Below are positions 1-64,000 of a stretch of DNA of 64,000 nt, in pieces (the first letter of the stretch is position 1; each line of letters opens with the position of its first letter). The translations under genes and the position numbers were made by a program. Origin of the DNA: Aeromicrobium camelliae (GTDB taxonomy: Bacteria; Actinomycetota; Actinomycetes; Propionibacteriales; Nocardioidaceae); NCBI RefSeq assembly GCF_003850045.1, contig NZ_RQJX01000010.1:44106-108105 (forward strand), written 5' to 3'. The notes beneath the pieces were generated by a model, which saw nothing but the letters and a program-made list of their open reading frames with translations, was not told the DNA's origin and made no database searches.

Positions 1-15
1 GACGGTCGTTGGCAT
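1..15 (-). CDS. 5' end of a gene running out of the window, probably dprA
   Basis: An ATG on the minus strand at 15-13 opens a frame reading M-P-T-T-V before the window edge, 3 nt after the yifB stop. DprA, the DNA-processing protein that loads RecA on incoming single strands, usually follows yifB in actinobacteria. The name rests only on that gene order; five codons carry no family signal. Confidence 0.3.
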
Positions 16-18
16 CGC

Positions 19-1593
19 TCACGCTGCCTCCAGCCGTCCGCGCAGCGGACCGCCGATCGCGGTCCCCCGTCGCAACGCCAGGGCGGTCGCCATGTCATCG
101 GCCGTCGGTGACTCGCTGCCCACGAGATCGGCGACGGTCCAGGCGACGCGAAGCACCCGGTCGGCGGCGCGGGCGCTGAGCTTGCCTGCCTGGACCTGCT
201 CCTCGAGGACGCAGCGGCCCTCGACCGTGGGCGGGAACACCTTGCGGAGTTCGACGCCGGAGACCTCGCTGTTGAGCCGGTAGCCCGCGTCGCCGAGGCG
301 GAGTCGCTGCCGATCACGCGCTGCCAGGACGTCCTCGGCCCACGCCGCGCTACTGCGCTGCGACCCGACACCGGCAAGCTCCGGTCGGGTCGGCGCGCGC
401 AGCACCCGGTGAATGTCGATCCGGTCGCGCACCGGCCCGCTGATCTTGTCGAGATAGCGTCGCCGGGCGACGGGCGGGCATTCGCAGCGTTCGGTCACCG
501 ACCCGTGGTAGCCGCACGGACACGGGTTGGCCGCCAGCACCAGTTGGAACCGGGCCGGGAACGCGACGGTCTGCGCGGATCGGGACACCACGATCTGGCC
601 GCTCTCGAGCGGCTGGCGCAATGCGTCGATGACGTTGACCGCGAACTCCGGCGCCTCGTCGAGGAAGAGCACCCCGCGATGCGCCAGGCTCATCGCCCCC
701 GGACGGATCTGCCGGCTCCCACCACCGACGATCGCTGCCGCGCTGGCCGAATGATGGGGGTCGACGAACGGCGGGCGTGCGAGCAGCGGTGCGTCGGCGG
801 GCAGCACACCCGCGACCGAGTGCACGGCGCTGACGTCGAGCGATGCCGCGAGATCCAGATCGGGCAGCAGCCGCGGGAGCCGCCGCGCGAGCATCGTCTT
901 ACCGATCCCCGGCGGGCCGGTCATGAACACGTGGTGACCTCCGGCGGCGGCGATCACGACGGCCAGCCGCGCGTCGTCCTGCCCGGCGACGTCCGCGAGG
1001 TCGAGTTGGTCGACCCGATGGCTCGACCAGCCCGACTCCTCGGCGACGTCGAGCGGTTCGACGGGCGGATCGTCCGGCACCTCCGTGCCGGTGAGCAGGG
1101 CGATGGTGTGCCGCAAGGAGCGCACGCCCACCGAGGTGACGCCCGGGACGAGGGCGGCTTCGCTGACGTTGGCCTCCGGCACCACGACCCGTGAGACGCC
1201 GGCCTCGGCCGCGGCCAGGACCGCGGGCAGAATCCCGCGCACCGCCCGGATGCGGCCATCGAGAGCGAGTTCGCCGAGGAACACGGTGTCGGCGATGCGC
1301 TCGGGTGGCACCAGCTTCTTGGCCGCGAACACCGCGACGGCGATCGGCAGGTCGTAGTGAGAGCCGTTCTTCGGCAAGGACGAGGGCGCGAGGTTGATGG
1401 TGACGCGGTGGTCGGGCCACGACGTGCCGGAGTTGACGACCGCGGACCGCACCCGGTCACGCGCCTCGCTCACGGTGGCGTCGCCGAGGCCGACGACGAC
1501 CGTGGCGGGCATGCCGCTGGAGACATCGACCTCCACCTCGATCGGCCGGCCCCGCAACCCGTCCAGTGCGACCGAGCGCGTCACGCCCGCCAT
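19..1593 (-). CDS. yifB: YifB family Mg-chelatase-like AAA+ ATPase (ComM-like)
   Basis: A 524-residue AAA+ ATPase of the YifB/ComM family. In proteobacteria ComM is a helicase that promotes branch migration during natural transformation; the actinobacterial role is not established. The N-terminal ChlI-like domain covers about residues 15-165. Walker A GPPGIGKT is at 226-233 and Walker B LDEAPE at 311-316, followed by the family signature ANPCPCGYHG near 355-364. The ATG at 1593 is chosen because homology starts there and it overlaps the yraN stop by ATGA. The reading frame stays open upstream but only as an Arg-rich shadow. It is cotranscribed with yraN and probable dprA. Confidence 0.93.
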   Translation of the reverse strand: MAGVTRSVALDGLRGRPIEVEVDVSSGMPATVVVGLGDATVSEARDRVRSAVVNSGTSWPDHRVTINLAPSSLPKNGSHYDLPIAVAVFAAKKLVPPERIADTVFLGELALDGRIRAVRGILPAVLAAAEAGVSRVVVPEANVSEAALVPGVTSVGVRSLRHTIALLTGTEVPDDPPVEPLDVAEESGWSSHRVDQLDLADVAGQDDARLAVVIAAAGGHHVFMTGPPGIGKTMLARRLPRLLPDLDLAASLDVSAVHSVAGVLPADAPLLARPPFVDPHHSASAAAIVGGGSRQIRPGAMSLAHRGVLFLDEAPEFAVNVIDALRQPLESGQIVVSRSAQTVAFPARFQLVLAANPCPCGYHGSVTERCECPPVARRRYLDKISGPVRDRIDIHRVLRAPTRPELAGVGSQRSSAAWAEDVLAARDRQRLRLGDAGYRLNSEVSGVELRKVFPPTVEGRCVLEEQVQAGKLSARAADRVLRVAWTVADLVGSESPTADDMATALALRRGTAIGGPLRGRLEAA

Positions 1594-1955
1594 CAGGCCA
1601 CTCCGGTGATGCGCTCGACCTGCGGGGCGCCACGGGTGGGCACGAGCACCGACACGACGTCGATGCGCACGCTCGGCGGGTGGAGCCCGTGGACCTCGAG
1701 CCAATGCGCGGCCAGACGACGCAGCCGAGCGGCCTTCTGCGGGCCCACGGCCTCCAGCGGTGAGCCGTACCGGTCCCCGGTGCGGGTCTTGACCTCGCAC
1801 ACGACGAGCGTGGCGTCCTCGCGGGCGACGATGTCGACCTCGCCGTAACGGCACGTCCAGTTCCGGGCGAGGATGACGAGCCCCTCCGACCGCAGGTGAT
1901 CCACAGCGACCTGCTCGCCGTAGGCGCCCAGCGCCTTGTTGCGTGCGTACGTCAT
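1593..1955 (-). CDS. yraN: YraN/UPF0102 family nuclease-fold protein
   Basis: A 120-residue member of UPF0102, a small Holliday-junction-resolvase-like fold with a PD-(D/E)xK nuclease core. Residues GEVDIVA and CEVKTRTGDRYGSP supply the expected Asp and Glu-x-Lys positions. No biochemical role is firmly known. The ATG at 1955 (MTYARNKALG) is where family similarity starts. Its stop is shared with the yifB start (ATGA), so the two are translationally coupled. Confidence 0.88.
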   Translation of the reverse strand: MTYARNKALGAYGEQVAVDHLRSEGLVILARNWTCRYGEVDIVAREDATLVVCEVKTRTGDRYGSPLEAVGPQKAARLRRLAAHWLEVHGLHPPSVRIDVVSVLVPTRGAPQVERITGVA

Positions 1956-2038
1956 GCTCCGAGCCTCGCGGTGGCAGCTCGCAGCGTGCCAGCGGTCGGC
2001 GCGGAACTGTGGACGACCTCCGCCTGTGGAGGGCGGCC

Positions 2039-2347
2039 TCAGTCCTCGGGAAGCTTGAAGTCCGAGTCCTGCAGTTCTTCGACGTTGACGTCCTTGAAGG
2101 TCAGCACCTTGACGTTCTTGGCGAACCGGGCGGGACGGTAGATGTCCCACACCCAGGCATCGGCCATCGTGACCTCGAAGTAGGCGTCACCGGTCTCGGA
2201 ACGCACCTTCACGTCGACGGCGTTGCACAGGTAGAACCGACGGTCGGTCTCCACGACGTACTTGAAGATCCGCACGACATCGCGGTACTCGCGGTACAGC
2301 GCGAGCTCCATCTCCGTCTCGTACCGCTCCAGATCCTCAGCGCTCAT
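2039..2347 (-). CDS. DUF2469 family protein
   Basis: A 102-residue acidic protein starting MSAEDLERYETEMELALYRE. It matches DUF2469, a conserved actinobacterial family of unknown function nearly always next to rnhB. It is rich in aromatic residues in the middle (YRPARFAKNV, WVWDI) and has no membrane segment or obvious catalytic motif. Its ATG at 2347 overlaps the rnhB stop (ATGA). An 83-bp gap separates it from yraN. Confidence 0.88.
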   Translation of the reverse strand: MSAEDLERYETEMELALYREYRDVVRIFKYVVETDRRFYLCNAVDVKVRSETGDAYFEVTMADAWVWDIYRPARFAKNVKVLTFKDVNVEELQDSDFKLPED

Positions 2348-3006
2348 GACGTGCTCTCCTCTTCCCGCGCGGTCAGCACGGCGCGGACGTTGGCGTAGGT
2401 CATCCGGTGCTCCGGGCACGGGCCGTGCGCGCGCAGGGCCTCCTCATGCCGCAGGGTCGAGTAGCCCTTGTGCACGGCGAAGTCATACTGCGGGTAACCG
2501 TCGTGCAACCGCTCCATGATCCGGTCGCGGGTCACCTTCGCCACCACCGACGCCGCCGCGATCGACGCCGACACCTGATCGCCCTTCCAGACCGCGAGCC
2601 CGGGCACTCCCAGGCCGTCGACGCTGAACCCGTCGGTCAGGACGTAGGCCGGGGGCTGCTCGAGCCGGGCCAGCGCACGTCGGAGCGCGGCGACGTTGGC
2701 GCGATGCAGCCCCAGCGCGTCACACTCGGCAGCCTCGACGATCACGACCGACACCGCCCGTGCGCGTTCGTGAATGCGCTCGAAGCACGCCTCGCGGCGT
2801 TTGGGCGTCAGAAGCTTGGAGTCGGCCAGTCCGTCGATCGGGCGGTCCAGGATGACCGCCGCGGCGACGAGGGGCCCCGCACACGCCCCGCGTCCGGCCT
2901 CGTCGACACCGGCGACGGGCGCGAGGCCACGACGCGCCAACGCGCGCTCGTAGCCGTAGAGACCGGCGTCACGACGGATCGTGGGACCGGAGAGCAAGGT
3001 CGTCAC
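2344..3006 (-). CDS. rnhB: Ribonuclease HII
   Basis: RNase HII, 220 residues, removes ribonucleotides and RNA primers from RNA-DNA hybrids. The catalytic block GVDEAGRGACAGPL carries the first Asp-Glu pair. DSKLLTPKRRE follows, then YVLTDGF with a further acidic residue and the SASIAAASVVAKVTRD block. The GTG start at 3006 is preferred because it overlaps the lepB stop as GTGA and matches the family length. Upstream in-frame sequence is only a shadow of lepB. Confidence 0.95.
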   Translation of the reverse strand: MTTLLSGPTIRRDAGLYGYERALARRGLAPVAGVDEAGRGACAGPLVAAAVILDRPIDGLADSKLLTPKRREACFERIHERARAVSVVIVEAAECDALGLHRANVAALRRALARLEQPPAYVLTDGFSVDGLGVPGLAVWKGDQVSASIAAASVVAKVTRDRIMERLHDGYPQYDFAVHKGYSTLRHEEALRAHGPCPEHRMTYANVRAVLTAREEESTS

Positions 3007-3656
3007 GGCACCCCTTCGAACGCGTCGCTGTGTTCGATGAATCCGAACCGGCTGAACGGCCACACCCGCAGCCACGCCTTGCCGACGACGGCGTCCTCGC
3101 TGATGAAGCCGCCGCCAGGATCGCCGAGGTGGTACCGCGAATCGGAGGAGTTGCCGCGGTTGTCGCCCTGGACCCACAGGTAGCCGTCCGGCACTTCCAC
3201 TGTGAAGGTGGGCTCGGCGTTGGCCGCCTGGTCCGCCAGGTATGACTCCTCGACGGGCTCACCGTTGACCATCAACCGGCCGGCGCTGTCACAGCACTCG
3301 ACCGTGTCGCCCCCGACGCCGACCACACGCTTGATGAGGTGACCGCCGGACGGGTAGAGACCGATGACCTCCAGCGCCTTCTGGACGACGTTGCTGGGTG
3401 CCGAAGCGTCGGCCGACCCCAGCCATCCTCCCGGATCGTCGAAGACGACGATGTCGCCGCGGTCGGGTGAACCGCCCCAGTAGGAGACCTTCTGCACGAG
3501 CAGCTTGTCGTCGACCTGCATCGTCGGCTCCATCGACTCGGACGGAATGTAGAACGCCTGCACGAAGAACGTCTTGACGATAACGGCCAGGACCACTGCG
3601 GTGACGACCAGGAGAATGGATTCCTGCCACACGGGCAACTGGCGCTTCTCGGTCAC
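3003..3656 (-). CDS. lepB: Signal peptidase I
   Basis: Type I signal peptidase, 217 residues, which cleaves signal peptides from exported proteins at the outer face of the membrane. A single N-terminal transmembrane helix spans about residues 12-35. The catalytic Ser41 lies in SESMEPTM and the general base Lys109 in KRVVGVGGD; the C-terminal box GDNRGNSSDSR is intact. It follows rplS after a strong terminator (3714-3747) and so probably has its own promoter. It starts the lepB-rnhB-DUF2469 set. Confidence 0.95.
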   Translation of the reverse strand: MTEKRQLPVWQESILLVVTAVVLAVIVKTFFVQAFYIPSESMEPTMQVDDKLLVQKVSYWGGSPDRGDIVVFDDPGGWLGSADASAPSNVVQKALEVIGLYPSGGHLIKRVVGVGGDTVECCDSAGRLMVNGEPVEESYLADQAANAEPTFTVEVPDGYLWVQGDNRGNSSDSRYHLGDPGGGFISEDAVVGKAWLRVWPFSRFGFIEHSDAFEGVP

Positions 3657-3713
3657 TCGAAGAGCGTACCGGTCTCCCCGACGCGGGTCCGGGCAGACGC
3701 GCCCCCGAGAGAA

Positions 3714-3747
3714 ACACCACGGCCCCGCCGAAGCGGGGCCGTGGTGT
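3714..3747 (-). terminator. Rho-independent-type terminator after rplS
   Basis: A perfect 14-bp inverted repeat, arms 3714-3727 and 3734-3747, with loop CCGAAG. It lies 23 nt downstream of the rplS stop. Read in the rplS direction the stem is followed by TTTCTCTC, a weak U-tract. Confidence 0.8.
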
Positions 3748-3769
3748 GTGAAGAAGAAGGTCGCCGGAC

Positions 3770-4120
3770 TCAGTCCTCGCGCTTCTCCTTGATCTTGGCA
3801 GCCTTGCCGCGCAGGTTGCGCAGGTAGTAGAGCTTCGCGCGGCGCACGTCACCGCGGGTCGCGACCTCGATCTTGTCGATGACCGGCGAGTGGACCGGGA
3901 AGGTCCGCTCCACGCCGACGCCGAAGCTCACCTTGCGGACGGTGAACGTCCTGCCGATGCCCGAGCCCTGCACCTTGATGCAGACGCCCTGGAACATCTG
4001 GACACGCGAGCGGTTGCCCTCGACGATGTTGACGTGCACCTTGAGGGTGTCGCCGGGACGGAAGTCGGGGACGTCGTCGCGCAGCTGGCTGCTGGCGATC
4101 TGATCGATGACGTTGGTCAT
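3770..4120 (-). CDS. rplS: 50S ribosomal protein L19
   Basis: Ribosomal protein bL19, 116 residues, located at the 30S-50S interface. The family hallmarks [42 protein letters not shown] and the basic tail [21 protein letters not shown] are all present. The start MTNVIDQI at 4120 has a purine-rich Shine-Dalgarno (GGAGTAG). In many bacteria rplS directly follows trmD; here an ammonium transporter gene separates them, so rplS must depend on its own promoter or on readthrough from amt. Confidence 0.97.
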
Positions 4121-4234
4121 GTCTACTCCTCGCCGGTGCCACAGGTCACCAACGGACGCTGAACGATGATGGGCGGTGCTGTAGACGACGGGTCTCCCCT
4201 GTGGCAGAGGCGTCGGCACCAAGGAACCATTTTG
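4121..4234 (-). promoter_or_regulatory. rplS leader with possible promoter and long-range stem
   Basis: Upstream of rplS, a CAAAAT -10-like hexamer (plus-strand 4229-4234) lies 18 nt from a TTTCGC -35-like element. The transcript leader would contain a 9-bp inverted repeat, arms 4137-4145 and 4198-4206 (TGCCACAGG / CCTGTGGCA). The proximal arm is only about 16 nt from the start codon. This could affect translation of L19. The promoter call is weak. Confidence 0.35.
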
Positions 4235-4279
4235 CCACACGGCCCCGCAGCCGCGAAATCCGGCCTCGCCCCGACCGCC

Positions 4280-4307
4280 CGAAGGGACGCCCGAGGGCGC
4301 CCCTTCG
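4280..4307 (-). terminator. Hairpin terminator after the solitary ammonium transporter gene
   Basis: A 13-bp stem with one wobble position, arms 4280-4292 and 4295-4307 and a minimal loop, begins 18 nt past the stop codon at 4325. No U-run follows, as is common in actinobacteria. Confidence 0.6.
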
Positions 4308-4324
4308 AACCGCCGGACGAGTGG

Positions 4325-5545
4325 TCAGTCGAACTTGTACCCCTCGCCGTGCAGCGCGAGATCGATCCCGGCGATCTCGTCCTCCTCGCGAGCCCGGAAG
4401 CCGATCGTCTTGTCGATCGCGACGCCTAGCGCATAGGCGATGGCGAACGAGTAGACGGCGACCGCGAGCGCCGGAACGATCTGCGTCAGCAGCTGGTCGA
4501 TACCGCCGCCGGTGAACAGACCGGTGTCCGTCGCGAAGAAGCCCAGGTAGAGGCAGCCGATGAAGCCGGCCACCAGGTGCAGACCCACCACGTCGAGCGA
4601 GTCGTCGAAGCCCAGCTTGAACTTCAGGTCGATGGCGAAGCAGCAGGCGACGCCGGCGACCAGGCCGAGCACGATGGACCACCACGGTGTGAGGTTCGCG
4701 CAGGCCGGGGTGATCGCGACGAGTCCGGCGACGACGCCCGAGGCGGCGCCCACCGCCGTCGCCTTGCCGTCCTTGACGTGCTCGACGACCAGGAACCCGA
4801 TGACGCCGGCGGCCGGAGCGGCGATCGTGTTGATGAAGATGAGGGCGCCCGTGCCGTCGTCGCCGGCGGCCCCGGCGTTGAAGCCGAACCAGCCGAACCA
4901 CAGGATCGCGGCGCCGATGAGGACGAGCGGCACATTGTGCGGAGCCGAGTCTTCCTTCGAGAAGCCGACCTTGCGCTGCCCGAGCACGAGGGCCAGGGCC
5001 AGGGCGGCGGCGCCGGCGCTGATGTGGACGACGGTGCCGCCGGCCCAGTCCAGCACCTCGGTGTCTCCGAAGCCGAACGTGCCGATCCAGCCCGTGAGGT
5101 TGCCTTCGCCGTCGAGGCCCCACACCCAGCCCTGGGAGGGGAAGTAGACCAGCGTCGCCCACAGGCCCGCGAAGACCATCCAGGGGAAGAACCGTGCCCG
5201 GTCCGCGACCGCGCCGGAGATCAGCGCGGTCGTGATGACGGCGAACGTCGAACCGAACGCCACGCTGGCGAGTCCGGCCGGGTTCTCCGCGGCCATCGTG
5301 CTCAACCCGAAGTCCGAGAACGGGTTGGCGAGGACACCGCCGATGATGTCGTCGCCGTTCGAGCCCATGTTGTAGCCGTAGAGGATCCAGAGCACGAAGA
5401 CGAGCCCCATCGCCCCGAAGCTCAGCATCATCATCGACACGACGCTCTTGGCCTTGACGAGGCCGCCGTAGAAGAAGGCCAGGCCGGGCGTCATGAAGAG
5501 AACAAGCGCCGCGGTGATCAGCAGCCAGATTGTTCCGGGTTCCAT
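4325..5545 (-). CDS. Ammonium transporter (Amt family), solitary copy
   Basis: A 406-residue Amt/Mep/Rh channel that conducts ammonium across the membrane, with about 11 transmembrane helices. It starts MEPGTIWLLITAALVLFMTPGLAF and contains GGLVKAKSVVSMMM and the pore blocks DYAGG-like DWAGGTVVH and [16 protein letters not shown] with twin-His positions. The ATG at 5545 has an AGAGG Shine-Dalgarno. Unlike the copy at 17067-18374 it has no glnK partner. It sits between trmD and rplS, and a GlnR-like box lies 88-125 bp upstream, which suggests induction by nitrogen limitation. Confidence 0.93.
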   Translation of the reverse strand: MEPGTIWLLITAALVLFMTPGLAFFYGGLVKAKSVVSMMMLSFGAMGLVFVLWILYGYNMGSNGDDIIGGVLANPFSDFGLSTMAAENPAGLASVAFGSTFAVITTALISGAVADRARFFPWMVFAGLWATLVYFPSQGWVWGLDGEGNLTGWIGTFGFGDTEVLDWAGGTVVHISAGAAALALALVLGQRKVGFSKEDSAPHNVPLVLIGAAILWFGWFGFNAGAAGDDGTGALIFINTIAAPAAGVIGFLVVEHVKDGKATAVGAASGVVAGLVAITPACANLTPWWSIVLGLVAGVACCFAIDLKFKLGFDDSLDVVGLHLVAGFIGCLYLGFFATDTGLFTGGGIDQLLTQIVPALAVAVYSFAIAYALGVAIDKTIGFRAREEDEIAGIDLALHGEGYKFD

Positions 5546-5632
5546 ATCAACCTCTTTGCGAGTCGGTGAACGAGAGGCCACGACACGGCGGCGCTGCCGC
5601 GACTGGCACTTCATCGATGCTCACGAAGAGGC

Positions 5633-5670
5633 GTTACGTCCCCCTACCGCAGGTGTTTCCTCACCGTTAC
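5633..5670 (-). promoter_or_regulatory. GlnR-type operator upstream of the solitary amt
   Basis: Read on the minus strand the site is GTAAC-n6-GAAAC-n6-GGTAG-n6-GTAAC, with exact 11-bp periodicity. The GlnR consensus known from Streptomyces is gTnAC-n6-GaAAC repeated. The first a/b pair is perfect, the second partly degenerate. It lies in the 157-bp gap between trmD and amt; nothing else was recognised there. Confidence 0.6.
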
Positions 5671-5702
5671 GCGAGGGCGGCGATCGTTAAATTCAGCGAC
5701 AT

Positions 5703-6383
5703 TCAGGGCGCGAGGTCGGGCCGGCGCTCGCGCGTGCGGCGCAGGGCCTCCTCGCGGCGCCATGCGGCGATCTGGCCATGGTGCCCCGACAGGAGCACCT
5801 CGGGGACCTCTCGACCCCGCCACGACGCCGGCTTGGTGTACACCGGGTACTCGAGCAGGCCTTCGGCGGTGTGCGACTCCTCGGCAAGGGACTCCGGATT
5901 GCCCATGAATCCCGGAATCAGCCGCACGATCGCCTCGGTCATCGCGAGTGCGGCCACCTCTCCCCCGTTCAGCACGAAGTCGCCGAGCGAGAGCTCCCGC
6001 ACCGTCCAGCGGTCGTTCGCCTCGTCGATGACGCGCTGATCGATGCCCTCATAGCGGCCGCAGCAGTAGACCAGGTGCGACGCCGCGCTGAGCGATTCGG
6101 CGTGGCGCTGCGTGAACGGGATGCCCGAGGGGGTGGGCACGACGACGATGCTGTCGTCGCGGCAGACCGCGTCGAGCGCCTCCCCCCAGGGCTCGGGTCG
6201 CATCACCATGCCGGCGCCGCCGCCGTACGGCGTGTCGTCGACGGTGCGGTGCCGATCGTGGGTCCAGTCGCGCAGGTCGTGGACGACGACCTCGAGCAGG
6301 CCTGCGCGCTGCGCCCTGCCCGGCAGCGAGAGGTCCAGCGGAGCGAGATAGTCGGGGAAGATCGAGATGACGTCGATGCGCAC
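5703..6383 (-). CDS. trmD: tRNA (guanine-N1)-methyltransferase TrmD
   Basis: TrmD, 226 residues, methylates G37 of tRNAs next to the anticodon and prevents +1 frameshifting. The deep trefoil knot motifs are visible: [30 protein letters not shown], and [16 protein letters not shown]. The GTG start at 6383 ([13 protein letters not shown]) is where the family begins. It lies 1 nt beyond the rimM stop, which is tight coupling. It is the last gene of rpsP-khpA-rimM-trmD. Confidence 0.96.
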
Positions 6384-6384
6384 G

Positions 6385-6918
6385 TCAGCGCCCTTCGGGC
6401 GGAGCGACGGTCTCCGCGGCGTCGGGATCGAGAAGTCCGGGCACGTCGGCCACGACGAGCACGCCACGGTCGATGTCGACCTCGGGAACGAGGGCCGCGA
6501 CGAACGGCACGAGGATCTCGCGACCGTTCACGTCCACGGCGAGGGTGTCGTGTGCCGGCAGGTGCAGGACGTCCGTGACCTCGCCGACAGCGGCTCCGTC
6601 GGGACGCTCCACGCGCAGCCCGATGAGCTGATGATCGTAGAACGCGTCGTCGTCCTCAGGCAGTTCGGCGGGGTCGACCTCCGCCTCGATGACCGTACCG
6701 TGCAACTGCTCGGCGGCAGTGCGATCCGGGACTTCGTCGAACGTGACGAGCAGCTTGCCGCCATGGGGCCGGGCAGCCTTCACGGTGAGCGCGCGACCCT
6801 TGCACACGACCGACGAGCCCGGAGCGAAACGTCGCTCGGGCTCGTCGGTGCGAAGTTCCACGGCGAGCTCACCGCGGATGCCGTGGGCGCGGCCGATCCG
6901 GCCGATGACGACCAGCAT
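6385..6918 (-). CDS. rimM: 16S rRNA processing/ribosome maturation protein RimM
   Basis: RimM, 177 residues, a 30S assembly factor that binds ribosomal protein S19. The N-terminal RimM domain starts [17 protein letters not shown]; a C-terminal PRC-barrel covers about residues 95-165. ATG at 6918 with a GGGG-type Shine-Dalgarno is preferred over a TTG 12 nt upstream. It precedes trmD by 1 nt in the usual order. Confidence 0.95.
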
Positions 6919-6931
6919 CGTCGACCCCAAC

Positions 6932-7183
6932 TCAGCGCTGGCGGTCGACGTCCACGAAGTCGATCCGCGCGCCGCCGCGGCCCGCGAGGGCCGAGGCGAC
7001 GGTGCGGATCGCCGTGGCGGTGCGCCCAGCGCGACCGATCACCTTGCCCAGATCGTCCGGGTTCACCCGCACCTCGAACAGCTCACCGCGGCGAGTCTGC
7101 TTGGTGCGGACCGAGACGTCGTCGGGATGGTCGACGATGCCGGCGACCAGATGCTCGATGACCTCGCGCAGGGGCGCACCCAT
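6932..7183 (-). CDS. khpA: KH-domain RNA-binding protein KhpA
   Basis: An 83-residue single KH-domain protein of the KhpA/YlqC family, between rpsP and rimM as usual. It probably binds structured RNA with KhpB. The GxxG-type loop is in GKVIGRAGRTATAIR, about residues 46-60. ATG 7183 has a GAGG about 10 nt upstream. A GTG at 7189, overlapping the rpsP stop as GTGA, is an equally possible start that would add two residues. Confidence 0.9.
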   Translation of the reverse strand: MGAPLREVIEHLVAGIVDHPDDVSVRTKQTRRGELFEVRVNPDDLGKVIGRAGRTATAIRTVASALAGRGGARIDFVDVDRQR

Positions 7184-7185
7184 GG

Positions 7186-7623
7186 TCACTCGGCCTCGGT
7201 GGCCGGGGTCTCTTCTTCGGCCTTGGCCTCGTCGGCAGCCGGCTCCTCAGCCTTAGGCTTGCTCGACTTGGTGGTCGTGGCCGACTTCTTGGGCTCGGCG
7301 TGCAGCTCCTTGAGCGCCTCGTCGAAGGCCTCAGCCTTGTCGCGCTTGGGCTCGGGGTGCTTGAGGGTGTTCTTGCCGCCCTCGATGTCGCCGGTGAGCT
7401 TGAGGATCGCCGCGACGGCCTCGGTCGGCTGCGCGCCGACACCCAGCCAGTACTGCGCCCGCTCGGAGTCGACGTGGATGGTCGACGGCTCGGTCTTCGG
7501 GTTGTAGGTGCCGATCTCCTCGATCACGCGACCATCGCGCTTGGTGCGCGAGTCGGCGACGACGATGCGGTAGAACGGCGTGCGGATCTTGCCCATCCGC
7601 TTGAGGCGAATCTTGACTGCCAC
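7186..7623 (-). CDS. rpsP: 30S ribosomal protein S16
   Basis: Ribosomal protein bS16, 145 residues. The conserved core [24 protein letters not shown] is at the GTG start (7623), preceded by AAGGAG. After about residue 100 it carries a long low-complexity Lys/Ala/Glu tail ([17 protein letters not shown]), an extension common in actinobacteria. It is the first gene of the rpsP-khpA-rimM-trmD operon. Confidence 0.96.
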
Positions 7624-7753
7624 GAGTGTGGTGTCTCCTTGTTGATCTGAGCTGTCGGTGACGACGCCGTGACGTGTGGGGTGGGCCCGGCGGCATCCAG
7701 GGCCGGCGACTCGCAGCTGAGAGGGTCTGGGAGCCGACCGGACACGATCACCC

Positions 7754-7783
7754 ATTGTGCCAGAGGACCGCACGGCCCACCAA
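7754..7783 (-). promoter_or_regulatory. Possible promoter of the rpsP operon
   Basis: On the minus strand TTGGTG (plus 7778-7783) is followed after 18 nt by CACAAT (plus 7754-7759). This would give a leader of about 120 nt before rpsP. Nothing else was seen in the 176-bp gap between rpsP and the ABC transporter gene. Confidence 0.35.
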
Positions 7784-7799
7784 ACAGGCCGCGCCGAGC

Positions 7800-9692
7800 T
7801 CAGCCGGCGGGTGCGGCGAACTGCGCGGCGTACAGCCGTTGGTACGCACCACCGGCGGCGAGCAACTCCTCGTGCGTCCCCTGCTCGACGATCCGCCCGT
7901 GCTCCATCACCACGATCAGATCGGCGTCGCGGATCGTGGAGAGCCGGTGCGCGATGACGAAGCTGGTGCGCCCGCTCCGCAGCCGGCTCATCGCCTCCTG
8001 CACGAGCGCCTCGGTGCGGGTGTCGACCGAGCTCGTGGCCTCGTCCAGCACCAGGATCGCCGGGTCGGCGAGGAAGGCGCGGGCGATGGTGAGGAGCTGG
8101 CGTTGACCGGCACTGACTCCCCCGCCTTCGTCGTCGATGCGGGTCTCATAGCCGTCGGGCAGCGTGCGGATGAAGTGGTCGGCGTGCGCGGCCTTGGCCG
8201 CCGCCACCACCTGCTCCGGTGTCGCGTCCTCCGCCCCGTAGGCGATGTTCTCGCGGATCGTGCCCGAGAACAGCCACGTGTCCTGGAGGACGACGCCGAA
8301 GTCGTCACGCAACTCGGCACGGCGCAGATCGTCGATGTCGACGCCGTCGAGCGTGACCCGCCCGCCGTCGAGCTCGTAGAAGCGCAACAGCAGGTTGGTC
8401 AGCGTGGTCTTGCCGGCGCCCGTCGGGCCGACGATCGCGACCGTCTGGCCCGGTTCGGCGACGAGCGACAGGTGCTCGATGAGGGGCTCATCGGAGTAGG
8501 AGAACGAGACATCCTCGAACGCCACGCGTCCGCGGACCGGTTCGACCGCAGCGGCGGTGACGGTGTCGGGACGTTCGCGGGGCTCGTCCAGCAGGCCGAA
8601 GACCCGCTCCGCCGACGCGAGACCGGACTGCAGGAGGTTGACCATGGCCGCGACCTGCGTGAGCGGCTGGGTGAACTGTCGCGAGTACTGGATGAACGCC
8701 TGCACCGAACCGATCGACAACCGCCCCGAGGCGACCTGCACGCCGCCGATGACGGCCACCAGCACGTAGTTGAGGTTGGAGACGAACATCATGACCGGCT
8801 GGATGACGCCGGAGATGAACTGCGCTCGGAACGCCGCGCCGAACAACGCGTCATTGCTCTCGTCGAACTGCTCGCGAGCTCGCTGCTGGTGCCCGAACAC
8901 CTTGACCACCTCGTGACCGGAGAACGTCTCCTCGACGTGCCCGTTGAGCCGGCCCGTCTGCGTCCACTGCGCGATGAACTGCGGCTGGGAGCGCTTCATG
9001 ATCACCCCGGTGATGCCGATCGCGACCGGGATCGTCACGACCGCGATGAGCGTCAGCAACGGCGAGATCGTCAGCATCATGACGAGCGTGCCGAGCACCA
9101 TCAGCAGGCTCGTGATCATCTGGCTCAGCGTCTGCTGCAGCGACTGGGCGACGTTGTCGATGTCGTTCGTGGTGCGCGAGAGGATCTCGCCGCGCTCCTG
9201 ACCGTCGAGGTACGCCAGTGGGAGATGGTGGATCTGGTCCTCGACGTCGCCACGCAGACCGGCGACCATCCGCTGGACCACGGTGGTGGCGAGCACGCCC
9301 TGCAGCCACATGAACAGCGAGGACACGAGGTACAGGACGACGGCGCCCAGCAGCACCCACGTCAGTGCGGAGAAGTCGATGCCCTCCCCCGGACGCAGAT
9401 CGACCGAGCCGACGAGGTCGGCCAGCCGGTCCTGCCCGTCGGCACGCAACTGCTCGACGACCTGCTCCTTGGTCGCGCCCGCCGGGAACCGGCTCGAGAG
9501 GAAGCCGTCGAAGACCAGGTCCGTGGCGTGGCCGAGGATGCGCGGGCCGATCACGGCCAGGACGGTGCCGACCAGGCCGAAGACCACGAGGCCCCACACC
9601 ATGAGTCGGTCGGCGAGCAGCAGCCGCATCAAGCGGCCGAAGGTGGCGCGGAAGTCGGCCGGTTTGGCCGGCGGTTGACCCTGGAAGCTCAT
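7800..9692 (-). CDS. ABC exporter, transmembrane plus ATPase half, catalytic partner
   Basis: A 630-residue half-transporter: an ABC exporter membrane domain of six helices (about residues 30-340) fused to an ATPase domain. Walker A is [10 protein letters not shown] and Walker [13 protein letters not shown] has the catalytic Glu. The signature is altered to VSAGQ. The ATG at 9692 overlaps the stop of the upstream half-transporter by ATGA. This suggests a heterodimer of the TM287/288 or TmrAB kind, in which this subunit supplies the active Walker B. The substrate cannot be told. Confidence 0.9.
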
Positions 9693-11425
9693 GACGCGGC
9701 CTCCTGTTCGCTCAGCTGCGAGAGGACGATCTCGCGGTACACGTCGTTGTCGGCCATCAGTTCGTCGTGCGTTCCGGTGCCGACGACGTTGCCACGGTCG
9801 AGCACGACGATGCGGTCGGCGTCGCGGATCGTGCTGATGCGCTGGGCGACGATCACCACGGCGGCGTCGGCCGTGACGTCGACGAGAGCGCGCCGCAGCG
9901 CGGCGTCGGTGGCGTAGTCGAGGGCCGAGAACGAGTCGTCGAACAAGTAGATCCGCGGCTGCTTGACGAGGGCGCGAGCGATGGCGAGCCGCTGGCGCTG
10001 GCCGCCGGAGACGTTGGAGCCGCCCTGTGTGATGGGGGCGTCGAGGCCGCCGGGCATGCGCTCGACGAAGTCGCGCGCCTGCGCGATCTCGAGGGCCCGC
10101 CACAGGTCATCGTCGGTGGCCTCGGGCCGGCCGAACTGGAGGTTCGACCGGATGGTGCCGCTGAACAGCACCGCCTTCTGCGGGACCAGCCCGATCGCGG
10201 CCCACACGTCGGCGGGCCGCAGGTCGCGCACGTCGTGCCCGTCGAGCAGGACCCGGCCGCCGGTCACGTCGAACAGGCGGGTCATCAGTCCCAGCACCGT
10301 CGACTTGCCGCTGCCGGTGCCACCGACGATCGCGGTGGTCTGCCCCGGCCGCACGACGAGGTCGGCGTCCCGGACCACGTCGTGCTCGGCGCCGGGGTAG
10401 GCGAACGAGGCGCCTTGCATGTCGATGCGGCCCTCCTCGATCCGGACCGCAGGAACGTCCGGGGTCATGTCGATGACCGGGGTGGTCCCCAGAACCTCGC
10501 CGATGCGCTCGGCCGAGACCTGGGCTCGCGGCCACAGCATGAGCATGAACGTGGCCATCATGACCGCCATGAGGATCTGGATGAGGTAATTCTGGAACGC
10601 GGTGAGCGCGCCGACCTCGAGATCGCCGGAACCCACACGGTGAGCGCCCCAGCCGATCGCGAGGACGACCGAGAGGTTCATGATCCCCATGAGCAACGGG
10701 AAGAATGTGCTCATCAGCCGGCCGGCGGAGATCGCGACATCGCGATACTGCGCGTTGGCCTCCGCGAACCGCTCGATCTCGTGCCGCTCCTTGACGAAGG
10801 CCCGGATGACGCGGATGCCGGCGATCTGCTCGCGCATGATGCCGTTGATCGCGTCGATACGGGTCTGCATGAGCCGGAAGAGCGGCTGCATCCGCCGGAT
10901 GATGAGGGCGAGGCTCACGATGAGGACCGGCAGCACGATCAGCAGGACGCCCGAGAGCTCGACGTCCTGGCGCAGCGCCATGACGAGCCCGCCGACCGCG
11001 GTGATCGGAGCGGCGACCAGCATCGTCAGTCCCATGAACAGCAGCAGCTGCACCTGCTGGACGTCGTTCGTGGAGCGGGTGATGAGCGTGGGGGCGCCGA
11101 ACTGGGCCATCTCGCGCGACCCGAAGCCCTCGACGGCGCCGTAGACGGCCGAGCGCAGATCGCGTCCGACCGCCATGGCGACCTTGGAGCCGATGTAGAC
11201 CGCCACGACGTTGCAGACGACCTGCAGGACGGTGACGGCCATCATCAGACCGCCGACCCGCCAGATGTAACCGGTGTCGCCCTGGGCGACGCCGTCGTCG
11301 ATGATGTCGGCGTTGAGCCCAGGCAGGTAGAGCGTCGCCATGGTCTGGATGAGCTGGAACAGGCATACGACCGCGACCTGCCAGCGGTACGGACGCAGGT
11401 GGCGACGCAGCAGTCCGATCAGCAC
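9689..11425 (-). CDS. ABC exporter, transmembrane plus ATPase half, degenerate partner
   Basis: A 578-residue half-transporter, membrane domain first, then ATPase. Walker A GGTGSGKST and signature VSGGQRQR are canonical. Walker B reads LFDDSFSALD, with Asp where the catalytic Glu should be. Together with the altered signature in the downstream partner this is the expected asymmetry of heterodimeric exporters with one degenerate ATP site. GTG start at 11425; no closer ATG. Translation is coupled to the next gene. Confidence 0.9.
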   Translation of the reverse strand: MLIGLLRRHLRPYRWQVAVVCLFQLIQTMATLYLPGLNADIIDDGVAQGDTGYIWRVGGLMMAVTVLQVVCNVVAVYIGSKVAMAVGRDLRSAVYGAVEGFGSREMAQFGAPTLITRSTNDVQQVQLLLFMGLTMLVAAPITAVGGLVMALRQDVELSGVLLIVLPVLIVSLALIIRRMQPLFRLMQTRIDAINGIMREQIAGIRVIRAFVKERHEIERFAEANAQYRDVAISAGRLMSTFFPLLMGIMNLSVVLAIGWGAHRVGSGDLEVGALTAFQNYLIQILMAVMMATFMLMLWPRAQVSAERIGEVLGTTPVIDMTPDVPAVRIEEGRIDMQGASFAYPGAEHDVVRDADLVVRPGQTTAIVGGTGSGKSTVLGLMTRLFDVTGGRVLLDGHDVRDLRPADVWAAIGLVPQKAVLFSGTIRSNLQFGRPEATDDDLWRALEIAQARDFVERMPGGLDAPITQGGSNVSGGQRQRLAIARALVKQPRIYLFDDSFSALDYATDAALRRALVDVTADAAVVIVAQRISTIRDADRIVVLDRGNVVGTGTHDELMADNDVYREIVLSQLSEQEAAS

Positions 11426-11460
11426 CTCGTCAGACTACGACCCCGTGCCGACAACGAGGA

Positions 11461-11973
11461 TCAGACCGTCCGTTCGGGGATCTGGTAGCGCCGCAGGAAC
11501 GCACGCGCGATGTCCTCCGGTGTCAGCGTGATGTCGAAGACGCCGCCGTTCTCGTCGGGCTCGAGCGGTTCCAGCGTGTCCTGCTGTGACTGCAGCAGCG
11601 AGGCCGGCATGAAGTGATCGCGGTGCTCCATCCGCTCACGGATGAGCTCGTGGTCGCCCACGAGATGCAGGAAGATGGTGCGCGGCGCGTGACGCGTCAG
11701 CACGTCGCGATAGACCCGCCGCAGGGCCGAGCAACTGATGACTCCGCCGCGCTCGTCATGATCGGCAAGCCAGCGACCGATGTCCTCGAGCCAGGGCCAA
11801 CGGTCCTCGTCGGTCAACGCGATCCCTTGCGACATCTTCTCGACGTTCGCGGCCGGGTGGAAGTCGTCCCCGTCCGCGTACTCCACGTCGACCAGGTCGG
11901 CGACCGCGTGGCCCACGGCGGACTTGCCCGTGCCCGAGATCCCCATGACGACGACGAGGGGCGGTGCGGTCAT
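11461..11973 (-). CDS. gntK: Gluconokinase
   Basis: A 170-residue P-loop kinase of the GntK family that phosphorylates D-gluconate to 6-phosphogluconate for the pentose phosphate pathway. P-loop GISGTGKSAVG, then the gluconokinase pattern DGDDFHPAANVEKMSQGIALTD-type and CSALRRVYRD. No gluconate permease or GntR repressor is adjacent. It lies 35 bp upstream of the ABC exporter pair and on the same strand. Confidence 0.9.
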   Translation of the reverse strand: MTAPPLVVVMGISGTGKSAVGHAVADLVDVEYADGDDFHPAANVEKMSQGIALTDEDRWPWLEDIGRWLADHDERGGVISCSALRRVYRDVLTRHAPRTIFLHLVGDHELIRERMEHRDHFMPASLLQSQQDTLEPLEPDENGGVFDITLTPEDIARAFLRRYQIPERTV

Positions 11974-12042
11974 GGTGACGACCCTAGGTCGACTCGACCG
12001 CGGACGCCAGACCGGCCGCTCCGGTCACGCGACCCGGTTCCG

Positions 12043-12123
12043 CGAGTGGCGCAATATGGGGCCTTTTCGGGCTCGAACAGCCCCAGATTGCGCCACTGGG
12101 TCACCACTTTGCGCCATTCGCGG
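12043..12123. repeat. Palindromic repeat cluster, GAGTGGYGCA type
   Basis: Three related arms fill most of the gap between the DsbA-like gene and gntK. Arm 12043-12062 pairs with 12080-12099 (18 of 20 positions) to form a hairpin, and a third inverted copy is at 12104-12123. The shared core is GAGTGGCGCAAT. The same core recurs at 25550-25808. It may also act as terminator for the DsbA-like gene, whose stop is 38 nt away. Confidence 0.65.
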
Positions 12124-12160
12124 GGAAGGGCGTGAATGCACGGCGGCCGAAGTACGGTGG

Positions 12161-12820
12161 TCAGTCCTCCAGGGCCGCGACGATGGCGCGTTCGAGGTCG
12201 CCCAGCGACGTGAGCTCGACCGGCTTGCCGTCGACGAAGAAGGTCGGCGTGCCGTCGACGCCGAGGGCGCGTCCGGCCTCGAAGTCGGCGGCGACGCGCA
12301 GCACCGTCGCATCGTCGGCCACCGCGGCGTCATAGGCCGCCATATCGAGCCCGAGTTCGACCGCGTACTCACGGAACACCGGCGCCCTGTCCACGTCACC
12401 GGCCTCGGCCCATTCGGCCTGCCGGTTCAGCAGCATCCGATACATGTCCTCGAGCCGGTCCTGTTGCGCGGCCGCCTCGATTGCGAGCGCCGCAGGAACC
12501 GAGTTGGAATGTCCGGGCATCGGGAAGTAGCGCAGGGCGAAGGCCATCCGATCGCCGTACGCGCCGCGGAGTCGCTCGACCTCCGGGTGGAACGCGCGGC
12601 ACACCTCGCACTCGAAGTCGATGAACTCCACGACGGTGACCTCGGCGCCGTCGGGACGGTCGAGGAAGCGGGTGTCGGCGGCCACCACGCCGGGTGCGGC
12701 ACCGGCAGGCGTGCTGCGAGGTCCGGCGTCACGCTCGGTCCACGCCGCCAGCGCCCCGACGACCGTGAGAGCGACGAGAACGACGACGCCGCTGATGAGG
12801 ACGCGCCCGCGAGGGGTCAT
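12161..12820 (-). CDS. DsbA-like thioredoxin-fold protein, membrane-anchored
   Basis: A 219-residue protein with an N-terminal membrane anchor (about residues 7-27) and an extracytoplasmic thioredoxin fold of the DsbA/Thioredoxin_4 type. The CxxC is CEVC in FIDFECEVCRAFHP. The cis-Pro loop is GVDGTPTFFVDG. It likely oxidises or isomerises disulfides in exported proteins. ATG 12820 overlaps the ffh stop (ATGA), so it is expressed with the SRP GTPase gene. A role as a general disulfide oxidase is inferred. Confidence 0.88.
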   Translation of the reverse strand: MTPRGRVLISGVVVLVALTVVGALAAWTERDAGPRSTPAGAAPGVVAADTRFLDRPDGAEVTVVEFIDFECEVCRAFHPEVERLRGAYGDRMAFALRYFPMPGHSNSVPAALAIEAAAQQDRLEDMYRMLLNRQAEWAEAGDVDRAPVFREYAVELGLDMAAYDAAVADDATVLRVAADFEAGRALGVDGTPTFFVDGKPVELTSLGDLERAIVAALED

Positions 12821-14373
12821 CAGAGCAGGTCGCGCAGTTCCTTGGGCAGCTCGAAGTCGCCACCGGCGGACTGGTCGTAGCCGAACGCAGCCGCACCATC
12901 GGGCTTCTTCTCCGGCGCCTGCTGCGCCTGGGCGGCGCGCTTGGCCGGGTTACCCGAGACCTTCTTGCCCTTCTTGCCCTTCTTGGACTGCGGCTTCTGT
13001 TTGGCGCCGGCCCGCTTGCTGACGCCGGGCAGACCGGGCATCCCGCCCATCCCGGGCATCTGCGGCATCCCGCCGCCCTTGGCCATCTTCTGCATCATCT
13101 TGCTGGCCTCGAAGAACCGGGTGACGAGCTGGTTCACGTCGCTGACCTGCGTGCCCGAGCCCCGGGCGATACGGGCGCGGCGGGAGCCGTCGATGATCTT
13201 CGGGTTCTCGCGCTCGGCCGGCGTCATCGAGCGGATGATCGCCTTGATCTTGTCGACCTCGCGCTCGTCGAAGTTGGCCAGCTGGTCCTTGAACTGGCCC
13301 ATGCCGGGCATCATGCCCAGCAACTTGGTCATCGAGCCCATCTTGGCGAGGGCTTCCATCTGCTGGAGGAAGTCCGAGAGGGTGAATGTTCCGCCGGCGA
13401 CCTTCTCGGCGGCCTTGGCCGCCTCCTCGGCGTCGAACGCCTTCTCCGCCTGCTCGATGAGGGTGAGGACGTCGCCCATGTCGAGGATGCGCGAGGCCAT
13501 CCGGTCCGGGTGGAAGACGTCGAAGTCGTCGAGCTTCTCACCGGTCGAGGCGAACATGATCGGCCGTCCGGTGACCGAGCGGACCGACAGCGCGGCACCG
13601 CCTCGGGCGTCGCCGTCGAGCTTGGACAGGACGACGCCGGTGAAGTCGACGCCCTCGAGGAAGGCCTGCGCGGTGCCGACCGCGTCCTGACCGATCATCG
13701 CGTCGATGACGAACAGCACTTCGTCGGGGTTGACCGCAGCGCGGATGTCGGCGGCCTGCTGCATGAGTTCGGCGTCGATGCCGAGGCGGCCCGCGGTGTC
13801 GACCACGACGACGTCATGCAGCGTCCGCTTGGCCTCGGTGATCGCATCGCGGGCGACCTGCACCGGGTCGCCCACGCCGTTGCCCGGCTGGGGCGCGTAG
13901 ACGGTGACCCCGGCCTGTTCACCGACGACCTGAAGCTGATTGACGGCGTTCGGACGCTGGAGGTCGGCCGCGACGAGCATGGGCGAGTTGCCCTGCTCCT
14001 TGAGCCACTTGCCGAGCTTGCCGGCGAGGGTCGTCTTACCGGCACCTTGGAGGCCGGCGAGCATGATGACGGTCGGCGGGTTCTTGGCGAACCGGATGCG
14101 CCGCGTCTCACCGCCGAGGATGCCGACGAGCTCGTCGTTGACGATCTTGATGACCTGCTGCGCCGGGTTGAGCGCCTGGCTGACCTCGGCGCCGCGCGCC
14201 CGCTCCTTGACGTTCGCGATGAACTCGCGCACCACGGGCACGGCCACGTCGGCGTCGAGCAGCGCGACCCGGATCTCCCGGGCGACCTGGTCGATATCGG
14301 CGTCGGACAGCTTGCCCTTGCCGCGGAGCGTCTTGAACGCCGACTGGAGCCGGTCTTGGAGCGAATCGAACAT
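12820..14373 (-). CDS. ffh: Signal recognition particle GTPase Ffh (SRP54)
   Basis: A 517-residue SRP54 protein that binds SRP RNA and nascent signal sequences and delivers ribosomes to FtsY. The N domain is residues 1-95. G domain: GLQGAGKTT at 107-115, DTAGRL at 192-197, SKLDGD near 250-255. The methionine-rich M domain follows from about 330, with a Met/Gly-rich stretch near 455-480 and a Lys-rich tail. The start MFDSLQDRLQ at 14373 is the family N-terminus. No SRP RNA gene was recognised nearby. Confidence 0.96.
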   Translation of the reverse strand: MFDSLQDRLQSAFKTLRGKGKLSDADIDQVAREIRVALLDADVAVPVVREFIANVKERARGAEVSQALNPAQQVIKIVNDELVGILGGETRRIRFAKNPPTVIMLAGLQGAGKTTLAGKLGKWLKEQGNSPMLVAADLQRPNAVNQLQVVGEQAGVTVYAPQPGNGVGDPVQVARDAITEAKRTLHDVVVVDTAGRLGIDAELMQQAADIRAAVNPDEVLFVIDAMIGQDAVGTAQAFLEGVDFTGVVLSKLDGDARGGAALSVRSVTGRPIMFASTGEKLDDFDVFHPDRMASRILDMGDVLTLIEQAEKAFDAEEAAKAAEKVAGGTFTLSDFLQQMEALAKMGSMTKLLGMMPGMGQFKDQLANFDEREVDKIKAIIRSMTPAERENPKIIDGSRRARIARGSGTQVSDVNQLVTRFFEASKMMQKMAKGGGMPQMPGMGGMPGLPGVSKRAGAKQKPQSKKGKKGKKVSGNPAKRAAQAQQAPEKKPDGAAAFGYDQSAGGDFELPKELRDLL

Positions 14374-14434
14374 AGGGCTCCAGGGTATCCGAGGGTGCGC
14401 AGTCCCCCGGCCGACCTCCCCGGTGCCGCAGCGT

Positions 14435-18374
<3,940 letters not shown>

Positions 18375-18392
18375 GGAACCTCCCCTTGGGAC

Positions 18393-18417
18393 GACAGGGA
18401 CGCGATTGCGCCCTGTC
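18393..18417 (-). promoter_or_regulatory. Hairpin in the amtB leader
   Basis: An inverted repeat, GACAGGG-a-CGC pairing with GCG-CCCTGTC around loop GATT, lies 19-43 nt upstream of the amtB start and downstream of the GlnR-like box. It is probably in the 5' untranslated region. Its role is unknown. Confidence 0.4.
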
Positions 18418-18435
18418 CCACAGTGGGGTTCCGCC

Positions 18436-18473
18436 GTTTCGCGATCGGCACGCGTCTGTTGCGATCACGTGAC
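18436..18473 (-). promoter_or_regulatory. GlnR-type operator upstream of amtB-glnK-glnD
   Basis: On the minus strand: GTCAC-n6-GCAAC-n6-GTGCC-n6-GAAAC with exact 11-bp spacing, matching the doubled gTnAC-n6-GaAAC GlnR consensus at 17 of 20 boxed positions counting n as free. It is 62 bp from the amtB start. This predicts activation under nitrogen limitation. Confidence 0.62.
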
Positions 18474-18502
18474 GAGCGAGCGGCCGATGTTACGGCTCGA
18501 TG

Positions 18503-19693
18503 TCAGGCGAGCAGCGCGTCGACGAACTCTTCGGCGTCGAACGGCGCGAGGTCGTCCGCGCCCTCCCCCAGGCCCACGAACTTGACCGGGGCGCCGAGGG
18601 CACGCTGGACGGCGATGACGATGCCGCCCTTCGCGGTGCCGTCGAGTTTCGTCAGGACGATGCCGGTGACGTCGACGACCTCGGAGAACACGCGTGCCTG
18701 GGTGAGGCCGTTCTGCCCGGTGGTGGCGTCGATGACCAGCAGGACCTCGGTGACCGGCGCCTGCTTCTCGATGACCCGCTTGACCTTGCCGAGTTCGTCC
18801 ATGAGGCCGGCCTTCGTGTGCAGGCGGCCGGCGGTGTCGACGAGCACCACGTCCGTGCCGTCGGCGATGCCCTGTTTGACGGCGTCGAACCCGACACTGG
18901 CGGGGTCGCCGCCCTCCGGGCCGCGCACGGTCGGGACGCCGACCCGCTCGCCCCAGGTCTGGAGCTGGTCGGCGGCCGCCGCGCGGAAGGTGTCCGCCGC
19001 GCCGAGCAGGACGGTCTTGTCCTCGGCGACCAGGACCCGCGCGAGGCGGCCGACGGTCGTGGTCTTGCCCGTGCCGTTGACGCCGACGACGAGCACCACG
19101 CCCGGCTTGCCGTCATCGCCGGTGGACTTCAGGGAGCGGTCGAGCGAGGGACCGACCACGCCGATGAGCTCCTCGCGGAGGATCTCGCGCGCGCGTGCCG
19201 GGTCGGACACGCCCTCGACGCGAAGGCGGTTGCGGAGGTTGTCGACGAGCTCGCGCGTCGGCTCGACGCCGACGTCGGCCGCCAGCAGGGTGTCCTCGAG
19301 CTCCTCCCAGTCGTCCTCGGTGAGGTCGCCGCCGCCGAGGAGGCTCAGCAGTCCGCGACCGAGGCTGCTCTGCGAACGGGCGAGACGGGCGCGCAGGCGC
19401 ACGAGCCGGCCCTGCGGCGCCTCGGGACGCTCGATCGCGGGCGCGGCCGGAGCCGCGGGAGTCTCCGGCTCGGCCGGCACCTCGACGATCTCGACGAAGT
19501 CGTCCTCGAGCAGCCCGTCGTCGACGGGGCCGGGCTCGGGCTCCTCCGGATGCTCGATCGTGCGCTCGGTGATGGCGTCGAGCTCGTCCGGCGGCGGCAG
19601 GCCGCGGCTCTTGCGCGAGACGAGAAGTCCGATGCCGGCGCCGGCCAGCACGACGACGCCGATGAGCAGGGCGATGAGCAGTTCCGTGGTCAC
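18503..19693 (-). CDS. ftsY: Signal recognition particle receptor FtsY
   Basis: A 396-residue SRP receptor GTPase. An N-terminal transmembrane anchor (about 4-25) precedes an acidic Pro/Glu-rich linker to about 95. The NG domain follows: GVNGTGKT at 204-211, DTAGRLHTKAGLMDEL, and TKLDGTAKGG. GTG start at 19693. It works with Ffh to target ribosomes to the translocon. Smc usually precedes ftsY in actinobacteria; here a thioesterase gene and cydABDC lie between. Confidence 0.95.
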   Translation of the reverse strand: MTTELLIALLIGVVVLAGAGIGLLVSRKSRGLPPPDELDAITERTIEHPEEPEPGPVDDGLLEDDFVEIVEVPAEPETPAAPAAPAIERPEAPQGRLVRLRARLARSQSSLGRGLLSLLGGGDLTEDDWEELEDTLLAADVGVEPTRELVDNLRNRLRVEGVSDPARAREILREELIGVVGPSLDRSLKSTGDDGKPGVVLVVGVNGTGKTTTVGRLARVLVAEDKTVLLGAADTFRAAAADQLQTWGERVGVPTVRGPEGGDPASVGFDAVKQGIADGTDVVLVDTAGRLHTKAGLMDELGKVKRVIEKQAPVTEVLLVIDATTGQNGLTQARVFSEVVDVTGIVLTKLDGTAKGGIVIAVQRALGAPVKFVGLGEGADDLAPFDAEEFVDALLA

Positions 19694-19702
19694 ACGACCA
19701 CC

Positions 19703-21319
19703 CTATGAGGTCGCGGCCGTCACGGCGGGGACCGCCTCCGCGCCGAGGGTCACCACCTGACCGAACCGCGCGAGGACCTCCGGCGCGTGCGTGATCACCA
19801 CGACGGTGCGGTGCGGCACGAGCGCGAGGATGTCGTCCATCAGGGCGTCCGCGGTCGGCCGGTCGAGGTGTTCGGTCGGCTCGTCGACGATGACGATCCG
19901 GTGGTCGGCAAGCAGCAGCCGAGCCAGGCACAGCCGCTGACGCTCCCCGCCGGAGAGGCGTCCGCCGCGCTCACCCACCGTGGTGTCCAGTCCGTCGGGA
20001 AGCGCCCGCACGAACGCGCCCAGGCCGGCCCGGTCGAGGGCCCGCAGCAACTCCTCGTCGCTCGCGGTCGGCGCGGCGATGCGCAGATTCTCTCGGATGG
20101 TCGTGTCGAAGACGACGTCGTCCTGCCCCAGATAGCCGATGCGGCGGCGCACGTCGTCGCCGGCGAGCTCGGCCACGGGGACGCCACCCAGCCGGATCGT
20201 CCCCGATCGCGGCTCGACGAGCTTCAGCAGGGTCAGCGCGAGGGTCGACTTCCCGGTGCCGCTCGGCCCCGTGATGGCAGCGGCCGAGCCCTGCGGCAGG
20301 TCCAGATCGATCCCCTCCACCAACGTGGTGTCCCAGCCGACCGCGAGATCGGCGAGGGAGAGGTCCCAGACGTCGGGAAGCGGGCGCGGGGTCGCGGGCT
20401 CGTGGACCGGAGCCGGGATGCCCGCCAGCGCGTCGAGGCGCTCCGCTGCAGCGTCGACCTCGGGCCGACGTCGCTCGGCGTCCCCCCACGCGTCCAGTGG
20501 TTCGGCCAGCGCGATCGGCGCGAGCAGCACCACGCCCACGACGACGACCGGCAAGCCGGCTGACCAGGCCGCGAGGGCCGCGACCGCCATTCCGGTCACC
20601 GCCAGGACGAGCGCCGAGGCGAGCCCGGCAGCACCTGCCCCGCGTTTCTGGGCGAAGGCGAGCGTGGTGACGGCGCGGTGGGCCGCCGCCCGAGCCTGCT
20701 CTCCCGCGCCGTAGGCCACCAGATCGGGGCCGGCGAGGACGAGGTGGGACACCTCGGCGGCGAGGTCGCCTTGCGCTTGCGCCGATGCGCCTCCACCGCG
20801 CCGGGCAGCAAGACGCGGCACGGCGAGCCGGATGGCCACCGCACTGACCGTCACCGCGGCGCCGACGACGAAACCCGAGCGCAGATCGATAGTCCCGATC
20901 ACCCCGACCACGACGAGCGCCGCGGCAAGCCCGGTCCACCACGGCATCCGCAGCCGCAGCAGCCGGTCCTGCAGCCGATCGACGTCAGTCACTACACGAC
21001 TCACCACGTCGCCGCGGCGGTGGCCGGCGAGACCACGCGGAGCCACCCGGTCCAACTGCTGGTAGACCGCGACGCGGGTCCGGGTCGCGTCACTCAGCGC
21101 GACGTCGTGGGTGAGCAGCCGTTCCACGTAGCGCAGCACCGCGCGCGCGATGCCGAAGGCGCGGACCGCCACGATCGCGACCATCAGATAGAGGACGGGC
21201 GGATGCTGCGCAGCGCGCACGATGAGCCAGGCCGCGGCGAGCAGCAGTCCGATCGCAGCGAGTTGGGAGGCCACGCCCAGCGCGATTCCCAGCGACAGCC
21301 GTCGAGTACGTCCCTTCAT
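19703..21319 (-). CDS. cydC: CydC, heme/thiol ABC exporter subunit for cytochrome bd assembly
   Basis: A 538-residue half-ABC transporter: membrane domain (about 5-300), then ATPase with GPSGTGKSTL, RLSGGERQR and IVIVDEPTEHLD. CydDC exports glutathione/cysteine or handles heme, and is needed to assemble cytochrome bd oxidase. ATG 21319 overlaps the cydD stop (ATGA). Fourth gene of cydABDC. Confidence 0.88.
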   Translation of the reverse strand: MKGRTRRLSLGIALGVASQLAAIGLLLAAAWLIVRAAQHPPVLYLMVAIVAVRAFGIARAVLRYVERLLTHDVALSDATRTRVAVYQQLDRVAPRGLAGHRRGDVVSRVVTDVDRLQDRLLRLRMPWWTGLAAALVVVGVIGTIDLRSGFVVGAAVTVSAVAIRLAVPRLAARRGGGASAQAQGDLAAEVSHLVLAGPDLVAYGAGEQARAAAHRAVTTLAFAQKRGAGAAGLASALVLAVTGMAVAALAAWSAGLPVVVVGVVLLAPIALAEPLDAWGDAERRRPEVDAAAERLDALAGIPAPVHEPATPRPLPDVWDLSLADLAVGWDTTLVEGIDLDLPQGSAAAITGPSGTGKSTLALTLLKLVEPRSGTIRLGGVPVAELAGDDVRRRIGYLGQDDVVFDTTIRENLRIAAPTASDEELLRALDRAGLGAFVRALPDGLDTTVGERGGRLSGGERQRLCLARLLLADHRIVIVDEPTEHLDRPTADALMDDILALVPHRTVVVITHAPEVLARFGQVVTLGAEAVPAVTAATS

Positions 21320-22926
21320 GCGGCCTCCTCCGCGGCAGCGACGGCGACGACCCGGTCGGCCGCCGCGATGGTCTCGGGCCGGTGCGCGACGACGACCGCG
21401 GTCGCCCCGGACGCGCGGATCGCGCGCACGATCTCGTATTCGTGCGCGGCATCGAGCCCTGCCGTGGGCTCGTCGAGCAGCAACAGCCACGCTCCTCGAC
21501 GCACCCGCAGCAGCGCGCGGGCCACCGCAAGGCGTCGCCGCTCGCCTGCGGACACGTCGGCGGCGTTCTCGTCCACCGGCCGGTCCAGCTCGAACGGCAG
21601 ACCGGCGGCGTCGAGTGCTTCGCGCACCTCGTCGTCGTCCGCCCGCAGCCCCATCGTCACGTTGTCGCGCACCGTTCCCGCGACGAGCCCGGGCACCTGA
21701 GGCACCCACGCCACGTGCTCGCGCCACGCGGTCACGTCCAGGTCACGAAGGTCACTGCCACCGACGCGCACCGATCCGCGGTCCGGGGCGAGGAATCCGA
21801 GCAGTACGTGCAGCGCGGTCGACTTGCCGCCGCCCGACGGTCCGGCGAGCGCGACGAATTCACCCGGACTCACGCGGAGTCGATCGACCTGAAGCGCTGG
21901 CGTGCCGCGACCGGGGAACCGCACCTCGACGTCGTCGAAGGCGAGTTCGGCCGGGTGCACGGGCGGAGAGATGCTGCCGGTGTGACGCTCGTGGTCGAGC
22001 AGTTCCAGCACGTCCACCGTGGCTTGTGCGCCCTCGGTGCTGTCGTGGAAGAGCGTTCCGACGCGGCGCACGGGAAGGTAGGCCTCCGGGGCGAGCAGCA
22101 ACACGAACATCGCCGGGGCGAGGCCGAGGTGTCCTTCGACCACCCGCAAGCCGATGCTGACGGCGACGAGCGCCACCGAGATCGTCGAGAACAGCTCCAG
22201 TACCAGGGAGGAGAGGAACGCCAACCGCAGCGCGCGCATCGACTCCTTGCGGTGCTTCTCTCCCACCGCGCGCAGCCCCTCCTCCTGCCGGCGACCGAAC
22301 ACCTTCAAGACGACGAGCCCGTCGAGGACGTCGGCGAAATGACGTCCGAGACGTTCCATCGCCGCCCAGCGTCGCTGAACCTTGTCGCGGGTCATGAGGC
22401 CCACGAGCGCCATGAAGATGCCGATCAGCGGCAGGGTGAGCACGATGATGGCCGCCGACAGGAGATCGACCGTTGCGATCACCGCGATCACGGTTCCCGG
22501 GACGATCACTGCGAGGGCGAGCTGCGGGAGGAAGCGACCCACGTAACCGTCGAAGGCGTCCATGCCGGGGCCGAGCAACGTCATCACCCGCGAGCTCTCC
22601 GGACGCGGCCCCAGCCGCCGCGGATCGAGCAGATCGTCCACCAGCTCGTCGCGCAGCTCGCGCTTGACGCGCACCGACGCCCGCTCGGCCACTACGCCAT
22701 GCGCCCACGCGATCGTGGCGCGCAGAGCGAACGCGACCGCGATGCCCAGCGGCAACGCCACCACCGGTTCGCCGGCGAACCGGGAGGCCACGACGTCGGC
22801 GACGAACCACGAGGTGACGACGATGAGCACGGCCGTCATGGACCCGAGCACGACGCTCCACGCGAGGTGGCGCCGCACGCTCGCGGACCGGCGGACGAGC
22901 CGCGGGTCGAGGGGCTCAATGGACAT
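21316..22926 (-). CDS. cydD: CydD, heme/thiol ABC exporter subunit for cytochrome bd assembly
   Basis: A 536-residue half-ABC transporter, partner of CydC. The membrane domain is about 20-320, with the extracellular-loop region EAYLPVRRVGTLFHDSTEG typical of CydD. ATPase motifs are GPSGGGKST, VSAGERRRL and LLLLDEPTAGLD. ATG at 22926 overlaps the cydB end by 11 nt. The order A-B-D-C is the usual one. Confidence 0.88.
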   Translation of the reverse strand: MSIEPLDPRLVRRSASVRRHLAWSVVLGSMTAVLIVVTSWFVADVVASRFAGEPVVALPLGIAVAFALRATIAWAHGVVAERASVRVKRELRDELVDDLLDPRRLGPRPESSRVMTLLGPGMDAFDGYVGRFLPQLALAVIVPGTVIAVIATVDLLSAAIIVLTLPLIGIFMALVGLMTRDKVQRRWAAMERLGRHFADVLDGLVVLKVFGRRQEEGLRAVGEKHRKESMRALRLAFLSSLVLELFSTISVALVAVSIGLRVVEGHLGLAPAMFVLLLAPEAYLPVRRVGTLFHDSTEGAQATVDVLELLDHERHTGSISPPVHPAELAFDDVEVRFPGRGTPALQVDRLRVSPGEFVALAGPSGGGKSTALHVLLGFLAPDRGSVRVGGSDLRDLDVTAWREHVAWVPQVPGLVAGTVRDNVTMGLRADDDEVREALDAAGLPFELDRPVDENAADVSAGERRRLAVARALLRVRRGAWLLLLDEPTAGLDAAHEYEIVRAIRASGATAVVVAHRPETIAAADRVVAVAAAEEAA

Positions 22927-23920
22927 CGGCCGGAATGTTGTGGGTCCCGATGCGCTTGCGGAACACCCAGTAGGACCACGCCTGGTAGCCGATGACGATC
23001 GGGAGGAAGGCCACCGCCGCCCACGACATGATGGTGAGGGTGTACGACGTCGACGCAGCGTTCTCCACCGTGAGGCTGTACGCGGGATCGAGCGACGACG
23101 GCATGACGTCCGGGAAGAGCGCCACGAACAGCATGACCACAACCAGCCCGACCGCGACCGCCGTGCCGGTGAACGCCCAGCCGTCACGTTCGGCCAGGGA
23201 GGCCGACAGCCCCGCCACGAAGGCGACGGCGGCGAGGGCCCCCAGCACCCACACGGCGGTGGAGCCATGCATCGAGCCCGTCCAGACGATGAACCCCACC
23301 GCCAGGACGGCCGCCACGACACCTACCCGCTGCGCCATCCGGTGCGCCCGCGCGCGGATGTCACCGACCGTCTTCAGCGCGACGAACAGTGCGCCGTGCA
23401 CGAGGAAGACGCTCAGCGTGACGAGGCCGCCGAGGAGCGCGTAGGGGTTGAGCAGGTTGAAGAAACCGCCGACGTACTCGGAGTCGGCGTCGATGGGGAC
23501 GCCGCGCACGATGTTCGCGAAGGCGATGCCCCACAGCACGGCGGGGATGACGGAGCCGACGATGATCATCGCGTCCCAGCGCCGCTTCCACTCCGGCTCG
23601 GAGCGTTTACCGCGGTACTCGAACGCCACGCCGCGGACGATCAGCGCGACGAGGATGAGGAACAGCGGGAGGTAGAAGCCGCTGAACAAGGTCGCGTACC
23701 ACTCCGGGAAGGCGGCGAACATGGCCCCGCCGGCGACGATGAGCCACACCTCGTTGCCGTCCCACACCGGGCCGATGGTGTTGACCAGGACGCGGCGTTC
23801 CTTGTCGTCTCGGGCGAGGACGCCGACGAGCATGCCGACGCCGAAGTCGAATCCCTCCAGGACGAAATAGCCGACGAACAAGAATGCGACGGCGACGAAC
23901 CAGACGGTGGTGAGTTCCAT
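22916..23920 (-). CDS. cydB: Cytochrome bd ubiquinol/menaquinol oxidase subunit II
   Basis: CydB, 334 residues, about 8-9 transmembrane helices. It starts MELTTVWFVAVAFLFVGYFV followed by EGFDFGVGML, the family signature. With CydA it forms the high-affinity, proton-pump-independent terminal oxidase. The ATG at 23920 has an AGGAGG Shine-Dalgarno, 11 nt after the cydA stop. Confidence 0.96.
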   Translation of the reverse strand: MELTTVWFVAVAFLFVGYFVLEGFDFGVGMLVGVLARDDKERRVLVNTIGPVWDGNEVWLIVAGGAMFAAFPEWYATLFSGFYLPLFLILVALIVRGVAFEYRGKRSEPEWKRRWDAMIIVGSVIPAVLWGIAFANIVRGVPIDADSEYVGGFFNLLNPYALLGGLVTLSVFLVHGALFVALKTVGDIRARAHRMAQRVGVVAAVLAVGFIVWTGSMHGSTAVWVLGALAAVAFVAGLSASLAERDGWAFTGTAVAVGLVVVMLFVALFPDVMPSSLDPAYSLTVENAASTSYTLTIMSWAAVAFLPIVIGYQAWSYWVFRKRIGTHNIPADVH

Positions 23921-23931
23921 GGGTGTCCTCC

Positions 23932-25362
23932 TCAGTACGCGAACGCGAGAGGCGCGTCGGCGTCGTCGTCGGGACGTTCGGCCGGCGGGTTCGCGTCGGG
24001 CAGTCCCTTGCGGATGTAGCGCAGCAGCAGCTTGACCTCGACGATCGCGAGGATCCCGTACAGCGCGGTGAAGCCGAGCATCGACGTCCACACCTGCGCT
24101 GCCGAGACTGACGGCGACACGCCCGCCGCGGTCGGCATCAGGCCGAAGACGACCCAGGGCTGACGGCCCATCTCGGTGAAGATCCACCCGAAGCTGTTGG
24201 CCGCGAGCGGGAGCAGCGGCAGGAGCACCGCCGTGAACAGCAGGTACCGCGTGGAGCGGGCCCCGAGCCGTGGTGTCCGGCCCTTGCGGATCGACCACAG
24301 CACCCAGGCGCCGCCGACCATGGCGAGCGCCCCCGCCGTGATCATGAGGCGGAAGCTCCAGTAGGTGAGGGGGATGTTCGGCGCGAAGTCGTCGATGCCG
24401 GAGTCGGCGTAGGTCTCGCGGTACTCCTCGTTGAGCGAGTTGATGCCGCGGACCTCCCCGTCGAAGGAACCGGTCGACAGGAACGACAGCAGGCGAGGCA
24501 CCTCGAGCTGGAAGATCGGCTCGCGTCCGTCCAGGGTGCCGATCGTCAGCACGGAGAACGGCGCCGGTTGCTCGTCCTCGTAGAGCGCCTCGGCGGCCGC
24601 CATCTTCATGGGCTGGACCTCGGTCATCACCTTGGCCTGGATGTCACCCGTGATGACCGTGCCGAGGCCGGCGATGAGCAAGGTGATCGCCCCGAGCTTG
24701 ACCGCACCGCGGTACGTCTCGCCGTCGCCGTCGGGCTTGCGGACCAGCTTCCAGAAGGCGACCGCGGCCACGAAGCCGCCACCGACCATGAACGCGCCGA
24801 AGAGCGTGTGCGGCAGCGTGATGAGGACGACTTTGTTGGTGAGTACCTCCGCGAAACTCTCCAACTCCGCCCGTCCGCGTTCTGCGTTGTAGGTGAAGCC
24901 GACGGGGTTCTGCATGAACGAGTTGGCCGCGAGGATGAAGTACGCACTGATCGCCGTGCCGATCGCGGCGATCCAGATGCATGCCAGGTGCAGGCTGGGC
25001 TTGAGCCGGTCCCATCCGAAGATCCACAGCCCGAGGAACGTCGACTCGAGGAAGAACGCGAGGAGCCCCTCGATCGCCAGCGGCGCACCGAAGATGTCGC
25101 CGACGAATCGTGAGTAGCTCGACCAGTTCATCCCGAACTGGAACTCCTGGACGATGCCCGTGACGATGCCCATCGCGAAGTTGATGAGGAAGAGCTTGCC
25201 GAAGAACCGGGTGAGTCGAAGCCAGGTCTCGTTGCCCGTCCGACGCCAGGCGGTCTGCATGATGGCCACGAGGAAGGCCATCGAGATCGTCATCGGGACG
25301 AAGAAGAAGTGATAGACGGTTGTGATGCCGAATTGCCAGCGCGCGAGGTCGAGAACCTCCAT
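23932..25362 (-). CDS. cydA: Cytochrome bd oxidase subunit I
   Basis: CydA, 476 residues, carries hemes b558, b595 and d and oxidises quinol at the outer face. It starts MEVLDLARWQFGITTVYHFF, with the conserved His, and contains GRQPWVVFGLMPTA and the short Q-loop form typical of Gram-positives. GGAGG lies upstream of the ATG at 25362. It leads cydABDC; three tandem TTGTGA-type operators lie 94-156 bp upstream, consistent with redox or cAMP control. Confidence 0.96.
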   Translation of the reverse strand: MEVLDLARWQFGITTVYHFFFVPMTISMAFLVAIMQTAWRRTGNETWLRLTRFFGKLFLINFAMGIVTGIVQEFQFGMNWSSYSRFVGDIFGAPLAIEGLLAFFLESTFLGLWIFGWDRLKPSLHLACIWIAAIGTAISAYFILAANSFMQNPVGFTYNAERGRAELESFAEVLTNKVVLITLPHTLFGAFMVGGGFVAAVAFWKLVRKPDGDGETYRGAVKLGAITLLIAGLGTVITGDIQAKVMTEVQPMKMAAAEALYEDEQPAPFSVLTIGTLDGREPIFQLEVPRLLSFLSTGSFDGEVRGINSLNEEYRETYADSGIDDFAPNIPLTYWSFRLMITAGALAMVGGAWVLWSIRKGRTPRLGARSTRYLLFTAVLLPLLPLAANSFGWIFTEMGRQPWVVFGLMPTAAGVSPSVSAAQVWTSMLGFTALYGILAIVEVKLLLRYIRKGLPDANPPAERPDDDADAPLAFAY

Positions 25363-25455
25363 CGCGGATCCTCCCTTTCACCGTGCAGCACGACGCTGTA
25401 CTACGCCTCGATCGTAGGCCGGTGAAAGACTGGAAAGCCAGGACAAACGGCACTT

Positions 25456-25518
25456 TGTGACATTCTTCTCAAAGCCCTTGTGACATTCTTCACGAGTCCG
25501 TCGTGACGTCCTTCACCA
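25456..25518. promoter_or_regulatory. Three tandem Rex/CRP-like operators upstream of cydABDC
   Basis: Three 18-bp boxes of the form TTGTGA-n6-TCACAA: TTGTGA-CATTCT-TCTCAA (25456-25473), TTGTGA-CATTCT-TCACGA (25479-25496) and TCGTGA-CGTCCT-TCACCA (25501-25518). Start-to-start spacing is 23 and 22 bp, two helical turns. Rex/ROP boxes in Streptomyces cyd promoters and CRP/GlxR boxes share these half-sites, so the regulator is ambiguous. Confidence 0.6.
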
Positions 25519-25549
25519 ACTCGCCGAGTGCGCGCCCGCACACCTCCGC

Positions 25550-25808
25550 GAGTGGTGCACCTCGGCGCCCGGTCGGTCCGTGCGATGACGAATCTGCACC
25601 ACTCAGCGTCGAACAGCGTCGCGCTCGGGAGGTGGGTGTCGTGCCGGAGGACCTCCACGCCCGTACTGTGCTCAGATCGGTGCCGATCCTGCTGCGGGCT
25701 ATCCGCAGGCGGCGTGCGGGTTCGCCGCAGCCGGGACGACGTGACGCCGGCGAGTGGTGCAGATTCGCGACGATCCGGCTGGCGGAGCCGCGAATGTGCG
25801 CCACTCGC
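25550..25808. repeat. Palindromic repeats, GAGTGGYGCA type, in the cydA-thioesterase gap
   Basis: Unit 1 has perfect 10-bp arms GAGTGGTGCA / TGCACCACTC at 25550-25559 and 25595-25604. Unit 2 has 20-bp arms at 25750-25769 and 25789-25808 (18 of 20 pair), with an inner CGGCT/AGCCG stem. The core matches the cluster at 12043-12123. The region 25363-25857 has no convincing gene; apart from the operators and these repeats I see nothing in it. Confidence 0.62.
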
Positions 25809-25857
25809 GGTTCAGGAATGTGGGCGGGGGCCGGGAGTGGTGTGGCGCGCGGCGGGG

Positions 25858-26286
25858 TCAGCGGGTGAGGGGCTCCAGCACGGACCGGATCGGTTCCGGC
25901 ACGGGGGTGACGGCGCGGTCGGCTCCCCTGACGTAGACGTGGACGAACTTGCCCACCGCGGCGGGCTCGGACGACCCGCCCTGGAAGAGACCGATCTCGT
26001 ACACGACGCTCGAACGACCGAGCTTCGTGACCGCCAGCCCCGCCTCGACCGGAAGGGGGAACCGCAGTTCGCGCAGGAACCGGCAGCCAGTCTCCGCGAC
26101 GATGCCGTAAGCGTTCAGCCTTCGGATGTCGATGCCGGTCGCGTCGAGGAGATAACCGTTCACGGCCGTGTCGAAGTACGAGTAGTACTTGACGTTGTTG
26201 ACGTGTCCGTAGACGTCCTCGTCCTCCCATCGCGTGCCGATCGTGCGGACGACCGGGTAGTCGCCGCGGAGGCGCTCCTCCCCCAC
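25858..26286 (-). CDS. 4HBT-family acyl-CoA thioesterase
   Basis: A 142-residue hotdog-fold thioesterase of the 4-hydroxybenzoyl-CoA family. RWEDEDVYGHVNNVKYYSYFD carries the active-site Asp/Glu and HVNN motif. Substrate is probably a fatty or aryl acyl-CoA; this cannot be refined. The GTG start (26286) overlaps the smc TAG by 1 nt, so it is cotranscribed with smc. Confidence 0.9.
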   Translation of the reverse strand: MGEERLRGDYPVVRTIGTRWEDEDVYGHVNNVKYYSYFDTAVNGYLLDATGIDIRRLNAYGIVAETGCRFLRELRFPLPVEAGLAVTKLGRSSVVYEIGLFQGGSSEPAAVGKFVHVYVRGADRAVTPVPEPIRSVLEPLTR

Positions 26287-29200
26287 TACGCCGACTCCTC
26301 TTCCTCGCGAAGGCGCTGACTGACGACCGCCGAAACGCCGTCACCGCGCATCGAGACGCCGTAGAGCGCGTCGGCGACCTCCATCGTGCGCTTCTGGTGC
26401 GTGATGACGATGAGCTGACTGGTGGCGCGCAGCTCCTCGTAGATCTCCAGCAGACGACCCAGGTTGGTGTCATCGAGCGCGGCTTCGACCTCGTCGAGGA
26501 TGTAGAACGGGCTGGGCCGCGCCTTGAACAGCGAGACGAGGAACGCGACGGCGACCAGCGATCGCTCGCCGCCGGACAGCAACGAGAGGCGCTTGACCTT
26601 CTTGCCCGGCGGGCGTGCCTCGACATCGATGCCGGTCGTCAGCATGGAGGACGGGTCGGTGAGCACGAGCTTGCCCTCGCCGCCGGGGAACAGGCGGCTG
26701 AACACGTCGGTGAACTCCCGCTCGACGTCCTGCCACGCCTCGGTGAAGACCTGCTCGACCTTCTGGTCCACCTCGTCGACGATGTCGAGGAGGTCCTGCC
26801 GCGTCTTCTTCAGGTCGTCGAGCTGTTCGGACAGGAACTGGTGCCGCTCCTCCAGCGCCGAGAACTCCTCGAGCGCCAGCGGGTTGACCTTGCCCAGCAT
26901 CGCGAGCGACTTCTCGGCGTTGCGCAGCCGTCTGACCTGCTCCTCCCGCACGAACGGGACCGGTTCGGCGTCGTCCTCCCCCACCACGGGGACGAGTTGA
27001 TCGGGGCCGTACTCCGCGACGAGCGTGTCGGGCTCGATGCCGACCTCCTGCAGAGCACGCTCGTGCAGCTGCTCCAGCTTGAGCACGAGTTGCGAGCGCG
27101 CCATCTCGTCGCGGTGCACCGAATCGGTGAGCTGCTTGAGCTCGGCCTCGAGATCGCGCAGCCGCGACCGTGTCTGCCGCAACTGCTCCTCGCGCCCCGA
27201 ACGATCCTGCTCGATCTGCGCGCGCCGTGCCGCCGCGAGAGCGATGGACGATTCGAGGCGTGAGAGCGCCACCTCGATACCGCGCAGCACCGCTGCGGCG
27301 ACGGCGGCCTCCCGTCGGCGTCGCTCACGTCGCTCTGCTGCTCGCTGACGTGCCTCACGCTCGGCAGCTGCCGCGGCGAGCATCGACTCGACCTGTGTGG
27401 CGAGCGCACGGGCGCGCTCTTCGGCGGTGCGCAACGCGAGCCGCGCATCGGTCTCGGCCCGCCGCGCAGCGGACGCCTCCTCCGCCAACCGCTCCATCTC
27501 GGTGGTGTCGGGCTCGGTGTCGGGAGCCTGCTCGGCCAGCGCGACCCGTTCCTCGAGTTCGGCGAGCCCGCTCATCGCCTGCTCACGTGCCGCCTTGGCC
27601 TGCGCGATGGACGCTTCGAGTCGTTCAGCCTCCTCGGTGGAGGCGCGGCTCGTGGTGCCGAGTTCGCCGAGCTTCTCGGCGACGGCGGACATCGTCGCGT
27701 CGGACTCGTGCAGCCGCTCGAGGACGGCGTCGACGCGTTCGCGCGCCTGCGTCAACGCCTCGTCCGCCTGCTCGCCCTCGAAGCGAAGTCGGTCCAGGGT
27801 GGCCTTGACCTCCGTCAGCTCGGCCTCAGCCTCGTCAAGCGCCGCCGTGACCTCGATGAGGCTCTGACTCGCGGACGAACCGCCCTCGGCGAAATGGGAG
27901 CCGAGCCGATCACCGTCGCGGGTGACCGCCTGAACCTCGGGCACCTGTGCGACCACCTGGCGGGCAGCGGCCAGGTCGTCGACGACGGCGATTCTGTCGA
28001 GCAGCCGTCGCAGGGCCGGACGCAAAGGCGCGGGAGCATCGACCAGGTCGATCGCGTACTGGGCGCCGGACGGAAGCTGCGGCCATGCGCCGGCGTGGTC
28101 CGCCGCCCCTCCGACGACGATGCGGGCGCGGCCGAGATCGTCGCCGCGCAGGCGTTCGATCGCACCGATGGCGGCGTCGACGTCGGCGACGGCCAAGGCG
28201 TCGGTGGCGGCTCCCAGCGCGGCGGCGAGGGCGACCTCGTGGCCGGCGTGAACCGTGATGAGCGAGGCGACCGAACCCAGGAGGCCGTCGAGCGCGTCGG
28301 GCTCGGCGAGCAACGCGCCGGCGCCGTCCTTGCGCGAGAGACCGAGTTCGAGCGCCTCTGTGCGCGCCCGCAGCGCGTCGTGGCGGCGCTCGGCCTCGTG
28401 GCGGCGCGCCGTGAGCGACTCGACCGTCGCTTCAGCCTCGGCCAATTGGGTCTCGGCGGCCTCGAGCTCCTCGTCGAGCCCCGACTCGCCGGCGCTGAGA
28501 CCGGCGATCTGGCTCTCGAGAGCGGTGAACTCGCGGTGCGCCTGCGCGGCACGTTCGCGCGCGGCGGCCGCCGACGACTCGAGCCGGCCGATCTCCTCGT
28601 CGGCCCCGGCCGCACGGCTCTTCAGCGCGTTGAGCTGCCCATGCAGGCGGGCGAGGCCTTCGCGCTGGTCGGCGGCGGCGCGCAACAACCCGGCGATCCG
28701 TCGCTCCTCGGCGGTGTACTCCTCCTCCGCCGAGGTGCGACGGGCGATGGCCGCGTCGAGTGCCTCCGCTGCCTGCTGGACCGACTGCTGCAGCGCCGCG
28801 TACTCCTCTTGGGCCCGGCGCGCGTCGGCCTCGAGCTCGTCGGGGTCCCGCCCCGGCACCCGGTCGTCCGCCTCGGACTCCGCGACCCGGATGCGTTCGC
28901 GGGCGAGCCCGGCCATGCCGTTGAACCGCTCGCGCAGGCTCGTCAGGGCGTACCAGGTCTCCTGGGCCGTGGCGAGGGTCGGCGCGTCGGCGGCCAACGC
29001 CTGTTCGAGTTGCGCCTCTGCCTCGCGGGCCTCGCGCAGCGCGGTCTCGGCCGCCGTCCGGCGCTCCTTCAAGGCTTGTTCGTCAGCCAGCTCCGTGGCC
29101 ATCGTGTCGCGCGCCGCGACGATGTCGTCGGCGAGGAGTCGTGCCCGGGCGTCGCGCACGTCGGCCTGGATCACGGCGGCCTTGCGCGCGACCTCGGCTT

Positions 29201-29825
29201 GGCGGCCGAGCGGTTTGAGCTGGCGGCGCAGCTCGGTGAGCACGTCGCCGAGCCGGGTCAGGTTGCCTTGCGTCGCCTCCAGCTTGCGGAGCGCCTTCTC
29301 CTTGCGCTTGCGGTGCTTGAGCACCCCCGCGGCCTCCTCGACGAAGCCGCGCCGCTCCTCGGGGGTCGCGCGCAGCACGCTGTCGAGCTGTCCCTGTCCG
29401 ACGATGACGTGCATCTCGCGGCCGATGCCGGAGTCGCTGAGGAGCTCCTGCACGTCCAGGAGGCGGCAGGTGTTGCCGTTGATCGCGTACTCCGAGCCGC
29501 CGCTGCGGAACATCGTCCGCGAGATCGTGACCTCGGTGTAGTCGATGGGGAGGGCGCCGTCGGAGTTGTCGATGGTCAGGACGACCTCGGCTCGGCCCAG
29601 CGGCGGCCTGCCGGCGGTGCCGGCGAAGATGACGTCCTCCATCTTGCCGCCGCGCAGGGACTTGGCCCCCTGCTCTCCCATGACCCAGGAGAGGGCGTCG
29701 ACGACGTTGGACTTGCCGGAGCCGTTCGGACCGACCACGGCGGTGATACCGGGCTCGAGCTGCAGCGTCGTCGACGACGCGAAGGACTTGAAGCCCCGCA
29801 GCGTGAGGGTCTTGAGGTACACCAC
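26286..29825 (-). CDS. smc: Chromosome segregation protein SMC
   Basis: A 1179-residue SMC ATPase that loops and compacts DNA with ScpA and ScpB. Head part 1: Walker A GPNGSGKSN at 32-40 and the Q-loop. Long Ala/Glu/Arg-rich coiled coils flank a hinge around 500-650. Head part 2: signature LLSGGERSL and Walker B YILDEVEAALD near the C-terminus. GTG start at 29825 (VVYLKTLTLRGFKSF). ftsY, the usual neighbour, is 6.6 kb downstream. Confidence 0.96.
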   Translation of the reverse strand: MVYLKTLTLRGFKSFASSTTLQLEPGITAVVGPNGSGKSNVVDALSWVMGEQGAKSLRGGKMEDVIFAGTAGRPPLGRAEVVLTIDNSDGALPIDYTEVTISRTMFRSGGSEYAINGNTCRLLDVQELLSDSGIGREMHVIVGQGQLDSVLRATPEERRGFVEEAAGVLKHRKRKEKALRKLEATQGNLTRLGDVLTELRRQLKPLGRQAEVARKAAVIQADVRDARARLLADDIVAARDTMATELADEQALKERRTAAETALREAREAEAQLEQALAADAPTLATAQETWYALTSLRERFNGMAGLARERIRVAESEADDRVPGRDPDELEADARRAQEEYAALQQSVQQAAEALDAAIARRTSAEEEYTAEERRIAGLLRAAADQREGLARLHGQLNALKSRAAGADEEIGRLESSAAAARERAAQAHREFTALESQIAGLSAGESGLDEELEAAETQLAEAEATVESLTARRHEAERRHDALRARTEALELGLSRKDGAGALLAEPDALDGLLGSVASLITVHAGHEVALAAALGAATDALAVADVDAAIGAIERLRGDDLGRARIVVGGAADHAGAWPQLPSGAQYAIDLVDAPAPLRPALRRLLDRIAVVDDLAAARQVVAQVPEVQAVTRDGDRLGSHFAEGGSSASQSLIEVTAALDEAEAELTEVKATLDRLRFEGEQADEALTQARERVDAVLERLHESDATMSAVAEKLGELGTTSRASTEEAERLEASIAQAKAAREQAMSGLAELEERVALAEQAPDTEPDTTEMERLAEEASAARRAETDARLALRTAEERARALATQVESMLAAAAAEREARQRAAERRERRRREAAVAAAVLRGIEVALSRLESSIALAAARRAQIEQDRSGREEQLRQTRSRLRDLEAELKQLTDSVHRDEMARSQLVLKLEQLHERALQEVGIEPDTLVAEYGPDQLVPVVGEDDAEPVPFVREEQVRRLRNAEKSLAMLGKVNPLALEEFSALEERHQFLSEQLDDLKKTRQDLLDIVDEVDQKVEQVFTEAWQDVEREFTDVFSRLFPGGEGKLVLTDPSSMLTTGIDVEARPPGKKVKRLSLLSGGERSLVAVAFLVSLFKARPSPFYILDEVEAALDDTNLGRLLEIYEELRATSQLIVITHQKRTMEVADALYGVSMRGDGVSAVVSQRLREEEESA

Positions 29826-29866
29826 GGCTCCTGACGGCGGACTGGACTGCTAGGGCTCACCCTAGA

Positions 29867-29899
29867 CCGGACCGCCCCCTGCTCCAGGGAGCCGTCCGG
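29867..29899 (-). terminator. Hairpin between the small coiled-coil gene and smc
   Basis: Nested inverted repeats CCGGAC/GTCCGG enclosing CCCTG/CAGGG (loop CTC) lie 16 nt after the stop of the 65-residue gene. It likely ends that transcript before smc. No U-tract is visible. Confidence 0.4.
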
Positions 29900-29914
29900 G
29901 TGTCGCCGCAGCGA

Positions 29915-30112
29915 TCAGCGCGTGACGGGCTCCAGCAGCTCGCTGACATCGTCCACACGCGAACCGAGCGCCTCGACGAGGCCGTCGTTCTCGGCCTTCA
30001 GTCGGGCGACCTCGTTCTCGAGGTCGGCGACGCGGCGGCGAAGCCGGGCGAGCTCGGGGGCGGCATGATCGTACGACGGGCCTGCCAGGTAACCGACGAG
30101 CGCTTTGGCCAT
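29915..30112 (-). CDS. Small coiled-coil protein of unknown function
   Basis: A 65-residue protein. The N-terminus MAKALVGYLAGPSYDH is followed by a heptad-rich segment with leucines in a and d positions, LARLRRRVADLENEVARL, continuing to about residue 50. An AAAGGA Shine-Dalgarno precedes the ATG at 30112. Similar short proteins occur widely in actinobacteria, but no function is known to me. It is divergent from the PH-domain genes and upstream of smc. An imperfect hairpin (30135-30165) lies in its probable leader. Confidence 0.75.
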   Translation of the reverse strand: MAKALVGYLAGPSYDHAAPELARLRRRVADLENEVARLKAENDGLVEALGSRVDDVSELLEPVTR

Positions 30113-30210
30113 GACTGTCCTTTGCAGGAAGATGCAGATGGAAAGGCAGCGATGACTGCCATCTGCCAGTATCTCACCGCCTCGCGAGGACGGTCAAATA
30201 GGGTGGAACG

Positions 30211-30696
30211 GTGTCTGACTTGTTCACGTCCCCGACCGGCGACTGGGTGGGCGTCTCGCCGCGCCTGGCCGTCGCCCGCACCATCGTGGGCGCGATCGTC
30301 GGCGCCGTTCTGGCGCTGATCGGCGTCGTTCTCGCCATTCTGATCGCCTGGTGGGCGGGTATCCCGCTCGTCGTCGTCGGCGTGATGGTCGCGGTCTGGG
30401 TGTGGTGGTGGGCTCCGCGCAATCAGCGCAGCTGGGGTTATACGGAGGCGCCGGAGGACTTCGTGGTCCGCGGCGGCATCATGTTCCGCCGCCTCGTCGC
30501 CGTCCCCTACGGCCGGATGCAGTTCGTGGACGTCGAGGCCGGTCCCGTCGCGCGGCACTTCGGCTTCGCGACCGTCACGTTGCACACGGCCAGCACCAAG
30601 ACGGCGGCGGGCATCCCGGGCGTCCCGATCGACGAGGCCAACCGACTGCGCAACCGGCTGACCGAACTCGGCGACTCGCGAGGCGCCGGTGTCTGA
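30211..30696 (+). CDS. Membrane PH-domain protein (YdbS-like)
   Basis: A 161-residue protein with two transmembrane helices (about 20-45 and 50-68) followed by a bacterial PH domain (bPH2, about 80-155) including FRRLVAVPYGRMQFVDVEAG. GTG start at 30211. It overlaps the following PH-domain gene by 8 nt. YdbS/YdbT pairs occur in Bacillus, where their operon affects resistance to membrane-active peptides. Function here is unknown. Confidence 0.85.
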   Translation: MSDLFTSPTGDWVGVSPRLAVARTIVGAIVGAVLALIGVVLAILIAWWAGIPLVVVGVMVAVWVWWWAPRNQRSWGYTEAPEDFVVRGGIMFRRLVAVPYGRMQFVDVEAGPVARHFGFATVTLHTASTKTAAGIPGVPIDEANRLRNRLTELGDSRGAGV

Positions 30697-32107
30697 ACCG
30701 CACGACGAGACCGACCTGCCGCTGGGGCCCCCGGAGGCCTCCGGTACCCCCGCGGTGCCCGAGGGCGCCCAGACCGAGGGTCGCCGGACCCACCCGCTGA
30801 CGGCGGTCGTCCAAGGCGGCCTGTGGGCCGCAGGCGGCGCGATCGGCCTGTTCAACGCCTTCTTCAACGGCGAGGGGTTCGGTGTCGTCCGCGGCCTGCT
30901 GAGCCTGGCGGCCGCGGTCGTCGGCGGCCTCGTCATCGGACTCGTAGCCGGTTACCTGCGCTGGCGCTTCACCCGCTATTTCATCGACGGCATGGAGGCA
31001 CGGATCGAGTCGGGGGTCGTGTTCCGCACGTCGCGCCGCATCCCCTACGAGCGCCTGCAGTCGGTCGACATCGACGAACCGTTCCTCGCGCGTCTCTTCG
31101 GCCTCGCCGAGCTGCACATGGAGATGGCCGGCGGCAGCGAGTCGCGCACCACCTTGCGGTTCCTGCGGCTCGACGAAGCCCGTCAACTGCGCCGCGTCCT
31201 GCTGTCGCGGGCCCACGGCACCGACGTGCACGAGGGCCAGCCGATCGCCGAGGAGCAACGCACGGTCATCGCCGTGGTCTCCCCCGATCGCATCATCGTC
31301 GGCACGCTGCTCTCGCTCGATTTCCTCATCTCCGCCGGCGCCGTCGTCCTGCTACTGGCGGCCGGCTTCATCATCCCCGACGCGTGGGCGCTGCTCGGCG
31401 GCATCATCCCGGCGGGCTTCTGGGTGGTGCAGATCGTCGGCACGCGCGTCATCGCGCAGTGGAACTTCACCCTGTCGCGCGGCGCGCGCGGCCTGCGGAT
31501 CGAACGGGGGCTGCTGTCCCGCAGTTCCCAGACGATCCCCTTCGAACGCGTCCAGGGCATCGCCGTCGTCGAACCCTTCCTGTGGCGCAAGATCGGGTGG
31601 CAACGGCTGTCCGTCGACGTCGCCGGATACGGGGTGTCCTCGGAGGAGGAGAGCGGAGTCTCCGACACGACGCTGCTCCCGATCGCCGACCCCCAGCTCG
31701 CCCGCGCCGTCGCCGAGGAGCTCATCCCGCTGTCGGACCCCGACGCGGTCCTACGCGTTCCGGCCTCGCCCCGCTCGTGGCTGTTCGCGCCGATCGGATG
31801 GCGGTTCCGATGGGTCGGCGCCACACCGCGGACCTTCCTCGCCCAGGAGGGGTGGATTCAGCGCACGACCGATCTCGTGCCGCACCACAAGACGCAGTCC
31901 GTGGCGTTGCGCCAGGGCCCGCTCCAGCGCTGGCGCAATGTGGCCAGCGTCGAGGTCCACACCCCGCCCGGTCCCGTGGACGCCGTCGGCGAACATCTCG
32001 AGGCGCCGACCGCGCGTGCGGTCGCACTCGAGCAGCTCGACCGCGCCCGCGATCTCCCGCCACCGTCGGCCGCCTCCGCGCCCCCGGTCGTGACCGACGA
32101 GCACTGA
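30689..32107 (+). CDS. Membrane protein with repeated PH domains (YdbT-like)
   Basis: A 472-residue protein. A hydrophilic Pro/Glu-rich N-terminus (1-35) precedes two transmembrane pairs (about 45-90 and 205-255). Three bPH2-type segments follow the pattern RRIPYERLQSVDIDEPFLARLFGL, SQTIPFERVQGIAVVEPFLW and TDLVPHHKTQSVALRQGPLQ. GTG start at 30689 inside the end of the preceding gene. The pair probably forms one membrane complex. Confidence 0.87.
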   Translation: MSEPHDETDLPLGPPEASGTPAVPEGAQTEGRRTHPLTAVVQGGLWAAGGAIGLFNAFFNGEGFGVVRGLLSLAAAVVGGLVIGLVAGYLRWRFTRYFIDGMEARIESGVVFRTSRRIPYERLQSVDIDEPFLARLFGLAELHMEMAGGSESRTTLRFLRLDEARQLRRVLLSRAHGTDVHEGQPIAEEQRTVIAVVSPDRIIVGTLLSLDFLISAGAVVLLLAAGFIIPDAWALLGGIIPAGFWVVQIVGTRVIAQWNFTLSRGARGLRIERGLLSRSSQTIPFERVQGIAVVEPFLWRKIGWQRLSVDVAGYGVSSEEESGVSDTTLLPIADPQLARAVAEELIPLSDPDAVLRVPASPRSWLFAPIGWRFRWVGATPRTFLAQEGWIQRTTDLVPHHKTQSVALRQGPLQRWRNVASVEVHTPPGPVDAVGEHLEAPTARAVALEQLDRARDLPPPSAASAPPVVTDEH

Positions 32108-32123
32108 GGACTCAGGCGAGGCG

Positions 32124-33269
32124 TCACCCGCCGCTGGTGGCGTCCTCGGCGGCGGCGTCGACGCTGCCCACGAGCTCGCGCGAGTCGAGCCACCCTTCGG
32201 GCAGGTGCACCTTCTTGGGAGACCCCTGCCGGCCCCGCGGATTGCCCAGTTCCGACACCGGGTACGGCTCGGTCGGATCGAGCTCGGCGAGCAGCGCGTC
32301 CAACGCAGCGTAGGACGACACCTTGCCGAGGCTCTCGCGCACGCGGCTGCCGGCACGGAAGCCCTTGAGATACCAGGCCACGTGCTTGCGGAACTCGACG
32401 CAGCCGCGCTCCTCGCCCAGCCAGTCCCCCAGCAATTCGGCATGGCGGCGCATGACCTGCATGACCTCGCCCAGCGTGGGCAGCTCCTGCACCGTCTCTC
32501 CAGCGAAAGCGGCGGCGAGGTCGCGGAACAGCCAGGGCCGGCCGAGGCACCCGCGCCCGACGACGACGCCGTCGCAACCGGTCTGCGCCACCATGGCGAT
32601 GGCGTCGGACGCCTCCCAGATGTCGCCGTTACCGAGCACCGGGATGGAAGTGACGGCGGCCTTCAGCTCACCGATGGCCGACCAGTCGGCCCGCCCGGAG
32701 TAGTGCTGCGCGGCCGTACGTCCGTGCAAGGCGATCGCCGCGGCGCCCGTGTCCTCGGCGATGCGGCCGGCGTCGAGGGAGGTGAGGTGGTCGTCGTCGA
32801 TGCCCTTGCGGGTCTTCATCGTGACCGGCACGCCGTACGGTGCCGCGGCGCTGACCGCCTCGGTGAGGATCTGGCCGAGGAGCGTGGCCTTCCACGGCAA
32901 CGCCGCTCCCCCGCCCTTGCGGGTCACCTTGGGGACCGGGCATCCGAAGTTGAGGTCGACGTGGTCCACCCCGTGCTGATCGCAGAGGATGCGGACGGCC
33001 TCACCGACCGTGCGCGGATCCACGCCGTAGAGCTGCACCGACCGGACCTTCTCGTTCGGCGCGAACGTCAGCATCGACAGGCTGGTGCGGTCGCCCTCGA
33101 CGATGCCGCGGGAGGTGATCATCTCGCAGACGTAGAGCCCCGCCCCCTGCTCCGCGCACAGCTGGCGGAACGCGGCGTTGGTGACACCGGCCATCGGAGC
33201 GAGCACGACGGGCGTGTCGACCTCGACATCGCCGAGCACGAGCCGGTCGGGAAGGGTGGCGGTGGGCAT
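32124..33269 (-). CDS. dusB: tRNA-dihydrouridine synthase DusB
   Basis: A 381-residue FMN flavoenzyme that reduces uridines in the tRNA D-loop with NADPH. TIM-barrel features: VLAPMAGVTNAAFRQL, then the catalytic Cys in NFGCPVPKVTRKGGGAAL, TMKTRKGIDDDH, and HGRTAAQHYSGRADW. ATG at 33269 fits the family start. It is convergent with the PH-domain operon (16-bp gap). In related actinobacteria dusB is often near glyS; here a 24-kb block separates them. Confidence 0.95.
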   Translation of the reverse strand: MPTATLPDRLVLGDVEVDTPVVLAPMAGVTNAAFRQLCAEQGAGLYVCEMITSRGIVEGDRTSLSMLTFAPNEKVRSVQLYGVDPRTVGEAVRILCDQHGVDHVDLNFGCPVPKVTRKGGGAALPWKATLLGQILTEAVSAAAPYGVPVTMKTRKGIDDDHLTSLDAGRIAEDTGAAAIALHGRTAAQHYSGRADWSAIGELKAAVTSIPVLGNGDIWEASDAIAMVAQTGCDGVVVGRGCLGRPWLFRDLAAAFAGETVQELPTLGEVMQVMRRHAELLGDWLGEERGCVEFRKHVAWYLKGFRAGSRVRESLGKVSSYAALDALLAELDPTEPYPVSELGNPRGRQGSPKKVHLPEGWLDSRELVGSVDAAAEDATSGG

Positions 33270-33301
33270 GGGATCCAGTGTCGCAAGAGCAGACAACGGC
33301 G

Positions 33302-33334
33302 ACGGCCGCGACCCTCGCCGAGGGTCGCGGCCGT
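33302..33334 (-). terminator. Hairpin terminator of the sugar-type ABC operon
   Basis: A perfect inverted repeat (ACGGCCGCGACCCT pairing with AGGGTCGCGGCCGT) about 16 nt after the permease stop and 33 nt before the dusB start. It ends the transporter operon and marks one edge of the accessory block. Confidence 0.7.
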
Positions 33335-33349
33335 GATCAGGGCCTCCGC

Positions 33350-34324
33350 TCAGCGGCGGCGGCCGCCGATCGCGGACAACCCGACCGCCGCGAGGATGAT
33401 GACGCCGGTCGCCAGATCCTTGAGCTGCGGGTTGAGGTTCATGATGTCGAACCCGTTGCCGATGAGGGCGATGAGGAACACACCGGCGACCGAACGCCAG
33501 ACGGCGCCGATGCCGCCGTTGATGCTCGTTCCGCCCAGGATGATGGCGGCGATCGCGTCGAGCTCCATACCCAGGCCCACCTGCGGCTGACCGCTCGCGA
33601 TACGCGACACGCCGATCGCTGCCGCGAGTCCGGCCGCCAGACCGCTCAGCGCGAACACCGAGAGCCGGAGCCGGGAGACCCGCACGCCGGACAGCTCAGC
33701 GGCGTGCTGGTTGCCGCCGACGGCGAAGACATGACGCCCGAAGACGGTCCCGTTCAGCAGGAACCACAACAGAGCCACGAACACGATCATCACGATGACG
33801 GCGTAGAACACGATCCCGATCCGGCCGCGGCCCAGTTCGCTGAACCCGTCGACCGAGACGGTGATGAGCGAGCCCTTCGTGATGAGCACGGCGATCGCGC
33901 TGAACACCATGCTGGTCGCCAGCGTCGCCAGGAACGAATGCACCTTCAGCGTCGTGACGGCGACGCCGTTGAGCAGACCGAGCAGGAGACCGCACAGCGG
34001 AGCGGTGGCCAGGGCGAGCCAGGGGTTCTGGGTCTCCACCGCGACGTAGGCCGCGACCACCGCGCCGACGCTGAAGATCGCGCCGGTCGAGAGGTCGAAG
34101 TTGCCCGAGATGATGACGAACGTGCCGGCCGCCGCGATGATCGCGAGCGGCACGTTCTGGTTGACGATGTTCATGAGGTTGGCCGCCGAGAAGAACGACG
34201 GCGACACCACCGCCAGCACCACGACGAGCACTGCGATGAGCAGTAGGACGGCGTAGTCGCGGATGAACAGCAGGGCGTCGCGACCGCTGAAGGCACGCGA
34301 CGACGGAGCGGTTGTGGTTGCCAT
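33350..34324 (-). CDS. ABC transporter permease, RbsC/BPD_transp_2 family
   Basis: A 324-residue polytopic permease of the ribose/xylose/AI-2 type, about 8-10 transmembrane helices. Typical segments: FVIISGNFDLSTGAIFSVGA and GMELDAIAAIILGGTSINGGIGAVWRSVAG. It forms the membrane pore with the double ATPase 4 nt upstream and the lipoprotein at 35866-36870. The family imports sugars, polyols and occasionally other small solutes; the substrate here is unknown. Confidence 0.9.
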   Translation of the reverse strand: MATTTAPSSRAFSGRDALLFIRDYAVLLLIAVLVVVLAVVSPSFFSAANLMNIVNQNVPLAIIAAAGTFVIISGNFDLSTGAIFSVGAVVAAYVAVETQNPWLALATAPLCGLLLGLLNGVAVTTLKVHSFLATLATSMVFSAIAVLITKGSLITVSVDGFSELGRGRIGIVFYAVIVMIVFVALLWFLLNGTVFGRHVFAVGGNQHAAELSGVRVSRLRLSVFALSGLAAGLAAAIGVSRIASGQPQVGLGMELDAIAAIILGGTSINGGIGAVWRSVAGVFLIALIGNGFDIMNLNPQLKDLATGVIILAAVGLSAIGGRRR

Positions 34325-34328
34325 GGTC

Positions 34329-35873
34329 TTACTCCTCGTCCTCGACGGAGAACAACGTCCTCACGATTTCGTCGGTCGACACGGCGTCCGGGTCGACTTC
34401 TGCGACAGTGCGGCCGCCGCTCACCAAGTACGCCCTGTGGGCGAGACCGAGCACTTCCTCGTGCTCGCTCGAGATCACCAGGACGGCCATCCCTCGAGCC
34501 GCCATGTCCGCGATCGCGCGGTAGATCGTGCGCTTCGCTCCCACGTCGACACCGCGCGTCGGCTCGTCGAGGATCATCAGCGTGGGCTCGCCGAGCAGCC
34601 AGCGTCCCAGCAGAGCCTTCTGCTGGTTGCCGCCGGAGAACCCGCCGACAGGCAACTCGATCGCCAGGGGCCGCATCTCCAGGTCCTCCATCGTGCGGCG
34701 CACGACGTCCTTCTCGGAGCGACTCGACAAGGCGCCCGTCGAGGAGAAACGGTCCAGATGAGCGAGCGAGACGTTCTCGCGGACCGAGCGGTCCAGGACG
34801 AGGCCGTCGTGGTGGCGGCTCTCCGGCACGAACGCCATGCCCGCGCCGACCGCGTCGGAGATCGACCAGCGCTGCGGTAGCTCGCGTCCGTCGAACCACA
34901 CCGATCCGCCGGTGCGGGCGTCCGCTCCGAACAGGGCACGCGCCAGTTCCGAGCGGCCGCTGCCCACCAGTCCGAGGAGACCGACGATCTCACCGGGCCG
35001 GATCGTGAGGCTCGCGTCCACCACTCCGGTGTCGGTGGCGAGCGATTCGACGCGCAACACCGGCTCGACGGCTTCGGGGCGTGGCGCTTTGGGTGGGAAC
35101 ACCGACTCGAGCTTGCGCCCCAGCATCGCCTCGATCATGTCCTCTTTCGACATGCCGGCCACCGGACGGGACAGGATCCGCACGCCGTCGCGCAATACGG
35201 TGACCTGATCGCTGACCTCGAGCACAGCATCGAGGAAGTGCGAGACATAGACGACGGCACAGCCCTGCGCACACAGTGCGGCGATGACGTCGTGAAGACG
35301 GGCCGTCTCCTGCGCCGACAGCGAGGACGTCGGCTCGTCCATGACGATCACCTTGGCGTCACGCGCCAGCGCCCGGAGGATCTCGACTTTCTGCTGATCG
35401 GCGATGCTGAGCTCGGCGACCACGGCGCTTCCGTCGAGCCCGAACCCCACTCGAGCATCGAGCGCGCGGTAACGCGAGGCGAGGCTCCCGCGGAGCATGC
35501 CCCAGCGGTGCTCCTCGATGCCGAGAAAGACGTTCTGAGCGACGGTGAGCTCAGGAACCAGCGCGAGTTCCTGAGCGATCATCGCGACCCCGGCCGACTG
35601 CGCCCGGGCAGGGTCCCAGCGGTCGACGTGCTGGCCACGGACCCAGACCTCTCCTGCGTCCGGCGTGTAGATGCCGGCGACCACTTTTCCCAGCGTGGAC
35701 TTTCCCGCACCATTCTCACCGACGAAGGCGTGCACTTCGCCTGGGCGGAGGACGACACTCACATCATCGAGAGCGAGCGTGCCCCCGAAACGCTTGGAGA
35801 CGCCTCGTACCTCGACCAAGGCGGCCGGGCCCTCCGTGGAGGGCCCGGCCGTCGGCTGGACTTGCTCAGCCAT
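34329..35873 (-). CDS. ABC transporter, double ATPase subunit, RbsA/MglA family
   Basis: About 514 residues with two tandem ATPase domains. The first has GENGAGKSTL, the altered signature LSIADQQKVEI and VIVMDEPTSSLS. The second has GLVGSGRSELAR, GGNQQKALLGRWL and LMILDEPTRGVDV, the usual asymmetric pattern of sugar importers. ATG 35873 overlaps the binding-protein stop by 8 nt. An alternative TTG at 35819 lies just past a strong hairpin (35823-35850) that folds over the first codons. Confidence 0.9.
   Translation of the reverse strand: MAEQVQPTAGPSTEGPAALVEVRGVSKRFGGTLALDDVSVVLRPGEVHAFVGENGAGKSTLGKVVAGIYTPDAGEVWVRGQHVDRWDPARAQSAGVAMIAQELALVPELTVAQNVFLGIEEHRWGMLRGSLASRYRALDARVGFGLDGSAVVAELSIADQQKVEILRALARDAKVIVMDEPTSSLSAQETARLHDVIAALCAQGCAVVYVSHFLDAVLEVSDQVTVLRDGVRILSRPVAGMSKEDMIEAMLGRKLESVFPPKAPRPEAVEPVLRVESLATDTGVVDASLTIRPGEIVGLLGLVGSGRSELARALFGADARTGGSVWFDGRELPQRWSISDAVGAGMAFVPESRHHDGLVLDRSVRENVSLAHLDRFSSTGALSSRSEKDVVRRTMEDLEMRPLAIELPVGGFSGGNQQKALLGRWLLGEPTLMILDEPTRGVDVGAKRTIYRAIADMAARGMAVLVISSEHEEVLGLAHRAYLVSGGRTVAEVDPDAVSTDEIVRTLFSVEDEE
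35823..35850 (-). promoter_or_regulatory. Strong hairpin between binding protein and ATPase genes
   Basis: A perfect 13-bp inverted repeat, GGCCGGGCCCTCC and its complement, with only GT between. It begins 16 nt after the binding-protein stop and lies inside the N-terminal codons of the ATPase gene. Such stems downstream of binding-protein genes protect the 5' message and lower downstream expression, as in malE-malF. Confidence 0.55.
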
Positions 35874-36870
35874 TCCACTCGCCGACGAAGTCACCGAGCG
35901 TCTCCTTGGTCGCGTACGGTTCGGTGCCGCCGACCTCGTCGGCGTTGACGTAGCTTTCCACGTCGCGTCCCTCGAGCGCGTTGAGGACCTGCTCCATCGC
36001 GGCGCTGCCCATGCTCACCGGGAAGTTGAGGTAGTCAGCCGCCCACCGTCCGGACTTGACGTTCTCGACCGCTTCCTTCGTGCCGCCGCCGCCGGTGATG
36101 AACACACTGGAGGGGTCAATGCCCGCGTCCTCGATTGCGAGCGTCGCGCCCAGGGCGTCCTGGTCGGCGTTCGAGAGCAGCACGTTGAAATCGCTGTTGG
36201 ACTGCAGGACGTTGGCCATCGAGGTCATCGCCTTGTCGCGGTCGTACCCGCCCTCGACGGTCGCCACGACCTGGATGTTGTCGTTTCCGGCGAAGGCCTT
36301 CTCGTAGGCCTCACGACGCGCCGTGTCGAGCGGCGTGTCCAGCTGACCCAGCATCAGTACGACCTTGCACGGATCGATCTCGGCGCAGTAGTCCACGACC
36401 TGCTCGGCCTGCTTGGTCGCCGCGTCGACCGGAGGAACCGCCACGGTGGTGGTGACGCCCTCGACCTGCGGCTCCATCTCGTTGATGTCCGGACCGATCG
36501 GCGCGAGCACGGTGGCGACCGGCATGTCGTTGGGCAGCGGGAACGCCGCAGCGAGGCTGGGTCCGTCGTTCGGAACGACGATGACGCCGTCGTACTGACC
36601 CGTCGTGGTCGCGTTCTGCAACTGTGACAGCTGCGTGTTGGCGTCGAACTGGCCGTCGAGGATCTTCACCGAGACATCGACGTCGGCGTCCTCCGCGGCC
36701 TGCTTGATGCCCTCGTAGACGGCCTGGCTGTAGCCGTTCTGGCTCGAGGCGGCGAGGAATGCGATCTGGTACCCGTCGGACGACCCCCCGCCGTCGGCCC
36801 CACAAGCGCTCAGAGTGAGTGTCGCTACCAAGGCGGACGCCCCGAGGACCATGCTGTGCGGTCTGCGCAT
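35866..36870 (-). CDS. Sugar-type substrate-binding lipoprotein (Peripla_BP_4)
   Basis: A 334-residue lipoprotein. The signal peptide ends TLSAC with lipidated Cys23, followed by a Gly/Ser linker and a type 1 periplasmic-binding fold (YQIAFLAASSQNGYSQAVYEG..., residues 33-325). Acidic and aromatic residues in NGYSQ and NADQDALG line the expected ligand cleft. It leads the binding protein-ATPase-permease operon. A TGTGACATATTAC element 47 bp upstream ties it to the hydroxyproline island. The ligand may therefore be a hydroxyproline derivative rather than a sugar; this is inference. Confidence 0.9.
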   Translation of the reverse strand: MRRPHSMVLGASALVATLTLSACGADGGGSSDGYQIAFLAASSQNGYSQAVYEGIKQAAEDADVDVSVKILDGQFDANTQLSQLQNATTTGQYDGVIVVPNDGPSLAAAFPLPNDMPVATVLAPIGPDINEMEPQVEGVTTTVAVPPVDAATKQAEQVVDYCAEIDPCKVVLMLGQLDTPLDTARREAYEKAFAGNDNIQVVATVEGGYDRDKAMTSMANVLQSNSDFNVLLSNADQDALGATLAIEDAGIDPSSVFITGGGGTKEAVENVKSGRWAADYLNFPVSMGSAAMEQVLNALEGRDVESYVNADEVGGTEPYATKETLGDFVGEWNG

Positions 36871-36916
36871 AGTGCTTTCTGTACCTTCCGTGTGGCGTGG
36901 GCCTCACCCACTGGTG

Positions 36917-36929
36917 TGTGACATATTAC
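36917..36929 (-). promoter_or_regulatory. Island operator, site A
   Basis: Exact TGTGACATATTAC (plus-strand reading) 47 bp upstream of the binding-protein start. Identical to site B and within one or two bases of sites C, D and E. Probable target of the GntR/FCD regulator encoded at 56769-57455. Confidence 0.65.
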
Positions 36930-36979
36930 CTACGACACGTCATCGCACCACCACTTTCGTGTTAAATCCTCGTTGCTCC

Positions 36980-37321
36980 TCAGGCATCGCGGCCGATACT
37001 GCCGTCCTCGTTCTTCACGACCCGCTGACGCACCTCATAGCGCCGGGCAGCGCCCACGGGTCCCACCAACTCGGGCAGGCCGGGGGCGACCGCGGCCCGG
37101 CGCGGGTGGTCGAGCCACTCCTGGTACGCGGCCTCGTCGGGCCACAGGGCGGTCACGACGACCTCGGGCCGATCGGCGTCGTCGATCCCGACCGCGAGCT
37201 CGGAGGCGAGGGCGCGGGTCTGCTCGAGCGAATAGGCCAGCACGTCGCCGGCGGCGTAGATCTTCTCAATCTCGGCGATGGCCTCCGGCGCCGGCCGGAA
37301 GGTCAAGATGGTGCGGATCAT
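36980..37321 (-). CDS. Small ABM/Dabb-like domain protein
   Basis: A 113-residue protein resembling the antibiotic-biosynthesis-monooxygenase fold (dimeric alpha-beta barrel): MIRTILTFRPAPEAIAEIEK and VVVTALWPDEAAYQEWLDHP. Members include heme oxygenases, quinol monooxygenases and small isomerases. No function can be assigned. It lies between the importer genes and hyuA, with site A downstream and site B upstream of it, so it is probably part of the regulon. Confidence 0.75.
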   Translation of the reverse strand: MIRTILTFRPAPEAIAEIEKIYAAGDVLAYSLEQTRALASELAVGIDDADRPEVVVTALWPDEAAYQEWLDHPRRAAVAPGLPELVGPVGAARRYEVRQRVVKNEDGSIGRDA

Positions 37322-37386
37322 GCGGGCTCCTCATGTGACAGTCGTGTAAAAAACCGTGCTTCGGGTCTCGCCACGGCTTAGTGCGG

Positions 37387-37399
37387 TGTGACATATTAC
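37387..37399 (+). promoter_or_regulatory. Island operator, site B
   Basis: Exact TGTGACATATTAC, 31 bp upstream of the hyuA ATG and 65 bp from the divergent ABM-like gene. It can control both directions. Same element as sites A, C, D and E. Confidence 0.65.
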
Positions 37400-37430
37400 T
37401 CACATCGTGACCACCGACCGGGAGAGGAAC

Positions 37431-39473
37431 ATGTCCCCGAGTACCCGCATCTCCATCGACGTCGGCGGGACCTTCACCGACGTCGTCAAACTGGATCCCA
37501 CCACGGGAGTCCTGCGATTCGAGAAGGTTCCCACCACCCCGCGTGACCCGAAGCGCGGCGTCCTCGACGCCTTCGTCAAGGCCGAGGCCCCGCTTCACGA
37601 GGTGGCCTCGTTCAACCACGGAACCACGCTCGGACTCAACTCCCTGCTGACCCGCACTGGTGCTCGGGTGGCGATCATCGGCACGCGCGGTTTCCGGGAC
37701 GTCTACCTGCTCGGGCGCACGGATCGCCGGGCGATGTACGACATCACCTATCGCAAGCCGGCTCCGCTCGTCCGCCGTCGCGACACCTTCGAGGTCACCG
37801 AGCGGACCCTCTACGACGGGTCCGTCAAGACCACGCTCGACGTCGCCGACGCCGAACGCGTCGCCCGCGAGATCGCCGAGGGCGGTTATGAGGCCGTCGC
37901 CGTCGGGTTCCTGCACGCCTACGCGAATCCCGCCAACGAGATCGCCATGGGCGAGGTCCTCGCCCGCGTGGCGCCCGACGTCGAGGTGACGCTGTCGCAC
38001 GAGCTCTCCCGCGAGTACCGCGAGTACGAGCGCACCAGCACCGCGGTCCTCGACGCCTACATCAAGCCGATCGTTCGCAACTACCTGCGTGAGCTCTCCG
38101 ACGAACTGGCCGGCGGCGATTTCGACGGCCGCTTCCTGATGTCGCGCTCCGGCGGCGGGGCGATGACCGCGCAGGCTGCGGCGGAACAGCCGGTCAACCT
38201 GATCCTGTCCGGTCCCGCCGGCGGCGTCGTGGGCGCCGCTGCGCTCTCGCACGAACTCGGCGAGCCCAACATCATCACCATCGACATGGGCGGCACGAGC
38301 CTCGACGCCTCGCTCGTCCTCGACCACGAGCCGGTCATGTACCAGGGGGCGGAGTTCGAGGGTCTCCCGATCAACACCCCCTCGCTCTACATCCACACGA
38401 TCGGCGCCGGCGGCGGTTCGATCATCTCGCTCGATGAAGCCGGCGCCCTTCAGGTCGGCCCGCAGAGCGCAGGGGCGGATCCGGGACCGGCCGCCTACGC
38501 CCGCGGCGGTTCCGAACCCACCTTCACCGACGCCGCCGTGGCGCTCGGCTACCTCGGTGCCGACGTCGCCCTCGGTGGCGACCTCCAGCTCGACGAGCAG
38601 CTCGCCGACAAGGCACTGGCGACGGTGGCCGAGCGGCTCGGTATGGGGGTCGAGGAACTGGCGCGCGGCGCAGTCCAGATCGCCAACATGAAGATCGTGG
38701 GCGCCGTCCGCGCGATCACCGTCGAACTCGGCCGTGATCCGCAGGACTTCGCGCTCATGTCCTTCGGTGGTGGCGGAGGCCTCGTTGCCGTCGACGTCGC
38801 CCGCGAACTCAACATCCCGCGCGTCATCGTGCCGCCGGGCCAGGGCGCGTTCTCGGCGCTGGGCATGCTGATGGCAGACGTGCAGCACGACTTCGCGCGG
38901 ACCTCCGTGCGGCCGCTGCGCGAGGTCGACCCCGCGTTCTTCGCCGACGCGTTCGGTGCCATGGAGGTCGAGGCCGCCGAGGCGCTCGACCGGGAGGGCT
39001 TCGGCCCGACGCACCGCACCTATCAGCGCACCGTGGACGTGCGCTATGCCGGCCAGGAGCACTCCGCCACCGTCGTCTACCCCGAGGACGCGGCGGACGT
39101 CATCGCGGCCATCGAGGAGGAGTTCGCGGTGCTGCACCACCGCCTCTACGGCCACACGATGAGCGATCCGGTCGAGATCACCACCCTGCGGCTCAAGGCC
39201 ACCGGCGTCGTGGAGAAGCCGTCGTGGCCGCGGATGGCTCAGCGCTCGGAGGGCGCACCGGAACCCATCAGCCGTCGCGACGTCCACACGACCGGCGTTC
39301 CGAGCGAGTACCGGGTCTTCAGCCGCGAGTCGCTGCTCGCCGGAGACGAGATCGCCGGACCTGCCGTCATCGCCGAGCACACCGCGACCACCGTCATGCA
39401 CGAGGGTGATCGCCTCGTGGTCGGTCCGCTCGGTGAGCTCGTCATTCACATCAAGGCCGAAGGAGAGAACTGA
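37431..39473 (+). CDS. hyuA: Hydantoinase/oxoprolinase A-type ATPase subunit (HyuA)
   Basis: A 680-residue HyuA protein: N-terminal hydantoinase A domain with the ASKHA phosphate-binding motif IDVGGTFTDVV at about residues 7-17, and a second domain with NIITIDMGGTSLDASL. HyuAB enzymes use ATP to open cyclic amides (N-methylhydantoin, 5-oxoproline) or carboxylate ketones. ATG 37431 has GGAGAGG upstream; a GTG at 37407 is less likely. It overlaps hyuB by one base (TGATG). The substrate is not known. Confidence 0.92.
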   Translation: MSPSTRISIDVGGTFTDVVKLDPTTGVLRFEKVPTTPRDPKRGVLDAFVKAEAPLHEVASFNHGTTLGLNSLLTRTGARVAIIGTRGFRDVYLLGRTDRRAMYDITYRKPAPLVRRRDTFEVTERTLYDGSVKTTLDVADAERVAREIAEGGYEAVAVGFLHAYANPANEIAMGEVLARVAPDVEVTLSHELSREYREYERTSTAVLDAYIKPIVRNYLRELSDELAGGDFDGRFLMSRSGGGAMTAQAAAEQPVNLILSGPAGGVVGAAALSHELGEPNIITIDMGGTSLDASLVLDHEPVMYQGAEFEGLPINTPSLYIHTIGAGGGSIISLDEAGALQVGPQSAGADPGPAAYARGGSEPTFTDAAVALGYLGADVALGGDLQLDEQLADKALATVAERLGMGVEELARGAVQIANMKIVGAVRAITVELGRDPQDFALMSFGGGGGLVAVDVARELNIPRVIVPPGQGAFSALGMLMADVQHDFARTSVRPLREVDPAFFADAFGAMEVEAAEALDREGFGPTHRTYQRTVDVRYAGQEHSATVVYPEDAADVIAAIEEEFAVLHHRLYGHTMSDPVEITTLRLKATGVVEKPSWPRMAQRSEGAPEPISRRDVHTTGVPSEYRVFSRESLLAGDEIAGPAVIAEHTATTVMHEGDRLVVGPLGELVIHIKAEGEN

Positions 39474-41197
39474 TGAGCAGCAACGCGATCACCCTCGAGG
39501 TCATCCGACACAGTCTGCTGGCCGGCGCGGAGGAGATGGCGCGCAACCTGTGCCGCACCGCCTACAACACCGTCGTCTACGAGATCCACGACTACGGCAT
39601 CGGCCTGCACGACGCGAACGGTGACGTCGTCGCGGACGCTCCGGGCATCGCGATCTTCACGCGCGGCAATGATCACGGCATCAAGAAGTCGATCGAGTAC
39701 GTCGGTGCCGAGAACATGGCGCCGGGCGACGTGTTCATCGTCAACCACCCGTACTGGTCCTCGGCCCACACCCTCGATCCGCTGGTGTTCGCGCCGATCC
39801 ACGTCGACGGCGAACTGATCGGGTTCTCCTCGTGCCGCATCCACGTGCTGGATCTCAAGCAGAAGAACCCCGGCTACGTGCTGGACTCGGTCGACGCGTA
39901 CGAAGAGGGTCTGGTCTTTCCGGCAAGCCGGCTTTACCGCGCAGGTGAACCCAACGACGACATCCTCAACCTCATCCGGTTCAACAGCCGGATGCCCGAG
40001 CGGACCATCGGCGACATCCAGGCCCAGGTCTCGGCCTGCGTCACGGGCGTGCGGCGGATGCAAGAGGTCGCTGCCAAGTACGGCACGCAGGAACTGCTCG
40101 ACGCCATGGTCGCGATCAACGAGCACGGTGAGAAACTCGCTCGGCTCGCGCTCGCGAAGCTGCCGAAGGGCACCTGGAGCGCGGAGGACTTCGTCGACAG
40201 CGACGGCATCGACCGCGACACGCTCGTCAAGATGAAGGCCACGGTCACCATCACCGACGACGAGATGATCGTCGACTGGACGGGTAGCGCGACGGACGTC
40301 AAGGGCCCCATCAATCTGCCCGTGGGTCAGACCGAGGCGTTGTCGAGCCTCGTGTTCAAGGCCATCACGACTCCCGACAGTCCGGTGGTCGCGGGCAATT
40401 TCGCCCCGTTGCGGGTCGTCACCGAACCCGGCTCGGTCATGCATGCCGTGCACCCGATGCCGACGTTCACACTCTGGACCGGTCTGCTGGCAGGCGAGGT
40501 CGTGCTGAAGGCGCTCGCACAGGGCATGCCCGACCGGATTCCGGCGTGCTCGGGTGGTGACGTCTCGTCGATGATGGGCTGGGGCACCGATCCGCGCACG
40601 GGAGAAGCGTGGCTCGAGGCCACCAACGAGGCCGTCGGCTTCGGCGCCCACGCAGGCGGCGATGGCGAAGACGGCATCATGCACCTGTCCGAGCCCGGTT
40701 GCCGCAACAACCCGGTCGAGGTGCTGGAGATGAAGGCTCCGCTGTTCATCGAGTCCTACGGGTACGTGCCCGACTCCGGTGGCGCCGGCCGCTTCCGCGG
40801 CGGCGTCGGCGTCAACCGCACGTACCGCTTCGAGGCCGATTCCACCGGCATCTGCTTGGTGTACAAGACCAAGTCGGCGCCGTGGGCACTCGAGGGTGGC
40901 CAGGAAGCGGTGCCGGCCAGGATCGTCCTCGACGGCGGAACCAGCGAGGAGCGCGTGCTCCAGGGCGGCACGTACCCGCGGCCTGCCGGCACCACGCTCG
41001 CCAACATCACCGGTGGTGGCGGCGGTTACGGCGACCCGCTCGAGCGTGACCCGGCGCGTGTCCTGGAGGACGTCATCGACGGGTTCGTCAGCCGGGACAA
41101 GGCCGCTGAGCTCTACGGCGTGGTGATCGACGACGCGTTCACGATCGACCACACCGCGACGGCCGAGCGCCGCGAGGCTGCCCGGGCGACCGCATGA
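39473..41197 (+). CDS. hyuB: Hydantoinase/oxoprolinase B subunit (HyuB)
   Basis: A 574-residue HyuB partner of HyuA. Family blocks: EEMARNLCRTAYNTVVYEIHDYG, FIVNHPYWSSAHTLD, PSSGGAGRFRGG-like PDSGGAGRFRGGVGVNR, and NITGGGGGYGDPLERDP near the C-terminus. It is translationally coupled to hyuA and overlaps the amidohydrolase gene by ATGA. Together they could open a lactam ring derived from proline or hydroxyproline; that substrate is inferred from context. Confidence 0.92.
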   Translation: MSSNAITLEVIRHSLLAGAEEMARNLCRTAYNTVVYEIHDYGIGLHDANGDVVADAPGIAIFTRGNDHGIKKSIEYVGAENMAPGDVFIVNHPYWSSAHTLDPLVFAPIHVDGELIGFSSCRIHVLDLKQKNPGYVLDSVDAYEEGLVFPASRLYRAGEPNDDILNLIRFNSRMPERTIGDIQAQVSACVTGVRRMQEVAAKYGTQELLDAMVAINEHGEKLARLALAKLPKGTWSAEDFVDSDGIDRDTLVKMKATVTITDDEMIVDWTGSATDVKGPINLPVGQTEALSSLVFKAITTPDSPVVAGNFAPLRVVTEPGSVMHAVHPMPTFTLWTGLLAGEVVLKALAQGMPDRIPACSGGDVSSMMGWGTDPRTGEAWLEATNEAVGFGAHAGGDGEDGIMHLSEPGCRNNPVEVLEMKAPLFIESYGYVPDSGGAGRFRGGVGVNRTYRFEADSTGICLVYKTKSAPWALEGGQEAVPARIVLDGGTSEERVLQGGTYPRPAGTTLANITGGGGGYGDPLERDPARVLEDVIDGFVSRDKAAELYGVVIDDAFTIDHTATAERREAARATA

Positions 41198-42393
41198 CCG
41201 GCACCGATCTCGTCCTGCGCTCGGGGCGGTTCCTCGATCCCGCGACCGGCGACGTCGTGGAGGGCGATCTCCTCGTCGAGAACGGGACGATCGCCGAGGT
41301 CGGCAACGTCGGCACCGTCAGCGCCGAGGTCGTCGACCTGGGCGGCGCCACCGTCGTACCGGGCTTCATCGATGCCCATTTCCACGCGTACTCGACGTGT
41401 CTCGGTGGGCTGGAGCTCGAACTGCGACCGCTCAGCTACGTCGCCGTCAACGCCACCCTTCGCCTCGGGGCGGCGGTGCGGCGCGGGTTCACGACCGTCC
41501 GTGATGTCGCGGGCGGCGACCCGGGGATCGCGTCGGCCATCGAGGAGCGTCTGTTCGTCGCGCCCCGCTACCTCTACACCGGCGCGGCGCTCAGCCAGAC
41601 CGGCGGCCACGGCGACCCTCGTCCGGGAGATCTCGACCTGTGCTTCGGACACGGCCACATGAACGAGGTGGTCGACGGTGTCGACGATCTGCGGCGTGCC
41701 GTGCGGGACCGATTCCGACAAGGCGCTCACGCGATCAAGATCATGGCGTCGGGCGGTGTCGTCTCCCCCACGGACCCGCTGCGGGTTCCGCAGTACTCGG
41801 CGGAGGAGATCCAGGCGGTGACCGACGAGGCCACTCGCCGGGGCAGCTACGTCGCGGCTCATGCGTACTCCAGCGAGGCGGTCATCCACGCTGTCACGAA
41901 CGGGGTCCGGTCGATCGAGCACGGCAACCTCATCGACGAGGAGGCCGCACGGATCATGGCTGAGCACGGCGCCTCCCTCGTACCGACCCTGGCGCCCTAC
42001 GACTCCATGAGCCGTCGCGGTGCTGAAGCGGGACTTTCGGCCGTCGGCCAGGCCAAGAACGCCGAGGTCCTGCATGCCGGTCGTGGGGCCATCGAGCTCG
42101 CCGCGCGCGCCGGCGTGCCCGTCGGTTTCGGCAGCGACCTCATGGGCGACCTCGAGGACGACCAGCTCCACGGTCTGCGACTGCAGTCCGAGGCGCAGAC
42201 ACCGCAGGAACTGTTGCGCTCCGTCACCGTGGTGAACGCCGCGCTGATCGGACGTCCGGAGCTCGGCTCCCTGGACGTCGGGACACCCGCGGACCTGGTG
42301 GCGCTCTCGGCGGACCCCTACGAGGACGTCAGCGTGATGTGGGATCTCGCCCGTCCCCGGACGGTGATCCACGGGGGCGTCGTCGTCGGCTGA
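41194..42393 (+). CDS. Amidohydrolase-superfamily metal-dependent hydrolase, prolidase-like subgroup
   Basis: A 399-residue amidohydrolase: small beta domain, then a TIM barrel. Metal ligands: HxH in DAHFHAY (62-64), Lys181 in IKIMASGG (carbamylated bridging Lys), His222 in AHAYS, His242 in IEHG, and Asp in GFGSDLMGD (about 308). This pattern with KIMASGG is that of imidazolonepropionase-like peptidases, some of which cleave Xaa-Pro dipeptides. It is coupled to hyuB. An Xaa-hydroxyproline peptidase role would fit the island but is not proven. Confidence 0.87.
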   Translation: MTGTDLVLRSGRFLDPATGDVVEGDLLVENGTIAEVGNVGTVSAEVVDLGGATVVPGFIDAHFHAYSTCLGGLELELRPLSYVAVNATLRLGAAVRRGFTTVRDVAGGDPGIASAIEERLFVAPRYLYTGAALSQTGGHGDPRPGDLDLCFGHGHMNEVVDGVDDLRRAVRDRFRQGAHAIKIMASGGVVSPTDPLRVPQYSAEEIQAVTDEATRRGSYVAAHAYSSEAVIHAVTNGVRSIEHGNLIDEEAARIMAEHGASLVPTLAPYDSMSRRGAEAGLSAVGQAKNAEVLHAGRGAIELAARAGVPVGFGSDLMGDLEDDQLHGLRLQSEAQTPQELLRSVTVVNAALIGRPELGSLDVGTPADLVALSADPYEDVSVMWDLARPRTVIHGGVVVG

Positions 42394-42411
42394 CGCGATC
42401 GCGCCCGCTAC

Positions 42412-42458
42412 CGCCAGTGGCGCGGCCCGGGGATGCTCCCCGGGCCGCGCCGCTGGCG
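42412..42458. terminator. Bidirectional terminator between the two island operons
   Basis: A 21-bp stem with a single wobble, arms 42412-42432 and 42438-42458 and loop ATGCT. It lies 18 nt after the amidohydrolase stop and 38 nt after the proC stop on the other strand. It serves both convergent operons. Confidence 0.75.
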
Positions 42459-42496
42459 TTCGGGAGTGCGTCTCGCTCAGCGCGGTCGCGACGAGT

Positions 42497-43306
42497 TCAG
42501 GGACGGTCGAGTTCGACGGCCCGGCGGATCGACGCAGCGAATGCCTGAACGAAGAGCTCGTCGGGCGCCGCCGACTCGAGGACGGCGACCGCGCGCTCGG
42601 TGGTCCCACCGGGACTGGTCACCCGCCGGCGCAGCTCCTGCGCGGAGACGTCGGACTCCTGGAGCAGGGCCGCGGCACCGATGATCGTCTGGCGCACCGC
42701 CGCCTCAGCATGCGTCGCGGACAACCCGGTCTCGAGGGCTGCGTTCGTCATCGCTTCGGCAAGTCGGAACACGTAGGCCGGTCCGCTGCCGGAGACCGCG
42801 CTCAGCACGTTGACGCCGGCTTCGTCGGGCAACGGCACGACGAGCCCGACGCGGGAGAACCACTCGGTGAGCAGTCGCTCCTCACCGGACGCGTCCGGCT
42901 CGACGAGCAGCCCGATCACGCCCTCGCCGACGCCCGTCGGAGTGTTGGGCATGAGACGGACCAGGCGCGGCCGAGGACCGGCGTGGCGGCGCAGCGTCTC
43001 GAAGCTCACCCCTGCGGCGACGGAGACGACGACCGTCCCCTCGCTGATCTCCTCTGCGATCTCCTCGAGCAGCTGCGGCAGCTGGTAGGGCTTGACGCAC
43101 ACGAACACCACCCCGGCTCCGCGGACCGCGCGGACGTTCGCCTGAGGGTCGTGTTCCGTCGACAGGATCGGGAGGTCGGCCGGGTCGCCGTCGCGCGCGC
43201 CGGCGGATCGACGCGTCGCCACCACCTCCGTGACCTCCGGCGCCGCGCCGACGGCTGCCACGATGCCCCGGGTGATCGACCCGAGACCGAGGATCGCGAC
43301 CTTCAC
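42497..43306 (-). CDS. proC: Pyrroline-5-carboxylate reductase family protein
   Basis: A 269-residue ProC-type NAD(P)H reductase. Rossmann start VKVAILGLGSITRGI (GxGxxTxG instead of the usual GxGxMG), VKPYQLPQLLEEI, MPNTPTGVGEG and the C-terminal AVSGSGPAYVFRLAEAM. The GTG start overlaps the upstream reductase gene as GTGA. As last gene of a hydroxyproline operon it may reduce a pyrroline intermediate such as pyrroline-3-hydroxy-5-carboxylate or pyrroline-2-carboxylate, rather than serve housekeeping proline synthesis. Confidence 0.87.
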   Translation of the reverse strand: MKVAILGLGSITRGIVAAVGAAPEVTEVVATRRSAGARDGDPADLPILSTEHDPQANVRAVRGAGVVFVCVKPYQLPQLLEEIAEEISEGTVVVSVAAGVSFETLRRHAGPRPRLVRLMPNTPTGVGEGVIGLLVEPDASGEERLLTEWFSRVGLVVPLPDEAGVNVLSAVSGSGPAYVFRLAEAMTNAALETGLSATHAEAAVRQTIIGAAALLQESDVSAQELRRRVTSPGGTTERAVAVLESAAPDELFVQAFAASIRRAVELDRP

Positions 43307-44250
43307 CGGTCGGCGTCCATCACGGCGGCCGCGACGACGAGGTCCTCCCACGCCATGCCGACGGACTTGAAGAACACCGGCCGGCCGGCCGGGTGAACGT
43401 CCTCCGCGGCCACGTCGGCGAGCGTGACGAGGTCGTCGGGATCGAACGTCCCGGCCTCGATGGCCATGACGACGTCGCCGGCCTCGCGCAGTGCCGGGTC
43501 GCGGTCTTCGACGATGACCCGCGCGCGGCCGACCAGCTTCTCGTCGACCTCACGTGCGTCTGGATCGTGCGACCCGACCGCGATGACGATGGCGTCGTCG
43601 CGCAGCAGGGCGGAATCGAACACCGGCTCGCGAGCCGACGTGGCGCAGTGGACGATGCCGGCTTGCGCGACGGCCCGGTCGGCCTCGGCCGAGCCCACCT
43701 GCACGACGTCACACGCGACGCCCGCCAGCTCAGCCGGGAGGTCGGCACGTTCGGGGTCGCGCACGACGAAGGTGACCGACGCGATCTCGCGGATGCCGTC
43801 GACCACATCTGCCGTCGTCGTGACATGGCGGATCGCCTGGATGCCGGCGCCGAACGCTACGACGTGAAGCGGCGAGGTGTCGGCGAGCAGGTGCTGCCGG
43901 ACCCCGGCGAGCGACACCGCCGGCGTCCTCAGTGCCGTCAGTTCGATGCCGTCGAGGACGGCGCGGGGCGCGAGCGTGACGGCGTCGAACAGCAGGTAGA
44001 GGCCCTGGATGCGCGGCAGACCGTGCTCGCGGTTGCCGGGTGCCACGGTGACGATCTTGACGCCGGTGTCCGCACCGTGCTCGGCCGGCATGAGGATGTA
44101 GTCGCCGTGCGTGAGCGGCACGAAGGTGCGCGGCGTCGACGTCGACGGGTCGAGCCCGTCACGAAGCGAGGCGACCAGTGCGTTCACGGCATCGCGGGGC
44201 CGCAGCCGCGCGACGGCAGCGGCGTCGAGGTACGAGAGGGTGTCGGTCAT
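43303..44250 (-). CDS. Ornithine cyclodeaminase/mu-crystallin family reductase
   Basis: A 315-residue protein with the OCD/mu-crystallin fold: an N-terminal dimerisation part (GDYILMPAEHG, GVKIVTVAPGNREHGLP) and a Rossmann domain with FGAGIQAIRHV. In trans-3-hydroxyproline operons this family supplies pyrroline-2-carboxylate reductase (LhpI). Its position directly after a proline-racemase-family gene supports that role here. ATG 44250 overlaps that gene by ATGA. Confidence 0.85.
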   Translation of the reverse strand: MTDTLSYLDAAAVARLRPRDAVNALVASLRDGLDPSTSTPRTFVPLTHGDYILMPAEHGADTGVKIVTVAPGNREHGLPRIQGLYLLFDAVTLAPRAVLDGIELTALRTPAVSLAGVRQHLLADTSPLHVVAFGAGIQAIRHVTTTADVVDGIREIASVTFVVRDPERADLPAELAGVACDVVQVGSAEADRAVAQAGIVHCATSAREPVFDSALLRDDAIVIAVGSHDPDAREVDEKLVGRARVIVEDRDPALREAGDVVMAIEAGTFDPDDLVTLADVAAEDVHPAGRPVFFKSVGMAWEDLVVAAAVMDADR

Positions 44251-45269
44251 CGCAGTACGAATCCTGGGGTCAGGTCGTCGGCAGGGTCGACGACGAAGTG
44301 GTGTTCTCCGGTGCGGTGGGCGGTACCGCGGACGGCCACGACGACGCCCTCCCGGCCGTCGGCCGGCACGTTCTCCTCGACGGTCGCGAGGAATCGCGAG
44401 CCGACGATCGAGTCGTGCACGAGGGTCTGGCCCGGTGCCAGTTCGCCGTGGGCAGCGAGGACGGCGACCCGCGCGCAGGTTCCGGACCCGCAGGGCGAGC
44501 GGTCCACCTCGCCGTCGGCGAAGACGGTGACGTTGCGCTGGTGGAGATGCCCGTCGGGCGTCGTGCCCAGCCGCTCGTAGATCGTCGTGCCGTAGATGCC
44601 GCTCAGCCGCGGGTCGCTCGGGTGCCGGGCGACCTCGTGATCGTTGAGCAGCCATTTGACCTCGCGGCCGACGGCCGTCAGCTCGTCGAGGTGTTCCGGT
44701 GCCACGGTGAGTCCGAGCTGGGCGACGTCGAGGTGCGCGTAGATGGCGCCGCCGAAGCCCACGTGCACGGTGAGCGCGCCGCGGCTCGTCGAGATCTCGA
44801 GGTCGCGGGCGACTGCGTAGCTGGGGACGTTGACGAACTCCGCGCCCTCGACCCGGCCGCCGCGGGTGTGCACGCGCGCCGCCACCCGGCCCGAGGGCAC
44901 GTCGATGGTCACGGGCGTGACCCCGTCGTCAGGGGCGGAGATCCGCCCTGACTCCACGGCCCACACGCCCAAGGCGATCGTGCCGTGGCCGCAGGCCGTC
45001 GAGAAACCGTCCTTGTGCCAGAAGAGCACGCCGAAGTCGGCGCCCGCATCGTCCGGCGGCGTGAGGAAACCGCCGTACATGTCGGCGTGACCGCGTGGCT
45101 CGTGGCAGAGGAAACGGCGCAGCTGTTCGACGTCCGGGTTCGCCATCGCACGGACGCGCCGATCCGCGACCGACCCGCCCGTCAGAGCGACGGGCGGGTC
45201 GGTGACGATGCGGAACGGCTCGCCGCCGGTGTGATAGTCGACGGTCCGGACGAGCTCGTCCCAGGGCAC
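44247..45269 (-). CDS. Proline racemase superfamily enzyme, trans-3-hydroxyproline dehydratase-like
   Basis: A 340-residue member of the proline racemase superfamily. N-terminal RTVDYHTGGEPFRIV and HADMYGGFLTP resemble trans-3-hydroxy-L-proline dehydratases (human L3HYPDH begins in the same way). However, both catalytic positions are Cys: Cys93 in ACGHGT and Cys260 in DRSPCGSGT. The human dehydratase has Thr at the second place. It is followed by a pyrroline-2-carboxylate-reductase-like gene, as expected for a dehydratase. Racemase or epimerase activity remains possible. GTG start, 1 nt from the aldehyde dehydrogenase stop. Confidence 0.85.
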   Translation of the reverse strand: MPWDELVRTVDYHTGGEPFRIVTDPPVALTGGSVADRRVRAMANPDVEQLRRFLCHEPRGHADMYGGFLTPPDDAGADFGVLFWHKDGFSTACGHGTIALGVWAVESGRISAPDDGVTPVTIDVPSGRVAARVHTRGGRVEGAEFVNVPSYAVARDLEISTSRGALTVHVGFGGAIYAHLDVAQLGLTVAPEHLDELTAVGREVKWLLNDHEVARHPSDPRLSGIYGTTIYERLGTTPDGHLHQRNVTVFADGEVDRSPCGSGTCARVAVLAAHGELAPGQTLVHDSIVGSRFLATVEENVPADGREGVVVAVRGTAHRTGEHHFVVDPADDLTPGFVLR

Positions 45270-45270
45270 G

Positions 45271-46758
45271 TCAGTAACGCCCCGTCAGCTCGCCCCAGGA
45301 CGAGGACAGGCCGGCAGCGCTACGGCGCTGCGGGATGCCCCACGGGTTGTCATCGCGCAGCGCCGGCGGGAGCGCCGCCTGCGGAGCGTTCTGAAAGGCC
45401 ACCGCGCGCAGGAAACGCCCGATCGCGGCCGTGCCGACGGACGTCGCGTCCTGCGTGGTCGCCGGCACCGGACCACCGTGCTGCATCGCGGCGGTCACCG
45501 AGACACCCGTCGGCCAGCCGCCGAACAGGACGCGACCGCTGGTGCGGGCCAGCACCTCCAGCAACGCGGCCCAGGCCTGCGGGTCCTCATCGGCCGCCAG
45601 GTGGATGGTCGCGGTGAGGTTGCCCGGGAAGAGCCGTTCCAGCACCTCGGGCAGCACGGCGGTGTCGTCGCCATACTCGACGATCACCGACAGCGGCCCG
45701 AAGGCCTCGTCGAGGACGGACTCCCCGGCGGCCTCGAGCTGCGCGAGCGTGATCGCGGTGATGGTGGGCGTCGCCCAGCCGAGGCCGTCGTCGTCGACGC
45801 GAACGTCGCCCTCCACGAGCACCTCGACGCCGTCGGCCTTGAGGACGGCCTCGCGACGCTCCTGGTACCCGGCGGTGATGCCTGCGGTCAGCTGACGGTG
45901 CGGCGGGACGTCCTGGGCGGCCGCGATGACGGCCTCGCGCAGCGGCTCGGCGCTCGGGACGAACAGGAATCCGGGCTTCGTGCACAGCTGGCCGGCCGAT
46001 CCGGCGACGCTGGCGACGTACGCCTGGGCGAGGCCGGCGGCGTCCTCGGCGACGGCCTGCGGCGTCACGACGACGGGGTTGACGCTGCCGAGCTCGCCGT
46101 AGAACGGGATCGGCACCGGGCGCGACGCCGCGATGTCCGCGAGCATCCGGCCCACGTGCGTCGAGCCGGTGAAGCTCGCGGCGCGAACGCGCGGGTCGCG
46201 GAGCGCCTCGACCCCCTCCTCGCGTCCGAACAGGACGGCGAACGTGCCGTCAGGCATGCCCGCCTTGGTGAGCGCTTCGGTCACGATGCGGCCGGTGAGC
46301 TCACTGAGTCGCGGGTGACCGTCGTGCGCCTTGAGGATCACCGGGTTGCCGGCCGCGAGCGCGGCGGCCGTGTCACCGCCGGCGACCGAGAAGGCGAGCG
46401 GGAAGTTGGAGGCCGCGAAGTTCAGCACCGGGCCGAGCGGCACGTTGACACGTCGCACGTCCGGCCGGGGACCCACGACGTAGTCGGGGTCGGCCTCGTC
46501 GATCCGCGCGTCGAGGTACACGCCCTCGACGACGACCTCGGCGAAGAGACGCAGCTGCTGCGACGTGCGGTTGAGCTCGCCGCGGAGCCGCGCCTCGGTG
46601 AGGCCCGTCTCCTCCTGCCCGAGCGCGATGATCTCGTCGCGGGCGGCGTCGAGGGCCTCGGCCACGGCGACGAGGGCGCCGGCGCGCTCGCGCGGGGTGG
46701 TGCGGGCGAAAGCGGGAGCGGCCTGCGCGGCCGCCTCGAGGATGGCGTTGACGTTCAT
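45271..46758 (-). CDS. Aldehyde dehydrogenase, probable 2-oxoglutarate semialdehyde dehydrogenase
   Basis: A 495-residue NAD(P)-dependent aldehyde dehydrogenase. Landmarks: NFAASNFPLAFSVAGGDTA, catalytic Glu in PFYGELGSVNPV, catalytic Cys in GSAGQLCTKPGFLFVP. The N-FAASNFPLAFSVAGGD form is typical of alpha-ketoglutarate semialdehyde dehydrogenases (KGSADH type III) of hydroxyproline operons. It performs the last step, to 2-oxoglutarate. The ATG at 46758 follows GGAG, 8 nt from the epimerase stop. Confidence 0.92.
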   Translation of the reverse strand: MNVNAILEAAAQAAPAFARTTPRERAGALVAVAEALDAARDEIIALGQEETGLTEARLRGELNRTSQQLRLFAEVVVEGVYLDARIDEADPDYVVGPRPDVRRVNVPLGPVLNFAASNFPLAFSVAGGDTAAALAAGNPVILKAHDGHPRLSELTGRIVTEALTKAGMPDGTFAVLFGREEGVEALRDPRVRAASFTGSTHVGRMLADIAASRPVPIPFYGELGSVNPVVVTPQAVAEDAAGLAQAYVASVAGSAGQLCTKPGFLFVPSAEPLREAVIAAAQDVPPHRQLTAGITAGYQERREAVLKADGVEVLVEGDVRVDDDGLGWATPTITAITLAQLEAAGESVLDEAFGPLSVIVEYGDDTAVLPEVLERLFPGNLTATIHLAADEDPQAWAALLEVLARTSGRVLFGGWPTGVSVTAAMQHGGPVPATTQDATSVGTAAIGRFLRAVAFQNAPQAALPPALRDDNPWGIPQRRSAAGLSSSWGELTGRY

Positions 46759-46766
46759 GGGGCTCC

Positions 46767-47768
46767 TCAGAATTCGAATCCGGCGGGGAACGGGTCGTGC
46801 GGGTCGAGCAGGTACTGCGCCGTGCCGGTGATCCAAGCACGGCCGGTGATCTCGGGAAGCACCGCGTCGTACTCGCCGACCGTCGCCGTGCCCACCAGGC
46901 GGCCGGTGAACTCCGAGCCGATGAAGGACTCGTTGACGAAGTCGGTGTGCAGCGCGAGCTCACCGCGACTGTAGAGCTCGGCCATGCGAGCCGAGGTACC
47001 GGTGCCGCAGGGCGAACGGTCGAACCAGCCGGGGTAGATCGCCATCGCATGGCGCGAGCGCACCGCGTCCGAACCCGGCGCGATGAACTCGACGTGGTGA
47101 ACGTGGTCGACGCCCTCGATCGTGGGGTGCTTGGGCGGCGCCGTGCTGTTGATGGCGTCCATGATCGCCAGCCCGGCGGCGATGATGTCCTGCTGGCGCG
47201 AACGGTCGAACGGCAGATGGACGTCGTCGAGATCGACCATCGCGTAGAAGTTGCCGCCGAAGGCGATCGAGTACGGAACGCTGCCGTACCCGGGCACCTC
47301 GACGACCTCGTCCAGGCGCTCGGTGAAGCTCGGGACGTTCGCGAGGGTGACGGCGGCGGCGCGGCCGTCCTCCACCCGCACCTTCGCCACGACGAGCCCG
47401 GCGGGCGTGTCCAGACGGATCTCGGTGACCGGTTCGGTCACCTCGACCATGCCCGTCTCCACAAGCACGGTGGCGACGCCGATCGTCCCGTGGCCGCACA
47501 TCGGCAAGCAGCCGCTGGCCTCGATGTAGACGATGCCGTAGTCGCAGTCGTCACGCGTCGGAGGCTGCAAGATGGCGCCGGACATCGAGGCGTGGCCGCG
47601 CGGCTCGTTCATGAGCAGCCGGCGGATGTGATCGAGGTGTTCGATGAAGTAGAGGCGCCGCTCGTTCATGGTGGCACCGGGGATGACGCCCACTCCCCCG
47701 GTGATCACCCGGGTGGGCATTCCCTCAGTGTGGGAGTCGACGGCGTGGAAGACGCGTGACGATCGCAT
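46767..47768 (-). CDS. 4-hydroxyproline 2-epimerase
   Basis: A 333-residue proline racemase superfamily member. The catalytic pair is Cys91 in LPMCGHGTIG and Cys254 in DRSPCGTGTSA, as in hydroxyproline 2-epimerase and proline racemase. FHAVDSHTEGMPTRV and NEPRGHASMSGA are typical of the HypE group. It converts trans-4-hydroxy-L-proline to cis-4-hydroxy-D-proline. ATG 47768 has a near-perfect AGGAGG; an upstream in-frame start is rejected. It follows hypD after an 88-bp gap holding a strong hairpin. Confidence 0.92.
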   Translation of the reverse strand: MRSSRVFHAVDSHTEGMPTRVITGGVGVIPGATMNERRLYFIEHLDHIRRLLMNEPRGHASMSGAILQPPTRDDCDYGIVYIEASGCLPMCGHGTIGVATVLVETGMVEVTEPVTEIRLDTPAGLVVAKVRVEDGRAAAVTLANVPSFTERLDEVVEVPGYGSVPYSIAFGGNFYAMVDLDDVHLPFDRSRQQDIIAAGLAIMDAINSTAPPKHPTIEGVDHVHHVEFIAPGSDAVRSRHAMAIYPGWFDRSPCGTGTSARMAELYSRGELALHTDFVNESFIGSEFTGRLVGTATVGEYDAVLPEITGRAWITGTAQYLLDPHDPFPAGFEF

Positions 47769-47806
47769 GTGACCTCCTGAATCGAGTATGTGCGGCACCT
47801 GGTGAA

Positions 47807-47845
47807 GGACGCCCGGCGCACTGCAAACGCAGGCGCCGGACGTCC
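47807..47845 (-). promoter_or_regulatory. Intercistronic hairpin inside the hydroxyproline operon
   Basis: A 13-bp stem with one wobble (arms 47807-47819 and 47833-47845) topped by CTGC-AAAC-GCAG. It lies between the deaminase stop and the epimerase Shine-Dalgarno. It could be an attenuator, a partial terminator or an RNA stability element that splits the operon into two expression levels. Confidence 0.55.
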
Positions 47846-47856
47846 TCCTCAGCGCA

Positions 47857-48774
47857 TCAGCGAGCGGCGATCGCAGCGAGCGCGCGCTCGGTGTCGGCCT
47901 TCACCTGAGCCGTCTGAGCCTCGGTGAGCGGGCCGCGCGGCGGGCGCGTCGGGCCGCCGTAGGAGTTGCCGCAGACGTCCATCGACAGCTTGATGGCCTG
48001 GACGAACTCGGTGCGCGAATCCCAGCGGAACACCGCGACGAGCTGCTCGTACAGATCCTTGGCCTCGTGCCACTTGCCCTCGGCGCAGAGGTTGTAGAGC
48101 TCGACGGCCTCCTTCGGGAAGGCGTTCGGGTAGCCGGCGAACCAGCCCACCGCGCCGTTGACCATGAGCTCGAAGAGCACGTCGTCGGCACCGGCGATGA
48201 TGTCGATGTCGCAGAGTTCCTTGATCTCGTACACGCGGCGCACGTCGCCGGAGAACTCCTTGATCGCGACGACCTCGGGGATCTCGGCGATGCGGGCCAC
48301 GAGCTGCGGCGTGACGTCGACCTTCGTGTCGAACGGGTTGTTGTACGCCATGATCGGCATGCCGACCTCGGCCACCTTGCGGTAGTGCTCGACGACCTCG
48401 TCGTCGTTGGCGCGGTACAGGGTGGGAGGCAGGACGAGGACGCCGTCGGCGCCGTCCTCCTGCGCGTACCGGGTCCACTTCTGGGCCTGGTGCCAGCCGA
48501 CGCCGTGGGCACCGGCGACGACGATGCCGCGACCGTCGACGGCGTCGACGGCGACCTGAATGACCTTGCGGCGCTCCTCATCGGTGAGCGACGAGTACTC
48601 GCCGAGCGAGCCGTTGGGCCCGACGCCGCGGCAGCCGTTGCTCATGAGGAAGTCGACGTGCTCGCCGAACTTGTCGTAGTCGACCGCGAGGCCGGCGGGC
48701 GCCGAGGCGTCCTCCTTGAAGGCCAGCGCGGTCGCGACGACGACACCGCCGAGGTCGATCGTGGGCTCCGACAT
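47857..48774 (-). CDS. Pyrroline-4-hydroxy-2-carboxylate deaminase (DHDPS family)
   Basis: A 305-residue class I aldolase-fold protein of the dihydrodipicolinate synthase family. NGCRGVGPNGSLGEYSSLTDEE has the substrate loop; Tyr in MAYNNPFDTKVD and the Schiff-base Lys in VVAIKEFSGD are present. In hydroxyproline catabolism this family (HypD/LhpC) deaminates pyrroline-4-hydroxy-2-carboxylate to 2-oxoglutarate semialdehyde. AAAGGA precedes the ATG at 48774, 11 nt after the oxidoreductase stop. Confidence 0.9.
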   Translation of the reverse strand: MSEPTIDLGGVVVATALAFKEDASAPAGLAVDYDKFGEHVDFLMSNGCRGVGPNGSLGEYSSLTDEERRKVIQVAVDAVDGRGIVVAGAHGVGWHQAQKWTRYAQEDGADGVLVLPPTLYRANDDEVVEHYRKVAEVGMPIMAYNNPFDTKVDVTPQLVARIAEIPEVVAIKEFSGDVRRVYEIKELCDIDIIAGADDVLFELMVNGAVGWFAGYPNAFPKEAVELYNLCAEGKWHEAKDLYEQLVAVFRWDSRTEFVQAIKLSMDVCGNSYGGPTRPPRGPLTEAQTAQVKADTERALAAIAAR

Positions 48775-48785
48775 GATGAGTCCTT

Positions 48786-50222
48786 TCACGGGATGTGGTG
48801 AGGGGATGTTTCGGTGGACTGAGGCGCACGGGCGAGGTCGCCGATACGCAAAGGGGCGGCGATGGGACGCCGATCGGTGGTGGCCCCGTCGGCGAACGCG
48901 GCGCACCCTGACGAGCCGGACAGCAACTGCTCGACCGAACGGCCGCAGATGCGGCCTTGGCAGAGCCCGAGCCCGGCACGGGTCGTGAGTTTGAGGGACC
49001 GCAGCCCGACCGACGCGGTCGACTCCGCGACGCGGGCGAGAGTCCCGGCGTCGACCTCCTCACAGCGGCAGACGATGGTGTCGTCCTGCAGCCAGGTAGA
49101 CCACGACGCGCCGATGGGATGGGCCGTCGCGATGCGCTCGGCGAACCGAGCGAAGCGGTCACGAGCGCGCCGCGCCGCGCGCACCGATGCGTCGGCGCTC
49201 CGGCCGCCGGCGGCGACCCAGCCGGCGATCTCGCCCTCGGCGAGCGCGAGATCGACTCCGCCGATCGCGGTGATCTCGCCCGCCGCGAACACGCCATCCA
49301 CGCTCGTGCGCTGCTCGCCGTCCACGCGTACGAAGCGCTCGTCGGTGAGCTCGCACCCTGCCGCGACGGCGAGTTCGAGACGCGGGGTGAACCCGTGGCC
49401 CAGGCAGACGGCGTCGCAGGCGATGCGCCGCTCGGTTCCAGGCACCGGGGCCCAGTCCGCGTCGAGTCGCGCGACCGTGACCGCTTCGACGCGATCGGTG
49501 CCGTGGATCTCCACGACGCCGAAGCCGGTGCGGTACGGCACGCGGCCGCGCAGGTGGTGCGCGACGTAGCCGGCGAGCTCACTGACCTTGTGGGACGCCC
49601 CCATCAGTTCCCAGGGGCGCGCGAGCCAATGACGAGCCATGCGCGAGGGGCGGGACGCCTCGAAGACGCCGACGACCCGAGCACCGGCCTGTCCGAGCGA
49701 TGCGGTCACGGGGAACAGGAACGGCCCGGAGCCGGCGACGACGACGCGGTCGCCGACGGCGATCCGCTCCCCCTTCGCCATGGCCTGGGCGGCTCCCGCA
49801 GTGAAGACGCCCGGCAGGGTCCATCCGGGCACCGGCAGCGCACGGTCGTGCGCTCCGGTGGCGAGCACGAGGCGGTCGGGCACGACGGTCTCGGTGACGC
49901 GGGTGCCGTCGACATCGCCGTACGCGAGGTTGACGCGCAGGCTGCCATCGGCACGCCGCTCGATGGCCCAGACCTGAGTCTCGGTGTCGATCGTGCATCC
50001 CGAGTCCGACTCCAGGGCCTGGCGCAACGACTGGTAGGCGCCCCACTGATGGTGCAGGACCGACTCGCGTCCCGAGGGACGGCTCTCGGGAAGATGACGC
50101 CAGTATTGGCCGCCGGTGCGCTCGGCGGAGTCGATGACGCGGACCATGGCGCCACGCCGACGTGCGGCGGCAGCGGCCGCGAGGCCGGCCGGGCCGGCTC
50201 CGACGACGAGGACGTCGGTCAT
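48786..50222 (-). CDS. FAD/NAD-dependent oxidoreductase subunit with C-terminal [2Fe-2S] domain
   Basis: A 478-residue HcnB/OoxA-like subunit. FAD motif VVGAGPAGLAAAAAARRRG at the N-terminus, a second Rossmann (VVVAGSGPFLFPVTASL) near 175, GVFAAGEI near 310. A C-terminal BFD-like Cys cluster, CRCEE and CQGRICG, holds a [2Fe-2S]. With the ferredoxin-like subunit and the DAO-type subunit it likely forms a heterotrimeric cis-4-hydroxy-D-proline dehydrogenase like LhpBEF of Pseudomonas. ATG overlaps the ferredoxin subunit stop. Confidence 0.9.
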   Translation of the reverse strand: MTDVLVVGAGPAGLAAAAAARRRGAMVRVIDSAERTGGQYWRHLPESRPSGRESVLHHQWGAYQSLRQALESDSGCTIDTETQVWAIERRADGSLRVNLAYGDVDGTRVTETVVPDRLVLATGAHDRALPVPGWTLPGVFTAGAAQAMAKGERIAVGDRVVVAGSGPFLFPVTASLGQAGARVVGVFEASRPSRMARHWLARPWELMGASHKVSELAGYVAHHLRGRVPYRTGFGVVEIHGTDRVEAVTVARLDADWAPVPGTERRIACDAVCLGHGFTPRLELAVAAGCELTDERFVRVDGEQRTSVDGVFAAGEITAIGGVDLALAEGEIAGWVAAGGRSADASVRAARRARDRFARFAERIATAHPIGASWSTWLQDDTIVCRCEEVDAGTLARVAESTASVGLRSLKLTTRAGLGLCQGRICGRSVEQLLSGSSGCAAFADGATTDRRPIAAPLRIGDLARAPQSTETSPHHIP

Positions 50223-50554
50223 GATCCCGCCTCCTCGACGCGTCGGGGCAGTTCGTCGTGCTGACGCTCGACCTGCGCGCCGTCACGAGCGGTGCGCTGG
50301 CACGCGCGGACGTCACGTTGGCCGTCGACGGTGACGACGCAGTCGAAGCACACACCGATGCCGCAGAACAGGCCGCGAGGCTCGTGGCGCGTGGAGGTCG
50401 TGCGCCAGTCGAGGACGTTGTTGGCCAACAGGACACCGGCGACCGACTGGCCGCGGACACCGACGTACTCGCGGCCTTCGAAGGTGATCGTCACGGGGTC
50501 CGTGGGGCCCGGTTGGATGGGGTCACGTCGCGGGTCGACGGCGCGCGCGCTCAT
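50219..50554 (-). CDS. Small [2Fe-2S] ferredoxin-like subunit of amino acid dehydrogenase
   Basis: A 111-residue Fer2_4 (HcnA-like) subunit. VTITFEGREYVGVRGQSVAGVLLAN leads to the Cys pattern CGIGVCFDCVVTVDG...RAC, four cysteines for a [2Fe-2S] cluster. It passes electrons between the two flavin subunits. ATGA overlaps on both sides couple the three genes in the order catalytic flavoprotein, ferredoxin subunit, FAD/BFD subunit. Confidence 0.9.
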   Translation of the reverse strand: MSARAVDPRRDPIQPGPTDPVTITFEGREYVGVRGQSVAGVLLANNVLDWRTTSTRHEPRGLFCGIGVCFDCVVTVDGQRDVRACQRTARDGAQVERQHDELPRRVEEAGS

Positions 50555-51732
50555 GAGGCGACCTCCTGCAGGTGGGGAGCCAACGTGGGGCGATCGATCG
50601 CGAACGGCGCGGGATCCAACGGAGACTCCGTGTCCATCACCTGGGCGAGCAACAGCTCGGCCGAGGAGACCGACAAGCCGATGCCCGCGCCCTCGTGGCC
50701 CGTCACGTGATACAGGTTCGGCAACCGCGGGTCCTCACCGATGACGGGAAGGTGATCGGGCATGTACGGCCGGAAGCCGCCGTAGGTCCGCAGGACCTGC
50801 ATGTCCTCGAGGAACGGGAAGAGCCGCAACGACTTCATCGCGATCTCTCGGATGACCTCGACGTCGAGCCGATCGTCGAAGCCGACCCGCTGGCGCGAGG
50901 ACCCGATGAGCACCGTGCCGGCGGCCGTCGACTCCACAACGGTCGAGGTCTGCAGGTCCGCATCACCGGACTGGGTCGCTCCGACATAGTCGGCGTCGTA
51001 CACCTTGCGGAAGACGCGGTGCGGCATGCGCGTGGTCACGAGCACCATCCCGCGACGCGGCAGCACCGGAAGCTCGACGCCGAGCGTCCCCGCGACCGCA
51101 CCCGCCCAGGGGCCAGCGGCGTTGACGACGAGATCGGCGTGGAGGTCGCCGCGGGACGTGCGTACGCCCGCGATCCGGCCGGTCGCGTCGCGCAATGCCC
51201 CCACGACCTCGGTCGACGTCATCACGCGAGCACCCGCGCGCCGCGCGGACGCCAGTAGCGCCTCGACGGCCGCGACCGGCTGAACCTGCGCGTCCTGCGG
51301 GTAGTAGACCGCCGCAGTGATCTCGGGATTGAGGTGCGGTTCGAGCTCGAGGGCGTCGTCCGCTCCGATCTCGCGCGCGTCGATCCCGACGTCACGCTGT
51401 GACGCAGCGAAGCCGCGCAGCGGATCGGCGCCCTCGGCCGTCGTCGACACGACGAGGCCGCCCTTGGGCTCGAACTCGATGGAGGGGAAGCCGGGCCCGA
51501 GCTCGTCCTGCAGTTCGCGGGCGACGAGCGGCCACCGAACCGCTGCGTCCACCGCGAGGTCGAGCTCGGGACCCGGAGTCTTGTCCGAGACGAGGAGATT
51601 GCCCTCGCACATGGCCGACGTGCCGCCTGCCACGGCGCCTCGCTCGACGACAGTGACGTCATAGCCGGCGCGGGCGAGCACCCGGGCACAGGCAGCGCCG
51701 GTGATGCCGGCGCCGATCACGACAACGCGCAT
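50551..51732 (-). CDS. FAD-dependent D-amino acid oxidase-family subunit (catalytic)
   Basis: A 393-residue DAO-superfamily flavoprotein. FAD-binding MRVVVIGAGITGAACARVL at the N-terminus; GGFRPYMPDHLPVIGE and HVTGHEGAGIGLS close the flavin site. It is the likely catalytic subunit oxidising cis-4-hydroxy-D-proline to pyrroline-4-hydroxy-2-carboxylate. ATG 51732 has GAGGAG upstream. First gene of the nine-gene operon; operator site C is 21-33 bp before the start codon. Confidence 0.9.
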   Translation of the reverse strand: MRVVVIGAGITGAACARVLARAGYDVTVVERGAVAGGTSAMCEGNLLVSDKTPGPELDLAVDAAVRWPLVARELQDELGPGFPSIEFEPKGGLVVSTTAEGADPLRGFAASQRDVGIDAREIGADDALELEPHLNPEITAAVYYPQDAQVQPVAAVEALLASARRAGARVMTSTEVVGALRDATGRIAGVRTSRGDLHADLVVNAAGPWAGAVAGTLGVELPVLPRRGMVLVTTRMPHRVFRKVYDADYVGATQSGDADLQTSTVVESTAAGTVLIGSSRQRVGFDDRLDVEVIREIAMKSLRLFPFLEDMQVLRTYGGFRPYMPDHLPVIGEDPRLPNLYHVTGHEGAGIGLSVSSAELLLAQVMDTESPLDPAPFAIDRPTLAPHLQEVAS

Positions 51733-51752
51733 GAGATCTCCTCCTCTCGAGG

Positions 51753-51765
51753 GTAATATATCACA
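51753..51765 (-). promoter_or_regulatory. Island operator, site C
   Basis: On the minus strand TGTGATATATTAC, one base from the A/B sequence, 21 bp upstream of the first gene of the hydroxyproline operon. A position so close to the start suggests repression by blocking the transcription start. Confidence 0.62.
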
Positions 51766-51777
51766 TACTACCGGCCC

Positions 51778-51813
51778 CAGCACCTCCCCCGGCGTGGGCC
51801 GAGGGAGGTGCCG
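51778..51813 (-). terminator. Terminator of the branched-chain-type ABC operon
   Basis: GCACCTCCC (51780-51788) pairs with GGGAGGTGC (51803-51811), with partial pairing outside. It starts 2 nt after the livF-like stop and ends before operator C, separating the transporter and catabolic operons. Confidence 0.6.
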
Positions 51814-51814
51814 G

Positions 51815-52525
51815 TCAGGCGCCGAGGTAGGCCTCGACGACCCTCGGATCGTCGGCCAGTTCGGCGGCCGGGCCGGACAGCGTCACGTGGCCCGTCTCGA
51901 CGACGTACGCCCGGTGCGCGATACGTAGCGCCGCCTTGGCGTTCTGCTCGACGAGCAGCACCGTGGTGCCCTGCTGATTGACCTCGGCGATGATCTCCAT
52001 GACCTGCTTGACGATCAACGGCGCGAGACCCATGGACGGCTCGTCGAGCAGCAGCAGACGCGGACCGGCCACGAGAGCACGTCCGATCGCGAGCATCTGC
52101 TGCTCGCCGCCGGACAGAGTGCCGCCCTGTTGCTTGCGGCGCTCGTGCAGCCGCGGCATGAGGTCGTAGGCCTGCTGAACCCGCTTCTCGACGAGGGACG
52201 CGTCCGCGACGCGGTACCCGCCGAGCATGAGGTTCTCGTGCACGGTCATCGTGCTGAAGATCCGACGCCCCTCGGGAACGTGGACGACGCCGTGCGTCAC
52301 GAGGTCGTGCGCGGGAAGACTGCCCAGGTCGGTGCCGTTCCACGTGATCGTGCCCCGGGTCGCCTTGACGAGTCCGGACAGCAGGTTCATCGTGGTGGTC
52401 TTGCCGGCACCGTTGTTGCCCAGGAGGGAGACGATCTCCCCCTCCCCCACCTCGAAGCTCAGCGAACGCAGGGCGTGGACCCGGCCGTAGTGCACGTCGA
52501 CGCCGTCGACGACGAGACCGCTCAT
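51815..52525 (-). CDS. livF: Branched-chain-type ABC transporter ATPase (LivF-like)
   Basis: A 236-residue ABC ATPase of the LivF type: GNNGAGKTTTMNLLSG, LSGGEQQMLAIGRALV, LLLLDEPSMGLAPLIV. It energises the importer formed by LivH/LivM with the LivK-like lipoprotein. Last gene of livK-H-M-G-F; start overlaps livG (ATGA). Substrates of this family include branched amino acids, urea, amides and proline derivatives; here hydroxyproline is the contextual guess. Confidence 0.92.
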   Translation of the reverse strand: MSGLVVDGVDVHYGRVHALRSLSFEVGEGEIVSLLGNNGAGKTTTMNLLSGLVKATRGTITWNGTDLGSLPAHDLVTHGVVHVPEGRRIFSTMTVHENLMLGGYRVADASLVEKRVQQAYDLMPRLHERRKQQGGTLSGGEQQMLAIGRALVAGPRLLLLDEPSMGLAPLIVKQVMEIIAEVNQQGTTVLLVEQNAKAALRIAHRAYVVETGHVTLSGPAAELADDPRVVEAYLGA

Positions 52526-53318
52526 GCCGCTCCCTCCTCATCGGTGCCGAGATACGCCTCGATCACCTTCGGGTCGTTCTTGATCTGCTCAGGCGTGCCG
52601 TCGGCGATCTCCTTGCCGTAATTGAGCACGATGATCCGCTCGGAGATGTCCATGACGAGTCCCATGTCGTGCTCGATCAACACGATGCCGATCCCCAGCT
52701 CGCGGATCCGGCGGATGAGGTCGATCAGCTGGCGCTTCTCGCTGTGGTTCAGGCCCGCCGCGGGTTCGTCGAGCAGCAGCAACCGCGGCGACGTCGCGAG
52801 GGCGCGAGCGATCTCCACACGACGCTGCTCGCCGTAGGGCAGCTGCGTCACGTAGAGGTCCTCGTCGCCCCGGAAGCCCACGAAGTCGAGCCAACCGCGC
52901 GCATCCTCGACACACTGCGCCTCACTGCGGCGGTACCGCGGCGTGTGCAGCATCGCATCGAACCACCGCTGACTCAGGTCCGCGTGCATGGCGGTCTTGA
53001 CGTTGTCGAGGACCGACATCTCCTTGAACAAGCGCAGGTTCTGGAACGTCCGGGCCATGCCGAGCTTGGTGATCGTCGACGGCAACGACCGGATGATCGA
53101 GCGACCGTCGAAGGTGATCGACCCGCTGGTGGGCCGGTAGAACCCGGTGATGCAGTTGAACGCCGAGGTCTTGCCCGCCCCGTTAGGTCCGATGACCGAG
53201 ACGATCTCGCCGGCGTGCACCGACATGCTCAGCCCGTCGACGGCCTTGACGCCGCCGAAGGCCAGATGGAGGTCCTTGACCTCGAGCAGGGTCTCCCCCT
53301 GCGTGACGGTGCCGTCGG

Positions 53319-53322
<4 letters not shown>
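52522..53322 (-). CDS. livG: Branched-chain-type ABC transporter ATPase (LivG-like)
   Basis: A 266-residue ABC ATPase: GPNGAGKTSAFNCITGFYRP, the LivG-typical ARTFQNLRLFKEMSVLDNV, YGEQRRVEIARAL as signature, LLLLDEPAAGLNHSE. It pairs with LivF. ATG 53322 overlaps the livM stop by 4 nt. Confidence 0.92.
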
Positions 53323-54505
<1,183 letters not shown>

Positions 54506-54509
<4 letters not shown>

Positions 54510-55399
54510 ATCCGTTCCACGACGCGGGCGCCGAGGAGCCCGGTCGGCTTGAAGGACAGGAAGAGGATGAGGCAGGCGAAGGAGAAGACGTCACGCCACT
54601 CGCCGCCGAGCCAAGCCGACCCGAACGACTCGAGCAGGCCGAGCGTCAGGCCACCGAGCATCGCTCCGTAGAGGTTGCCGATACCGCCGATGACCGCAGC
54701 GGTGAAGGCCTTGAGGCCGATGACGAAGCCCATGAGGAAGTCGATCGAACCGTAGTACGCGCCGGCCATGACGCCCGCCGCTCCGGCGAGCGCCGAACCG
54801 ATGAAGAAGACGCGCGCGATGACGCCGTTGACGTTGATGCCCATGAGGGTCGAGGCCTGCGGGTCGAGCGCGATGGCGCGCATCGCACGGCCCTCGCGCG
54901 TCTTGTTGACGTAGAACGCGAGCACGACCATGAGCAGCGCCGCGACGCCCATGAGGGCGAGCTGCGCCGTGGAGACGCGGGCACCGAACAGGTCGAGCGA
55001 TCCGCCGCTGAGCCGGACCGGGTAAGCCTTCGGCGAGGGGCCGAAGATCTGGCGCACGGCGTACTCGAGAGTGAACGACATCCCGACCGCGGTGATGAGG
55101 ACCGCGAGCCGCGGTGAGGTCCGCAATGGCCGGTAGGCGACGCGTTCGATGCCGACGCCGAGCAGACCCGTGAAGATCATCGCGACGAGGATGAGCAGGA
55201 TGAGCGTGGGCACGGTGGCGGCGGCCGTGAGTCCGCCGAAGGACGTCAGTGTCACGAAACCGACGAACGCGCCGATCATGTAGACGTCGCCATGGGCGAA
55301 GTTCAGCAACTTGATGATGCCGTACACCATGCTGTAGCCGAGCGCGATGAGCGCGTAGAACGAGCCCACGAAAAGCCCGTTGAGAATGATCTGAGACAT
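54506..55399 (-). CDS. livH: Branched-chain-type ABC transporter permease (LivH-like)
   Basis: A 297-residue permease with about 8 transmembrane helices. MSQIILNGLFVGSFYALIALGYSMVYGIIKLLNFAHGD at the N-terminus and KTREGRAMRAIALDPQASTLMGIN as cytoplasmic coupling loop are typical of LivH. It is separated from the binding-protein gene by 68 bp with a hairpin. Confidence 0.93.
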
Positions 55400-55426
55400 G
55401 TGGTGGTTGCTCCGATGCAGGGGGCG

Positions 55427-55457
55427 GCACGGGACGCGGGGTCACCGCGTCCCGTGC
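55427..55457 (-). promoter_or_regulatory. Hairpin between livK-like and livH-like genes
   Basis: A perfect 13-bp stem, GCACGGGACGCGG and its complement, with a 5-nt loop, 10 nt after the binding-protein stop. It probably stabilises the binding-protein message and attenuates the permease and ATPase genes. Confidence 0.6.
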
Positions 55458-55467
55458 CTGGGTGTCA

Positions 55468-56652
55468 TCAGTCGTCGAGCAGGTCGTCGTGCAGAACGAA
55501 CGTGCCGTCGTCGCCGATCGTCACGATCGCGAAGCCACCCTGCTCGCGCGTTCCCTGATCGGTGAAGGTGAGCGGGCCGGCGAAGGTCTCGAAGCCGTCG
55601 AGCCCGTGCAGCGCGTCGACCACCTCGGCCATGTCGGTCGTACCGGCCTCCTTGATGGCCTCGGCCGCGACGCGCACGGCGTCGTACGACTGGGTCGAGT
55701 ACGGCCCGGGCTCAGCGCCGAACTTCTCCTTGTACTCGGCGATCCAGTCACCGGCACCCTCGAGCATGTCCGGCGTCTGCGTGAACGTGCCGTAGACGTT
55801 CTCGGTGTAGCCCTCGCCCGTGATCTCGGCGAAGCTGGCGTCGACCGAGCCGTCGCCGACCAGGAACGTGCCCTCGTAGCCGGCGTCCTTCGCCTGGCGG
55901 TTGATGAGCGCGCCCTCCTGGTAGTACCCGGTCCAGTAGACGAAGTCCGCGCCGGAGCCGACGATCTTGTTCGCCTCGGCGGCGTAGTCCTTCTCCTTCG
56001 GCGTGACCGTGGCGTCCTCGACGATCTCGAGGCCGGCCTCCGACGCCTGCTCGGCGAACGAGTCCGCGAGGTCGACGGAGTAGTCGGTCGAGTCGTCGAT
56101 GACCGCGACCTTGGTCGCGCCTTCCTTCTGCGCGAACTTCACCGCGGCCTCGGCCTGCTGCGTTCCGGTGCCGTTGATGAGGAAGACGTTCTCCTGGTCC
56201 GACTCCGGCAGAGCATTGGAGTTGGCCGCGGGGATCACCATCGGGACCTCGGCCTGCAGGAAGATCGGGAGCGTCGGGAGGGTCGCGCCCGAGCAGTAGC
56301 CGCCCACGGAGGCGACGATGCCCTGGGACACGAGCTTGTTCGCGGCCGAGACGGCGGTCGTCGCGTCGCAGGCGTCGTCCTCCGTGACGAGCTCGATCTC
56401 CTTGCCGTCGATGCCGCCGTCGGCGTTGATCTCGTCGACGGCCATCTGGGCGCCGTTCTTCATGTACTCGCCGAACGCGCTCTCGGAGCCCGAGAACGGG
56501 GCGAGGAGGCCGAACTTGAGGGTGTCGCCGGACGCGTCGTCACCGCTACCGCCGACACCGCCGGCGCAGCCGGCCAGGACGGTGGCCACGGCGGCGCTCA
56601 CAGCGGCGAAGCGAGCGCGCTGCCACCCGCGGGTGGAGCGAATGCTGGTCAT
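55468..56652 (-). CDS. livK: Branched-chain-type substrate-binding lipoprotein (LivK-like)
   Basis: A 394-residue lipoprotein: lipobox VLAGC with Cys29, Gly/Ser-rich linker, then a Peripla_BP_6 fold (LKFGLLAPFSGSESAFGEYMKNGAQMAVDEIN). Binding-cleft residues are in GGYCSGATLPTLP and TGYYQEGALINRQ. First gene of the importer operon, with operator site D 53 bp upstream. The adjacent hydroxyproline operon suggests a cyclic amino acid ligand; not shown by sequence alone. Confidence 0.92.
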   Translation of the reverse strand: MTSIRSTRGWQRARFAAVSAAVATVLAGCAGGVGGSGDDASGDTLKFGLLAPFSGSESAFGEYMKNGAQMAVDEINADGGIDGKEIELVTEDDACDATTAVSAANKLVSQGIVASVGGYCSGATLPTLPIFLQAEVPMVIPAANSNALPESDQENVFLINGTGTQQAEAAVKFAQKEGATKVAVIDDSTDYSVDLADSFAEQASEAGLEIVEDATVTPKEKDYAAEANKIVGSGADFVYWTGYYQEGALINRQAKDAGYEGTFLVGDGSVDASFAEITGEGYTENVYGTFTQTPDMLEGAGDWIAEYKEKFGAEPGPYSTQSYDAVRVAAEAIKEAGTTDMAEVVDALHGLDGFETFAGPLTFTDQGTREQGGFAIVTIGDDGTFVLHDDLLDD

Positions 56653-56705
56653 ACGTGTGCCTTTCTGCCGGGCGCGTCCCCGAGCCAGCGCCAACGAAGT
56701 TGCAA

Positions 56706-56718
56706 TGTGACACATTAC
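56706..56718 (-). promoter_or_regulatory. Island operator, site D
   Basis: TGTGACACATTAC (plus strand), one base from the A/B sequence, 53 bp before the livK-like start. A further TGTGAC at 56725-56730 may be a second half-site. Confidence 0.6.
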
Positions 56719-56768
56719 ATACCATGTGACGCAGGTGACGGAACGATTTCAGCGAAAGTCACCGAAAG

Positions 56769-57455
56769 TCAATTCGTTGCGGTGGCGGCCGTTTCCTCGG
56801 CCTCGCCACTCCACCAGCCGAGGACGTGCCCGATGTGGCGGTCCATGAGATCGGCCGCCCCCTGACCATCGCCCGCCTCGAGCAGATCGAGCAGCATCGC
56901 ATGCTCGTCGATCGAGGCACGCAACTGCTCAGGGGTGATCTTCGAGGCGATGCCGACCGTGCGGGTCTGATCGCGCAGGTTGCCGACGACGTCGACCAGC
57001 ACCGGGTTGCCGAGCAAGCCGAGCAGTCCGAGGTGGAAGGCCTTGTCCGATCGCACGTACGTGGCGAAGTCGCGCGCCTCAGCGGAGTCGTTGATGGCGG
57101 CGACCAGCTCGTCGAAGCGGGAGCGCACGGAGGCGTCGAAGACCTGGGCAACCTCGTGCATCGGCGGGCATTCGAGCATGCGGCGGGTGTGGACGAGGTG
57201 CACGAGCTCGTCGCGGCTGACCTCACGCACCCGGAAGCCACGGTTGCGCACCGGGACGACGAAGCCGCGCCGCGCGAGGTTGAGCATCGCCTCGCGGACC
57301 GGGGTGGCCGAGACGTCGTACTGCTGTGCGAGCACCGGCACCGTGAGCAACTCGTGCGGGGGTACCTGCCCGGCGATGATGGCCGCCGTCAGCGACTCCT
57401 CGATCTGCTCACGCAGACTGTGTCCCGGTTCGATCCGGGGAGTCACCCAGCTCAT
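56769..57455 (-). CDS. GntR-family regulator with FCD domain
   Basis: A 228-residue regulator. The winged-helix DNA-binding domain is about 1-75 with the GntR pattern VSATPVREAMLNLARRGFV. The FCD ligand domain is about 85-215, with metal-binding-type His in DKAFHLGLL, DEHAMLLDLL and DRHIGHVLGW. ATG 57455 follows AAAGG. A weaker copy of the island operator (site E) lies 27 bp upstream, suggesting autoregulation. Probably senses hydroxyproline or a pathway intermediate. Confidence 0.9.
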   Translation of the reverse strand: MSWVTPRIEPGHSLREQIEESLTAAIIAGQVPPHELLTVPVLAQQYDVSATPVREAMLNLARRGFVVPVRNRGFRVREVSRDELVHLVHTRRMLECPPMHEVAQVFDASVRSRFDELVAAINDSAEARDFATYVRSDKAFHLGLLGLLGNPVLVDVVGNLRDQTRTVGIASKITPEQLRASIDEHAMLLDLLEAGDGQGAADLMDRHIGHVLGWWSGEAEETAATATN

Positions 57456-57481
57456 GTCGTCGCCTTTCTCGCGCACTGCTG

Positions 57482-57494
57482 CGTGACATACTAC
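57482..57494 (-). promoter_or_regulatory. Island operator, site E, before the regulator gene
   Basis: CGTGACATACTAC on the plus strand, matching 11 of 13 positions of sites A and B. It overlaps the end of the upstream lipoprotein gene and lies 27 bp from the regulator start. Confidence 0.5.
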
Positions 57495-58087
57495 GGCGCG
57501 TTCTGCTCCGGACGCCAGCGAATTGCGTCGGCCGCGTCCGCTATCTGCAGATCGATCGATGCGAGCGACGCGCCTTTCGGCATCAGGTACACCAGGCACT
57601 GGGAGGCCTCATCACCTGCGGGCAGGTCGGCGGGAAGCGCTGCCGGCGGGCAGGGCTCGAAGGTCCCGACGATCGCGTTCGGCGAGATCAGCGTGTTCTC
57701 TCCGTCGTTGGCGAACACCGGCAGAGCCGTCGTTCCAGGCGTGCCCGGCCCCTCGTTCACCACGGAGAGCGTGACGTAGAACGGCGTCGATGCCGCGTCC
57801 TCGGGCGTCAGCGAGAAGAGCGCGAAGTCCTCGATGCGGCCCTGCTTGATCTTCTCGACCGCGACGGTGAGTGCCGTGGCACCCTTCTCGTCCTCGGGGT
57901 AGGCGACCGTGGCCGGCTCCCCCGGGTCGAGCTCGGTGCCACCCTCGGTCAGCGTGACGCCCTTGGGCAACTCGAGACCGGCCGGTTCCTTCTCCTCGTC
58001 TTCTCCCGAGCAGGCGGTCAGGAGCAGTACCGCAGTCAGCACCGGTCCGGTGACGCGCCATGTCCTTCTCACGACAGCAGCGTGCAC
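57491..58087 (-). CDS. Lipoprotein of unknown function
   Basis: A 198-residue predicted lipoprotein: signal peptide with lipobox LLTAC followed by an acidic linker SGEDEEKEPAG. The mature part holds LTVAVEKIKQGRIEDF and FYVTLSVVNEGPGTPGTT, resembling extracellular DUF4352/Telokin-like beta folds. Two Cys (EPCPP, SQCLVY) may form a disulfide. Start uncertain: GTG 58087 or GTG 58072. It lies 9 bp downstream of glyS and is probably cotranscribed. Function unknown. Confidence 0.8.
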   Translation of the reverse strand: MHAAVVRRTWRVTGPVLTAVLLLTACSGEDEEKEPAGLELPKGVTLTEGGTELDPGEPATVAYPEDEKGATALTVAVEKIKQGRIEDFALFSLTPEDAASTPFYVTLSVVNEGPGTPGTTALPVFANDGENTLISPNAIVGTFEPCPPAALPADLPAGDEASQCLVYLMPKGASLASIDLQIADAADAIRWRPEQNAP

Positions 58088-58096
58088 GACGGCCGA

Positions 58097-59485
58097 TCAG
58101 GCGCCGATGAGGCGCGCCGCGAGGTACGCCGGAACCTGGTCGAGCGCGACCCGCTCCTGGCTCATCGTGTCGCGCTCGCGGATCGTGACGGCCTGATCGT
58201 CGAGTGTGTCGAAGTCGACGGTGATGCAGAACGGGGTACCGATCTCGTCCTGACGGCGGTAGCGCTTGCCGATCGCCTGGGCGTCGTCGAAATCGACGTT
58301 CCAGTTGCGGCGCAGCTCCGCGGCCAGATCGCGGGCCTTCGGCGACAGGTCCTCGTTGCGCGAGAGCGGCAGGACGGCGGCCTTGACCGGGGCGAGCCGC
58401 GGATCGAGCTTGAGCACGGTGCGCTTGTCGACGCCACCCTTGGCGTTCGGAGCCTCGTCCTCGGTGTACGCGTCGACGAGGAACGCCATCATCGAGCGGT
58501 TGACACCGGCTGCGGGCTCGATCACGTACGGCGTCCAGCGCTCGTTCTTCTGCTGATCGAAGTACGAGAGGTCCGTGCCCGAGTGCTTGCTGTGGGTCGA
58601 CAGGTCGAAGTCGGTGCGGTTCGCGACGCCCTCGAGCTCGCCCCACTCCGAGCCGGCGAAACCGAAGCGATACTCGATGTCGACGGTGCGCTTGGAGTAG
58701 TGCGAGAGCTTCTCGGCCGGGTGCTCGTAGAGACGCAGGTTCTCCGGGTCGATGCCGAGCTCGGTGTACCACGCGAGGCGCGTGTCGATCCAGGTCTGGT
58801 GCCACTCTTCGTCCGTGCCCGGCTCGACGAAGAACTCCATCTCCATCTGCTCGAACTCGCGCGTGCGGAAGATGAAGTTGCCCGGCGTGATCTCGTTGCG
58901 GAAGCTCTTGCCGATCTGGCCGATGCCGAACGGGGGCTTCTTCCGCGCGGTCGTCATGACCTGTGAGAAGTTGATGAAGATGCCCTGCGCGGTCTCGGGG
59001 CGCAGGTAGTGCAGGCCCTCCTCGGACTCCACCGGGCCGAGGAACGTCTTCAGCAGGCCGTTGAACATCCGCGGCTCGGTCCACTGCCCCCGCGTGCCGC
59101 AGTTCGCGCAGACGATGTCGCTCATCGGGACCGCGTCGGGGTCGTCCAGACCCTTCTTCTCCGCGTAGGCCTCCTGGAGGTGGTCCTGCCGGTACCGCTT
59201 GTGGCAGGCGAGGCACTCCACGAGCGGGTCGACGAACGCGGCCAGGTGTCCGGAGGCCTCCCAGACCGGGGTCGGGAGGATGACCGAAGAGTCGAGACCG
59301 ACGACATCGTCGCGGCCCTGGACCATCGAACGCCACCACTGGCGCTTGATGTTCTCCTTCAGTTCCACACCCATCGGGCCGTAGTCCCACGCCGAGCGGG
59401 TACCTCCGTAGATCTCACCGCACTGGTAGACGAAGCCGCGGCGCTTGCAGAGGCTGATGACGGTGTCGAGGACTGAGTTCGGCAT
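58097..59485 (-). CDS. glyS: Glycyl-tRNA synthetase (class II, dimeric type)
   Basis: A 462-residue class II aminoacyl-tRNA synthetase of the eukaryote-like alpha2 type common in actinobacteria. [28 protein letters not shown] at the N-terminus, [12 protein letters not shown] (motif 2 region), [21 protein letters not shown] and the C-terminal anticodon-binding domain ([18 protein letters not shown]). It has a Cys-rich insert CLACHKRY...CANCGTRG that could bind zinc. ATG at 59485. Confidence 0.96.
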
Positions 59486-59615
59486 GGGAGGACTTCCGTT
59501 CCGGCTGGGTGTCGGAGGGCGTGTGCGGTGCGTCGTAACGCTCCGCGCCCCTGGCCGGACCAGCGTACTCGGCGCGGGCTCGAGGACGTCCGCCGGTCGA
59601 CGGGTCCAGACGGAT

Positions 59616-59652
59616 TTGACAATCGTTCCCGGCAGTAGTGACGATGATTCCC
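59616..59652 (+). promoter_or_regulatory. znuA promoter with two Zur-like boxes
   Basis: TTGACA at 59616-59621, 18 nt, then GACGAT at 59640-59645, and 7 nt to ATG 59653, giving a probable leaderless transcript. Two boxes, TGACAATCGTTCCC (59617) and TGACGATGATTCCC (59639), 22 bp apart, overlap both hexamers. The second matches 11 of 15 positions of the Zur-type TGAAAATGATTTTCA palindrome. Repression by the Zur encoded at the operon end is likely. The remaining part of the 167-bp glyS-znuA gap shows nothing clear. Confidence 0.55.
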
Positions 59653-60633
59653 ATGAAGCGTTCGGCCCTCCCTGCCCTCGTCGTGTCTGCTCTCGCCCTG
59701 TCCGCCTGCGGCGGCGGCACGTCCGGCGAGGACGGAGGCGGCGGGGTGCGCGTCGTCGCGTCGTTCTACCCCGCGCAGTTCATCGCCGAGCGCGTCGGCG
59801 GCGACCTCGTCGACATCGAGACGCTGACCTCGCCAGGCGGCGAGGCGCACGATCTGGAACTGACCGCGAAGCAGATCGGTGCGGTGCAGTCGGCCGACGT
59901 CCTGGTGTACCTCGACGGGTTCCAGACAGCCGTCGACGAGGCGGTGGAGCAGGCGGACCGCGACGCCGCGACGACGGTCGATCTCGCCGAGGGGGTGGAC
60001 CTGCTCGACGCCCAGGATCCCCACGACCACGAGCACAGCCACGAGGGCGAGGAGTCGCACGACCACAGCCACGAGAGCGAGGAATCGCACGACCACGGTC
60101 ACGATCATGGCGACGTCGATCCCCATCTGTGGCTGGACCCGGCGAACCTCGAGCCGGCCGCCAAGTCGCTCGCCGACGCGCTGTCCGAGGCCGATCCTGA
60201 CCACGCCGACGAGTACGCGGCGAACGCTCAGGAGCTCGTCGACGACCTCACCGCCCTCGACGAGGAGTTCGCGACCGGGCTCGCCACCTGCGAGCGCCGC
60301 GACTTCGTCACCAGTCATGCGGCCTTCGCGTACCTGGCTCACGCGTACGACCTGCACCAGTTGCCCATCGCCGGCATCGATCCGGGCGCCGAGCCCACGA
60401 CGGCCCAACTCGGCGAGATCACCGAACTCGTGCAGACGGAGGGCATCACGACCATCTTCACCGAGACGCTCGCCTCGCCCGCGCTCGCCGAGACGGTCGC
60501 CCGCGAGACCGGAGCCACGACGGCTACCCTGGATCCGATCGAAGGCCTCGCCGACGAGACCTCCGACCAGGACTACCTGTCGATCATGCGCGCGAACCTC
60601 GCCGCCCTCCAGAAGGCCAACGACTGCCGATGA
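59653..60633 (+). CDS. znuA: Zinc ABC transporter substrate-binding lipoprotein ZnuA
   Basis: A 326-residue cluster A-I metal-binding protein. Lipobox LALSAC with Cys19; metal ligands in EAHDLELT (His66), the DPHLWLD His, [12 protein letters not shown], and a C-terminal acid. A His/Asp/Glu-rich loop at about 124-152 holds over ten His, a zinc-capturing feature of ZnuA. ATG 59653 is preferred because of the leaderless promoter and because the signal peptide starts [12 protein letters not shown] 59638 is possible. It is coupled to znuC. Confidence 0.93.
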
Positions 60634-61391
60634 CACCGCCCCTGCTCGCCCGTGGCGTCGAAGTCGACCTCGCGGGAGGGCCGGTCGTGAAGGGCATCGA
60701 CCTCACTGTCGGAACAGGCGAGTTCGTCACTCTGCTCGGCGCCAACGGTTCGGGCAAGTCCACACTCGTCCGCGCGCTCGTCGGCCTGATCCCGGCCCGC
60801 GGCACGATCGAGCTGTTCGGCACGCCCTTGACGCGGTTTCGCGAACGCTGGCGCCTCGGGTACGTCCCGCAACGGCCCGGGAGCGCAGCGGGCGTGCCCG
60901 CTACCGTTCGCGAGATCGTGACGAGCGGCCGGCTCTCCCACCGCCCCGTCATGGGCTTCGCATCGCGCTCCGACCGGGTCGCCGTGACCGAGGCCATCGA
61001 GCACGTCCGGCTGACCGCGAAGGCCGACCAGCCGATCACGGAGTTGTCCGGCGGCCAGCAGCAGCGCGCCTACATCGCCCGCGCGCTGGTCGCCAATCCG
61101 CAACTGCTGGTCATGGACGAGCCGACGGCCGGCGTCGACGCGGAGAGCGCTGAGGTGCTGGCCGGTCTCATCGGGCACCTGGTGAGCGATCACGGGATGG
61201 CCGTGTTGCTCGTGGCGCACGAGCTCGGTCCGATGCGCCCCCTCGTCGACCGCGCGGTGGTGGTGGACGCAGGCCGCGTCGCCTACGAGGGGCGGGTCGA
61301 GGACATCCCCTCCGACCATCCGCACGATCACCCCCACTCCGGAGCGCCCGAGCGTATCCGTCCGGTGCAGGAGGAGGGACCGCTCGGATGA
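60630..61391 (+). CDS. znuC: Zinc ABC transporter ATPase ZnuC
   Basis: A 253-residue ABC ATPase: GANGSGKSTLVRALVG, ELSGGQQQRAYIARAL, LLVMDEPTAGVD. A His-rich C-terminal stretch (HPHDHPHSG) is typical of zinc-type ATPases. It overlaps znuA and znuB by ATGA. Confidence 0.93.
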   Translation: MTPPLLARGVEVDLAGGPVVKGIDLTVGTGEFVTLLGANGSGKSTLVRALVGLIPARGTIELFGTPLTRFRERWRLGYVPQRPGSAAGVPATVREIVTSGRLSHRPVMGFASRSDRVAVTEAIEHVRLTAKADQPITELSGGQQQRAYIARALVANPQLLVMDEPTAGVDAESAEVLAGLIGHLVSDHGMAVLLVAHELGPMRPLVDRAVVVDAGRVAYEGRVEDIPSDHPHDHPHSGAPERIRPVQEEGPLG

Positions 61392-62203
61392 GCGAGCTGC
61401 TCTCGTACGACTTCATGCGCATCGCGCTCGCCGCTGCGGTCGTCACCGGGCTCGCGGCGCCGGCGATCGGCACATACATCGTGCAGCGGCGGCTCGCCCT
61501 GCTCGGTGACGGACTGGGGCACGTGGCATTGACCGGCGTGGCGCTCGGTCTGCTGACCCACGTCACACCGACCATCACCGCCGTCATCGTCGCGATCATC
61601 GGGGCGGTCGTCATCGAGCTGCTGCGCATGTACGCCAAGACCAGCGGAGACGTCGCCTTGGCCATGCTCTTCTACGGCGGCATCGCCGGGGGCGTGCTGC
61701 TGACCAACCTCGCCGGCGAATCCGCCGCGACGTTGAACCGCTACTTGTTCGGGGCGATCACCACCATCTCGATGAGCGACCTCGTAGCGGTGCTCGTACT
61801 GGGCGTCGTCGTGATCGTCGCGGCGCTCGGGCTGTCACCGCAGTTGTTCGCGGTGTGCCAGGACGAGGACCACGCCCGGGTCAGCGGCGTGCCCGTCCGG
61901 CTCTACACACTCCTCGTCGCCGTGCTCGCGGCGATCACCATCACCGTGGCCATGCGGACCGTGGGTCTCCTCCTGGTCTCGGCACTCATGGTGGTGCCCG
62001 TCGCGGCAGCGCAGCAACTCACGCGGAGCTTCCGGGCGACCCACCTCGTGTCGATGATCGTCGGTGTCGTGGCCGCGACCGGTGGCGTCGTCGCGAGCTA
62101 CGAGATCGACACGCAGCCGGGCCCGACGATCGTCGTGCTCGCGCTCGGCTTGTTCGCGCTGGCGGCTCTGGCTCGCGGGGTGACCGCGTTGCGCGGTCGC
62201 TGA
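61388..62203 (+). CDS. znuB: Zinc ABC transporter permease ZnuB
   Basis: A 271-residue ABC-3 permease with about 8 transmembrane helices. GTYIVQRRLALLGDGLGHVALTGVALG and MRTVGLLLVSALMVVPVAAAQ are family signatures. It moves zinc across the membrane with ZnuC. Confidence 0.93.
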   Translation: MSELLSYDFMRIALAAAVVTGLAAPAIGTYIVQRRLALLGDGLGHVALTGVALGLLTHVTPTITAVIVAIIGAVVIELLRMYAKTSGDVALAMLFYGGIAGGVLLTNLAGESAATLNRYLFGAITTISMSDLVAVLVLGVVVIVAALGLSPQLFAVCQDEDHARVSGVPVRLYTLLVAVLAAITITVAMRTVGLLLVSALMVVPVAAAQQLTRSFRATHLVSMIVGVVAATGGVVASYEIDTQPGPTIVVLALGLFALAALARGVTALRGR

Positions 62204-62204
62204 C

Positions 62205-62210
62205 TACACT
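62205..62210 (+). promoter_or_regulatory. Possible leaderless promoter of zur
   Basis: TACACT, a good actinobacterial -10 (TAnnnT), lies exactly 7 nt before the zur ATG, straddling the end of znuB. Transcription would start at the ATG itself. No strong -35 is seen. Zur could thus be made without the rest of the operon. Confidence 0.45.
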
Positions 62211-62217
62211 GGCCTCG

Positions 62218-62619
62218 ATGAGCACCACAAGCGAGTCGCCCCAGCGCAACACCCGCCAACGCCGCGCCGTCGCGGCGATCATGGCTGACCTCGAGGGCTT
62301 CGCGAGCGCTCAGCAGATCCACGACATCCTCAAGCAGCGCGGCGAGTCGGTCGGGCTCTCCACCGTCTACCGCAACCTGCAGGCGCTCGCCGACGCGGAT
62401 CTGCTCGATGCCTTGCGCAACGACGATGGCGAGACCCTGTACCGGCGGTGCAGCTCCGGGCATCATCACCACCTCGTCTGCCGGGTGTGCGGACGCACCG
62501 TCGAGGTCGAGGGCCCGACGGTCGAGCGCTGGGCCGACGCGGTCGCTGAGGACCACGGGTTCCGCGACGTCGAGCACACGCTCGAGATCTTCGGGACGTG
62601 CGGGGATTGCGCGTCCTAA
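62218..62619 (+). CDS. zur: Fur-family zinc regulator Zur (FurB)
   Basis: A 133-residue Fur-family repressor. The winged helix contains SVGLSTVYRNLQALADADL. The Zn sites are HHHH at 82-85, Cys88/Cys91 (CRVC) and Cys128/Cys131 (CGDC), the structural zinc pairs typical of Zur. It probably represses znuACB through the two boxes at 59617-59652. ATG 62218; 14 nt after the znuB stop. Confidence 0.93.
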   Translation: MSTTSESPQRNTRQRRAVAAIMADLEGFASAQQIHDILKQRGESVGLSTVYRNLQALADADLLDALRNDDGETLYRRCSSGHHHHLVCRVCGRTVEVEGPTVERWADAVAEDHGFRDVEHTLEIFGTCGDCAS

Positions 62620-63479
62620 GCCGCGCCGACTGGACCGAACGCGCCGCGGCCCATCGTGCACGCGTCCTCCCCTGGACGCGCGCCCGCGTGGAGCGACGCG
62701 AGCGCGGTGAGTCCCACCCGGTCCACGACTTCCTCTTCGAGTACTACAACCTCTCCCCCGGCGCGCTGGAACGGTGGCACCCCGGCCTCGACGTCGCCTT
62801 GGCGGATGCCCCGGAGTACCGCGCTGCCAGCGCCTACATCGTCCGGGACGACGACAGCGTGACAGTCGACGCTTCCCGGCTCGCCGCGCGCCTTCCGGGG
62901 CTGCGGTGGACCCGCGACCTGCTCAGCCGGACCGCCGGCCGCACTCCGCGGCTGCAGTGCTTCGGTCTGCACGAATGGGCCATGGTGTACCGCGAGCCGC
63001 AGGAGCGCCGTCACGCCGTGCCGCTGCGGCTCGGGGCTGCCGGTACCGACGAGGTCGTGGAGTCGCACAAGCTCGTCTGCACCCACGCCGATGCGTTCCG
63101 GTTCTACACCGACGCCGCCCGGCCGTTGAACCGCCCCACTCCCACGCGGGAGCGTCAGCTCGAGCTGGAGCAGCCCGGCTGCCTGCACGCCAACATGGAT
63201 CTGTACCGGATCGCCTTCCGGATGCTCCCGTTCATCGAGTCGTCTCTCGTGGCCGACGCGTTCGAGCTCGCGTCGGACATCCGGGAGGTCGACATGCGTG
63301 CCTCGCCCTACGACCTGCGAGACCACGGCTACGCGCCCATCGCGATCGAGACCACCGAGGGCAAGGCAGAGTACGTCCGGCACCAACGCGAGTTCGCCCG
63401 TCGAGCGGAGCCGCTGCGCCGCCGCCTCATCGACCAGGCCGATGCGCTCATCACCCGCGCCCACAAGGAGGCCGCATGA
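62598..63479 (+). CDS. Conserved actinobacterial protein, often labelled 3-methyladenine DNA glycosylase
   Basis: A 293-residue protein. Conserved stretches: GESHPVHDFLFEYYNLSPGALERWHPG near the N-terminus, GLHEWAMVYREP, VESHKLVCTHADAFRFYTDAARPLNRP, and DLYRIAFRMLPFIESSLVADAFELASDIREVDMRASPYDL. Close relatives are commonly annotated as 3-methyladenine DNA glycosylases, but I see no HhH-GPD or AAG-type catalytic motif, so the enzymatic name is doubtful. The GTG start at 62598 overlaps zur by 22 nt; TTG 62607 is an alternative. Coupled to the acetyltransferase gene by ATGA. Confidence 0.8.
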   Translation: MRGLRVLSRADWTERAAAHRARVLPWTRARVERRERGESHPVHDFLFEYYNLSPGALERWHPGLDVALADAPEYRAASAYIVRDDDSVTVDASRLAARLPGLRWTRDLLSRTAGRTPRLQCFGLHEWAMVYREPQERRHAVPLRLGAAGTDEVVESHKLVCTHADAFRFYTDAARPLNRPTPTRERQLELEQPGCLHANMDLYRIAFRMLPFIESSLVADAFELASDIREVDMRASPYDLRDHGYAPIAIETTEGKAEYVRHQREFARRAEPLRRRLIDQADALITRAHKEAA

Positions 63480-63922
63480 CCGGCACGCCGTACGTCAAGA
63501 ACGGCGACGATCTCACCGCCCAGGACGTGTACGGCATCTGGCGCATTCGCGACATCGTCTTCGCCGTCGAACAGCAGTGCGACGAACCCGACGTCGACGG
63601 CCTCGATCTGATTTCGACGACGACCCATCTGTGGTTTGCCGACGACCTCGGCCCCACCAGTTACCTGCGGACCTACGTCGGCGCCGACGGTGTGCGGAAA
63701 GTGGGCCGCGTGGCGACGCGTCGCGAACATCGCGGCCGCGGTCTGTCCAGCGCGTTGCTGCGCGCGGTGCACGAGCGATGGGGCGACGAGGAGATCCGGC
63801 TCGGCGCCCAGGCGTACCTCGAGCAGTGGTACGCCTCGTTCGGATACGAGCGGTGCGGCGAGAACTTCATGGAGGCAGGCATCCTCCACGTGCCGATGCG
63901 ACGCGTTGGTACGGCCGGCTAG
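63476..63922 (+). CDS. GNAT family N-acetyltransferase, ElaA-like
   Basis: A 148-residue GNAT acetyltransferase of the ElaA type. It starts MTGTPYVKNGDDLTAQDVYGIWRIRDIVFAVEQQ. The acetyl-CoA loop R/Q-x-x-G-x-G/A is VATRREHRGRGLSSALL, and LGAQAYLEQWYASFGYERCG is the C-terminal motif. The acceptor is unknown. The stop TAG lies in GCTAGG, the target of the adjacent insertion element, but the stop was already part of that target, so the protein is probably full length. Confidence 0.88.
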   Translation: MTGTPYVKNGDDLTAQDVYGIWRIRDIVFAVEQQCDEPDVDGLDLISTTTHLWFADDLGPTSYLRTYVGADGVRKVGRVATRREHRGRGLSSALLRAVHERWGDEEIRLGAQAYLEQWYASFGYERCGENFMEAGILHVPMRRVGTAG

Positions 63923-63923
63923 G
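63918..63923. other. Insertion target site GCTAGG of the IS481-type element
   Basis: GCTAGG fits NCTAGN, the 6-bp target duplicated by IS481. It directly precedes TGTGATGTCC, which looks like an IS481-family terminal repeat. The second copy should lie at the far end, outside the window. Confidence 0.6.
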
Positions 63924-64000
63924 TGTGATGTCCAGGCAGGTTGTTCTCGATCCTGCTGATGGGTGGTAGTGCTCCGAGCGCGGAGTGGGGCCTGTGGTGA
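63919..64000 (-). CDS. C-terminal end of an IS481-family transposase (partial)
   Basis: The minus-strand frame ending at 63919 encodes HHRPHSALGALPPISR then IENNLPGHHT and stop. YHRPHSALGG-PP-ISR is the classical C-terminus of the rve integrase domain in IS481/IS3-like transposases. The stop codon TAG comes from the target CTAG rather than from the element. About 26 codons are visible; the rest is beyond the window edge. Confidence 0.75.
   Translation of the reverse strand, partial: HHRPHSALGALPPISRIENNLPGHHT
63924..64000 (-). mobile_element. End of an IS481-type insertion sequence (partial)
   Basis: The element begins with TGTGATGTCC followed by AGGCAGGTTGTTC, similar in layout to the IS481 terminal repeat (TGTGAA...AGGTTG). 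It carries the transposase end on the minus strand and runs off the window. Confidence 0.65.

Follow-up and report, generated by a model that had tools for sequence, protein, structure and literature searches.

Five HypR-type operators and a predicted hydroxyproline regulon in Aeromicrobium camelliae

The analysed window, a stretch of 64,000 nucleotides from Aeromicrobium camelliae, contains a predicted catabolic operon on the minus strand (positions 42497-51732) for hydroxyproline, which occurs in collagen and in plant cell walls as an amino acid. The genes for the FAD/NAD, 2Fe-2S and DAO proteins (48786-51732; PF07992, PF13510, PF01266) are arranged in the order of SCO6289-6291 and are predicted to encode a three-subunit D-hydroxyproline dehydrogenase, and a DHDPS-family gene (47857-48774; PF00701), with the same operon place as SCO6292, would encode pyrroline-4-hydroxy-2-carboxylate deaminase. 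An aldehyde dehydrogenase gene (45271-46758; PF00171), whose best solved relatives were 3v4c and 1eyy, is located between two proline-racemase-family genes (44247-45269 and 46767-47798; PF05544), and the end of the operon is formed by genes for a proC-type reductase and an OCD/mu-crystallin-type protein (42497-44271; TIGR00112, 205.6 bits against a cut-off of 196.75; PF02423). Judged by domains and gene order, the operon holds three dehydrogenase genes, a deaminase and an epimerase. Neither racemase-family protein reached the NCBIfam cut-offs for 4-hydroxyproline epimerase and proline racemase; both retained C101 and C264 (numbering of the first), which we take to be the catalytic pair of these enzymes.

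Also encoded on the minus strand are an ABC importer of the LIV type (livF, G, M, H and K; 51815-56652) and a GntR/FCD regulator of the HypR type (56769-57455), which matched PF00392 with 53 bits and PF07729 with 82 bits, both over the cut-off. On the other side of the operon is a module of six genes that includes a sugar-type ABC importer on the minus strand, with permease, ATPase and binding protein (33350-36870; PF02653, PF00005, PF13407), and, on the plus strand, hyuA and hyuB of the ATP-dependent lactamase/hydantoinase type (37431-41197; PF01968, PF05378, PF02538), followed by a prolidase-like amidohydrolase gene (41194-42393). A small ABM-like gene (36980-37321, minus strand) scored 22.9 bits to PF03992, just under the cut-off of 23.1.

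A preliminary description of this DNA had reported copies of the motif TGTGACATATTAC at 20 to 60 bp before the first genes of these units. A search of the window returned the same positions and mismatch counts, with exact copies at 36917 and 37387, one mismatch at 51753 (minus strand) and 56706, and two mismatches at 57482. When up to 3 mismatches were allowed, the window contained 9 matches against 1.27 expected; the other 4 carried 3 mismatches each, and these were located at 51759 and 56702, where they overlap operators, and at 25456 and 25479, as a pair.

The five operators are each given here as a 19-bp site with a 12-mer core, GTGACATATTAC, and the gap was measured from the 12-mer to the start codon chosen in this analysis. 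Operator 1 (36911-36929, plus; 12-mer 36918-36929) has an exact core 47 bp before the start of the sugar-type binding protein gene at 36870, and operator 2 (37381-37399, plus; 12-mer 37388-37399) has an exact core 31 bp before the ATG of hyuA at 37431, and its distance to the ABM-family gene, which runs divergently from 37321 on the minus strand, is 66 bp. The other three cores contained one mismatch each: operator 3 (51753-51771, minus; 12-mer 51753-51764) was located 20 bp before the DAO start at 51732, and thus before the hydroxyproline operon, operator 4 (56700-56718, plus; 12-mer 56707-56718) 54 bp before the livK start at 56652, and operator 5 (57476-57494, plus; 12-mer 57483-57494) 27 bp before the gntR start at 57455. 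The gaps at the five gene starts hence ranged from 20 to 54 bp.

In the whole 3.06-Mb genome, the 12-mer core was found with at most one mismatch at five places, all of which were these operators, and no sixth site was found within one mismatch. With exactly 2 mismatches there were 19 further places (24 in total, compared to 2 for the reversed pattern), all of which scored below 16.9, the lowest value among the 37 reference sites taken from hydroxyproline-linked loci, and they were therefore rejected as further regulon members. The best of them, GTGACGTAGTAC, scored 16.7 and was located within a gene, and the second best, GTGACACATCAC, scored 16.2 at 192 bp before an ORF of 418 amino acids. 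The pattern GTGACATNNYAC matched 3 of the 5 window sites and nothing else in the genome. These five were the best sites of the genome, and the outcome that the preliminary description had named as a refutation, numerous sites of the same quality at genes outside the regulon, did not occur. An origin of the sites by chance or as a repeat was rejected on the basis of the genome count and of the sites at matching genes in other genomes.

An alignment of 42 sites yielded the 19-bp operator GTRNYRTGTGACATAKTAC, the best dyad centre of which differs from the one first proposed. The near-palindromic core had been written as GTnAnATATnTnAC, a formula with which the sites disagree; written as a 12-bp dyad, it would read GTnAnATnTnAC. 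One of its six pairs was complementary in none of the 42 sites and another in 6, and over an equal span it scored 0.52, compared to 0.63 for the 19-bp dyad, for which reasons it was set aside. The 19-bp dyad itself has two weak pairs, complementary in 9 and 14 of the 42 sites, and operator 3 comes nearest to its full form among the five, with 6 of 7 positions complementary in the left arm. The operator may consist of a shorter palindrome with an extra half-site 7-12 nt away, an arrangement that has been described (PMC4494728). The symmetry of the HypR site is called unclear in the Streptomyces coelicolor study, and the 19-bp form, which does not appear in the accessible text of that paper, is a step beyond the described site (PMC6608401).

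The conserved operator was also found before hydroxyproline operons in other actinobacterial families. Among 26 hydroxyproline loci, a site was located at most 200 bp before the DAO gene in 17 of the 18 loci with a related GntR gene and in 1 of the 8 loci without, and the genome of the latter encodes the GntR protein elsewhere. One genome (G094) contained exactly 4 operator sites, at hyuA, the sugar-type importer, DAO and gntR, and another (G038) contained 2, at livK and DAO. Even with 2 mismatches allowed, no site was detected in locus L111, which has a related GntR gene and hydroxyproline genes. A 77% complete genome that encodes a related GntR protein along with hydroxyproline and LIV genes showed none within one mismatch. 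It was also noted that genome G420 has two exact operators 23 bp apart before a GH127 gene. Since no match to GH127 was found in the genome of the window, plant extensin sugars were rejected as a source for the window.

The HypR site has been footprinted in S. coelicolor (SCO6294; PMC6608401). One genus with large genomes contributed 14 loci with a GntR gene, and in 10 of these the operator before that gene was identical to one of three sequences to which S. coelicolor HypR binds. The footprint match and the presence of the operator before the hydroxyproline operon in 17 of the 18 loci with a related GntR indicate that the regulon is a HypR regulon, which is of a known kind, and lend support to the GntR/FCD protein as the predicted regulator, as first proposed. 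This protein retains the Ser, Thr, Arg, Arg and Asn residues with which S. coelicolor HypR contacts DNA (S49, T51, R54, R70 and N71), the fourth of which is replaced by Pro in 9 of the other 28 GntR proteins in the tree. The tree separated 23 proteins, including those from hydroxyproline operon loci, from 6 others with support values of 98/95. GntR proteins whose loci are arranged like SCO6289-6294, compared here in place of SCO6294 itself, were 40% to 44% identical to the window protein and were placed with it in the group of 23.

Binding of the 56769-57455 protein to the five sites is a prediction, and another regulator might read them instead. We consider this very improbable, because a site precedes the gene for the GntR/FCD protein itself, because the operator tracks this GntR clade across families while the loci of the six relatives outside the clade showed no site within one mismatch, and because S. 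coelicolor HypR binds a related sequence (PMC6608401).

We noted that the six-gene module is tied to hydroxyproline genes by neighbourhood as well, in genomes where it has no operator. It adjoins the hydroxyproline operon in two Euzebya genomes (G358 and G592), where no operator was found at the locus. The HyuAB and amidohydrolase genes are located in a collagenase/hydroxyproline island on the Arthrobacter plasmid p232 and before putA on plasmid pYJN5-3. On p232, no site was found before HyuAB even when 2 mismatches were allowed, so that the predicted HypR control of the module is confined to Aeromicrobium in these data, and no such module was found near the hydroxyproline operon in G038. Amidohydrolase relatives occurred at 9 places in 7 other genomes, 3 of them beside hydroxyproline genes, 1 at a contig end and 5 at other places. 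HyuA relatives of more than 60% identity in a sample of 396 genomes were the gene itself and two others, both at hydroxyproline operons, and the same two were found when 5 and when 66 genomes were sampled. However, many relatives from other genera with 68% to 71% identity were among the 120 listed of at least 895 matches, with their surroundings out of view, and the notion that close HyuA relatives are always located at hydroxyproline operons was not kept.

The curated models nearest to HyuA and HyuB were the caprolactamase subunits, with 456.5 and 222.6 bits against an equivalog cut-off of 1000 each. The amidohydrolase scored 229.2 bits to the Xaa-Pro dipeptidase model NF051886, with a cut-off of 500, and 303 bits over its full length to the COG1228 prolidases 3feq/3n2c (cf. 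Xiang et al. 2010). The motifs HxH, K, H, H and D were aligned with identical residues, and we take them to be the metal site of these enzymes.

The importer family (PF13407) is best known for sugars, the p232 unit lacks a HypR site, and the surroundings of many HyuA relatives were out of view, all of which would fit a substrate that yields neither hydroxyproline nor proline, such as a sugar or an unrelated amide, with HypR control of the module arising by chance within a real regulon. We regard this as unlikely given the two operators with an exact core, each of which is also present in G094, the same six genes beside the operon in Euzebya without an operator, and the position before putA on pYJN5-3. 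A reasonable candidate, if short of probable, is that the module acts on N-acyl-hydroxyproline or N-acyl-proline or the corresponding hydantoins, again with release of the imino acid: hydantoinases are among the HyuAB relatives, the unit on p232 and pYJN5-3 is near an Asp/Glu-family racemase and a second hydantoinase-type gene, and aminoacylases are discussed alongside COG1228 enzymes in the accessible literature. Against it, HyuAB repeatedly occurs together with peptidases of the proline type (M24, COG1228), and an M17 aminopeptidase gene follows the module in G592. None of these observations separates the candidate substrates. Tentatively, HyuAB, the amidohydrolase and the importer might form a dedicated pathway for diketopiperazines, cyclic dipeptides that here would contain hydroxyproline or proline and derive from collagen or from protein of the plant wall, with HyuAB as an ATP-dependent diketopiperazine hydrolase that HypR couples to hydroxyproline catabolism. 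Searches of the open-licence literature for a link between hydroxyproline and HyuAB found no paper that joins hydroxyproline to hydantoinase and prolidase, one review, unrelated in content, on hydroxyproline and hydantoinase in the context of collagen and bacterial operons, none that joins diketopiperazines to oxoprolinase, and nothing on hydroxyproline catabolism in Aeromicrobium or on hydroxyproline in Arthrobacter Rue61a.

Taken together, the sequence data make it likely that the GntR/FCD protein represses all units through the five HypR-type operators until a hydroxyproline breakdown product, the predicted inducer, releases it. Hydroxyproline would enter through the LIV-type importer, and 2-oxoglutarate would be formed from it by successive action of the epimerase, the D-hydroxyproline dehydrogenase, the deaminase and the semialdehyde dehydrogenase. 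The sugar-type importer would bring in a cyclic or N-blocked hydroxyproline/proline dipeptide, the amide ring of which HyuAB would open with ATP, and the amidohydrolase would split off the imino acid, so that the module would salvage the dipeptide. The hydroxyproline regulon of the preliminary description is supported, with two details changed: the operator extends further and its dyad is centred elsewhere, and the module is linked by neighbourhood also where the operator is absent. These results would carry the HypR regulon known from S. coelicolor over to further actinobacterial families and define its operator there, offer a testable dyad in the 19-bp site, and connect a HyuAB-prolidase-importer module, for which N-methylhydantoinase is the usual annotation, with the use of hydroxyproline and proline. 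Should a cyclic dipeptide prove to be the substrate, they would also name enzymes for a breakdown step whose enzymes were called unclear in 2013 (PMC3852281).

Among known systems, the HypR regulons of Proteobacteria are alike by description in having a GntR regulator, often autoregulated, hydroxyproline catabolic genes and in some cases an OCD-type gene, and HyuAB or prolidase is not mentioned in the accessible description (PMC5343134). CapAB of Pseudomonas jessenii is likewise a two-subunit ATP-dependent lactam hydrolase and corresponds to the nearest curated models (PMC6061476), whereas HyuA and HyuB are far below the curated cut-offs (456 and 223 of 1000). The amidohydrolase resembles 3feq/3n2c in its full-length match and metal-site motifs, but its score is below the NCBIfam cut-off for Xaa-Pro dipeptidase. 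A close parallel is offered by S. coelicolor, where, according to the accessible text, a GntR/FCD regulator is likewise located beside a DAO, 2Fe-2S, FAD/NAD, DHDPS and racemase operon, and an operator precedes the gene for the regulator itself (PMC6608401). Its HypR site and TACAATGTCAC share 9 of 11 positions. That regulon holds a secreted M9 collagenase and a 2-oxoglutarate decarboxylase/dehydrogenase gene (PMC6608401), and the one in the window also includes the LIV-type importer, the sugar-type importer, HyuAB and the prolidase-like enzyme. The 19-bp operator and the predicted membership of the sugar-type importer, HyuAB and the prolidase-like amidohydrolase go further than the known HypR regulon.

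Domain searches identified two importers, one of sugar type (33350-36870) and one of LIV type (51815-56652). They also identified a small ABM-like gene (36980-37321), hyuA and hyuB (37431-41197), the gene for an amidohydrolase (41194-42393), a minus-strand hydroxyproline (Hyp) operon (42497-51732) and the gene for a GntR/FCD regulator (56769-57455). As in the preliminary description, a window search placed a 13-mer and its near copies at 36917, 37387, 51753 (minus strand), 56706 and 57482, here called predicted operators 1 to 5, which precede the sugar-type importer, hyuA, the DAO gene of the Hyp operon, livK and gntR, respectively. The longest reading frames of DAO and livK extend across operators 3 and 4, and the starts adopted were ATG 51732 and ATG 56652. 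The two racemase-family proteins of the Hyp operon are 31% identical to each other and share C101 and C264, which we take to be the catalytic cysteines; with both residues kept, they are predicted to be epimerases or racemases. The DAO, 2Fe-2S and FAD/NAD genes are ordered as SCO6289-6291, which have been read as three subunits of D-hydroxyproline dehydrogenase in S. coelicolor (PMC6608401). The amidohydrolase gene and the Hyp operon converge, and a long G+C-rich inverted repeat between their ends (about 42412-42460) is probably a two-way terminator.

The genome (3.06 Mb in 40 contigs) contained 2 exact and 3 one-mismatch copies of the core GTGACATATTAC, all of which were the 5 operators. With up to 2 mismatches there were 24 places, 19 of them with 2 mismatches, compared with 2 for the reversed pattern. 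No equally good copy was found at other genes in the genome, and the 5 best core matches were the 5 sites. In the window, a matrix built from these sites scored each at no less than 21.6 bits, the next-best positions (14.7 to 11.5) being overlaps of the same sites and a pair at 25457/25480, and every site left out of the matrix still ranked in the top 5 of all positions. Three similar stretches at 25455-25516 (TGTGACATTCTTC, TGTGACATTCTTC and GTGACGTCCTTC, spaced by about 23 bp) lie upstream of a minus-strand reading frame (23932-25362), the start of which presumably resembles cytochrome bd oxidase subunit I, and are perhaps another operator array.

We aligned 42 sites, hand-picked from Hyp/GntR loci and 3 plasmid loci (9 of the 42), which gave the consensus GTRNYRTGTGACATAKTAC. 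Outside the 12-mer, purines were present at -5 and -2 in all sites, T at -1 in 34, T at -6 in 31, and G at -7 in 28. The core had been described as near-palindromic, and a 12-bp dyad was indeed recovered, but only as the second-best centre (0.52); a 19-bp dyad centred on the third base of GTGAC was better, with 0.63 of the pairs complementary over 9 pairs. Its left arm, which took no part in site finding, matched the right arm at a mean of 3.9 of 7 positions, compared with at most 2.96 for slid versions. Two of the 9 pairs were weak (9/42 and 14/42 sites), and in the window operator 3 alone was near the full dyad (6/7), the other 4 matching at 2 or 3 of 7. An alternative described in the literature places an additional half-site at a distance of 7-12 nt from the palindrome of a GntR operator (PMC4494728).

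A search with the regulator matched 10 genomes in a family sample of 197 and 4 in a phylum sample of 396, besides its own. Genome-wide counts in 8 of these 14 gave 4 sites within 1 mismatch in A. phragmitis (G094) and in G420, 2 in G038, G463, and G547, 1 in G135 and G324, and none in G059, which is 77% complete; the reversed pattern gave 0 in all 8. Each of the 16 sites either had a Hyp, importer, peptidase, GH127, or gntR gene downstream or was located between 2 genes of these kinds. The remaining 6 genomes, represented by 20-kb GntR loci, contained neither a Hyp operon nor a site within 1 mismatch in those loci.

G038 shared the window's gene order for regulator, LIV importer and Hyp operon and had sites upstream of livK and DAO, plus one with 2 mismatches upstream of gntR; the 39 kb read around its regulator contained no genes of the module formed by HyuAB, the prolidase-like amidohydrolase and the sugar-type importer. 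In A. phragmitis, hyuA and the sugar-type importer were preceded by the same 2 operators, which were separated by 470 bp, and the otherwise syntenic locus lacked the LIV importer (window 51815-56652) and the second racemase-family gene (window 44247-45269). Regulon content therefore varies. The LIV importer and the second racemase-family gene were both present in a locus from another genus (L039).

Matches to the DAO protein were found in 41 of 396 genomes, its own included, and 26 Hyp loci were compared, 20 newly taken from these genomes and 6 earlier ones. A site within 1 mismatch occurred within 200 bp before DAO in 17 of the 18 loci with a related GntR gene (L111 being the exception) and in 1 of the 8 loci without, namely L075, whose genome (G463) carries the GntR gene elsewhere. 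Of these 8 loci, 4 spanned no more than 16 kb, so that the gene may lie outside them. Tiled 200-bp windows of the 26 loci, real sites included, gave such a match in 18 of 2,409. The Fisher value for a site before DAO and GntR in the locus was 9e-5, which overstates independence because the loci are related. A single large-genome genus, taken to be Streptomyces, contributed 15 loci, 14 of them with GntR, and in 10 of these 14 the site before gntR was identical to one of 3 sequences that S. coelicolor HypR binds. A tree of 29 GntR proteins, with several long branches, separated 23 rows, including the rows from Hyp-operon loci, from 6 others with 98/95 support. Nine rows other than the window protein (L054, L107, L109, L111, L113, L114, L116, L120, and L121) had Pro at the fourth DNA-contact position, which is Arg71 in S. 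coelicolor HypR; several of their loci contained GTGACATAGTAC before DAO, which suggests that residue and operator may covary.

The module was also followed beyond these loci. In Euzebya rosea (G358) and E. pacifica (G592), hyuA, hyuB, and the binding protein, ATPase, permease, and amidohydrolase genes formed a single row running divergently from the Hyp operon, and the stretches read contained no operator within 2 mismatches. In E. pacifica, a PucR-family gene separated the rows, and the amidohydrolase gene was followed by one for an M17 aminopeptidase. Plasmid pYJN5-3 encoded HyuA-HyuB-GAF-amidohydrolase followed by putA, with no operator at this unit. Among distant HyuAB pairs (43-44%), an M24 peptidase gene followed directly in L158 and L159; in L156, where DHDPS, DAO-like and 2Fe-2S genes were adjacent, it came some genes later. 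An ABM-like gene, a sugar-type importer and an OCD gene accompanied HyuAB in L157. In G463, one of the 2 operators preceded an M24 aminopeptidase P gene overlapping gntR. Relatives of the amidohydrolase at 9 places in 7 other genomes lay beside Hyp genes in 3 cases, at a contig end in 1 and away from Hyp genes in 5, which we count against the link between module and Hyp catabolism.

The conjugative plasmid p232 of Arthrobacter sp. Rue61a (L161) has HypR-type sites in a 50-kb set of genes of collagenase type and genes for peptide uptake, prolidase and Hyp catabolism, a possible mobile island for collagen use. The set comprises Hyp genes with GntR, 2 M9-family annotations, of which one is a short N-terminal piece, and genes for an oligopeptide importer, aminopeptidase P, a PucR protein and HyuA-HyuB-GAF-amidohydrolase. 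Four sites with up to 2 mismatches were located 345 bp before racemase-DAO, 70 bp before an amino-acid importer, 44 bp before DHDPS, and 11 bp before the oligopeptide importer, and none before HyuAB. At L074 11322-13427 in G420, 2 exact operators, 23 bp apart, preceded the gene for a GH127 beta-L-arabinofuranosidase, with genes of an oligopeptide importer after it. Since beta-arabino-oligosaccharides occur on hydroxyproline-rich plant glycoproteins (PMC5928203), the HypR-type regulon of G420 may include plant extensin breakdown.

HyuAB-type enzymes catalyse ATP-dependent opening of lactam rings. The recurrent HyuAB partners in the loci compared were proline-type peptidases, the neighbouring pathways were Hyp or Pro catabolism, and the closest curated model was caprolactamase; the authors who described it propose that related enzymes could hydrolyse cyclic dipeptides (PMC6061476). 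In a separate report, none of the diketopiperazines tested was cut by any of 15 peptidases, and its authors called the responsible enzymes unclear (PMC3852281). On these grounds we tentatively propose that the module could import a Hyp/Pro cyclic dipeptide, open its ring and cleave the product with the prolidase-like enzyme, a reading we hold to be less likely than not; the main rival is that the substrates are N-acyl or hydantoin forms. In a search of open-licence literature, neither the 19-bp operator form nor the LIV importer nor the HyuAB-prolidase-importer unit was found as part of a HypR regulon.

The regulator type, operator core and Hyp operon are already known from S. coelicolor. Kotowska et al. 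2019 (PMC6608401) describe a 21-bp HypR footprint containing TACAATGTCAC, the symmetry of which was reported as not clear, and gel shifts of promoters with TGCAATGTCAC and TGCCATGTCAC; HypR represses the Hyp operon and L-Hyp induces it in cells, and DNA binding in vitro was unaffected by L-Hyp or D-Hyp. The window site GTAATATGTCAC, read on the opposite strand, has the same base as TACAATGTCAC at 9 of 11 positions, and the 5 DNA-contact residues named for S. coelicolor HypR are all present in the window protein. The region thus very probably represents a HypR-type regulon, with the operators predicted to be bound by the window regulator.
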